From a virus, in IMG/VR virus record IMGVR_UViG_3300046001_008203, positions 1 through 31,070 of that record: DNA of 31,070 bases. One strand, 5' to 3'. Shown in pieces: positions 1 through 31,070 of the stretch. A program made the position numbers and the translations under genes. The notes under the pieces were generated by a model. The model did no database searches. It saw nothing but the letters and a program-made list of their open reading frames with translations, and was not told the origin of the DNA. How positions within the stretch are numbered: position 1 is the first letter of the stretch; every line of letters begins with the position of its first letter.

Positions 1-2
1 CA

Positions 3-254
3 TTGGCTGAGACCAAAGATTGTACACCAAAAAATGTCGAATCATTATACATCACCTCACTAGAACTAAAGAATTACAGTCAGTATATACCAAGAAATGC
101 CGGTACAATTAGTATGACAACAGATTTACATAAAATAGTAGAAGAATTACATAAAAGAGATAAACCGAGTGTTCCATATTGTCAAAGTAAACTAAATATA
201 ATAACGACTACGGCAGAGCGTATTCAACAAGTTACAGGAACTAAACCAAGATGA
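3..254 (+). CDS. Hypothetical phage protein, 5' end cut by window edge
   Basis: The frame is open to the left edge, and the first possible start here is a TTG at 3, so the gene probably begins outside the window. The visible part is 83 residues, polar, with no membrane segment and no motif I recognise. It overlaps the next gene by ATGA, which fits translational coupling. Its place just before the endolysin suggests a late or structural-block gene, but that is position only. Confidence 0.6.
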   Translation: MAETKDCTPKNVESLYITSLELKNYSQYIPRNAGTISMTTDLHKIVEELHKRDKPSVPYCQSKLNIITTTAERIQQVTGTKPR

Positions 255-460
255 ACACACTAGAACAGTTAGTAACATTAGCTGAAGGGTATCAACGACA
301 GTATTATGATGGTAACTTATCAGCAGAAGATTTCAAAGAACTAATTGGAGATTTAAATATACTAGGTCATGTTGAAAGTCAGGCGCAACAAACAGAAAGA
401 GACCAACTATGTAGAACAGTATTAGTTGGTATTGTACAAATGGCAGGAGCTTTGAGTTAA
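251..460 (+). CDS. Small hypothetical phage protein (69 aa)
   Basis: The ATG overlaps the stop of the upstream gene (ATGA). The 69-residue product is predicted helical, with a polar N-terminal half containing an SAEDFKELI segment and a more hydrophobic C-terminal end. I recognise the general type (short helical proteins near lysis or tail genes of marine T4-like phages) but no function. The stop is followed directly by the endolysin ATG, so it is part of the same operon. Confidence 0.65.
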   Translation: MNTLEQLVTLAEGYQRQYYDGNLSAEDFKELIGDLNILGHVESQAQQTERDQLCRTVLVGIVQMAGALS

Positions 461-1072
461 ATGCAAATTACAAAAGAACAACTATCACAATTAATTCCTA
501 AAAACCCATATCTAGACCAATGGTATGAGGCTCTATCGGTATTATTACCTGATTATGAGATTAACACACCAAATCGTATTGCAGCCTTTATTGCTCAATG
601 TGCTCATGAATCTGCCAACTTCACAGCTCTACATGAGAACTTAAATTATAGGTCCGAAACACTATCTAAGGTGTGGCCTAAGAAATTCCCGCCTCTTGTT
701 GCTGAACAATACGCACACAAACCAGAAGCCATTGCTAATCGTGCTTACGCTAGTCGTATGGGTAATGGAGATGAAGCGTCTGGTGACGGATGGAAATACT
801 GTGGTCGTGGTTTAATCCAACTAACTGGTAAAGATAATTATACAGCATTTGCTGATTCAATTGGCATTACTCCAGAAGAAGTTTCTGATTATGTTCAAAC
901 ATTTGAAGGTGCAGCACAATCAGCTTGCTGGTTTTGGGAATCAAATAATTTAAATCAATATGCAGATTCTGGTGATATCGAAACAATGACCAAGCGTATC
1001 AATGGTGGCACTCTCGGTTTAGCAGACCGTAAGAAACATTACGAACACGCCAAACACGTTCTAGGAGCATAA
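461..1072 (+). CDS. Endolysin, glycoside hydrolase family 19 (chitinase-like)
   Basis: This enzyme probably cuts the glycan strands of host peptidoglycan at the end of infection. The 203-residue protein is a single GH19 domain of the usual phage size. The two catalytic acids are probably E50 (in AHESANF) and E59 (in HENLNYRSETL). The GRGLIQLTGKDNY block at about 115-127 is the typical substrate-groove signature of phage GH19 lysins. There is no signal peptide, so release to the periplasm should depend on the holin encoded next. An AGGAG lies upstream of the ATG. The family is clear; the exact substrate bond is inferred from it. Confidence 0.93.
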   Translation: MQITKEQLSQLIPKNPYLDQWYEALSVLLPDYEINTPNRIAAFIAQCAHESANFTALHENLNYRSETLSKVWPKKFPPLVAEQYAHKPEAIANRAYASRMGNGDEASGDGWKYCGRGLIQLTGKDNYTAFADSIGITPEEVSDYVQTFEGAAQSACWFWESNNLNQYADSGDIETMTKRINGGTLGLADRKKHYEHAKHVLGA

Positions 1073-1073
1073 T

Positions 1074-1475
1074 ATGCCAGAAGAAATAAAAGAAGTTAAA
1101 AAAGACGAAGATTGGATGCAGAAGAAATGGCGTCCAGCCATGGGTTGGATGTATATGTTAGTCTGTATGATGGACATGGTCGTATTCCCTGTTTTATGGA
1201 GTTTGGTTCAAGTATTGACTAAACAACCAGTAAGCCAATGGAATCCACTAACACTACAAGGCGCAGGTTTATTTCACTTAGCCATGGGTGCTGTTTTAGG
1301 TATCGCAGCATTTGGTCGTACACAAGAGAAGATGGCTGGTGCCGCAGTTAATCCTTCTCCAGTAATTACACCACTAGCTCCAGCACCGATAGTATCAGCA
1401 CCAGCACCTAGTTTTGGTTCACCAGCACCTGTGGCAAAACCAACAGGAATAACCACAAGTTTTCCACCAATCTAA
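1074..1475 (+). CDS. Holin (3TM-type family), Pro/Ala-rich tail
   Basis: Likely forms the inner-membrane lesion that releases the endolysin and sets lysis time. The 133-residue protein has a charged N terminus, then the KWRPAMGWMYMLVCMM segment leading into a membrane stretch at about 20-47, and a second at about 62-82 (GAGLFHLAMGAVLGIAAFG). This arrangement is typical of the holin-of-3TMs family found beside phage endolysins. Residues 90-133 are a Pro/Ala/Ser-rich tail, probably cytoplasmic and disordered. An AGGAG lies just upstream, within the end of the endolysin gene. Confidence 0.8.
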   Translation: MPEEIKEVKKDEDWMQKKWRPAMGWMYMLVCMMDMVVFPVLWSLVQVLTKQPVSQWNPLTLQGAGLFHLAMGAVLGIAAFGRTQEKMAGAAVNPSPVITPLAPAPIVSAPAPSFGSPAPVAKPTGITTSFPPI

Positions 1476-1484
1476 GGATAAAGA

Positions 1485-1661
1485 ATGAAAACATTAATTA
1501 CTCTTGTTATTCTAACTTTCTCATTTAGTGCTTTTGCTGAATATGAAATGAAAAAAGTCTGCCATGATAAAGAAGTAAAAGGCAAAATGACTAAGGTATG
1601 TAAAGATGTTAAGGTGCATAAAAAATTAGAAGGCACCAAAGTGCCGGAGAAGAAGAAATAA
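1485..1661 (+). CDS. Secreted small basic protein of the lysis cassette (58 aa)
   Basis: The gene starts at ATG 1485 behind an AAGGA. Residues 1-18 form a clear signal peptide (MKTLITLVILTFSFSAFA, cleavage likely after SAFA). The mature part is about 40 residues, lysine-rich, with two cysteines in CHDKEVKGKMTKVC that could form a periplasmic disulphide. The context (endolysin, holin, then a coiled-coil membrane protein) suggests a periplasmic lysis accessory factor. It lacks a lipobox, so it is not an obvious o-spanin. Function is not known. Confidence 0.75.
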   Translation: MKTLITLVILTFSFSAFAEYEMKKVCHDKEVKGKMTKVCKDVKVHKKLEGTKVPEKKK

Positions 1662-1662
1662 A

Positions 1663-2076
1663 ATGGCAACCGATGATTTAAGAGTTGATGTTGGTGTTTT
1701 GAAAACCCAAGTATTGACTTTATCTTCAATCTGTAATAAACTAGACCAAGTAATAGAAAAGTTGGTGGATCAACATGACCGCCACATCTCAAAGGTATAT
1801 GACGATATGAACAGTAATAGAAAAGAAAAAGACGCTGATATATCCGAAATACATCAGAGAATAGACACGGTATTGAGTAAAGTTGACCAATCAGAAAAAT
1901 GTATTATGGAAGAAATTAGAGGATTGAAAGAAACCATGTCCGACCATGTAGAAGCTTCAAGAAATCAATATGAAAGATTGAACCAATGGAAATGGACACT
2001 TGCCGGTGGTATCATTGTCATCACATGGTTGATTTCTCACTCAAACTTTGATACAATACTAAAAGCGTTACGTTAA
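1663..2076 (+). CDS. Coiled-coil protein with C-terminal membrane anchor
   Basis: This 137-residue protein is almost entirely heptad-like helix from about 8 to 105 (repeated Val/Leu/Ile spacing with many charged residues). One membrane segment follows at about 110-128 (KWTLAGGIIVITWLIS). That layout resembles XhlA-type phage lysis accessory proteins, and it closes the lysis cassette. It could instead be a membrane-tethered structural or anti-holin factor. The ATG lies 1 base after the stop of the secreted small protein. Confidence 0.7.
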   Translation: MATDDLRVDVGVLKTQVLTLSSICNKLDQVIEKLVDQHDRHISKVYDDMNSNRKEKDADISEIHQRIDTVLSKVDQSEKCIMEEIRGLKETMSDHVEASRNQYERLNQWKWTLAGGIIVITWLISHSNFDTILKALR

Positions 2077-2101
2077 AATAATTTTTTAGAATTGGTATAT
2101 T

Positions 2102-3109
2102 ATGAGTGTTTTTATTGACCGGACTTTTCTGCTCCGTGCTTCACCAAAATTACAGCGTTTTACCCAAAAAAAGACTGACCTCTATAATTTCAGATGTCCG
2201 CTCTGTGGAGACTCACAAAAAAATAAAACTAAATGTCGTGGCTTCGTATATCGTAAAAAAGACGATTACTTTTATATGTGCCATAACTGTAGTGTATCTA
2301 CCACATTTTATAACTTCCTAAAACAAGTGGATGAATCATTAGTAAAAGAATATCAACTAGAGAGATATAAGAATGGAACTGAACGTGGTAATTACACCAA
2401 GCCAGACTTTTCAGAAGCAAAGGAAAAGCCAGTCTTTAAAGAAAGAATACGATTGGAATCTATTGAATCGTTACCAGAAGAACATTTTGCAAAAAGATAT
2501 ATCAAGAGTAGGAAAATCCCGTTGGCATTTGAATCGCAACTATACTTTGCGCCAGACTTCAAACAGTTTGTTGAAACCTTGGGGATTGAAAAAGAGACCT
2601 TACATAAGGATGACCAACGCTTGGTTATACCGTTCTATGATAGTAAGAAGAATCTCATCGCTATTCAGGGTAGAGCATTAGGTAAGTCGGAATTAAGGTA
2701 TATCACAATCAAGCTTGATGATGACTTTGATAAGGTGTTTGGACTCGATAGGATCGACCAGGATGAAATGATATATGTAGTGGAAGGTCCTATTGACTCG
2801 ATGTTTCTACAGAATGCTGTGGCCACGGCTGATGCCAACTTAGAGTCTATTACCAAATTATTCGATAAATCCAAAGTAACTTTGGTATTTGACAATGAAC
2901 CTAGAAATAAACAGATAGTAGAAAAAATAAATTTAGCTATTGATAATCATTTCAATGTTGTGATTTGGCCAGAGTTTATTGATTCTAAAGACATTAATGA
3001 AATGGTGCTCGATGGGTTCTCACCTGACGAAATCCAAGACATTATAAGTAAAAATACCTTCGTGAATTTAAGAGCGAAAATGGAGTTTGTAAACTGGAAG
3101 AAAGTATAA
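2102..3109 (+). CDS. DNA primase, T4 gp61-like (DnaG-type)
   Basis: Makes RNA primers for lagging-strand synthesis, working with the replicative helicase. The 335-residue protein has an N-terminal zinc-binding domain (C32, C35, C60, C63) followed by a TOPRIM catalytic domain. The TOPRIM glutamate is E228 in YVVEGPIDS, and the acidic metal-binding pair is D264/E266 in VFDNE. Size and domain order match T4-like primases. It lies between the lysis block and the nucleotide-synthesis block. The start lacks a strong ribosome binding site; no better in-frame start is visible. Confidence 0.9.
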   Translation: MSVFIDRTFLLRASPKLQRFTQKKTDLYNFRCPLCGDSQKNKTKCRGFVYRKKDDYFYMCHNCSVSTTFYNFLKQVDESLVKEYQLERYKNGTERGNYTKPDFSEAKEKPVFKERIRLESIESLPEEHFAKRYIKSRKIPLAFESQLYFAPDFKQFVETLGIEKETLHKDDQRLVIPFYDSKKNLIAIQGRALGKSELRYITIKLDDDFDKVFGLDRIDQDEMIYVVEGPIDSMFLQNAVATADANLESITKLFDKSKVTLVFDNEPRNKQIVEKINLAIDNHFNVVIWPEFIDSKDINEMVLDGFSPDEIQDIISKNTFVNLRAKMEFVNWKKV

Positions 3110-3110
3110 T

Positions 3111-3755
3111 ATGAATGTGAAATTAGTATCATATACAAAAGATGTAGAGAATAGAAACTTATTAGAACAAATAGCTTATGTGGCAAGAGTATCAAACCCA
3201 GCAAATCAAAATAACAATGATAATGCTGAAAAGTTAGTTAGATATTTAATTAAACACCAACATTGGTCTCCTTTAGAAATGGTCAATGTGTGTTTGGAGA
3301 TTGAAACTACAAGAGATATTGCTAGACAAATTTTAAGACACCGTAGTTTTAGTTTCCAAGAGTTTAGTCAAAGATATGCAGTAGCTGATTTAGGTTTTGA
3401 GTATAAAGAAGCAAGATTGCAAGATGTAAAGAATAGACAAAATAGTATTAAGAATGATGATGAACAATTAAATGAAGTTTGGCTTAAATTTCAAAAAGAT
3501 GTTATATTAGAAGCCACAAAGACATATCAATGGGCTATTAATAACGGCATCGCAAAAGAACAAGCTCGAGCAGTATTACCAGAAGGAGTAACAGTTTCTA
3601 GGTTGTATATGAATGGTACCTTGCGGTCATGGGTACACTATATACAACTACGAAGCGCAAACGGAACACAAAAGGAACATCAAGATATTGCTTTAGCTTG
3701 TGCTGAAGCAATTCAACCAATATTCCCAATGATTAAAGAATTTATTACACAATAA
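3111..3755 (+). CDS. thyX: Flavin-dependent thymidylate synthase ThyX
   Basis: Methylates dUMP to dTMP with methylene-tetrahydrofolate, FAD and NADPH, supplying thymidine for phage DNA. The signature RHRx7S is intact (R76, H77, R78, S86, with R88 following). The length of 214 residues is normal for the family. It starts 1 base after the primase stop and is followed by nrdA, so dNTP supply is organised as one unit. This replaces the folate-dependent ThyA-type enzyme found in T4. Confidence 0.95.
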   Translation: MNVKLVSYTKDVENRNLLEQIAYVARVSNPANQNNNDNAEKLVRYLIKHQHWSPLEMVNVCLEIETTRDIARQILRHRSFSFQEFSQRYAVADLGFEYKEARLQDVKNRQNSIKNDDEQLNEVWLKFQKDVILEATKTYQWAINNGIAKEQARAVLPEGVTVSRLYMNGTLRSWVHYIQLRSANGTQKEHQDIALACAEAIQPIFPMIKEFITQ

Positions 3756-3776
3756 CAATAAGAAGAAGGCGATTAC

Positions 3777-5567
3777 ATGGAATACCTAGGTATCAACATT
3801 GATTTACAAAGAGATAATTTATTTGACGAACTTGGCATTAAAAGACTTAGAGAAAGCTACATGAAAGATGATGAGGAGAGTCCACAACATCGGTTTGCTT
3901 TCGTTTCAAAATCATTCGGCTCAAACACCGAACACGCTCAGAGGTTGTATGAATATTCTAGTAAGCATTGGTTATCTTATAGCACTCCCATTCTTTCTTT
4001 TGGTCGCTCTAAACGTGGTATGCCTATATCATGTTTCCTTAATTATATTGAAGATACTGCGGAAGGCCTAGTCGAAAATCTTTCAGAAACAAATTGGCTC
4101 TCTATGTTGGGAGGCGGTGTAGGTATCGGTTTTGGAATTCGTTCAGCAGATGATAAGTCTACTGGAGTTATGCCACACCTTAAAATGTATGATGCGAGTT
4201 CTTTAGCTTATCGTCAAGGTCGTACTCGCCGTGGTTCTTATGCTGCATATCTTGATATTAGTCATCCTGATATAATACCATTCCTCGAAATGAGGAAGCC
4301 GACAGGCGATCCAAATCAGCGTTGTCAAAATCTACATCACGGTATTAACATCACCGATGACTTTATGACCATCATTGAAAATTGTATGTTGGATCCTGAA
4401 GCCAATGATGATTGGGTTTTAAAAGATCCACATTCTGGTGAAATAAGAGAGACTGTATCAGCAAAGCATCTATGGCAAATGATACTAGAACTCCGTATGA
4501 TGACTGGTGAACCATACCTACATTTCATTGATACAAGTAATCGTGAATTGCCACAATGGTTAAAAGATAAAGGATTGAAAGTCCATCAATCAAATCTTTG
4601 TTCTGAAATTATTTTACCGACAAATGAACAAAGAACTGCTGTATGTTGTTTATCAAGCTTAAACTTGGAGACGTATGATGAATGGAAAGATGAACCATTA
4701 TTCCTAAAAGACGTTGCCGAAATGCTTGATAATGTTCTTAGTTATTTTATTGCTAATGCACCAGACACTATTGCTCGTGCTAGATATAGTGCTGAGAGAG
4801 AACGCTCTATTGGCATTGGTGCTCTTGGGTTCCATGCTTATCTTCAACGCAACGGTATTGCTTTTGAAGGTGTTATGGCCAAGGTAACAAATAATCGTAT
4901 ATTCAAATCAATAAGAAAGGGGTTGGATGAAGCTAATCAAATTTTGGGAGGGGAACGAGGTGAAGCTCCTGATGCTATCGGCACTGGTAAGCGGTTTAGT
5001 CATCTTATGGCTATTGCTCCAAATGCTTCTTCGTCTATCATCATGGGAAATACTAGCCCTAGTATTGAGCCTTACCGTGCTAATGCTTATAGGCAGGACA
5101 CTTTATCGGGGGCATTTTTAAATAAGAACCGATGGTTAGATGAATTGATAATTAAAGTTTCAAATGATAAATCTGAAGATTGGTATAATGATGTTTGGTC
5201 ATCCATTATCGCCAATGATGGTTCGGTTCAACATTTGGATTGGATGTCTGAGAATGATAAGGCTGTGTTTAAAACATCAATGGAGATTGACCAAAGATGG
5301 GTGGTTGAGTTGGCTTCTGATAGACAACAATACATAGACCAAGCACAATCATTAAATCTATTCTTTAGACCTGATGCTAATATTAAATATGTCCATGCCA
5401 TACATTTTACAGCATGGAAAAAAGGACTTAAAACTTTATACTACTGCCGTTCTGAAAAGATTGGTAAGGCCGATAAAGTTTCTAAGAAGATTGAAAGACA
5501 AGTTATCAAAGAGCTAGATATGACACAAATTGCTCAAGGTAACGACTGTATTGCCTGTGAAGGATAA
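3777..5567 (+). CDS. nrdA: Ribonucleotide reductase class I, large subunit NrdA
   Basis: Reduces ribonucleoside diphosphates to deoxy forms using a radical delivered by NrdB. Catalytic residues are visible: C86 and C290 (active-site disulphide pair, in ISCFL and AVCCLSSLNL), N273/C275/E277 in NLCSE, the tyrosine pair Y555-Y556 and a C-terminal redox CxxC (C591, C594). At 596 residues it is shorter than E. coli NrdA and starts directly in the catalytic region, so it appears to lack the N-terminal ATP-cone that mediates dATP inhibition; it may escape that feedback (inference). A GAAGG precedes the ATG. Confidence 0.95.
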   Translation: MEYLGINIDLQRDNLFDELGIKRLRESYMKDDEESPQHRFAFVSKSFGSNTEHAQRLYEYSSKHWLSYSTPILSFGRSKRGMPISCFLNYIEDTAEGLVENLSETNWLSMLGGGVGIGFGIRSADDKSTGVMPHLKMYDASSLAYRQGRTRRGSYAAYLDISHPDIIPFLEMRKPTGDPNQRCQNLHHGINITDDFMTIIENCMLDPEANDDWVLKDPHSGEIRETVSAKHLWQMILELRMMTGEPYLHFIDTSNRELPQWLKDKGLKVHQSNLCSEIILPTNEQRTAVCCLSSLNLETYDEWKDEPLFLKDVAEMLDNVLSYFIANAPDTIARARYSAERERSIGIGALGFHAYLQRNGIAFEGVMAKVTNNRIFKSIRKGLDEANQILGGERGEAPDAIGTGKRFSHLMAIAPNASSSIIMGNTSPSIEPYRANAYRQDTLSGAFLNKNRWLDELIIKVSNDKSEDWYNDVWSSIIANDGSVQHLDWMSENDKAVFKTSMEIDQRWVVELASDRQQYIDQAQSLNLFFRPDANIKYVHAIHFTAWKKGLKTLYYCRSEKIGKADKVSKKIERQVIKELDMTQIAQGNDCIACEG

Positions 5568-5568
5568 A

Positions 5569-5955
5569 ATGTCGTATTCAGAAAAAGTACTAGACCATTA
5601 TGAGAATCCTAGAAATGTAGGTACTTTTGATAAAGATGAAATAAATGTTGGTACAGGTTTAGTCGGTGCCCCTGCTTGTGGTGATGTGATGAGACTTCAA
5701 ATTAAAGTAGAAGAAGGAGTTATCACGGATGCTAAATTTAAAACATACGGATGTGGTTCTGCAATTGCTTCGAGTTCGTTGGTTACAGAATGGGTTAAAG
5801 GAAAAACAATTGCCGAAGCAGGAACAATTACAAATTCCAAAATCGCAGAAGAATTAGCTTTACCACCAGTTAAGATTCATTGCTCTATTTTAGCTGAAGA
5901 TGCAATCAAAGCAGCAATCAAAGACTACGAACTTAAATGTTCATGTGGAGTATAA
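5569..5955 (+). CDS. iscU: Fe-S cluster scaffold protein IscU
   Basis: Scaffold on which [2Fe-2S] clusters are built before transfer to carriers. The 128-residue protein has all expected ligands: C37 with D39 (PACGDVM), C62 (YGCGSAIASSS) and C105 next to H104 (KIHCSILAEDA). The LPPVK recognition motif for the HscA/HscB chaperones is present at 98-102, so it should engage host chaperones. ATG 5569 is chosen because an AAGGA sits just before it; an upstream in-frame ATG lies inside nrdA. It is placed between nrdA and nrdB, with the A-type carrier next. No IscS or chaperone gene is seen here, so the host would supply them. Confidence 0.93.
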   Translation: MSYSEKVLDHYENPRNVGTFDKDEINVGTGLVGAPACGDVMRLQIKVEEGVITDAKFKTYGCGSAIASSSLVTEWVKGKTIAEAGTITNSKIAEELALPPVKIHCSILAEDAIKAAIKDYELKCSCGV

Positions 5956-5956
5956 A

Positions 5957-6280
5957 ATGGTAGAAGTTACAGAAAACGCATTAGAAAAGATTAGAGATTT
6001 ACTTGCTAATGAACAAAATCCAAAATTAGCAGTAAGAATGTTTGTTGAGGGTGGAGGTTGTAGTGGTTTCCAATATGGTTTTACAATGGATGAAGATGTA
6101 GGTGATGACGATTTTGTTATTGAACAAGACGGTGCCAAATTTGTTGTTGATATGTTATCAGCACAATATTTAACTGGTGCTAAAGTAGATTATAAAACTG
6201 AAAAGTTCGATTCCCAATTTGTTATTATCAATCCAAATGCAAAATCAACTTGTGGTTGTGGTTCCTCATTTAACGCATAG
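5957..6280 (+). CDS. erpA: A-type Fe-S carrier protein ErpA
   Basis: Accepts Fe-S clusters from IscU and hands them to target enzymes. The 107-residue protein keeps the three family cysteines: C35 (VEGGGCSGFQYGF) and C99/C101 (STCGCGSSF). The wording of both blocks, including NPNAKSTCGCGSSF, is closer to ErpA than to IscA or SufA. The start at 5957 follows a GGAG and lies one base after the iscU stop; the longer upstream reading overlaps iscU and has no ribosome binding site. With IscU it forms a minimal assembly-and-delivery pair inside the ribonucleotide reductase operon. Confidence 0.92.
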   Translation: MVEVTENALEKIRDLLANEQNPKLAVRMFVEGGGCSGFQYGFTMDEDVGDDDFVIEQDGAKFVVDMLSAQYLTGAKVDYKTEKFDSQFVIINPNAKSTCGCGSSFNA

Positions 6281-6291
6281 AGAAAAAAAAC

Positions 6292-7275
6292 ATGATTAAA
6301 AAATTAGAATTAAATATTACAGATGAAAGAACATACTTTAAGCCTTTCAATTATCCTTGGGCTTATGATGCATGGTTGAAACACGAGCAGTCGCATTGGT
6401 TACATACAGAAGTGCCAATGATTGAAGATGTAAAAGATTGGAAGAAAAAACTATCCAAAGAAGAAAAACAATTCTTGACGCACATCTTCCGTTTCTTTAC
6501 ACAAGGTGATATTGATGTGGCTGGTGGATATGTACATAATTATCTTCCTTATTTTCCACAACCAGAAGTAAGAATGATGTTAATGGGTTTTGCCGCTCGT
6601 GAAGCACTCCATGTGGCCGCATACTCACATTTAATTGAAACATTGGGTTTACCTGAAACAACATACAATGAATTCATGGAATACAAAGAGATGGCTGAGA
6701 AGCATGACTATGTTTTAGGTGTTGCTAGTAAAAATTCTACTAAAGAAAGTACAGCTACACACATTGCAGTATTCTCTGCCTTTACTGAAGGTATGCAATT
6801 ATTCTCCTCATTCATTATGTTATTAAATTTCCCACGCCACGGTAAAATGAAAGGTATGGGTCAAATTGTAACATGGTCAATCGTTGATGAAACACAACAT
6901 TGTGAATCGATGATTAGATTGTTTAGAACTTATATTGAAGAAAACCGTGAAATTTGGAACGATGAATTAAAGTCCAGTATATATACTATAGCTGAAAAGA
7001 TGGTTGAACTAGAAGATAAGTTTATTGACTTGGCGTTTCAAATGGGTGCCATGGAAGATTTAACAGCCGATGATGTAAAGAAGTATATTCGTTATATTTG
7101 TGACCGCCGATTGATTTCTCTTGGACTCAAAGGTGTATTCAAAGTGAAAAAGAATCCTTTACCGTGGGTTGAGGAAATGATTAATGCACCGACGCACACC
7201 AATTTCTTTGAGAATCGTGCAACAGATTATGCCAAAGGAGCTCTATCGGGAAATTGGGACGAAGTTTGGGCTTAA
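6292..7275 (+). CDS. nrdB: Ribonucleotide reductase class I, small subunit NrdB
   Basis: Holds the di-iron centre and tyrosyl radical that drives NrdA. Metal ligands are recognisable: D73 (or D75), E104, H107, E166, E200 and H203. Y111 lies four residues after H107, the spacing of the radical tyrosine, so this looks like a tyrosyl-radical enzyme rather than a radical-free class. The length of 327 is within family range. It is separated from nrdA by iscU and erpA; the 11-base gap upstream is A-rich with only a weak ribosome binding site. Confidence 0.95.
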   Translation: MIKKLELNITDERTYFKPFNYPWAYDAWLKHEQSHWLHTEVPMIEDVKDWKKKLSKEEKQFLTHIFRFFTQGDIDVAGGYVHNYLPYFPQPEVRMMLMGFAAREALHVAAYSHLIETLGLPETTYNEFMEYKEMAEKHDYVLGVASKNSTKESTATHIAVFSAFTEGMQLFSSFIMLLNFPRHGKMKGMGQIVTWSIVDETQHCESMIRLFRTYIEENREIWNDELKSSIYTIAEKMVELEDKFIDLAFQMGAMEDLTADDVKKYIRYICDRRLISLGLKGVFKVKKNPLPWVEEMINAPTHTNFFENRATDYAKGALSGNWDEVWA

Positions 7276-7287
7276 AAAAGGAAGAAG

Positions 7288-7473
7288 ATGACGGAGAAAA
7301 CTTTATCAGGAGATTGTCTGAGTTGTGAATCAACTTACACTATACATTTTATGGAAGAAATGGTCTCACAAGAATTACCAGAACATTGCCCCTTCTGTGG
7401 TGAAACCATAGAAGAATTATCCGAGGACTATATAGAGGATGACGATGAACTGGAAGATGAGGAATGGGACTAA
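7288..7473 (+). CDS. Zinc-ribbon protein with acidic tail (61 aa)
   Basis: Two CxxC pairs (C10/C13 and C34/C37) form a small zinc ribbon. The last 20 residues are almost all Asp/Glu. Such proteins often bind nucleic acid or RNA polymerase, but no specific role is visible. AAGGAAG gives a good ribosome binding site. It is in the nrd operon and overlaps the following GIY-YIG gene by 10 bases. Confidence 0.75.
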   Translation: MTEKTLSGDCLSCESTYTIHFMEEMVSQELPEHCPFCGETIEELSEDYIEDDDELEDEEWD

Positions 7474-7898
7474 ACTGGACATATAATGGCAAAGATTTTA
7501 CCGAAGATTTGGTTGGTAATAATTACGGGTTCGTGTATCAGATAACTAATCTGACGAATGGTAGAAAATACATAGGCAAGAAATTCTTTTACTCTGCCAA
7601 AACCAAGCAAGTCAAAGGTAAGAAAAAGAAGTACAAAGCTTCAAGCAATTGGCAAACTTACTATGGGAGTAGTGACAACCTGACCAAAGATGTGTTACAA
7701 TTGGGTCATGAAAACTTTAAAAGAGAGATATTACATCTTTGCCTTACCAAAGGTGAATGTGGTTATCTCGAAGCTAAAGAACAATTTAGGAATAATGTCC
7801 TAGAGACCGACAACTATTATAACTCATGGATAATGGTTAGAGTTAGGAAAGACCACATTAAAGGATACAATGCTAGAATTCTTACGGAGTATAAGTAA
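7464..7898 (+). CDS. GIY-YIG family putative endonuclease
   Basis: The 144-residue protein opens with a divergent GIY-YIG core: YGFVYQITNL followed by GRKYIGKKFF at about 21-42. A lysine-rich stretch (about 48-60) and the SSNWQTYYGSS block follow, then a conserved acidic residue region (GECGYLEAKEQF). This is the pattern of a family often annotated as putative SegE-like endonucleases in T4-like phages. It could be a free-standing homing nuclease or a repair/resolution enzyme; no flanking intron is seen. It overlaps both neighbours. Confidence 0.75.
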   Translation: MGLNWTYNGKDFTEDLVGNNYGFVYQITNLTNGRKYIGKKFFYSAKTKQVKGKKKKYKASSNWQTYYGSSDNLTKDVLQLGHENFKREILHLCLTKGECGYLEAKEQFRNNVLETDNYYNSWIMVRVRKDHIKGYNARILTEYK

Positions 7899-8211
7899 AC
7901 AGCCTTATGATACCATCACTTTTATATCAGGAGATAAAAAAGATTCTCTTGAGGTAATGGCAAACTGTTATAAGGATAGTGGTACAAAATTAGGTGGTTC
8001 GGAATTAGGAGATACATTTGATATCATCTTATTTAAAGAAGATATGGATGGCAAACTTATTGAGCCAGATAGATTTGAAGCCATACTTATGGAACCACTA
8101 GAGTATATTTCCACTTTGATAAAAGGTGATTGGTATGGTATTATTGCCAGAAAGACTACCACTTCCCAAAAATTTGTTGATGCTATATTTGACAAATTGA
8201 TAGAAGTATGA
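7870..8211 (+). CDS. Hypothetical phage protein (113 aa)
   Basis: Starts at an ATG 29 bases inside the end of the GIY-YIG gene, without a strong ribosome binding site, so it is probably translated by coupling. The sequence is mixed alpha/beta with no cysteine-rich or membrane motif and no family I recognise. Its last codons contain the -35 box of the promoter for the rnh gene. Confidence 0.65.
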   Translation: MLEFLRSISKQPYDTITFISGDKKDSLEVMANCYKDSGTKLGGSELGDTFDIILFKEDMDGKLIEPDRFEAILMEPLEYISTLIKGDWYGIIARKTTTSQKFVDAIFDKLIEV

Positions 8212-8217
8212 TATAAT
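8189..8217 (+). promoter_or_regulatory. Consensus sigma70 promoter before rnh
   Basis: TTGACA at 8189-8194 and TATAAT at 8212-8217 with a 17-bp spacer: both boxes match the bacterial consensus exactly. It is embedded in the end of the preceding gene and lies about 28 bp before the rnh ATG. No TGTTGT-N6-ACAACA palindrome lies upstream, and the GGT that usually follows the -10 box in this genome is absent, so it may escape the control seen at the other promoters. Confidence 0.8.
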
Positions 8218-8245
8218 AGAGTTTTGAAACTATTGAAAGTTTGTT

Positions 8246-9094
8246 ATGTTACTCGTAGACTTAAACCAGGTATTACTTGCCGGCCTTATGGCACAAATCT
8301 CAGCACAGAAAAATACCAAATTGGAAGAACCTCTAATTCGGCATATGGTATTGAACATCATTCGTATCCATGTTAAGAATTTTAAGAATGAATATGGTGA
8401 AGTGGTATTGTGTTGTGATAACCGAAGATATTGGCGTAAAGAATTTTTCCCATTCTATAAAGCAAGCCGTAAAAAGACCAGAGAAAAATCTGATTTAGAT
8501 TGGCATATGATTTTTGATATGCTTGCCAAATTTAAGCAAGAGCTCAAAGAAACATTCCCATATAAAGTAATTGATGTTGATGGTGCTGAAGCTGATGATA
8601 TTATTGGTACATTAGTTCCAATCTATGCTCGTGACCAGAAGATTTTAATTCTATCAAGTGACGGAGACTTCCTACAGTTACAACAATATGGTCCTAATGT
8701 TAAACAATACAATCCATCACAAAAGAAATATATAAAGTCAGAGAATCCAATCCTAGAACTCAAGGAGAAGATTATCCGTGGGGATAAAGGTGACGGTATA
8801 CCCAATATGTTTTCTCCATCGGATTGTTTTGTCCGTGACTTGAGACAGAAGCCTATAACTAAAACAATAATAGATAAGTATCTATGGGAAAATGTGGAAG
8901 AATATAATGATACTGATAAGACCAATTTTGCTAGAAATTCTACACTAATTGACCTCACAAAAATACCACCTGATATTAAAGAAAAAATTATAAATACATA
9001 TAATGATACAAAACCGGCATCTCGCCAAAAGTTATTGAACTATTTTATGGAACATAAACTAAAGAATTTAATGGATGTAATTGAGGAATTTTAA
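8246..9094 (+). CDS. rnh: RNase H / 5'-3' exonuclease, T4 rnh-like (FEN family)
   Basis: Removes RNA primers from Okazaki fragments with a FEN-1-type two-metal site. The 282-residue protein shows the acidic residues in order: D5 (LVDLNQ), D58 (CDNRRYWRK), E115/D117/D118 (AEADDIIG), D139 and D141 (SSDGDFLQ), then GDKGDGIPN at 179-187. Length and motif order fit T4 RNase H. It has its own consensus promoter and overlaps the next gene by 1 base (TAATG). Confidence 0.93.
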   Translation: MLLVDLNQVLLAGLMAQISAQKNTKLEEPLIRHMVLNIIRIHVKNFKNEYGEVVLCCDNRRYWRKEFFPFYKASRKKTREKSDLDWHMIFDMLAKFKQELKETFPYKVIDVDGAEADDIIGTLVPIYARDQKILILSSDGDFLQLQQYGPNVKQYNPSQKKYIKSENPILELKEKIIRGDKGDGIPNMFSPSDCFVRDLRQKPITKTIIDKYLWENVEEYNDTDKTNFARNSTLIDLTKIPPDIKEKIINTYNDTKPASRQKLLNYFMEHKLKNLMDVIEEF

Positions 9095-9519
9095 TGAAAA
9101 ATATATTTGAAGTCTTAGATGAATTTGAAATGGCAGAAAATAAAAAAGATAGAATGGCTGTCATTGAAAGAAATTTAAGTAAGACATTAGTAGAAGTATT
9201 TGAATTAACTTATCATCCGAATTATGAATGGTTGATAAAAGAAATGCCTGATAATTATAAAATACCCAATGATGTTTTACCTGGTATTACATCAGCACAA
9301 TTATCAAACCAAATTCGTAAGATGTATATGTTTAGAAAAGGTGATGAAATGGCTGAAAAGCTAACACCTCAAAAAAGGAATGAGTTGTTACTACAAATAC
9401 TCGAATCTCTAGAGCCCCGTGAAGCTGAAGTTATCATAGGAATCTTTCAAAAAGATTTAGGTGTAAAAGGTTTAAATTATAAATTTATAAAAGAGGCTTT
9501 TCCAAATCTATTACCGTAA
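9094..9519 (+). CDS. Conserved T4-like phage protein, DUF6433-like
   Basis: The 141-residue protein has the pattern I associate with DUF6433, widespread in T4-like phages and usually beside replication genes: KNIFEVLDEFE at the start, LTYHPNYEW near 45-55, and LEPREAEVIIG with KDLGVKGLNYKFIKEAFPN at the end. It is helical and soluble. The biochemical role is unknown; the neighbourhood suggests a replication or recombination accessory factor. It is joined by TAATG overlaps to genes on both sides. Confidence 0.75.
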   Translation: MKNIFEVLDEFEMAENKKDRMAVIERNLSKTLVEVFELTYHPNYEWLIKEMPDNYKIPNDVLPGITSAQLSNQIRKMYMFRKGDEMAEKLTPQKRNELLLQILESLEPREAEVIIGIFQKDLGVKGLNYKFIKEAFPNLLP

Positions 9520-9890
9520 TGATTGAAAGAGACAGAATAATAGTCACTAGTGGGTCTTTTGATCCACTTTCTTTAGAAGAACTCAACTTCCTCAAAAAAT
9601 GTAGAAGAAGGGGTGATTGGTTAGTTGTCGGCATTCATTCTGATTGGTGGATGAATTGGTCTCAAGGTGGTTTTGTTCAATCATACAATACTCGCCGTGA
9701 AATTCTTTCAAATATAAGATGTGTTGATGAAATATTTACATTCAATGATTCTGATGGTACAATCAGCCAATTATTCAAGCTCACAAAAATATGTTATCCT
9801 AACGCCGATATCACTTACATATCGGATGCAGGATTAAATAATTTACCAGAAGTAAAATTTAGAGGCATCAAGTACGAAACGCTAGAATAG
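9519..9890 (+). CDS. Cytidylyltransferase-fold protein with degenerate HxGH motif
   Basis: The 123-residue protein begins VTSGSFDPLSLEELNFLK, which aligns with the G(S/T)FDxxHxGH nucleotide-binding start of TagD/RfaE-type cytidylyltransferases. The HxGH residues are replaced (SLEE in place of HxGH). Later fold landmarks remain: VVGIHSDWW, the TRREILSNI segment and VDEIF. Length matches TagD. Without the histidines catalysis as known in the family is unlikely, so it may be a binding protein or a diverged enzyme. It overlaps the preceding gene by 1 base. Confidence 0.7.
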   Translation: MIERDRIIVTSGSFDPLSLEELNFLKKCRRRGDWLVVGIHSDWWMNWSQGGFVQSYNTRREILSNIRCVDEIFTFNDSDGTISQLFKLTKICYPNADITYISDAGLNNLPEVKFRGIKYETLE

Positions 9891-9900
9891 GAGAAAGTTA

Positions 9901-10077
9901 GTGACTAAATTTGTAGGGAAGTTCCGTAAGAACCAAGATTATAACGATGATTACAAGTATATGCCTCAGCGCAAGCATCGGAATGAGCACGCAGAAATCA
10001 AAAAATTGAAAAATCAAAATTATGATGATTTTCTCAAAAACCTAGACGAAAATACCAAAATGCAAGAAAACAGGTAA
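9901..10077 (+). CDS. Small basic phage protein with GTG start (58 aa)
   Basis: Start GTG 9901 follows AGGAGAAAG, a strong ribosome binding site. The product is 58 residues, very polar, rich in Lys, Asn and Asp (opening MTKFVGKFRKNQDYNDDY). It resembles a short conserved protein of marine T4-like phages with no known function. It closes the rnh transcription unit, and its stop is 3 bases before the first TGTTGT-type palindrome. Confidence 0.7.
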   Translation: MTKFVGKFRKNQDYNDDYKYMPQRKHRNEHAEIKKLKNQNYDDFLKNLDENTKMQENR

Positions 10078-10079
10078 TA

Positions 10080-10132
10080 CGTTGTTTTAATACAACAAAC
10101 CTATTGACTTAATACTGTAACTGTCGTATAAT
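10080..10132 (+). promoter_or_regulatory. Palindrome-linked promoter 1
   Basis: Palindrome at 10080-10097 (CGTTGT-TTTAAT-ACAACA, one mismatch to TGTTGT). Then a 6-bp gap, -35 TTGACT at 10104-10109, 17-bp spacer and -10 TATAAT at 10127-10132. Drives the gene at 10159. Confidence 0.8.
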
Positions 10133-10158
10133 AGATTCTTAGTTGAAAGGAATCTATT

Positions 10159-10506
10159 ATGATGATATATGGTTATATTCCAAAATCCAAATCGAAGAAA
10201 TTGTCTAAAGCTCAGCAAGAGCAAAAAGACGAATGGCTGAAATCACTCAATAAAATCTCAGGAAAACGGATAATTGCCATTCCTAAGAGTATTAATAGAG
10301 TATTTCCATCTCCTAAGATTCCGCCTGGCCGAGAAACACCAAAATATGCGTCCTTGGACACAGGATTTATTCCTTGCACAAAATCAGTAGAAGGAAACTC
10401 TTATACAGGCGCAAAAATGAAGGGAGTTGCAACAATGCACAAGTCCAACGCAGTTCCTGTTTTTACCGACAACGAAGCAAGAGAAATTTCGAGCATGAGG
10501 AGATAA
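10159..10506 (+). CDS. Conserved phage protein with C-terminal MHKSNAVPVF motif
   Basis: The 115-residue protein is basic at its N terminus (YGYIPKSKSKKLSKAQQEQ). It has a middle block PPGRETPKYASLDTGF and a C-terminal block MKGVATMHKSNAVPVFTDNEA. I recognise this as a family common in T4-like phages of unknown function; it has no transmembrane segment. GAAAGGAAT precedes two adjacent ATGs; the first is taken, but the second (10162) is equally possible. Confidence 0.75.
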   Translation: MMIYGYIPKSKSKKLSKAQQEQKDEWLKSLNKISGKRIIAIPKSINRVFPSPKIPPGRETPKYASLDTGFIPCTKSVEGNSYTGAKMKGVATMHKSNAVPVFTDNEAREISSMRR

Positions 10507-10508
10507 AA

Positions 10509-10697
10509 ATGCTAATGGAACATGAAAAAACGCAAATTTATCGAGGAATTGACTCGGTAATTTTCAATTTGAAGCACTTACCCATTGATGATGTCGCATA
10601 TTTTTTAGTAAAATTCAATCCGAAGCTGGCGGATGAGTTGGCAACATCAATTTCACAGCAAATTTTTGATAAAACCGAAGGAAAAAAGCATGAATGA
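10509..10697 (+). CDS. Small hypothetical protein (62 aa)
   Basis: ATG 10509 follows AGGAGATAAAA, so it is preferred over the longer reading that begins inside the upstream gene. The product is 62 residues, helical, with a DDVAYFLVKFNPKLADEL core. It overlaps the next gene by 8 bases. Function unknown. Confidence 0.65.
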   Translation: MLMEHEKTQIYRGIDSVIFNLKHLPIDDVAYFLVKFNPKLADELATSISQQIFDKTEGKKHE

Positions 10698-10863
10698 GCA
10701 AAATAATCAATCTGGTCAGTATATTTGGCTTAACGCCATCACAGATGATGGTGAAATACCTGATTGGAAGCGCCTAGATATAGTCACCAAGAAGTGGGCT
10801 AACTTAACACAAATGGAAAATGATTTATCCGACTACCAAAAGCGCAAAGAAATGTATCAATGA
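10690..10863 (+). CDS. Small hypothetical protein (57 aa)
   Basis: ATG 10690 follows AAGGAAAAAAGC; the longer upstream reading is not needed. The product is 57 residues, polar, with a Trp-containing core (WLNAITDDGEIPDWKRLD) and a charged helical end. It is the last gene before palindrome-linked promoter 2. Function unknown. Confidence 0.6.
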   Translation: MNEQNNQSGQYIWLNAITDDGEIPDWKRLDIVTKKWANLTQMENDLSDYQKRKEMYQ

Positions 10864-10866
10864 TAC

Positions 10867-10918
10867 TGTTGTCAATAAACAACACATAGGTTGACACCTG
10901 CCGTGGTTGTGTTATACT
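10867..10918 (+). promoter_or_regulatory. Palindrome-linked promoter 2 (cobS-like gene)
   Basis: Exact palindrome TGTTGT-CAATAA-ACAACA at 10867-10884, 6-bp gap, TTGACA at 10891-10896, 16-bp spacer, TATACT at 10913-10918. Transcription would start near 10925, about 22 bp before the CobS-like ATG. Confidence 0.85.
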
Positions 10919-10946
10919 ATTATTTTACTTGATTAGGAATTATATT

Positions 10947-12083
10947 ATGAATAAAAATGCTCTGTCTTTCGTTGAAGCTTGTGAGAGAATGTTTGGCAAT
11001 AATGCCGTTGTAACTAGAGACGGTATTGCTGAAGTGGTAAGTGAATCTGGCGCACCTTATCCTTATTGGTTAGTAACCAAATCCGAATTTCGCCATGGTC
11101 GAGGATATTACAAAGTGCCATCATCTGGTAAAACAATTACAAAAACAGAATCAGTTAAACAGGAAGAACCTGAAATGGAAGTAGCATATCAAAATGTTGT
11201 GCAATTACGCCAACCAAAATTAATTGATGATAATGAGCCTTCTGTTCCTGCTAAGTATCCTGATTATGTTCCTTTTGGCTTTTTCAAAGATTTACGGAAT
11301 ATTCTAAAAACAAAAATGTTCTATCCTATCTTCATTACTGGTTTATCAGGTAATGGTAAAACATTGATGGTCGAGCAAGTTTGTGCTGAATTAGACCGTG
11401 AATGTGTCCGTGTTAATATCAGTATTGAAACTGATGAGTCCGACTTACTTGGTGGTTTTGCTTTGATTAATGGTAATACAGTTTACCATGATGGCCCCGT
11501 AATTACCGCTATGAAGCGTGGCACAGTATTGTTGATTGACGAAGTTGACCGTGGTTCAAATAAACTATTATGCTTACAAGGCATCTTAGAAGGTAAACCA
11601 TACTACAATAAGAAAACTGGTGAAATGGTTTATCCAGCTAAAGGTTTCAATGTTGTATGTACAGCAAACACAAAAGGTCGTGGTAGTGATGAGGGTAGAT
11701 ATCTATCACAGATTTTAGATGATGCATTCCTAGAGCGGTTTCCTATTACTGTTGAACAGAATTATCCTGATGCTAAAACAGAGAAGAAAATCCTTTCTCC
11801 GTTAATTGATGACCAAGTATTCGTTGAGAATCTGGTACAATGGGCTGATGTAGTTCGGCAATCATTTGGCCAAGGCGCAACAGATGAGATTATCTCCACT
11901 CGCCGTTTGGTACACATTGCACAGGCTTTTAAAATCTTTGGTGATAAGATGAAAGCCATTACATTATGTGTTAACCGTTTTGATGAAGAAACTAAAACGG
12001 CATTCTTAGACTTGTATTCTAAAGTCGATGTTACCGTGGAATCTCCAGCTAACACCAGTTTTAATCAAGTAAATGTCGAGTAA
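10947..12083 (+). CDS. cobS: AAA+ ATPase, CobS/MoxR-like
   Basis: Chaperone-type ATPase of the MoxR/CobS class, expected to form a ring that remodels a partner with a VWA domain. The 378-residue protein has a 100-residue phage-specific N-terminal region, then Walker A GLSGNGKT (132-139), Walker B VLLIDEVD (194-201), sensor asparagine N241 (CTANT) and a likely arginine finger R264 (DAFLERF). The start at 10947 follows AGGAAT and lies downstream of the promoter; an upstream in-frame ATG at 10929 sits about at the transcription start. The partner gene with HExxH and VWA motifs lies two genes on. A role in cobalamin synthesis is not implied. Confidence 0.88.
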   Translation: MNKNALSFVEACERMFGNNAVVTRDGIAEVVSESGAPYPYWLVTKSEFRHGRGYYKVPSSGKTITKTESVKQEEPEMEVAYQNVVQLRQPKLIDDNEPSVPAKYPDYVPFGFFKDLRNILKTKMFYPIFITGLSGNGKTLMVEQVCAELDRECVRVNISIETDESDLLGGFALINGNTVYHDGPVITAMKRGTVLLIDEVDRGSNKLLCLQGILEGKPYYNKKTGEMVYPAKGFNVVCTANTKGRGSDEGRYLSQILDDAFLERFPITVEQNYPDAKTEKKILSPLIDDQVFVENLVQWADVVRQSFGQGATDEIISTRRLVHIAQAFKIFGDKMKAITLCVNRFDEETKTAFLDLYSKVDVTVESPANTSFNQVNVE

Positions 12084-12267
12084 AAAAAATAACTCGGCAA
12101 TTGAAAAGTTAAAAAGAGTTGCCATTAGTGAAAATGATCCAGAGGACATTGATGGCATACTTGATACCTTTGCGGAACTACTAATATATAAATGTGTAAA
12201 TATTGTAGAGAAAAAAGGTTACCAAACTGAAGAAATACTATGCCGTTATTTTGGTATAGATTATTGA
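12073..12267 (+). CDS. Small hypothetical protein between CobS-like and CobT-like genes
   Basis: The 64-residue protein starts inside the end of the AAA+ gene (11-base overlap). It has a basic N terminus and a helical body (DPEDIDGILDTFAELLIYKCVNIVEKK). Its stop codon TGA forms part of the next palindrome. Translational coupling to the ATPase suggests a partner or adaptor role (inference). Confidence 0.65.
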   Translation: MSSKKNNSAIEKLKRVAISENDPEDIDGILDTFAELLIYKCVNIVEKKGYQTEEILCRYFGIDY

Positions 12268-12316
12268 TGTATGAAAACAACACCATGGTTGACACCGACC
12301 GTGGTTCCTGTATAAT
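12265..12316 (+). promoter_or_regulatory. Palindrome-linked promoter 3 (cobT-like gene)
   Basis: Palindrome TGATGT-ATGAAA-ACAACA at 12265-12282 (one mismatch), overlapping the stop codon of the upstream gene. Then a 6-bp gap, TTGACA at 12289-12294, 16-bp spacer, TATAAT at 12311-12316 followed by GGT. The spacer shares a CCGTGGTT segment with promoter 2. Confidence 0.85.
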
Positions 12317-12339
12317 GGTTCTATTAACTCGGAGAATAC

Positions 12340-14481
12340 ATGGAACTTATAGAATCTAAATCGTTACTTGCCAAATTGATGGCCACAGAAAATCTTACCG
12401 TAGAACAACGGCAAGTACCAACTGCTATGTTTGATGTTAAGAATCGTATTTTAACATTACCAATATTAGATAATAATATCTCTGGTTATCTTTATGACCT
12501 TTTATGTGGTCACGAAGTTGGCCACGCATTGTATACTCCAGAAGATGGTATAAGAAAAGCCTTAGAATTAAAATTGTCCATGTCATTGATGAATGTATTG
12601 GAAGATTCCCGTATTGAGCGTAAAATCAAAAACAAATATCCTGGCATTCGTGCCTCATTTGTCCGTGGTTATTCCGAATTAATCGCAAAAGATTTCTTTG
12701 GTACAGCTGGTGTTGATATGAATACACTAAACTTTATTGACCGTGTTAACCTCTTCTGTAAAGGCGGACCCACTCAAGGTATTAAATTCAATGAAGAAGA
12801 AACCTCTTTATTAAAAGAAATTGAATCAACACAAACCTATGATGATGTAATTGAGCTTGCAATAAGAATTGGTGAGTTTATGAAAAACCAATCCGAAGAA
12901 GCTGAGAAGAAAAGAATAGAATCTGGTGACCAAGAGGAAGATGAAGAATTTGATAACGATGGTTATGAAGATTCCGAAGAAGAAACTGAAGAAATGGAAT
13001 TTAAACCTAATTCACCAGAAGGAAGTTATGATGAAGATACATTTCAGCAATCGGATGAAGTTAAAGAAAATGAACAAAGTGGAACTCAGGGTGCCGGCGT
13101 AGAAGGTCACCATGATATTAAATCTCATACCGATGAAGCATATGAAAGAAACCAAAATAAACTTTATGCTCATACAGGTAGAGAATATTACTACGGCAAC
13201 ATTCCATCCATTAACTTAGATAAGATGATTATTCCATATAAGCAATTATGGAAAAGATATAAAGCTGAAGCTTCGGAATATGCAACTGATACTGCTGGTT
13301 TCCAAAAAACTAGGAAAGATTCAACTAAAGTTGTTTCATATCTAGCCAAAGAATTTGAACTGCGTAAAAATGCTGACCAAATGAAACGTACCTCGATTGC
13401 CAAAACTGGTGAATTGAATATGTCCAAGATTTATTCTTATGTGTTCAATGAGGATATCTTCAAGAAAGCCACAGTAGTTGCTGAAGGCAAATCACATGGT
13501 TTGGTTATGTTCTTGGATTGGTCAGGTTCGATGTCCGAAAATATTAACAATACAGTCAAACAGTTAATTAATCTAACACTCTTTTGTAAGAAGGTTAATA
13601 TTCCTTTTGATGTATATGCCTTTTCGTCCGAATACAACGACAATGATTGGTTGAAAGAAACTTGGAAAGAAGGTAATATTTACCTAGACAAATGTAATTT
13701 GTTAAACATTCTTTCCAGTAAAATGGCTGCATCTGAATATTCATATGCTTGTAGTGCATTATTGTATATGACTAGTGGTCATCATAGATTGGATTGGTTC
13801 TGCCTTGGTGGCACTCCACTCAATGAAGCAATTATTGCTGCTATGGAAATTATTCCAGAATTCAAAAAACAATATAAGTTACAACTTGTTAATACTGTAT
13901 TCCTAACTGATGGCGAAGGCCATGGTGGTAACATGGTGTATCGTAATCTACCAGTAGAAAGTATTCCATTCAACGATGCGGTAACACATACTGCTGAAGA
14001 GCAACTTGTACCTATGAGAGGTCTGACCAGACAGAGATATGGTTCTTGCAATGAGATATATGTTATCCGTGATCCTAAAACAAAGAATCAGGTTATATTA
14101 AATGAAGGTTCTGGTCAAGAAAAAATTACTGGTGCATTTCTCAAGTTATTAAAACAGAGAACAGGATGTAATGTGGTGGGCTTCTATATATTATCATCCA
14201 GAGATTTTAGAAACGCAATCTGGAGATACTTTCCAAAGTTATCAAATACTGAGTTATTGAGGTCAGAGTTCCGTAAAAATAACTTTGCTGTTTCTATCAA
14301 TGCTGGATATGATGAATACTATTTCATCCGCACAGAAGGTATGAATACAGATGATGATGTAGAACTTGAAGTAAAAGAAAATGCGACCACCCGTGGACTT
14401 GTATCAGCATTTAGCAAGTATACAAAAGGTCGTTTGACTAACCGTGTAGTATTAAACCGTTTTATAGGAATGATAGCATGA
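12340..14481 (+). CDS. cobT: CobT-like VWA protein with metalloprotease HExxH motif
   Basis: This 713-residue protein has an N-terminal region with HEVGH at 58-62, a zinc-metallopeptidase signature. A very acidic linker follows at about 185-255, and a VWA domain whose MIDAS motif DWSGS begins at D393. In CobS/CobT and MoxR/VWA systems the VWA protein binds the target and the AAA+ ring does work on it; the matching CobS-like ATPase is just upstream under the same kind of promoter. Whether the peptidase site is active cannot be seen. It overlaps the next gene by ATGA. Both genes recur in marine T4-like phages, where their job is still unclear. Confidence 0.85.
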   Translation: MELIESKSLLAKLMATENLTVEQRQVPTAMFDVKNRILTLPILDNNISGYLYDLLCGHEVGHALYTPEDGIRKALELKLSMSLMNVLEDSRIERKIKNKYPGIRASFVRGYSELIAKDFFGTAGVDMNTLNFIDRVNLFCKGGPTQGIKFNEEETSLLKEIESTQTYDDVIELAIRIGEFMKNQSEEAEKKRIESGDQEEDEEFDNDGYEDSEEETEEMEFKPNSPEGSYDEDTFQQSDEVKENEQSGTQGAGVEGHHDIKSHTDEAYERNQNKLYAHTGREYYYGNIPSINLDKMIIPYKQLWKRYKAEASEYATDTAGFQKTRKDSTKVVSYLAKEFELRKNADQMKRTSIAKTGELNMSKIYSYVFNEDIFKKATVVAEGKSHGLVMFLDWSGSMSENINNTVKQLINLTLFCKKVNIPFDVYAFSSEYNDNDWLKETWKEGNIYLDKCNLLNILSSKMAASEYSYACSALLYMTSGHHRLDWFCLGGTPLNEAIIAAMEIIPEFKKQYKLQLVNTVFLTDGEGHGGNMVYRNLPVESIPFNDAVTHTAEEQLVPMRGLTRQRYGSCNEIYVIRDPKTKNQVILNEGSGQEKITGAFLKLLKQRTGCNVVGFYILSSRDFRNAIWRYFPKLSNTELLRSEFRKNNFAVSINAGYDEYYFIRTEGMNTDDDVELEVKENATTRGLVSAFSKYTKGRLTNRVVLNRFIGMIA

Positions 14482-14687
14482 AAGATATAGCAACTTTTGT
14501 GGGTGGCGCAGGACAACTAATAGCAGTAATATTTGAAGCTGAAGATAAATCATTTTACAAAGTGAATTATGGAACACCAAAAAATCCACATTCATTCAGT
14601 AAAGTGTTTATGTCGGAAAGTGAAGCAGAACAATTTGCAAATGAATTTACTAATAAAGGAAACAAACCAGTTTTACTGGAAGAATAA
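14478..14687 (+). CDS. Small hypothetical protein (69 aa)
   Basis: Starts by ATGA overlap with the CobT-like gene. The 69-residue product looks like a small alpha/beta domain (VIFEAEDKSFYKVNYG, then SESEAEQFANEFTNKG). No family recognised. AGAATAATT lies between its end and the MazG-like start 2 bases later. Confidence 0.65.
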   Translation: MKDIATFVGGAGQLIAVIFEAEDKSFYKVNYGTPKNPHSFSKVFMSESEAEQFANEFTNKGNKPVLLEE

Positions 14688-14689
14688 TT

Positions 14690-14971
14690 ATGGATGATAA
14701 AGTGAAAGAAATATTGTTGATTACTCAAGAGGAGTGCGCAGAAGTAACTCAAGCAATCTCCAAAGTATTTCGTTTTGGTTTTGATGATTGCTGGCCAAGA
14801 GGTGAAGATTGGGTACCGACAAACAAAGAACAGCTTGAAGAAGAAGTCGGTGATTTGCTTTGTATGATTGACGTTATGGTAGAGAATGGAATTATATCCG
14901 ATGAGAAACTCAATAAAGCAAGAATCAGAAAACGTGAGAAATTAAAAACTTGGTCGAGTATATTTAAATAA
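14690..14971 (+). CDS. MazG-like nucleotide pyrophosphohydrolase
   Basis: Hydrolyses nucleoside triphosphates, or (p)ppGpp-like alarmones in some phages, to monophosphates. The 93-residue all-helical protein has the metal-binding pattern ExxE at about 15-18 (EECAEVTQ) and ExxD at about 52-55 (EEEVGDLLCMID), typical of single-domain MazG/all-alpha NTP pyrophosphatases. It fits with the phage nucleotide-metabolism genes. Its stop overlaps the next ATG (TAATG). Confidence 0.82.
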   Translation: MDDKVKEILLITQEECAEVTQAISKVFRFGFDDCWPRGEDWVPTNKEQLEEEVGDLLCMIDVMVENGIISDEKLNKARIRKREKLKTWSSIFK

Positions 14972-15090
14972 TGGATTTACATCAACTCATAGCATTTCTA
15001 AACAAAGTATATGTATGGACTCCACAGGACAGTCCTATTCGCCAAGAAATCCAAAATGTTCTGAATCACTTGAAAGCACAAAGACAATGA
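14971..15090 (+). CDS. Very small protein (39 aa)
   Basis: ATG 14971 overlaps the MazG-like stop, and its own stop overlaps the start of the epimerase gene, so it is linked on both sides. The product is 39 residues, helical, with VYVWTPQDSPIRQEIQNVL in the middle. The tight coupling and protein-like composition support it as real. Function unknown. Confidence 0.6.
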   Translation: MDLHQLIAFLNKVYVWTPQDSPIRQEIQNVLNHLKAQRQ

Positions 15091-15890
15091 TGAATGTATT
15101 AGTAACTGGTCATAAAGGTTATATTGGCCAGCACCTATGTAAGATGATTAAGCAGAGTAGACCTGAAATTAATCTATTTGGTTTGGATAAATGTGGAACT
15201 GCAGAAGATAAACAAGATATTTGCCAGAGATTTTATTCCGATATAGAATATAATACGGTCATTCATTTGGCTGCCAAAGTCCGTGTTGGAGAGTCCGTAA
15301 ACAAACCAACACTATACTATGATACAAATATTAATGGTACACTCAATGTACTAGAATGTGTCAATTATCATAACTTTGTATTTGCTTCTACGGGTGCCGC
15401 CAGTAATCCAGGTTCACCTTATGGATATTCTAAAAGAGTTGCAGAAGATATTGTGGCCGAGAAATGTTACGATTATACAATCTTTAGGTTCTACAATGTA
15501 ATTGGTACTGACGGATTTCCCTCTACTAATCCTGATGGGTTATTTTATAATCTCGCTGAAGCGACCAGAACTGGAGAGTTTAATCTTTATGGTACTGATT
15601 ACAATACAAAAGATGGTACTTGCGTGAGAGAGTATGTCCATGTAAATGATATATGTGAGTCCTTAATAAAAGCAATTGATGAACCGGCAAACAGTATCGA
15701 GAACCTTGCTTATGGTGATGCTAGAACTACCAGAGAGATTGTAGATACATTCAAAGAAGTGAATAACGTAGACTTCAAAGTGAATGAGTTACCTAAGAGA
15801 GCAGGTGATTTAGAAGCAAATTACCTAGATAAACCATCCAAGTATATGGTGCAAAGATACTCCTACGAAGAAATGCTCAAGCTTTATTGA
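15087..15890 (+). CDS. NAD-dependent sugar epimerase (GalE-like, extended SDR)
   Basis: Likely interconverts a nucleotide sugar such as UDP-glucose/UDP-galactose. The 267-residue protein starts with the dinucleotide-binding motif GHKGYIG (G8, G11, G14). It has the catalytic Y112xxxK116 (PYGYSK) and an upstream STGAAS block with the active-site Ser/Thr. It is shorter than E. coli GalE (338), so the substrate-binding part is reduced. The start is at 15087 or 15090; the longer upstream reading would overlap the 39-aa gene. It could modify phage DNA, capsid or host surface sugars; no linked glycosyltransferase is seen. Confidence 0.85.
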   Translation: MMNVLVTGHKGYIGQHLCKMIKQSRPEINLFGLDKCGTAEDKQDICQRFYSDIEYNTVIHLAAKVRVGESVNKPTLYYDTNINGTLNVLECVNYHNFVFASTGAASNPGSPYGYSKRVAEDIVAEKCYDYTIFRFYNVIGTDGFPSTNPDGLFYNLAEATRTGEFNLYGTDYNTKDGTCVREYVHVNDICESLIKAIDEPANSIENLAYGDARTTREIVDTFKEVNNVDFKVNELPKRAGDLEANYLDKPSKYMVQRYSYEEMLKLY

Positions 15891-16042
15891 TAAAAGTAAC
15901 CAGTAGCTTTCTTGTCGAAATATTCTTTTTGATATTTTTCTACATCGGCTGCACAAGTTGGTGACTTAGATGAGATATATAGATCCAAAGATGTTTTAAA
16001 ATTTGTGCTGAACAGTTGGTTCAATAGTTTAATTAGTTTCAT
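15884..16042 (-). CDS. Only - strand gene: small protein (52 aa)
   Basis: Read on the - strand from ATG 16042 to TAA 15884, with AAAGGAAAAGCA just before the start, a good ribosome binding site. The 52-residue product opens MKLIKLLNQLFSTNFKTSLD and ends EKYQKEYFDKKATGYFYQ, with a SPTCAADVEKYQ middle: amphipathic N-terminal helix and polar C terminus. It converges on the epimerase gene and overlaps its last 7 bases. A TATAAATA late-type promoter lies upstream on the same strand. Function unknown; protein-like composition, ribosome binding site and promoter together make it convincing. Confidence 0.75.
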   Translation of the reverse strand: MKLIKLLNQLFSTNFKTSLDLYISSKSPTCAADVEKYQKEYFDKKATGYFYQ

Positions 16043-16078
16043 TGCTTTTCCTTTTTGTATTAGTGTTACTACTATTAG

Positions 16079-16086
16079 TATTTATA
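16079..16086 (-). promoter_or_regulatory. T4 late-type promoter on - strand
   Basis: TATAAATA read on the - strand, identical to the T4 late promoter -10 consensus, lies 36 bases before the - strand ATG at 16042. It would put this gene under the phage late sigma factor (gp55-type), in contrast to the sigma70-like promoters of the + strand genes nearby. The same octamer occurs inside rnh (8989), where it looks accidental. Confidence 0.65.
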
Positions 16087-16121
16087 CTTAGTTATCATCA
16101 TCTAAGAGACATTCTCATCCT

Positions 16122-16355
16122 ATGAAACAAACCATACTCACTATTGCCGTTATCGTCTTTGTGTATGGTTATCTCTCCGATTCAGATTACCATAATATGG
16201 TTGACAAGCCTAAGAAATCCGTGTATACTTGTAGTCAGATAGATAACTTATCCATGGGTGGCTGGCATCCAGACATTCCAAAAATTGAATTTGACCGTTG
16301 TAATTACTTAAAAGAGAAAGCGAAACAAGACCATGCTCGTACCAATCAAATCTAA
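16122..16355 (+). CDS. Small membrane-anchored or secreted protein (77 aa)
   Basis: Residues 1-19 form a hydrophobic N-terminal segment (ILTIAVIVFVYGYLS), either a signal anchor or an uncleaved signal. The rest is polar with two cysteines (YTCSQ and DRCNY) that could pair in the periplasm. No good ribosome binding site precedes the ATG, so the start is uncertain. It overlaps the GroES-like gene by 23 bases. Confidence 0.6.
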   Translation: MKQTILTIAVIVFVYGYLSDSDYHNMVDKPKKSVYTCSQIDNLSMGGWHPDIPKIEFDRCNYLKEKAKQDHARTNQI

Positions 16356-16593
16356 AGTCCTCATTGAACTACTAGAAAAAGAAACTACTACACCAGGTGG
16401 TATCGTTCTTGCTATTCCAGACCGTGAGGATATTAATAAAGCCAAAGTAATTGCTATTGGTGATAAAGTCCTAGATGTTCAAGTGGGTGACACCGTTCTT
16501 GTTAATTGGAACCAAGCCGTAGAGACCAAGTATGATAAAGACCACAAATACTATATCATTGATGAAGAAGGCATTGTTTTGGTATTTGATTAA
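16333..16593 (+). CDS. GroES-like co-chaperonin
   Basis: Caps host GroEL, probably to help fold the phage capsid protein, as T4 gp31 does. The 86-residue protein has the GroES beta-barrel pattern: VLIELLEKE, a mobile-loop region at about 16-30 (KETTTPGGIVLAIP), KAKVIAIGDKV, VGDTVLVNW and a C-terminal YYIIDEEGIVLVF. It is close to the host GroES length and shorter than T4 gp31, so it looks more like bacterial GroES. Confidence 0.88.
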   Translation: MLVPIKSKVLIELLEKETTTPGGIVLAIPDREDINKAKVIAIGDKVLDVQVGDTVLVNWNQAVETKYDKDHKYYIIDEEGIVLVFD

Positions 16594-16634
16594 TCGGCGC
16601 AACACTTAATCCTTTTGGAAGGCCTCCGGCGCTC

Positions 16635-16922
16635 ATGAACCTACAACTAGAAATACAATTCTTCTGGCCACTCACAGAACAGATAGCGTTAGACTTAGAT
16701 TATACCGAATGCAATCAACCGAAATACTATGTGCCAATTGAATACTCCACGCCAGTTGGAACAGGATATACACTTGCCAATCAACAATGGAGTACAACTT
16801 CTATCTCCGCTGGAACATTACAGTTAGACGTAGATACCACCGTACTCAAAGTAAACGATAAACCACCACTCCTCCGCAGAGGATTATACAAACTATTAGG
16901 AATAAATTGGGAGATTAAATGA
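16635..16922 (+). CDS. Hypothetical phage protein (95 aa)
   Basis: GGAAGG lies upstream in a short GC-rich spacer (16594-16634) that can form small hairpins. The 95-residue product is beta-rich and polar with no membrane segment; the C-terminal block LKVNDKPPLLRRGLYKLLGINW looks conserved-like. No family recognised. It overlaps the next gene by 4 bases (ATGA). Confidence 0.65.
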   Translation: MNLQLEIQFFWPLTEQIALDLDYTECNQPKYYVPIEYSTPVGTGYTLANQQWSTTSISAGTLQLDVDTTVLKVNDKPPLLRRGLYKLLGINWEIK

Positions 16923-17053
16923 AGTATTGGTTAGAATTTACTTTGTTCTATGCACTATGCATACTGTCCATTCCCATGGCACCGTTCGTATTCCTATGGG
17001 TAGTGTATATGAGAGCCTCAGAGGATTATCAGAATAAACTAAAAGGAGATTAA
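16919..17053 (+). CDS. Small single-pass membrane protein (44 aa)
   Basis: ATG overlaps the stop of the previous gene. The 44 residues contain one long hydrophobic stretch (about 4-31, FTLFYALCILSIP then FVFLWVVYM) and a charged C-terminal tail. Its last codons contain AAAAGGAG, the ribosome binding site of the next gene. Function unknown. Confidence 0.6.
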   Translation: MKYWLEFTLFYALCILSIPMAPFVFLWVVYMRASEDYQNKLKGD

Positions 17054-17056
17054 GTA

Positions 17057-17251
17057 ATGGATGGAATGGGACCTGTAGATTCAAACATAATAATAAACTC
17101 GTTACATAAAAAAGTAACAGAACAAGAATCAACCATTATTAACCTCAGAGCAGATGTAGCATTACTCACAGAGATTATTCGAGAACTAGAGGGTAAGAAC
17201 AGAGGCTTAGAGAATTCCCGTAACTTTATTATGAATGTATTGAAGCAATGA
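17057..17251 (+). CDS. Small coiled-coil protein (64 aa)
   Basis: An AAGGAG 10 bases upstream supports ATG 17057. Most of the 64 residues form a heptad-like helix (about 12-60: VTEQESTIINLRADVALLT and following). It has no membrane segment. It could assemble as an oligomer or act as an adaptor; no family recognised. Confidence 0.65.
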   Translation: MDGMGPVDSNIIINSLHKKVTEQESTIINLRADVALLTEIIRELEGKNRGLENSRNFIMNVLKQ

Positions 17252-17252
17252 T

Positions 17253-17759
17253 ATGAAATTAGATACAACGAAAACTTACTTTGATGTAATACCATGTAAA
17301 AGAGGACATTTTGAGAAGTATGTTAAATCAAAATCCTGTGTGGAATGTAATAACCCAATATTAACCACAGAAGAAAGAGCAGAAAAAAACTCTAAAATTA
17401 GGAAGTGGGCAAATGAGAGAGTTGAAAAAGGACTTGGTTGCCATAGTCCTGAACGAATAATGCATAAGTTTGCTAAAATCAGAGCTAAAAAAAGCGGACT
17501 GGAATTCAACATTGATGTATCGGATATTGTAATACCAAAGTATTGTCCTGTATATCCTGAAATAGAATTGTGTAGGAATAAAGGTAGAGTATCTTACAAT
17601 TCACCATCATTTGATAGAGTTGATAATAACAAAGGTTATGTAAAGGGTAATGTAAGTGTTATTTCAAACAAAGCCAATATGTTAAAAAATAATGGTACCT
17701 TAGAAGATTTCAAAAGACTCATAGGGTATATTGAGTCCCACTTCCAAGAAAAAAACTGA
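17253..17759 (+). CDS. HNH-type endonuclease, probably homing
   Basis: The 168-residue protein has an N-terminal zinc site (C15, H19, C29, C32) and a C-terminal phage HNH block: CPVYPEIELC, then SFDRVDNNKGYVKGNVSVIS with D121/R122 and N133, then SNKANMLKNN. This is the usual pattern of short free-standing phage HNH nucleases that insert between genes. It starts 1 base after the coiled-coil gene. A repair nuclease role cannot be excluded. Confidence 0.8.
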   Translation: MKLDTTKTYFDVIPCKRGHFEKYVKSKSCVECNNPILTTEERAEKNSKIRKWANERVEKGLGCHSPERIMHKFAKIRAKKSGLEFNIDVSDIVIPKYCPVYPEIELCRNKGRVSYNSPSFDRVDNNKGYVKGNVSVISNKANMLKNNGTLEDFKRLIGYIESHFQEKN

Positions 17760-17939
17760 ATGGTATTAAAGAAACATGAATTATCTACTGCCTATTGGTG
17801 CGATGAAACGAACCAATGGGTTTTAGGTATGAAGAAAGAGTACCAATGGATTACTGAGAAATCCTCAGAACAATCTTCGTGGATGAATCTGGATGATGCT
17901 TTACTCTGGATCATTCGGCGGGACCAGGAAAAAAATTAG
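17760..17939 (+). CDS. Small Trp-rich protein (59 aa)
   Basis: ATG 17760 overlaps the HNH stop (TGAATG). The 59-residue product has six tryptophans (YWCDETNQWVLGMKKEYQW, then WMNLDDALLWIIRR), suggesting a small beta/alpha domain. It ends in an A-rich stretch. No family recognised. Confidence 0.6.
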   Translation: MVLKKHELSTAYWCDETNQWVLGMKKEYQWITEKSSEQSSWMNLDDALLWIIRRDQEKN

Positions 17940-17979
17940 GAATCACTGGTTCTCCTGGAAAAAAATAAAAAATCACAGA

Positions 17980-18034
17980 GCCCCTAGAAAAAACTTTTTG
18001 GAATAAATCAGTTTGACCATGGGGCACTTTTTTT
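17980..18034 (+). terminator. Likely intrinsic terminator after HNH operon
   Basis: GCCCC (17980-17984) pairs with GGGGC (18021-18025) around a 36-base AT-rich loop, and a run of seven T residues follows at 18028-18034. The stem is short and the loop long, so strength is uncertain, but this is the only stem followed by a real T tract that I found in the window. The region 17940-18160 holds no gene. It has imperfect A-rich direct repeats (CAGGAAAAAAATTAGGAATCAC-like and a second copy about 30 bases on). Confidence 0.5.
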
Positions 18035-18050
18035 ATTAATAACACCATAC

Positions 18051-18141
18051 TGTTGTTTTTACACAACAAGCGTCATATCGTGTCGCTCACAAATTCTAAA
18101 CTCAAAATAATGCTTTACATTTTCTCAAATTAGTGTATAAT
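18051..18141 (+). promoter_or_regulatory. Palindrome-linked promoter 4 (distant palindrome)
   Basis: Exact palindrome TGTTGT-TTTTAC-ACAACA at 18051-18068. The promoter is 45 bp further on: -35 TTTACA at 18114-18119, 16-bp spacer, -10 TATAAT at 18136-18141. This is the widest palindrome-promoter gap in the set. It serves the very AT-rich genes that follow. Confidence 0.65.
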
Positions 18142-18160
18142 AGTCTTATAAACTAAACAA

Positions 18161-18505
18161 ATGAAAGAAAATATGAATACAATAAACACAACAAAATACA
18201 TTAATATGTTAAACTCTAATTCTAAATTTAGAATTGAATTAGTCGAACAATATGATAATGAATGTATTGAATTTAATATAATGAGAAAATCGAATAATAA
18301 ACAAGTATCATATTTTTATATTCATACTAATGATGTTATTACTAATGATAAACTAGATAATACAGTATATGAGATATATTATGATAATGATGTTAATGAA
18401 GAATTAGATAATCAATTCTTTGAATGTGATTTTCTATCGTCTTATATATTCGATGATTATGATAGTTTTTATTCATTCGTGAATAATGAACATTTCGATG
18501 TTTAA
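18161..18505 (+). CDS. Very low-GC, Asn/Asp-rich hypothetical protein
   Basis: The product is up to 114 residues; ATG 18173 (behind GAAAG) may be the true start rather than 18161. It is rich in Asn, Asp, Tyr and Ile (TNDVITNDKLDNTVYEIYYD), predicted soluble and acidic. The gene is only about 20% GC, far below its neighbours (the gene at 18785 is about 45%), which suggests separate origin or acquisition. No family recognised. Confidence 0.65.
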   Translation: MKENMNTINTTKYINMLNSNSKFRIELVEQYDNECIEFNIMRKSNNKQVSYFYIHTNDVITNDKLDNTVYEIYYDNDVNEELDNQFFECDFLSSYIFDDYDSFYSFVNNEHFDV

Positions 18506-18514
18506 TTAATAATA

Positions 18515-18712
18515 ATGAAAGATAATATAATGATTAATAATAATACAGAATTAACTACAATAACATTTAATAATAATGAATTAGATGTTATATACGACGC
18601 ATTAACTGAATTCGAAAATATGACCGATAATGACGGAGAGCAGAATATTATACATGATATATTCACTAAAATATATGTTGCCAATAAACAACATAGTGGA
18701 AATAGTATTTGA
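18515..18712 (+). CDS. Low-GC small acidic protein (65 aa)
   Basis: Shares the extreme AT content of the preceding gene. The start may be 18515 or the ATG at 18530, which has GAAAGAT before it. The product is acidic and helical (NNELDVIYDALTEFENMTDND). Its last codons contain a TGTTGC-N6-ACAACA palindrome and the -35 box of the next promoter. Function unknown. Confidence 0.6.
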   Translation: MKDNIMINNNTELTTITFNNNELDVIYDALTEFENMTDNDGEQNIIHDIFTKIYVANKQHSGNSI

Positions 18713-18736
18713 CATCCAGTCCAATTAGTGTATAAT
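18676..18736 (+). promoter_or_regulatory. Palindrome-linked promoter 5
   Basis: Palindrome TGTTGC-CAATAA-ACAACA at 18676-18693 (one mismatch; same centre as promoter 2), inside the end of a gene. A 15-bp gap follows, then TTGACA at 18709-18714, 16-bp spacer, TATAAT at 18731-18736 followed by GGT. Confidence 0.85.
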
Positions 18737-18784
18737 GGTTTCATAGTAGTTAATTAATAAACAATTTAAAAGAAAAGGAATTAT

Positions 18785-19126
18785 ATGTTTACATTTGCTT
18801 GTGGTTCAATCGAAGGACTTACACTTAATCAAAAGCGTGAGACCATCACAGCGTTAAAAAAGTCCATCTCCATGGAGCTGGCTGAGCGTCGCAATCTCAA
18901 AGCAGTAGAAAAAGAGCAGAAAGCTTTTAATGCCGCAATGAAGCGTGAGTTAGCAATTTCAAGAGCTCAGGCTCGATTACAGAAGCTTTTAGATAAAGCT
19001 TCTCCTGTTGGCAAGAAAGCTATCAAGGCGAATAAAAAGCCTTCAGCTTGCACAGTAATTCAGCAAGAGGCAGTAGAAGCAAACGCTATCGCTTTGAAAT
19101 TTGCTGCCAAGAAGCGTAGCGCCTAG
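18785..19126 (+). CDS. Basic coiled-coil protein (113 aa)
   Basis: AAAGGAAT precedes ATG 18785. The 113-residue product is highly basic and helical, Ala/Lys/Arg-rich (about 20-75 heptad-like: ELAERRNLKAVEKEQKAF and following). It has an Ala/Lys-rich C-terminal half that could bind nucleic acid. GC is about 45%, in sharp contrast with the pair upstream. No family recognised. Confidence 0.7.
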   Translation: MFTFACGSIEGLTLNQKRETITALKKSISMELAERRNLKAVEKEQKAFNAAMKRELAISRAQARLQKLLDKASPVGKKAIKANKKPSACTVIQQEAVEANAIALKFAAKKRSA

Positions 19127-19132
19127 AGGTAA

Positions 19133-19197
19133 GGTGTTGTTTAATTACAACACCATTTTAAATAATTCTTGCCATTTTTGCGAGAGTCCTTTAAAAT
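19133..19197 (+). promoter_or_regulatory. Palindrome-linked promoter 6
   Basis: Exact palindrome TGTTGT-TTAATT-ACAACA at 19135-19152, extended by GG/CC to an 8-bp arm (19133-19154). A 16-bp gap follows, then TTGCCA at 19169-19174, 17-bp spacer, TAAAAT at 19192-19197 followed by GGT. The -10 and -35 boxes are the weakest of the series. Confidence 0.75.
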
Positions 19198-19226
19198 GGT
19201 TATATTAAATGAGAAAAGGAAATAAA

Positions 19227-19352
19227 ATGTATAGTAAATTAATTAAAAAGCTGATTGCGATGGGTTACACCGATATGAATGAAATTAATCAAGCAGTAGT
19301 AAAGTATTTGCGGACTGGCAAATTAGTTAAACCTACTAAAGGAAAAGTATGA
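19227..19352 (+). CDS. Very small protein (41 aa) before Gp88-like gene
   Basis: AAAAGGAAATAAA precedes ATG 19227. The 41 residues are basic and helical (MYSKLIKKLIAMGYTDMNEI, ending KPTKGKV). It overlaps the Gp88-like gene by ATGA, so the two are translated together. Function unknown. Confidence 0.65.
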   Translation: MYSKLIKKLIAMGYTDMNEINQAVVKYLRTGKLVKPTKGKV

Positions 19353-20101
19353 AATTATTGTCCACAGGTAATCCAAAGGTACTGAAAGGTATCAAGCAAG
19401 GCTATAACACCTATATCCTCCATTTGGCACCCGCAGCTCTGTCTGGTCATGAGGTATGTCCTAAGCGGACTGTAGGTTGTACTGATAGCTGCTTGAATAC
19501 AGCTGGTCGTGGTGGTATGTTTAAACGTGGTGAGGTAACGAATGTAATCCAGCAGGCTCGTATTCGTAAAACCAAACTATTCTTTGCTGACCGTGATGGC
19601 TTCATGGAGTTATTAGTAAAGGATATTCTATTAGGCATTAAGCAGTCTGAGCGTCTTGGTCTAATACCTGTATTCCGTTTAAATGGTACTAGTGACCTCT
19701 CATGGGAAAAGTATCCAGTTAAAATGGGTAATGTATTCTATACCAATATTTTTGAGGCATTCCCTAATGTCCAATTCTATGATTACACCAAGGTGCTTGG
19801 TCGTAAGGTACAAGGTATCAGTAATTACCACCTTACCTTTAGTGCCGCAGATGGTAATGATGGTGATGTAACCAAGGCAATTTCACAAGGTTACAATATT
19901 GCCACAGTATTTGGTATTAAGAAAACCGTACCGATGCCTGAATTGTACTTAGGCACCCCAGTCTACAATGGCGATGAGAGCGACCTACGCTTTCTGGATC
20001 CAAAAGGTGTTATAGTAGGGCTGTATGCAAAAGGTAAGGCTAAGAAGGATACAAGTGGCTTTGTGAAATATCCTACTATCAGCTTGAAGATTGCCGCATA
20101 A
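19349..20101 (+). CDS. Gp88-like phage protein with CX6CX3C motif
   Basis: The 250-residue protein matches the pattern I know from the phage/plasmid Gp88 family: GNPKVLKGIKQGY, HLAPAALSG, the cysteine block CPKRTVGCTDSCLNTAGRG (C37, C44, C48) and FRLNGTSDLSWE. The family has no firmly known function. The three clustered cysteines could bind a metal or an Fe-S cluster, but the spacing is not the radical-SAM CX3CX2C. It is expressed from palindrome-linked promoter 6. Confidence 0.75.
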   Translation: MKLLSTGNPKVLKGIKQGYNTYILHLAPAALSGHEVCPKRTVGCTDSCLNTAGRGGMFKRGEVTNVIQQARIRKTKLFFADRDGFMELLVKDILLGIKQSERLGLIPVFRLNGTSDLSWEKYPVKMGNVFYTNIFEAFPNVQFYDYTKVLGRKVQGISNYHLTFSAADGNDGDVTKAISQGYNIATVFGIKKTVPMPELYLGTPVYNGDESDLRFLDPKGVIVGLYAKGKAKKDTSGFVKYPTISLKIAA

Positions 20102-20106
20102 GCCGC

Positions 20107-20168
20107 TGTTGTTTTTTTACAACAAAGTGGCAAATAATTCTTGACATTTTTACCAATACCTGTATAAT
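20107..20168 (+). promoter_or_regulatory. Palindrome-linked promoter 7
   Basis: Exact palindrome TGTTGT-TTTTTT-ACAACA at 20107-20124, 16-bp gap, TTGACA at 20141-20146, 16-bp spacer, TATAAT at 20163-20168 followed by GGT. Drives the gene at 20199. Confidence 0.88.
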
Positions 20169-20198
20169 GGTCGTATCAGTTAAAGAAAAGGAAAAAAT

Positions 20199-20501
20199 AT
20201 GTTAAAACATGAGAACAAAGCAGTAAAAGGTGATATTATCAGAGCTTATGATTTTGCTCCAATGGCAGGTCGTGGCGATTGTTATGTAGAAGGAAAAGTA
20301 ATCGATGCAAATTGTAATGAACCCGGATACAAGTGTTATAAGATAGAAATCACGGCCGATAAATTCGATGGCGATGTTGAAACAGAAATGATTAGAGGTA
20401 ATCGTATCGCTAGTCAAATGTATGTGCCGTATGAGGTGAGTTTTATGGAATATGATTTTAGAGTGATTAATCTAGGTAAATTTGTTAATCGCAAGAGGTA
20501 G
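20199..20501 (+). CDS. Conserved-type phage protein (100 aa)
   Basis: AAAGGAAAAAAT precedes the ATG. The 100-residue protein is a small beta-rich domain (KGDIIRAYDFAPMAGRGDCY, YKCYKIEITADKF, VPYEVSFMEYDFRVI). I recall similar proteins in other aquatic T4-like phages, all hypothetical. It is a single-gene unit between two palindrome-linked promoters. Confidence 0.7.
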   Translation: MLKHENKAVKGDIIRAYDFAPMAGRGDCYVEGKVIDANCNEPGYKCYKIEITADKFDGDVETEMIRGNRIASQMYVPYEVSFMEYDFRVINLGKFVNRKR

Positions 20502-20507
20502 TACCGA

Positions 20508-20571
20508 GGTGTTGTTTTTATACAACACCATTATACAGGACGCTTGCCATTTTGTAGGACTCCTGTATAAT
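20508..20571 (+). promoter_or_regulatory. Palindrome-linked promoter 8
   Basis: Exact palindrome TGTTGT-TTTTAT-ACAACA at 20510-20527, arms extended by GG/CC (20508-20529). A 16-bp gap follows, then TTGCCA at 20544-20549, 16-bp spacer, TATAAT at 20566-20571 followed by GGT. Transcription should begin near 20578, giving an unusually long leader before the gene at 20817. Confidence 0.85.
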
Positions 20572-20600
20572 GGTAGTTATAGTAGTAAAGGTAGTAAAAG

Positions 20601-20810
20601 TCGTGTAGTGTAGTATTCTTAATTGTCACTACTAGCGGGAGCCCCGTGAAATGAAGTGTTTTGTCGCAGGCCAGTTCCAGGTAACTCCAAACCAGGCGGT
20701 GGCACCCGTTAGTCCTACTAGCCCAGAGCGTGTTCATTTATTTGAACTTATCTAGTAGGAAGCATTAAATTAATATGAGGTACCATTGTGGTGCTTCATG
20801 AGGTAAAAGG
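20601..20810 (+). ncRNA. Candidate structured leader RNA (no gene, 20572-20816)
   Basis: About 240 bases with no credible gene, locally GC-rich in an AT-rich genome. Stems visible by eye: 20605-20610 with 20627-20632 (6 bp); 20631-20639 with 20705-20713 (9 bp, one G-U); 20713-20721 with 20752-20760 (9 bp, perfect) enclosing a hairpin at 20732-20747 (GTTCA/TGAAC). A hairpin of 8 pairs with wobbles is at about 20779-20797. CTACTAG (20629-20635) could also pair with CTAGTAG (20752-20758), so two folds compete. It may be a cis-regulatory leader or a free RNA; it matches no RNA family I know. Confidence 0.55.
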
Positions 20811-20816
20811 AGTAAT

Positions 20817-21137
20817 ATGGGTCAGTTTAGTGAATTTGATTATGCAGTAGGTGATTACTGTAGGCACTTAGAAGCGGATCATAATAAGAGCTTTGGTAAT
20901 ATTCCTTATATGTTCGTGTATGAGGTAGGTAGGAAGTATGTAAAAATTATTATGTGTCGTACCAGTTATCCTAGTGAGGATCGCTCTTCACATAGTTGGA
21001 TTGTTATTGGCGACCAAGGTAAGTTTAAGCATGGTGATATACTGAAGTCAGCTACATGGAAGGCACCCGCCAAGAATTTTGCTAGAGGTAATGTATTGAC
21101 GGGTAATTTTAAACACATTAGATGGGCGGGAATATGA
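20817..21137 (+). CDS. Conserved-type phage protein (106 aa)
   Basis: AAAAGGAGTAAT gives a strong ribosome binding site. The 106-residue product is soluble, with FVYEVGRKYVKIIM, a SHSWIVIGDQGKFKHGDILK block and a C-terminal ARGNVLTGNF. The pattern is familiar from hypothetical proteins of marine T4-like phages. Expressed from promoter 8 behind the structured leader. It overlaps the next gene by 4 bases. Confidence 0.7.
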   Translation: MGQFSEFDYAVGDYCRHLEADHNKSFGNIPYMFVYEVGRKYVKIIMCRTSYPSEDRSSHSWIVIGDQGKFKHGDILKSATWKAPAKNFARGNVLTGNFKHIRWAGI

Positions 21138-21394
21138 ATAAGAATAAAGGGTGGTACACAGATTTATTGTTGCAGTATTACCAGACTTACGGACGCACAG
21201 TTGGCCAAAGAGCAGTATTCGCTCGGGTACCAATGTCCAAGTATGATGAGTTTAAAGCTTTGTTTGGCAATAAGTTTAGGTTGAGGTATCGTGGTCCTAG
21301 AGCTCACCGTATCGCTCGAGGTAGGTCTCATTCACTTGCTCAGTCCACTTGCTTGAAGGTAGATGCCACCCACTTCTCCGCTTATATGCAGTAG
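21134..21394 (+). CDS. Basic hypothetical protein (86 aa)
   Basis: The start at 21134 (ATGA overlap) is preferred to the upstream ATG at 21122. The 86-residue product is strongly basic, with an RLRYRGPRAHRIARGRSHS stretch that could bind nucleic acid. The stop lies within palindrome 9. No family recognised. Confidence 0.65.
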   Translation: MNKNKGWYTDLLLQYYQTYGRTVGQRAVFARVPMSKYDEFKALFGNKFRLRYRGPRAHRIARGRSHSLAQSTCLKVDATHFSAYMQ

Positions 21395-21445
21395 TTGTAT
21401 GGAAACAACACTACACTTGCCATCCTACCATATCTGTAGTATAAT
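21393..21445 (+). promoter_or_regulatory. Palindrome-linked promoter 9
   Basis: Palindrome AGTTGT-ATGGAA-ACAACA at 21393-21410 (one mismatch), overlapping the end of the upstream gene. Then a 6-bp gap, TTGCCA at 21417-21422, 17-bp spacer, TATAAT at 21440-21445 followed by GGT. Confidence 0.82.
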
Positions 21446-21494
21446 GGTGGTGTAGTAGAGGTATTTAATTGATTAACAATAGGAGTATTATAGT

Positions 21495-21839
21495 ATGGCT
21501 TTTTTAACAGTAAGAAAAGGTAAGGTAAACCGTCATGAGAAAATTACCCAGGTATTACTAAGTGGTAAGCCTGTGAGTCCCGATGAAATTGCTACAGTAT
21601 TTAAAGGGACTGACCAAGAAGGTGTGCTGTATCGCTTAAGCACTAACATATACAATATCCGTAAGGATGGAGGTATCGTGAAAGTGATTAAGAGTGGTAG
21701 AGCAGTATCAGCATATCAGCTAGTGAATTTTGCCGAGTTTAACAATGATGGGCGTTATGTGGGTAAGCCAAAAGCTGTCGCACAGAAACCTACTGAAGTT
21801 GCTCAGGTAAAAGTTGAGGTAAGTTCTGAGGTAAACTAA
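21495..21839 (+). CDS. Possible winged-helix DNA-binding protein (114 aa)
   Basis: AGGAGTATTATAGT precedes the ATG. Residues about 12-75 read like a small winged-helix domain: RHEKITQVLLSGKPVSPDEI (helix), EGVLYRLSTNIYNIRKDGG (recognition-helix-like) and VKVIKSGRAVSAYQLV (wing). The tail 85-114 is Val/Lys/Gln-rich and probably disordered. It sits in the middle of the palindrome-linked promoters and is itself behind one, so it is a candidate regulator of them. The fold call is by eye only. Confidence 0.55.
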   Translation: MAFLTVRKGKVNRHEKITQVLLSGKPVSPDEIATVFKGTDQEGVLYRLSTNIYNIRKDGGIVKVIKSGRAVSAYQLVNFAEFNNDGRYVGKPKAVAQKPTEVAQVKVEVSSEVN

Positions 21840-21846
21840 AACTCTC

Positions 21847-21899
21847 TGTGGCATTCCAAAACCGTTCTGGTTTCTATCAGGATCGTTCTGGATGCCACA
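21847..21899 (+). repeat. Hairpin after the winged-helix gene
   Basis: TGTGGCATTC (21847-21856) pairs with GGATGCCACA (21890-21899), 10 bp with one G-U, around a loop that holds a second hairpin AAACC/GGTTT (21859-21873) and two copies of CGTTCTGG. No T tract follows. It begins 7 bases after the stop codon, so it may protect or process the 3' end of the upstream mRNA. Confidence 0.55.
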
Positions 21900-21931
21900 T
21901 AGAAACTTAGATCCACTTGAAGCACCTAGGT

Positions 21932-22043
21932 AGCGAAGCAGTTAGCGAAGCGATAGTTAAAAACTATCACGCTTATAACTAAAAGTAATAAGAAGGAGTT
22001 TTCGTGAGTTTTCGTGGTTCGGTAGATTATAGTTTTTAACTAT
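21932..22043 (+). repeat. Inverted and tandem repeats in non-coding stretch 21840-22131
   Basis: A 15-base sequence ATAGTTAAAAACTAT (21953-21967) recurs as its exact reverse complement at 22029-22043, 61 bases away; each copy is also nearly self-complementary. Between and beside them are two copies of TAGCGAAGC (about 21930-21950) and a tandem AGTTTTCGTG (21997-22016). No gene is seen here. The set could form one long stem or two small hairpins. Confidence 0.6.
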
Positions 22044-22073
22044 TGATATGAGGATACTATAGTAATAATTGTT

Positions 22074-22102
22074 TTGCCAAGCGTTTATTACTATGTTATA
22101 CT
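22074..22102 (+). promoter_or_regulatory. Sigma70-like promoter without palindrome
   Basis: TTGCCA at 22074-22079, 17-bp spacer, TATACT at 22097-22102, with the gene's ATG at 22132 behind AAAGGAAT. No TGTTGT-N6-ACAACA site lies upstream, but the repeats at 21932-22043 end 30 bp before the -35 box and might take that role. Confidence 0.6.
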
Positions 22103-22131
22103 GTATTATAGAATTTAGAATAAAGGAATTA

Positions 22132-22341
22132 ATGATTAATAGTGTATTGAAGTGGTCTGGTTGTTTTCTAGTAATAGCAGGTGCGATATGTACCTCATAT
22201 AGAATAGATCCATTAAATATCATTTTATTAAATATGGCTTCTGTATGTTATCTCTCATGGGGATATCGTATAAAAGAATGGAATCAGGTAGTTGTGAATG
22301 TAGTATTAATTGTAATTTATATAATCGGATTAATAGGATAA
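22132..22341 (+). CDS. Small two-pass membrane protein (69 aa)
   Basis: ATG 22132 follows AAAGGAATTA and lies downstream of the promoter; the longer reading from 22069 would start before the transcription start. The 69 residues have hydrophobic segments at about 4-20, 27-42 and 50-68, with a WGYRIKEWNQ loop. That could be two or three membrane passes. The LNMASVCYLSWGYRIKEWNQ part recalls small transporter-like or PnuC-like pieces, but this is weak. Confidence 0.65.
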   Translation: MINSVLKWSGCFLVIAGAICTSYRIDPLNIILLNMASVCYLSWGYRIKEWNQVVVNVVLIVIYIIGLIG

Positions 22342-22351
22342 AAGGAATAAT

Positions 22352-22933
22352 ATGCCAAATTGGTGCTCAAACTATGTAGAATTAACTCATGCTGACTCTG
22401 AAATGTTACGCAGAGCTGAGGACGCTTTTAATCGTGGTGAGTTACTGGCCGAGTTTATACCTGTACCTGCATCATTACAGATTGTTGCAGGTCGTGTTGG
22501 TGATGATAATGATACGGCACAGAAAGAATTGGAACGCCAGCAGCAAGAGAATATCGAATTACACGGTTATGCCAATTGGTACGATTTCTGTGTTGGTGAG
22601 TGGGGCACAAAATGGGATGTAGGTGGTGATGGCCAAGTACCTGAGGTAAACGGTAATACATTTTCTGCATCATTCCAATCAGCATGGGGTCCTCCAATAC
22701 AGGCATTTGAAAAGTTGGAAGAAATGGGCTTTACTGTTAGTGCCTACTACTATGAACCTGGCATGGCATTCTGTGGTATGTTTGTCGAAGGTGTTGATGA
22801 TTACTTTGATATTGGCGAAATGAGTTCTGCAGATGTTGCCGACCTATTGCCAGATGTATTAGATGAAATGTTTAATATCTCTGAAGATATGGCCATGTGG
22901 GAAGAGGAGAATGCTGAGGAAGAGCAAGAATAA
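22352..22933 (+). CDS. Api92-like protein with ferredoxin-like fold (YubB family)
   Basis: The 193-residue protein opens MPNWCSNYVEL and carries the CVGEWGTKWDVGG and SFQSAWGPPIQAF blocks that mark the Api92/YubB (DUF1281) family of phages and plasmids. The C-terminal 50 residues are strongly acidic. The family has a predicted ferredoxin-like fold and no settled function; it is common in accessory regions aimed at the host. AAAGGAAT precedes the ATG. Confidence 0.8.
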   Translation: MPNWCSNYVELTHADSEMLRRAEDAFNRGELLAEFIPVPASLQIVAGRVGDDNDTAQKELERQQQENIELHGYANWYDFCVGEWGTKWDVGGDGQVPEVNGNTFSASFQSAWGPPIQAFEKLEEMGFTVSAYYYEPGMAFCGMFVEGVDDYFDIGEMSSADVADLLPDVLDEMFNISEDMAMWEEENAEEEQE

Positions 22934-22961
22934 TCCGAATAGTCTTTATGGAGGAATATCC

Positions 22962-23015
22962 TTGGCAGACTTTAAACAGCCTAAACAGCACATGGTTTGG
23001 GAAACGATCCTTTAG
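22962..23015 (+). CDS. Possible 17-aa peptide with TTG start
   Basis: GGAGGA (22950-22955) sits 6 bases before TTG 22962, an ideal ribosome-binding arrangement. The reading is LADFKQPKQHMVWETIL (first residue Met in the cell) then TAG. An alternative is ATG 22948, giving 42 residues in another frame but with no ribosome binding site. It may be a leader peptide or chance; no other gene uses this GGAGGA. Confidence 0.35.
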   Translation: MADFKQPKQHMVWETIL

Positions 23016-23040
23016 GTACCATAAATCCTATAAAATAGGC

Positions 23041-23089
23041 AGGTCAATTTTTGCTGGTAGTTGCGACCTTAGATAATCTAAAACCAGCA
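23041..23089 (+). repeat. Leader hairpins before the gene at 23115
   Basis: TGCTGGT (23052-23058) pairs with ACCAGCA (23083-23089), enclosing TTAGA/TCTAA (23069-23081). AGGTC (23041-23045) could instead pair with GACCT (23065-23069), which would compete. No T tract follows, and the next ribosome binding site is about 15 bases on, so it may modulate translation of the 88-aa gene. Confidence 0.45.
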
Positions 23090-23114
23090 CTAATTCGTTC
23101 AACAAGGAGTTTAT

Positions 23115-23381
23115 ATGAGTAATGTATTCACGGTGTTTATTGTTAAAAGCTTTGGTCCTGATGCTGGTTATACCAACCTCAAGGCGTTTATTAATGTAGA
23201 TGAAGCAGAGGCCTATGCCAAAACCATTGAGAAACAGATTCCAGATGATGTAGAGAATGAATTTGTTGAAGTGGAACAGTTGGATTGCCAATCCTATGGC
23301 ACAACCGATTTAAGTTTTATGCCAGCCAGCCCATCTTACAATGGTTCAAGCAAAGTAGATTTGAGTTTTATACCATTATGA
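23115..23381 (+). CDS. Hypothetical protein (88 aa)
   Basis: AAGGAGTTTAT precedes the ATG. The N-terminal 60 residues look like a small alpha/beta domain (VFTVFIVKSFGPD, NVDEAEAYAKTIEKQI). The C-terminal 30 carry a repeated motif, DLSFMP then DLSFIP at the end, perhaps a short binding peptide. It overlaps the next small gene by 4 bases (ATGATGG). Confidence 0.65.
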   Translation: MSNVFTVFIVKSFGPDAGYTNLKAFINVDEAEAYAKTIEKQIPDDVENEFVEVEQLDCQSYGTTDLSFMPASPSYNGSSKVDLSFIPL

Positions 23382-23464
23382 TGGATGACGGCACAATAAT
23401 GTTTATCGTTGCGTTTATCGTTACGCCTTTTCTCATATGGTTAGTGACTACTATCTATGGATAA
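23378..23464 (+). CDS. Tiny membrane peptide (28 aa)
   Basis: ATG overlaps the stop of the upstream gene. The 28 residues are one membrane segment (IMFIVAFIVTPFLIWLVTTI) with an acidic N terminus. It overlaps the next gene by 8 bases. Coupling on both sides and the clean hydrophobic profile support it, but it is very short. Confidence 0.5.
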   Translation: MMDDGTIMFIVAFIVTPFLIWLVTTIYG

Positions 23465-23612
23465 TCTGGATAAGGTTCTATCTATCATCGGCAGAATAGT
23501 AATGATTCCAGTTTATGCTATATTTGCCATACTTTGGCTTGGTATTGTGCCTGCGTTACTATTTGGAATGTTGAAAGCTGCAATTTACACTATTTTTGAT
23601 ATTAAACCATAA
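23457..23612 (+). CDS. Small membrane protein (51 aa)
   Basis: Begins inside the preceding membrane-peptide gene. The 51 residues contain two hydrophobic stretches (about 8-32 and 33-48: VMIPVYAIFAILWLGIVPAL then FGMLKAAIYTIF), one or two passes. No ribosome binding site of its own, so probably coupled. The stop is 2 bases before palindrome 10. Function unknown. Confidence 0.6.
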   Translation: MDNLDKVLSIIGRIVMIPVYAIFAILWLGIVPALLFGMLKAAIYTIFDIKP

Positions 23613-23614
23613 AG

Positions 23615-23675
23615 TGTTGTTTTTATACAACAGTATTAAAATAGTTCTTGACAAAACCTTAAAAGCCTGTATAAT
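23615..23675 (+). promoter_or_regulatory. Palindrome-linked promoter 10
   Basis: Exact palindrome TGTTGT-TTTTAT-ACAACA at 23615-23632 (identical 18 bases to promoters 8 and 13), 15-bp gap, TTGACA at 23648-23653, 16-bp spacer, TATAAT at 23670-23675 followed by GGT. Confidence 0.88.
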
Positions 23676-23701
23676 GGTACATATATTGATGAGGAGAGTT
23701 T

Positions 23702-23887
23702 ATGAGAATAGATAGTTTAATTGAGTGTTTAGTAGATGCTGATAAAAAAGTGGTCGTTACAATGTCCAAAAGACAATTAGTAGAATACAATTTATCATTG
23801 CAAGCTGACTTGTATCGTGAGTTATCTAATGAATCTATTGTAGAATTGTACCAAGAGCGTTTTAATACTATTGTGAAAGGTGTATAA
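23702..23887 (+). CDS. Small hypothetical protein (61 aa)
   Basis: GAGGAGAGTTT precedes the ATG. The 61 residues are helical with mixed charge (DSLIECLVDADKKVVVTMSK, then LSLQADLYRELSNESIVEL). First gene behind promoter 10; overlaps the next by 1 base (TAATG). No family recognised. Confidence 0.65.
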   Translation: MRIDSLIECLVDADKKVVVTMSKRQLVEYNLSLQADLYRELSNESIVELYQERFNTIVKGV

Positions 23888-24126
23888 TGAGCGTATTTCG
23901 AAGCATGGACTTAGATGAATTACAATCCTATTTTAGTGATTTCCATAAGGACTTCTATGGCTTCAGGCCTAGATTTGCAACTCCACAACAATGGAACGAT
24001 AGTGAGTGGTTGATTACAAGCATTGAAGGCATCCATGAGGTTATGGATAGGATGAGTTCCACACCAGAAGGCCGTGAGCAATTGCGTTATGAAGGCTGGA
24101 CTATCAATGAGTCCGATTATGCTTGA
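23887..24126 (+). CDS. Small hypothetical protein (79 aa)
   Basis: Coupled by TAATG to the gene upstream. The 79 residues are soluble and acidic (LDELQSYFSDFHKDFYGFRP, then QQWNDSEWLITSIEG). No family recognised. It overlaps the next small gene by 8 bases. Confidence 0.65.
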   Translation: MSVFRSMDLDELQSYFSDFHKDFYGFRPRFATPQQWNDSEWLITSIEGIHEVMDRMSSTPEGREQLRYEGWTINESDYA

Positions 24127-24265
24127 GATATTAAGCCTATTTCTATCCGTATTATTCTGGCGTGCGGCCACCAATGCATTTGAAGAATTGAATAATCAAG
24201 TTGGTTGGATATTGGTGGTTTTATCAGCAATGAATTTTGCTTCATTTTTAATTAGAATCGTATAA
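24119..24265 (+). CDS. Small membrane protein (48 aa)
   Basis: ATG 24119 overlaps the end of the upstream gene and is preferred over an ATG at 24074 that lies deep inside it. The 48 residues have two hydrophobic segments (LEILSLFLSVLFW and VGWILVVLSAMNFASFLI). Function unknown. Confidence 0.55.
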   Translation: MLEILSLFLSVLFWRAATNAFEELNNQVGWILVVLSAMNFASFLIRIV

Positions 24266-24273
24266 GTACCATT

Positions 24274-24516
24274 ATGACCTCATTAATTACTTCCGTTACA
24301 CCCGTATTAACCTCATATGCCAATTTTTGGTCATTACCTTATATGCCTATCAATAGGAACATATATGACTACTCAATAGGCGCAATTCCAGCGTATAATT
24401 CTACTGGTGTGAGATACAATCACTCTCAAGATACCATCACCCCTATGGCGCCCTCCGTCATTCTAAACCTATCTCCTACGGCTCTGGATCTGTTGTATAA
24501 AAACAACAATCTGTAA
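24274..24516 (+). CDS. Hypothetical protein (80 aa), start uncertain
   Basis: No ribosome binding site is visible before ATG 24274, but the frame is open for 80 codons and fills the gap. The sequence is Ser/Thr/Pro/Tyr-rich without charge clusters (YMPINRNIYDYSIGAIPAYN). The last codons contain palindrome 11. It could be real or a chance frame. Confidence 0.45.
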   Translation: MTSLITSVTPVLTSYANFWSLPYMPINRNIYDYSIGAIPAYNSTGVRYNHSQDTITPMAPSVILNLSPTALDLLYKNNNL

Positions 24517-24552
24517 AATAATACTTGACGGACTCCGTGGAACCTGTATAAT
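24491..24552 (+). promoter_or_regulatory. Palindrome-linked promoter 11
   Basis: Exact palindrome TGTTGT-ATAAAA-ACAACA at 24491-24508; read on the other strand this is the same 18-mer as at promoters 8, 10 and 13, so here it is inverted. A 16-bp gap follows, then TTGACG at 24525-24530, 16-bp spacer, TATAAT at 24547-24552 followed by GGT. Confidence 0.86.
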
Positions 24553-24578
24553 GGTTCTATTGTTGATTAGGAGAGAAT

Positions 24579-25454
24579 ATGATTAGTTTAGTGAATGGAA
24601 TGTATACCGCAGTTATTAACGGAAAGACCGTAAAGCGGACAAAACGCAGTCACCTTGAGTATGTGCTTCGTAAAGCTGCCAAAAGTGAACCTGTTGCGTC
24701 CACGCCTGTTACACAATCAAAATTTACAATCAATCAAAGATTCGGTTTTCTATCGGATATGATTGTAATGCTCGCCAATGGTGACCAGCCGTCCGTTGTA
24801 GTCACAGGACCTGGTGGTCTTGGCAAATCCCACACAGTTACAACAGCACTCAAAAAAGCTGGACTTAAAGATATGTCCATTCTTGATGATTATGAGATTG
24901 GTGCCAATGTGCCAAAGAATGCCTTTGTTGTAATCAAAGGATATTCCACACCTAAAGGTTTGTATCGGACTCTGTATGAGAACCGTAATAGCATTATTGT
25001 GTTTGATGATTGCGACTCTGTATTGAAAGATACCGTATCATTGAACCTACTCAAAGGTGCCTTAGATTCTTATTCTAAGCGGATTATCTCATGGCGTGCC
25101 GATATCAAAGATGAAGATTTGCCTACATCATTCGAATTCAAAGGCCGTGTAGTATTCATATCTAATATGTCCTCTACACAATTAGACCAAGCTATTATAT
25201 CTCGGTCAATGTCGGTTGATGTAACTATGACCACAGAGCAGAAAGTTGAAAGAATGAGGCATTTGGTTACTGAGCAATCGTTCATGCCAGAGTTTGATTT
25301 GGTTTCTAAGAATGATGCATTGAACCTGATTGCCAGTTTGGCTGATACAGTAAAAGAATTATCATTGCGAACATTGATCCAAGTTACCAAGATTCGTAAA
25401 GCGAATCCAAATAACAATTGGAAAGATTTAGCAGAGTATGCAATTTGTGGATAA
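24579..25454 (+). CDS. AAA+ ATPase (291 aa)
   Basis: The protein has a 50-residue basic N-terminal region, then Walker A GPGGLGKS (77-84), Walker B IIVFDD (139-144), a sensor-1 asparagine N196 (FISNMS) and a likely arginine finger R209 (IISRS). It resembles small phage AAA+ ATPases that load or remodel DNA-bound complexes; I cannot place it further. TTAGGAGAGAAT precedes the ATG. The SWIM-finger gene follows 10 bases later in the same unit, suggesting a joint role at DNA. Confidence 0.82.
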   Translation: MISLVNGMYTAVINGKTVKRTKRSHLEYVLRKAAKSEPVASTPVTQSKFTINQRFGFLSDMIVMLANGDQPSVVVTGPGGLGKSHTVTTALKKAGLKDMSILDDYEIGANVPKNAFVVIKGYSTPKGLYRTLYENRNSIIVFDDCDSVLKDTVSLNLLKGALDSYSKRIISWRADIKDEDLPTSFEFKGRVVFISNMSSTQLDQAIISRSMSVDVTMTTEQKVERMRHLVTEQSFMPEFDLVSKNDALNLIASLADTVKELSLRTLIQVTKIRKANPNNNWKDLAEYAICG

Positions 25455-25464
25455 TGGAGAAAAT

Positions 25465-25863
25465 ATGAAAATAGAAGCATATCGTGAAATTACAGATTGG
25501 TCAGATACCGAGTATTATGTACCTAATCATACTTACCTATTTGATGGTAAGTCCAATATATTGGCATATGCCATTGAAGGCACGGAGGATATTACAGTAT
25601 TCAATAAGCCATTAAAGATGGACACCAGACGCCGTAAGTTTGAAAAGGTTAAACATACAGGCCTAGAGATATTGGCAGGTACTTTACAATTAGATTCTAA
25701 GCCTACACAATCGGACTATCCAAACTGGAAAGTAAAATCGGACTCTGGTAAAGAATATATTGTGGAATTAATAAGTGGCAAATACCATTGTAACTGTGTT
25801 GGTTATGGATATCGTGGTAAATGTAAACATTCGGACAGTATTAAAGATAGTTTACCAAAATAA
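25465..25863 (+). CDS. SWIM zinc-finger protein (132 aa)
   Basis: The C-terminal part has a complete SWIM pattern CxCx8CxH (C109, C111, C120, H122 in YHCNCVGYGYRGKCKH). SWIM domains bind DNA or proteins and often occur with ATPases or recombination factors. The N-terminal 100 residues are beta-rich and unassigned. The start at 25465 follows GGAGAAAAT; an upstream in-frame ATG lies inside the AAA+ gene. Confidence 0.8.
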   Translation: MKIEAYREITDWSDTEYYVPNHTYLFDGKSNILAYAIEGTEDITVFNKPLKMDTRRRKFEKVKHTGLEILAGTLQLDSKPTQSDYPNWKVKSDSGKEYIVELISGKYHCNCVGYGYRGKCKHSDSIKDSLPK

Positions 25864-25866
25864 GGC

Positions 25867-25895
25867 TTGTTTTTATTACAGTAATAGTGTATAGT
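25867..25895 (+). promoter_or_regulatory. Weak promoter of the ParB-like gene
   Basis: TATAGT at 25890-25895 followed by GGT matches the local -10 pattern; the best -35 is TTGTTT at 25867-25872 with a 17-bp spacer, a poor match. No palindrome is present. Transcription would start near 25902, exactly at the leader hairpin. Confidence 0.5.
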
Positions 25896-25901
25896 GGTTT
25901 A

Positions 25902-25963
25902 TGTGGTGTGTAAAATCACCACATTTTTATAAACCTAGTTTACAAGGACTCACATTTTGTGGT
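25902..25963 (+). promoter_or_regulatory. Leader with alternative hairpins before the ParB-like gene
   Basis: TGTGGTG (25902-25908) pairs with CACCACA (25917-25923), a 7-bp hairpin followed by five T residues, terminator-like. ACCACA (25918-25923) could instead pair with TGTGGT (25958-25963). The two folds exclude each other, so this may be an attenuator, or a 5' hairpin that stabilises the mRNA. Confidence 0.45.
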
Positions 25964-25989
25964 CGTAAATTTTTTAAAAAGGAAACACA

Positions 25990-27048
25990 ATGGCTTTCGA
26001 TTTAAACTCTCTTGACCCTCAAATGGTCACATTCCAGCACTTATTCTCACCAGGCACAAAATTTGTTGACCGTGGTATTATCAAACTTGACCGTATATAT
26101 TCTCCTGAAGTTAATCAAAATGTCGCAAGAAAAAAAGGTAAGAATTTACCTCATATTCAAATCTTATCAAAATCATTATCAAATGGAATTGATTACTCGA
26201 AGATGCCTCCGGTTATTAAAAAGAAAACACAAATCATTAATGGCAAGACCTATGATTATGAATTAATCTGTGGTTATCACCGATTCGAAGCTCTAAAGGT
26301 ACTTTGTCAATATGACCGTTGGATTTTTGACATATATGATGTTTGCTTAGACGGTTATTCGTTTGAAGATTCTGTTACAACATTTAAGTTGCAAGAAAAT
26401 AATCACACGCCTGCATTAGCAAATGCTGCAGATGATGTTGTAAATGCAATTTTATATTTAATTGAAAAAGGTTCTGTATTAGTTCAAGCAGATGAAGCAA
26501 GTATTGATAATTATGTTAGTCTTTATTGTTCAAATTTACATTGGCAAACACAAGGGAAAATTATTCGCCGTGTAATTGCAGCGAGTGGTGCATATCAAGA
26601 TGTTGTAACATACACCGCAAACGACCTTGATGCATGGTTAAGTTCAAATACTGATTACAAGATGTCTGGTATATTAGACAAGAAACGAAATAAAGCCGGT
26701 TATACTTGTTTATCTCGTTATGAACCAGATACTTTGTTTAGTGCTATGAAAGCGTATTCAGACTACGGTAAAGAATCTTATATCATTGGTCATACATCAG
26801 CACCAACAAAAGAAAGTTCCGTTGATGATAAACGACAGAAGATGGCGGATAACTTTGAAAGATGGGAAACTTTCTTAAAAGATGTTATTAAATTTTACAA
26901 CAACAATGGAAGATTTCCATGGGTTCTTGAAGGATTTGTTCCACAAGATAGACAGAAGCCAGAAGATTTTACAAAGATAATTCCCATATCACAATTTAAG
27001 AAAACAAATAAAACCAAAACACTAACTTTGGAAGATTTAATTTCTTAA
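25990..27048 (+). CDS. ParB-like N-terminal domain protein (352 aa)
   Basis: The N-terminal third has a ParB/Srx-like pattern with ELICGYHRFEALKVL (G95, H97, R98), the GxHRxxA-type nucleotide-binding motif. PHIQILSKSLSNGIDYSK upstream corresponds to the segment before it. In related proteins this domain binds CTP or acts as a nuclease. The rest is helical, with no recognised DNA-binding domain, and the C terminus is basic. AAAAAGGAAACACA precedes the ATG. It follows the AAA+/SWIM pair but has its own leader. Confidence 0.72.
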   Translation: MAFDLNSLDPQMVTFQHLFSPGTKFVDRGIIKLDRIYSPEVNQNVARKKGKNLPHIQILSKSLSNGIDYSKMPPVIKKKTQIINGKTYDYELICGYHRFEALKVLCQYDRWIFDIYDVCLDGYSFEDSVTTFKLQENNHTPALANAADDVVNAILYLIEKGSVLVQADEASIDNYVSLYCSNLHWQTQGKIIRRVIAASGAYQDVVTYTANDLDAWLSSNTDYKMSGILDKKRNKAGYTCLSRYEPDTLFSAMKAYSDYGKESYIIGHTSAPTKESSVDDKRQKMADNFERWETFLKDVIKFYNNNGRFPWVLEGFVPQDRQKPEDFTKIIPISQFKKTNKTKTLTLEDLIS

Positions 27049-27055
27049 TTCAATC

Positions 27056-27127
27056 TGTTGTACCAAAACAACAATGTGGTATAAGTTGTTGTTTTGGTAT
27101 TGACACCTACCATGGAACCTGTATAAT
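27056..27127 (+). promoter_or_regulatory. Palindrome-linked promoter 12 with long hairpin
   Basis: Exact palindrome TGTTGT-ACCAAA-ACAACA at 27056-27073, 26-bp gap, TTGACA at 27100-27105, 16-bp spacer, TATAAT at 27122-27127 followed by GGT. In addition 27061-27074 is the exact reverse complement of 27086-27099, a 14-bp inverted repeat that brings a second TGTTGT up against the -35 box. Confidence 0.85.
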
Positions 27128-27134
27128 GGTTTAC

Positions 27135-27272
27135 ATGATGAAAAAACAAATCAAACCCACAAGAGCACATTACATTTTGTTTTGTGAGAATACTCCGTTT
27201 AAACCAAAGCGAGTAGTCTCCAAACTAAAGCGTAAGCCCAAACACAAACTAAAGGAATTATATGGCAACTAG
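27135..27272 (+). CDS. Small basic protein (45 aa), possibly leaderless
   Basis: Two adjacent ATGs (27135, 27138) begin 7 bases after the -10 box, about at the expected transcription start, leaving no room for a ribosome binding site. The 45 residues are very basic (KPTRAHYILFCENTPFKPK, then KLKRKPKHKLKELYG), with a pattern I have seen in short proteins of marine T4-like phages. It overlaps the next gene by 11 bases and contains its AAAGGAAT. Confidence 0.6.
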   Translation: MMKKQIKPTRAHYILFCENTPFKPKRVVSKLKRKPKHKLKELYGN

Positions 27273-27717
27273 AAGCGCAATCGCAATCAAGCATGGCCGT
27301 AATACAATCAAATCTGTATACTGCCATTGGGATGGATATCCTGAACATAATGGTCGTATTCTCCAAGAATATTGGTTTACTCCAATTTTAATCAATCAGC
27401 TGATTGAAATGGGTGATATAAGTTCACTTGGTGCCACTATCGGTAAAAAGGTTGAGTTTGATGCCACACCAGAATATATTCAAAATGATTTTGAAATGGC
27501 TATATCATATCAATGTAAATTCTATAATCGTGACCGTGGTGAGAATACATCATTCAGGACATTTGAAACAGAAGCAGAGTTTATTGAGCATTATGATGAG
27601 GCTGGCATAGAATACTTTTATCTATTTGATAATGGTGTATGGTATGTCCGAGATTATCGTGATGTTGAATGGAAAGAAGTATCATCATTATTAACTAAAC
27701 AAAAGGAAACAGCATAA
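27262..27717 (+). CDS. Conserved phage protein with YCHWDGYP motif (151 aa)
   Basis: The 151-residue protein opens MATRSAIAIKHG and carries SVYCHWDGYPEHNG at about 18-31 and a LIEMGDISSLG block. These mark a family frequent in phage accessory regions and of unknown function. It is soluble and aromatic-rich. AAAGGAATTAT precedes the ATG. Confidence 0.78.
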   Translation: MATRSAIAIKHGRNTIKSVYCHWDGYPEHNGRILQEYWFTPILINQLIEMGDISSLGATIGKKVEFDATPEYIQNDFEMAISYQCKFYNRDRGENTSFRTFETEAEFIEHYDEAGIEYFYLFDNGVWYVRDYRDVEWKEVSSLLTKQKETA

Positions 27718-27893
27718 TGCAGAACCATGATATTAGTAGCAGAGAGTATATTGCCGTGTTACAAACTGAAGTTGAAACACTACGCCGATATTATTACAAG
27801 GGACCAGATTTACCCGGCACAGGTCATTTCAATACAGCCATTGGTGTGTTGGAGTTCCGTATCAAAGAATTATCTAAAGAAATGATTATATGA
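27717..27893 (+). CDS. Small helical protein (58 aa)
   Basis: Coupled by TAATG to the upstream gene, with AAAGGAAACAGCATA before it. The 58 residues are helical (REYIAVLQTEVETLRRYYY, ending GVLEFRIKELSKEMII), probably a dimerising coiled coil. It overlaps the next gene by ATGA. Function unknown. Confidence 0.65.
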   Translation: MQNHDISSREYIAVLQTEVETLRRYYYKGPDLPGTGHFNTAIGVLEFRIKELSKEMII

Positions 27894-28108
27894 GTTGGTT
27901 TCTAATATTTTGGTTAGGTTCACCGACCAATTATCAGATACACTCCTCATATGAAGATAAGATGGATTGCCAGAAACAACAGGCATATTACTTGGGTGTA
28001 TTTGATAGAGTGAATACAAAAATGATGGCAGATTGTGTATCATATCGCTTCACCAAATACAATGTTGCAACAAACAGTATTATTATTAAAAGGTATGATT
28101 TTAAATGA
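27890..28108 (+). CDS. Small hypothetical protein (72 aa)
   Basis: ATGA overlap with the preceding gene. The N terminus is hydrophobic (MSWFLIFWLGS), perhaps a short signal or membrane-association segment; the rest has two cysteines (KMDCQKQQ, MADCVSYRF). This could be exported with a disulphide, but the hydrophobic part is short. No family recognised. Confidence 0.6.
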   Translation: MSWFLIFWLGSPTNYQIHSSYEDKMDCQKQQAYYLGVFDRVNTKMMADCVSYRFTKYNVATNSIIIKRYDFK

Positions 28109-28419
28109 GTGATAGATTCGATTTTGAACAACAGATTATGCAATGTTGGAGAGTTACTGAAGATATCAAAGATATATCCGAAGGTATTATTGAAGATAAT
28201 TTGACACTAGAAGAAGCAACTAGCATTCTAGTTGGCCTACGCCAAATGTATGAATTAAAATTCAATAAGCTTTGGGATTGCTTTGAAGATGTCCACATGA
28301 AATTGGTGCGTGATAACGCTATGATTACTGGTGAATGTAACGCATTAAGGCAGCAATTACTAGAAGCAACAGATGTACCATTTATTAAAGCATCAAAAGG
28401 AAAGAAAGTCGAGAAATGA
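28105..28419 (+). CDS. Conserved-type phage protein (104 aa)
   Basis: ATGA overlap upstream and downstream. The 104-residue helical protein opens FDFEQQIMQCWRVTEDIKDI, a pattern I associate with a small family in T4-like phages of unknown function. It continues with a second helical region (LRQMYELKFNKLWDCFEDV) and a Lys-rich end. Confidence 0.7.
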   Translation: MSDRFDFEQQIMQCWRVTEDIKDISEGIIEDNLTLEEATSILVGLRQMYELKFNKLWDCFEDVHMKLVRDNAMITGECNALRQQLLEATDVPFIKASKGKKVEK

Positions 28420-28643
28420 CCAAATATATTGCCAAACCAGCTCTGTTTAACAACAAAGGCATGAAAGAATTTACAGATGCTAAAGAAGCCATTGAGTATT
28501 TGAATGGTGTTTTAAAAGATGAAGGTGTGAATCCTGAATTAGAGTATGTATTCATTGCACCCAAAACATCTAGGACACAATTAAAACACGCCATTGAAGA
28601 ATACATTGGCATTGGTAAACTAATCGTAGAGGAGACAATATAG
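28416..28643 (+). CDS. Small hypothetical protein (75 aa)
   Basis: Starts by ATGA overlap. A compact alpha/beta domain by appearance (FTDAKEAIEYLNGVLKDEG, then YVFIAPKTSRTQLKHAIEEY). Its last codons contain GAGGAG, the ribosome binding site of the next gene, and the two genes share one base. Function unknown. Confidence 0.65.
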   Translation: MTKYIAKPALFNNKGMKEFTDAKEAIEYLNGVLKDEGVNPELEYVFIAPKTSRTQLKHAIEEYIGIGKLIVEETI

Positions 28644-28837
28644 TGGATGAACCGAAGTCGGATTACAATCAATGGCGCAGAGTAGATATTAGGTCATTGG
28701 TAGAATTGCGTGATGTATTAAGAAACCTTCAAGTGGCAAACTATTTGAATGGGCTTGACAGGTTGGAACATTTTGTGTTACAATCTGAATGTAGTGAGGC
28801 AAAAGAAGTATTAACTTATATTATGAAAAGGAAATAA
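28643..28837 (+). CDS. Small hypothetical protein with GTG start (64 aa)
   Basis: GTG 28643 overlaps the upstream TAG and has GAGGAG about 9 bases before it; the nearby ATG at 28647 is in a different frame. The 64 residues are helical and charged (DIRSLVELRDVLRNLQVANY). Next comes the lipoprotein gene after 1 base. No family recognised. Confidence 0.65.
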   Translation: MDEPKSDYNQWRRVDIRSLVELRDVLRNLQVANYLNGLDRLEHFVLQSECSEAKEVLTYIMKRK

Positions 28838-28838
28838 A

Positions 28839-29177
28839 ATGAAATCAAAATTGTTATTATCGTTGTTAGTTGTAATCGGTGCAGTTGGTTGTGCTAGTAA
28901 TCAACCAGCACCACCCACAGTTCAAATAGAGTGGAAACAACCACCAGTTGCAAACATTCAACCTGACTCAAGTACCAAAACTGTATTCAAGTTGAAGAAT
29001 TATGAGGGTCCAGAAGCCATGGATCAAAACGAAGTGATTGCGGCTGCTCGTGAGTGCATCAAAGTTCAGTTACAACCAAAAATCACCTACCTATCTGTAA
29101 GAACAGACCATGGTAAGTTGCAAGTGCCTGTATCTGTAATGTGTGAGAATTTTCGTAACCAAAACATACTAAACTAA
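28839..29177 (+). CDS. Phage-encoded lipoprotein (112 aa)
   Basis: The N terminus is a lipoprotein signal: MKSK, a hydrophobic stretch LLLSLLVVIGAVG, then C18 as the lipidated cysteine followed by ASN, which favours outer-membrane sorting. The mature part is Pro/Gln-rich at first, then a small domain with two cysteines (ARECIKV, VMCENF). In an early-type region it might alter the host envelope, for example in superinfection exclusion (inference only). AAAAGGAAATAAA precedes the ATG. Confidence 0.75.
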   Translation: MKSKLLLSLLVVIGAVGCASNQPAPPTVQIEWKQPPVANIQPDSSTKTVFKLKNYEGPEAMDQNEVIAAARECIKVQLQPKITYLSVRTDHGKLQVPVSVMCENFRNQNILN

Positions 29178-29178
29178 T

Positions 29179-29412
29179 ATGGATGATAACCAATTACTAC
29201 ATTTAGTTGAAGAAGTGGATACCAAACTGGTACATTGGGGCACAGTCCATAAATTAGCCCCTTTATCATTATCTGGTGTCCTACTTGGTAGGATTCTATT
29301 GATGGTGCAAAACACAGGCTGTGAAGATGATTTCTGGAGATTGGTTGACAGTATCCAAAATGATCCGAGTTGTAGGTTTGCGTCAAAGATAGATGATAAA
29401 CTGATACACTAG
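29179..29412 (+). CDS. Small hypothetical protein (77 aa)
   Basis: Begins 1 base after the lipoprotein stop. The 77 residues are helical and soluble (LLHLVEEVDTKLVHWGTVHK, then SGVLLGRILLMVQ). Last gene of the unit; a hairpin follows its stop. No family recognised. Confidence 0.65.
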   Translation: MDDNQLLHLVEEVDTKLVHWGTVHKLAPLSLSGVLLGRILLMVQNTGCEDDFWRLVDSIQNDPSCRFASKIDDKLIH

Positions 29413-29415
29413 AGG

Positions 29416-29446
29416 CCATGGGAATTGCACCTACGCAATCCTATGG
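29416..29446 (+). terminator. Strong hairpin, possible terminator
   Basis: CCATGGGAATTGC (29416-29428) pairs with GCAATCCTATGG (29435-29446), 12 pairs with one bulge, around the 6-base loop ACCTAC. It lies 3 bases after a stop codon. The downstream sequence is only moderately T-rich, so termination may be partial. It stands separately from palindrome 13 just downstream. Confidence 0.55.
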
Positions 29447-29456
29447 TGTCTTATTG

Positions 29457-29517
29457 TGTTGTTTTTATACAACATTTTACATATATAACTTGACACCACC
29501 CTTGGTTGTGTTATAAT
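29457..29517 (+). promoter_or_regulatory. Palindrome-linked promoter 13
   Basis: Exact palindrome TGTTGT-TTTTAT-ACAACA at 29457-29474, 15-bp gap, TTGACA at 29490-29495, 16-bp spacer, TATAAT at 29512-29517 followed by GGT. Drives the metallophosphoesterase gene. Confidence 0.88.
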
Positions 29518-29541
29518 GGTTGTATTAAAGGAGAATTTTGT

Positions 29542-30432
29542 ATGAGAATCGCATTAGCATCCGACTTGCATTTAGAATTCGGAGATATTAACTTAAAGAA
29601 TGATGGCAACGCTGATGTTTTAATCCTCAGCGGTGATATCTGCACGGCTAAAGTATTCCGTTCAGGTCAGAAAAAGGCCAAACAGGATTTAGTTTTAGAT
29701 TTCTTTAAGCGTATAGCATTTCAATTTCCACAGATTGTATATGTAATGGGTAACCATGAGCATTATGATTATGATATTGCTTGGACTCATGATACATTGA
29801 AGGCTCAGTTGGCATTTCCTAATTTACATATTCTTGAAAAAGAATCAGTTACCCTTAATGATGTTACCTTTGTTGGTGCCACATTATGGACTGATATGAA
29901 TAAAGGTGATGAGGTCACAATATGGCAAGTTGCTCAGATGATGAATGACTTTCGGCTGATTAAGAATAGTAATGTTATGTTGAAGCATAAAAATAACATT
30001 TACAAAATTGAAGATGGTAAATTGATTAGAGGTGAAGATGGCCAGTTGGTTATTGAAAGAGTTGACCATTATGAGAAACCATCACTATGGTCACCTGAGC
30101 AATCATATAGCGTGCATAAAGAGACTTTAGCATACTTTAATGATACATTAAAAGATACAAGCAAGACTTATGTGGTAGTTGGTCATCATGCACCAAGTCC
30201 ATTGAGTATTGCTGAGAAATATAAAGGTGATACGGTAATGAACGGAGCTTTTCAATCTGATTTGTCTAGTTTTATTATGGACAGGACACAGATTAAATTG
30301 TGGACTCATGGCCATATGCACAATGTATCAGATTATATGATTGGTGAGACCAGAGTGGTTTGTAATCCTAGAGGTTACATTGGTTATGAAAGCTTTGCTA
30401 ACCAGTTTCAATTAAAATACTTGGAGATATAA
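29542..30432 (+). CDS. Calcineurin-like metallophosphoesterase (296 aa)
   Basis: Two-metal phosphoesterase. All five family motifs are visible: D8/H10 (SDLHLEF), D32 (GDIC), N71/H72 (GNHEHYD), H215/H216 (GHHAPSP) and H256/H258 (THGHMH). Possible substrates include nucleic acids, cyclic nucleotides or phosphoproteins; the sequence does not decide. The start at 29542 follows AAAGGAGAATTTTGT and the promoter; an earlier in-frame ATG at 29506 lies within the promoter spacer. It overlaps the next gene by 1 base. Confidence 0.9.
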   Translation: MRIALASDLHLEFGDINLKNDGNADVLILSGDICTAKVFRSGQKKAKQDLVLDFFKRIAFQFPQIVYVMGNHEHYDYDIAWTHDTLKAQLAFPNLHILEKESVTLNDVTFVGATLWTDMNKGDEVTIWQVAQMMNDFRLIKNSNVMLKHKNNIYKIEDGKLIRGEDGQLVIERVDHYEKPSLWSPEQSYSVHKETLAYFNDTLKDTSKTYVVVGHHAPSPLSIAEKYKGDTVMNGAFQSDLSSFIMDRTQIKLWTHGHMHNVSDYMIGETRVVCNPRGYIGYESFANQFQLKYLEI

Positions 30433-30638
30433 TGGTATCATTAACACTTAGTAGAAAGCAATTAGAGCAGCTGAATAAAATAGTAGAACACTTCAATGAG
30501 GTAGAACATTTCACTATTGAAAATCCTGCTACAAGTGCAATTGGTTCCACTATGCAAGTTAGATTTGATTTGATTGAAACACAAAATATCACCTTAGTTG
30601 ATACTGTAGTTGATATAACCGATATAAGGACATGGTAA
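30432..30638 (+). CDS. Small hypothetical protein (68 aa)
   Basis: TAATG overlap with the phosphoesterase gene, GGAGATATA before the start. The 68 residues have a helical N-terminal part (SRKQLEQLNKIVEHFNEVEH) and a beta-rich C-terminal part. No family recognised. Confidence 0.65.
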   Translation: MVSLTLSRKQLEQLNKIVEHFNEVEHFTIENPATSAIGSTMQVRFDLIETQNITLVDTVVDITDIRTW

Positions 30639-30799
30639 TGGAAATGCCATTTGATTTTGATTTAAGTAAGGTTACCAGATTGGTTGTAATAGACTATGAT
30701 GGTAACTCTTATGAAAAGTGGAATATTGTAATTGATAAAGTCAGTTTACAAGATGATGAACGAACATTGAAAATATTTATAGGAGTTAAAGATGAGTGA
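30638..30799 (+). CDS. Small hypothetical protein (53 aa)
   Basis: TAATG overlap upstream. The 53 residues look like a small beta domain (KVTRLVVIDYDGNSYEKWNI), acidic overall. Its end contains AGGAG, the ribosome binding site of the next gene, and the two overlap by 8 bases. Function unknown. Confidence 0.6.
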   Translation: MEMPFDFDLSKVTRLVVIDYDGNSYEKWNIVIDKVSLQDDERTLKIFIGVKDE

Positions 30800-31070
30800 T
30801 TATACACCAGACCGTTGGATATTGATTAGAGTTGAGAATAAAGAAGGTGAAGTATTGTATAAAGTATTTGGTAATTGGTATGGTGGATATCTTGGCTCTG
30901 ATGAGTGGCGTATCAGTTCAGGTGTTACCAAAGTGATTGAACATGATAAACACTATGAGGTGCATAACCATTCTGGTAGCGTATACACTTGTTATAAGAA
31001 TTCTAAAGGCATGAGTGCGTATGGTGCTGGTGTGTTACAGAATTGGCAGAAGCAATTGGACGACAGAGAT
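30792..31070 (+). CDS. Hypothetical protein, 3' end cut by window edge
   Basis: ATG 30792 follows AGGAGTTAAAG. The visible 93 residues stay open to the window end. The sequence is aromatic and beta-rich (RWILIRVENKEGEVLYKVFG, WYGGYLGSDEWRISSG, VYTCYKNSKGMSAYG), typical of small phage domains of unknown role. No family recognised. Confidence 0.65.
   Translation, partial: MSDYTPDRWILIRVENKEGEVLYKVFGNWYGGYLGSDEWRISSGVTKVIEHDKHYEVHNHSGSVYTCYKNSKGMSAYGAGVLQNWQKQLDDRD

Follow-up and report, generated by a model that had tools for sequence, protein, structure and literature searches.

The window analysed here is a 31,070-nucleotide stretch of viral DNA (IMG/VR record IMGVR_UViG_3300046001_008203, positions 1 to 31,070). 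Between positions 10,080 and 29,517 it carries thirteen copies of a short palindrome, TGTTGT-N6-ACAACA, each followed by a sigma70-like promoter. The features are listed below; palindromes carry no strand, gaps are those to the -35 box, and fractions give the match to TTGACA/TATAAT.

10080..10097, no strand, palindrome 1, one mismatch, gap 6
10104..10132, plus strand, promoter 1, sigma70-like TTGACT-17-TATAAT, precedes ORF 10159
10867..10884, no strand, palindrome 2, exact, gap 6
10891..10918, plus strand, promoter 2, precedes CobS-like ATPase
10929-12083, ORF of the CobS-like ATPase, likely ATG 10947, downstream of promoter 2
12265..12282, no strand, palindrome 3, one mismatch, gap 6
12289..12316, plus strand, promoter 3, 12/12, precedes CobT-like peptidase 12340-14481
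18051..18068, no strand, palindrome 4, exact, gap 45, outside the main classes
18114..18141, plus strand, promoter 4, 11/12, precedes ORF 18161
18676..18693, no strand, palindrome 5, TGTTGC variant, gap 15, overlaps end of ORF 18515-18712
18709..18736, plus strand, promoter 5, 12/12, precedes ORF 18785
19135..19152, no strand, palindrome 6, exact, gap 16
19169..19197, plus strand, promoter 6, 10/12, precedes ORF 19209 and phrog_1617 gene 19349-20101
20107..20124, no strand, palindrome 7, exact, gap 16
20141..20168, plus strand, promoter 7, 12/12, precedes ORF 20199
20510..20527, no strand, palindrome 8, exact, gap 16
20544..20571, plus strand, promoter 8, 11/12, precedes ORF 20817 (DUF7717)
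21393..21410, no strand, palindrome 9, one mismatch, gap 6
21417..21445, plus strand, promoter 9, 11/12, precedes the WH-A gene
21495..21839, plus strand, WH-A, 114-aa winged-helix protein, candidate regulator
23615..23632, no strand, palindrome 10, exact, gap 15
23648..23675, plus strand, promoter 10, 12/12, precedes ORF 23702
24491..24508, no strand, palindrome 11, exact, gap 16, within end of ORF 24274-24516
24525..24552, plus strand, promoter 11, 11/12, precedes AAA ATPase 24579-25454 (phrog_1250)
27056..27073, no strand, palindrome 12, exact, gap 26
27100..27127, plus strand, promoter 12, 12/12, precedes ORFs 27126 and 27262
29457..29474, no strand, palindrome 13, exact, gap 15
29490..29517, plus strand, promoter 13, 12/12, precedes metallophosphoesterase (ATG 29542, end 30432)

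The palindrome is a mirror-symmetric site of 18 bp with the consensus TGTTG(T/C)-WTWWAW-(A/G)CAACA. At up to one mismatch it occurs thirteen times in the window (nine exact copies, four with one mismatch); the recount is identical to that of an earlier note on this DNA, down to every palindrome end. Dinucleotide-preserving shuffles of the window gave 0.22 +/- 0.46 copies, with a maximum of 2, and composition alone predicts 0.0034 exact copies, the same order of magnitude as the 0.002 estimated before. In a scan of IMG/VR, a scrambled palindrome produced 5 matches upstream of promoters versus at least 120 for the true one. Chance or base composition as the source of the palindromes is ruled out by the shuffles and this control. 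Of the thirteen copies, seven start 2-8 nt past a stop codon and four share bases with the end of the preceding frame, in line with the previous remark that some lie within gene ends; the other two are 44 and 111 nt away from it. One copy had also been called inverted, which is true of its spacer (TTTTAT versus ATAAAA) but not of the arms, since these are symmetric.

Top-scoring sigma70 promoters lie directly downstream of the palindrome at 13/13 window sites. Six of them match TTGACA/TATAAT at 12/12 positions and all but one at 11/12 or more; three promoters of equal strength in the window (8189, 16201, 28755) are without a palindrome. The gaps to the -35 box reported earlier were all recovered: 6 for palindromes ending at 10097, 10884, 12282 and 21410, 15-16 for those ending at 18693, 19152, 20124, 20527, 23632, 24508 and 29474, 26 for 27073 and 45 for 18068. 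A+T makes up 68% of the gap DNA for the 16 class and 46% for the 6 class. For a re-test of the phasing, relatives were fetched only via the AAA ATPase, a gene unrelated to the palindrome, and the gap classes, fixed from the window, were then applied to them. The gap period of about 10 bp was kept: 63 of 71 independent promoter-bearing sites fell into the classes of the window (p ~ 6e-39), the distance to the -10 box peaked at 28/29 and 37/38 bp with a best period of 10 bp (Rayleigh R 0.72), and gaps of 9-13 bp were almost unoccupied, exceptions occurring at gaps 20 and 30-37. Few copies lie far from promoters: for 85 of 118 palindromes a promoter matching at 10/12 positions or more was found within 60 bp, and several of the others had a weaker in-phase one. 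Two outcomes that the earlier note named as refuting its reading, many copies away from promoters and gaps lacking helical periodicity in relatives, were not seen. Relative to strong promoters, the palindrome was upstream in 63 cases and downstream in 4. Larger relatives carry a near-exact palindrome at only a minority of their strong promoter-like matches. An independent set picked by divergent WH-A protein again had the palindrome at promoters, with gaps 6-7 and 15-16; in a phage group selected by the protein family phrog_4973, 31 of 34 sites were at promoters and the period was not significant. More distant phage groups do not keep strictly to the phasing.

It is barely conceivable that the sites serve replication, segregation or packaging and adjoin promoters merely through scarcity of intergenic space. 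The genome is compact and the sites take up the room that stop codon and promoter leave between them, and a protein with a ParB-like N-terminal motif is encoded at 25990-27048; the phasing to the -35 box is nevertheless fixed, several sites overlap coding sequence rather than fill gaps, and no relatives of that protein were found among 44 related loci.

Deviations from the palindrome consensus point to a constraint acting on DNA. At up to one mismatch, positions 6 and 13 read C-A, which is unpaired, in 15 sites, T-G in 7 and C-G in 0, with one C-G among two-mismatch sites; compensatory base-pair changes are thus absent at up to one mismatch, position 6 changing from T to C without a matching G, and the palindrome flanks pair no more often than by chance. 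With AA/TT at its centre and self-complementary steps avoided, the spacer suggests A-tract DNA. As the earlier note had stated, a T tract after the palindromes is generally missing (1-5 T in the next 8 bases in the window). The window sites have no stable G+C-rich stem with T tract, as intrinsic terminators do, a terminator scan of the window picked up only 1/13 palindromes, and an Rfam search gave no match. Because of the uncompensated C-A changes and the chance-level pairing of the flanks, together with the kept phasing, the preference of the earlier note for a DNA-binding dimer over termination appears well placed, and the reading of the palindrome as a DNA site, neither RNA hairpin nor terminator, is supported. 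It is highly improbable that the copies are instead 3'-end RNA hairpins of upstream transcripts, acting as terminators, processing or stability elements. The seven copies just past stop codons and the four overlapping one would suit such elements, as would one copy in record G014 that is followed by seven T and two window copies (19133, 20508) that stretch to 8-pair stems. Yet the core hairpin reaches only -2.4 to -4.5 kcal/mol in the window, one copy not folding at all, and a 10-bp period to the downstream promoter is meaningless for an RNA element. This reading was dropped on pairing statistics and folding energies.

The palindrome is probably an operator for a dimeric protein that acts on RNA polymerase from upstream and from one helical face; this estimate concerns the operator and its action from upstream on one face, be the effect positive or negative and the protein encoded by phage or host. 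A homodimeric protein of helix-turn-helix type would recognise the 18-bp site, a single dimer occupying the DNA that immediately precedes the -35 box at a sigma70 promoter, with its centre near -50, one turn out at -60, or two turns out at -70, if the start site is taken as 7 nt beyond the -10 box. Since these centres step by about one turn, the dimer would always be on the same helical side of RNA polymerase, with sigma region 4 or the alpha C-terminal domain as the possible point of contact. This domain may be placed between dimer and sigma in the -60 class; the A/T-rich extra turn of that class is expected if the domain sits there. The thirteen promoters of the 31-kb fragment would then form one putatively early set, tuned jointly.

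Recruitment, that is activation, is more likely than contact-dependent repression. Doubtful, though plausible, is the variant in which the same operator and geometry serve an early phage repressor, made from these promoters, that holds RNA polymerase from upstream and thereby silences the early set; it differs from the explanation given above in the sign of the effect only, and the confidences in the two overlap. Since the core promoters are already near consensus, it is not evident why they should require an activator, and such promoters need turning off more than on; WH-A, if it is the binder, is expressed from a palindrome promoter in the window. A precedent is the external operator of gal, a 16-bp site at -60.5 from which GalR acts from upstream (PMC4693257). 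Against repression, a phased palindrome accompanies a weak -35 box (TTGTGG) in two relatives (L010 and L018), which fits activation better. A simple repressor commonly binds across the -35 or -10 box or further downstream, whereas the sites described here show a 63 to 4 excess upstream of strong promoters.

The binder may be WH-A, a member of phrog_4973 (another winged-helix family of phages) or a host factor; of these, WH-A is the leading named candidate. It is conserved in the lineage of the window, being present in 9/9 ATPase-relative records searched and also in G011 and G013; it is missing from the motif-bearing records G010, G012 and G014, and had no match at E 0.01 in 50,697 GenBank phage records. 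Its own promoter bears the palindrome in only some relatives. Folding was poor without an alignment and good with one of 14 sequences, the AF2 model then having core blocks mostly at 81-93 pLDDT and elements H13-21, H29-34, H42-58, E62-67 and E70-76. The protein is confidently predicted to be a winged helix with three helices and a two-strand wing. Fold searches retrieved winged-helix regulators as best matches, such as BirA (Z 7.9, rmsd 2.4, 66 residues), and these general matches are compatible with any specific family. HTH_20 was the most frequent Pfam match (best E 0.008), the window protein scoring below the curated cut-off. The protein encoded at 25990, whose N-terminal motif is ParB-like by our own reading, was ruled out as the binder, being without relatives in motif-bearing loci.

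A phage-encoded binder seems somewhat more likely than a host-encoded one. That a host transcription factor is the binder, its site having been adopted by unrelated phages of the same hosts, is a less favoured possibility which differs from our preferred explanation only in who encodes the protein. The palindrome is common to phage groups not all of which carry WH-A, a host protein would already be there in the first minute of infection, and the phages whose records lack the site (HTVC008M, PA5oct, S-CREM1) have other hosts. Nevertheless, in bacterial and archaeal genomes totalling 257 billion bases only 16 stretches had the full arrangement of palindrome plus consensus promoter, a scan that is blind to host regulons with weaker core promoters; the two among the 16 whose sites look like those of the phages are phage contigs binned into MAGs.

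Many early-type promoters bear the palindrome in a large lineage of uncultured T4-like phages. Further phage groups have it too, less tightly phased, and elsewhere it stands at other positions; a scan for the reversed order, with the palindrome downstream of the promoter, gave 107 stretches, and those inspected had other arrangements, for example a 5' leader element or tandem promoters. With one mismatch allowed, the palindrome is absent from the cultured phages HTVC008M, DLP_6 and S-CREM1, and Alcaligenes phage QDWS535 lacks exact copies. Three other cultured phages are at control level, with a single imperfect copy in each of PA5oct and Paride and two in Vibrio phage D506. No description of the sequence, or of palindromes at T4-like early promoters, was found in the open-access literature. 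We tentatively propose, at somewhat less than even confidence, that a phage winged-helix dimer (WH-A or the phrog_4973 family) recognises the 18-bp palindrome at steps of whole helical turns ahead of host sigma70 promoters. Such a dimer would define a regulon of early promoters among a large, uncultured section of the T4-like phages and stand in for the known T4 early-to-middle control; several divergent phage groups, one 345-kb record among them, would have retained the operator or acquired it anew.

In T4-like phages, early promoters are usually seen as host sigma70 sites varying only in strength. The present sites suggest a dedicated, phased upstream operator on a whole promoter set, conserved across a broad lineage represented only in metagenomes. 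The phasing predicts that a 10-bp shift would be tolerated and a 5-bp shift not. If a phage protein binds, it would offer a new handle on the timing of host takeover by such phages; if a host protein does, the site would help to identify their hosts.

The window promoters share with T4-type early promoters the use of host sigma70 and, in the 16 class, an A-rich stretch directly before the -35 box. In T4-like phages an A-rich region is located at -40 to -44 of early promoters, and the word palindrome is absent from that description (PMC1524935). A T4 middle promoter has a Mot box near -30 replacing the -35 box, whereas the window promoters have a TTGACA-like -35; a search of 12 records for MotA/AsiA gave zero matches, the positive control likewise being unmatched. 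As in mycobacteriophage L5, where it is a repressor site, one short site recurs in many copies across a phage genome. L5-type stoperators, however, are 13-mers without symmetry to which a monomer binds; they follow the direction of transcription and often lie between genes rather than at promoters (PMC9283540), whereas our sites are symmetric 18-mers tied to promoters. P2 Ogr and P4 delta likewise serve a phage-wide promoter set sharing one upstream dyad, and the P2 consensus TGT-N12-ACA (PMC3931495) can be read in 9/9 exact window sites. The window sites differ in having more conserved bases and early-type promoters with strong -35 and -10 boxes. The dyad of the Ogr/delta system is centred at about -55, and our sites near -50 or -60. 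An Ogr/Delta activator was rejected as the binder, there being 0 matches to the family (PF04606) in 24 motif-bearing, partial records, with the E. coli control positive. GalR resembles the proposed system in having an operator upstream of the promoter it acts on; gal differs as a single operon with a looping partner inside the gene and a host metabolic regulator. The geometry of CRP class I sites, centred at -61.5 (PMC4693257), is the same in kind: a palindromic dimer site upstream of a -35 box that it does not overlap, on one helical face, as with gaps 6, 15-16 and 26 here. The phage sites differ from those of CRP in sequence and length, in their centres at about -49.5, -59.5 and -69.5, and in being borne by phages at near-consensus core promoters.

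The earlier note had claimed thirteen copies of an 18-bp palindrome, TGTTGT-N6-ACAACA, each preceding a sigma70-like promoter, and this observation is confirmed. Thirteen copies lie in the window where they had been placed, nine exact and four with one mismatch; shuffled sequences with dinucleotides kept give a mean of 0.22 and a maximum of 2. A plus-strand promoter follows on the 3' side of every copy, with the gaps between palindrome end and -35 box that had been read (6, 15-16, 26 and, at one site, 45 bp), and nearly all of these promoters are top-ranked in a blind promoter scan of the window. Three further near-consensus promoters (8189, 16201 and 28755) match these in strength and carry no palindrome. 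The label "early" for the promoters is based on promoter type and gene content.

Judged by its predicted genes, the 31,070-base IMG/VR record is T4-like and Kyanoviridae-like. It encodes a DNA primase, both ribonucleotide reductase subunits, an exonuclease, an AAA ATPase (phrog_1250), a CobT-like peptidase and a CobS-like ATPase, whose closest relatives among the matches listed are in Pelagibacter phage HTVC008M and Synechococcus phages. A comparison with 50,697 phage records brought up no close DNA relative. For the small ribonucleotide reductase subunit, the nearest matches are a phage fragment from human fecal samples (65%) and an Alcaligenes phage (64%), which hint at a proteobacterial host. 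Between the two reductase subunits (5530-6280), genes read from translations resemble the IscU and IscA iron-sulfur scaffold proteins. A 352-aa protein (25990-27048), with no relative in the fetched loci and no PHROG, has a GYHRFEA stretch that in our own reading resembles the ParB N-terminal motif. A 141-aa protein (25438-25863) has a SWIM-like zinc motif (CNCVGYGYRGKCKH) at its end, and in relatives it recurs shortly after palindrome promoters.

Helical phasing of the gaps, also claimed from the window, was analysed in 44 loci fetched through the AAA ATPase and in larger stretches of four phage records (G003, G007, G009 and G013). After removal of near-duplicates, this set contains 118 palindromes, 85 of them with a promoter matching TTGACA/TATAAT at 10/12 or better within 60 bp. 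The commonest gaps are 6 bp, at 25 sites, and 15-16 bp, at 37; distances from palindrome to -10 box cluster at 28/29 and 37/38, and the best-fitting period is 10 bp. With the window excluded, the phasing stands: 63 of 71 sites fall into the gap classes read from the window, versus about 12 by chance, and gaps of 8-13 are nearly empty (2 sites). The palindrome lies upstream of strong promoters at 63 sites and downstream at 4, and, genome by genome, 1-3% of random positions have such a promoter within reach. Among promoter-like matches of at least 11/12 in the larger relatives, most lack a near-exact palindrome; the fraction with one is only a rough guide, as one-mismatch copies are undercounted and many promoter matches are chance occurrences in coding sequence. 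Upstream of the ATPase gene in L005, L007, L008, L015, L016 and L022, two palindromes stand 16 bp apart with a 2-bp overlap, sharing ACAACGTTGT, as if two dimers sat side by side.

The palindromes could instead be read as RNA hairpins or terminators. Among 83 in-phase sites, palindrome positions 2, 5, 16 and 17 are invariant and position 14 differs in two; the usual substitution replaces T with C at position 6 or A with G at position 13. As folded RNA these changes give C-A 15 times and U-G seven times, and a compensated C-G pair occurs once, in a two-mismatch site. Pairing of the flanks does not exceed the expectation from composition. At the centre of the spacer, AA or TT is favoured and self-complementary steps are avoided, as is typical of A-tract DNA recognised by a protein through indirect readout rather than of a stem. 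The palindrome cores have folding energies of -2.4 to -4.5 kcal/mol, one site does not fold, and T tracts are as a rule absent behind the palindromes. Uncompensated changes, chance flank pairing, the A-tract spacer, weak folding and missing T tracts therefore lead us to reject hairpin and terminator for the window's lineage. An exception occurs in phage record G014 (minus strand, near 78803; L248), where the palindrome is followed by seven T and flanked by AAAC/GTTT; unlike other copies, it would work as a terminator.

In IMG/VR, a scan for the palindrome with TTGACA-N15-18-TATAAT 3-33 bp downstream of it returned at least 120 stretches, versus 5 when the palindrome was scrambled at constant composition. 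A first, window-like group has gaps of 5-7, 14-16 and 25, and a second has gaps of 9-10, 19-21 and 29 with a spacer of mostly AAAAAT or AGAAAT. Re-sampled via the winged-helix protein phrog_4973, the second group yielded 34 palindromes versus 6 controls, with 31 of 34 sites at promoters, all on the strand of the phrog_4973 gene, and no significant gap period. Five of its stretches (L054, L110, L139, L158, L167) appear to carry a terminator, CCCTGTCAA...TTGACAGGG, then TTTTCTTTT, with the TTGACA -35 box as 3' arm, and intrinsic terminator and promoter appear fused. In three others (L120, L155, L163), inverted repeats flank the -35 box, and their differences (for example TACCCAAAC...GTTTGGGTA versus TACCCAAAG...CTTTGGGTA) look compensatory.

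The palindrome-plus-promoter scan of bacterial and archaeal genomes (257 billion bases) found 16 stretches. Two, L180 and L184, are phage contigs within MAGs; they are assigned to Bacteroidetes MAGs (ErkenSummer, LaPlata) and are probably mis-binned, because they encode T4-like phage proteins. None of the cultured phages checked has the palindrome above control level. With the order reversed (palindrome downstream of promoter), 107 stretches were obtained, and those read show other arrangements: a leader element with CAGTCCT...AGGAGAAACTGTG behind it, a family in which TTTGGCGCC adjoins the -10 box, and second-group tandem promoters. In another phage family (L348-L354, L360, L362-L364 and similar), TGTTGTAGAAATACAACA lies 7-8 nt past the -10 box and precedes CACAGTCCT...AGGAGAAACTGTG, possibly a hairpin over the ribosome-binding site. 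Given these other arrangements and the second group, the palindrome as a word is, on the scans, not unique to the window's lineage, and the phased upstream arrangement is the lineage hallmark.

For a dimeric protein binding the palindrome as DNA, the window offers one candidate:

21495-21836: WH-A, 114-aa winged-helix protein, candidate binder of the palindrome

All nine ATPase-relative records searched contain a conserved WH-A, as do G011 and G013, and divergent relatives occur in L126, L146, L159 and L180; among GenBank phages, no match reaches E 0.01. A winged helix is predicted with good confidence, and the top structural hits are winged-helix regulators, with Z reaching 7.9. Where loci were picked by divergent WH-A, blind to the palindrome, the palindrome is present at promoters, 6-7 or 15-16 bp from the -35 box. 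WH-A is missing from the palindrome-bearing records G010, G012 and G014. The second small winged-helix family, phrog_4973, occurs in 16 of 22 motif-bearing records, these three included; the six without it are 30-108 kb each, and HTVC008M has phrog_4973 and lacks the palindrome. A P2-type Ogr family protein was not found in 24 motif-bearing records, which are incomplete genomes. The putative binder is probably a phage protein, WH-A being the single most likely candidate and phrog_4973 the next; that a host factor binds instead is a rather unlikely possibility, and any other binder is very improbable.

With a start site assumed 7 nt past the -10 box, the palindrome centres lie at about -49.5, -59.5 and -69.5. 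Where the palindrome lies one turn further out, the gap DNA has 68% A+T, versus 46% in the near class, and typically includes a stretch such as AAAATA in front of the -35 box; such an A+T-rich inserted turn would suit a bound alpha C-terminal domain. At the ATPase promoter of L010 and L018, the phased palindrome is kept with the -35 box decayed to TTGTGG, which we take as mild support for activation.

In the open-access literature, we found no dedicated set of phased dimer sites before T4-like early promoters; a comparison of five T4-like phages describes A-rich UP-like DNA at -40 to -44 and leaves the palindrome unmentioned (PMC1524935). The TGT-N12-ACA of P2 late promoters is common to the palindrome (PMC3931495). 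Upstream, phased dimer sites are already a known kind of control, and the geometry seen here resembles that of CRP and similar dimers in class I activation (CRP site at -61.5) and that of the GalR external operator (-60.5; PMC4693257).
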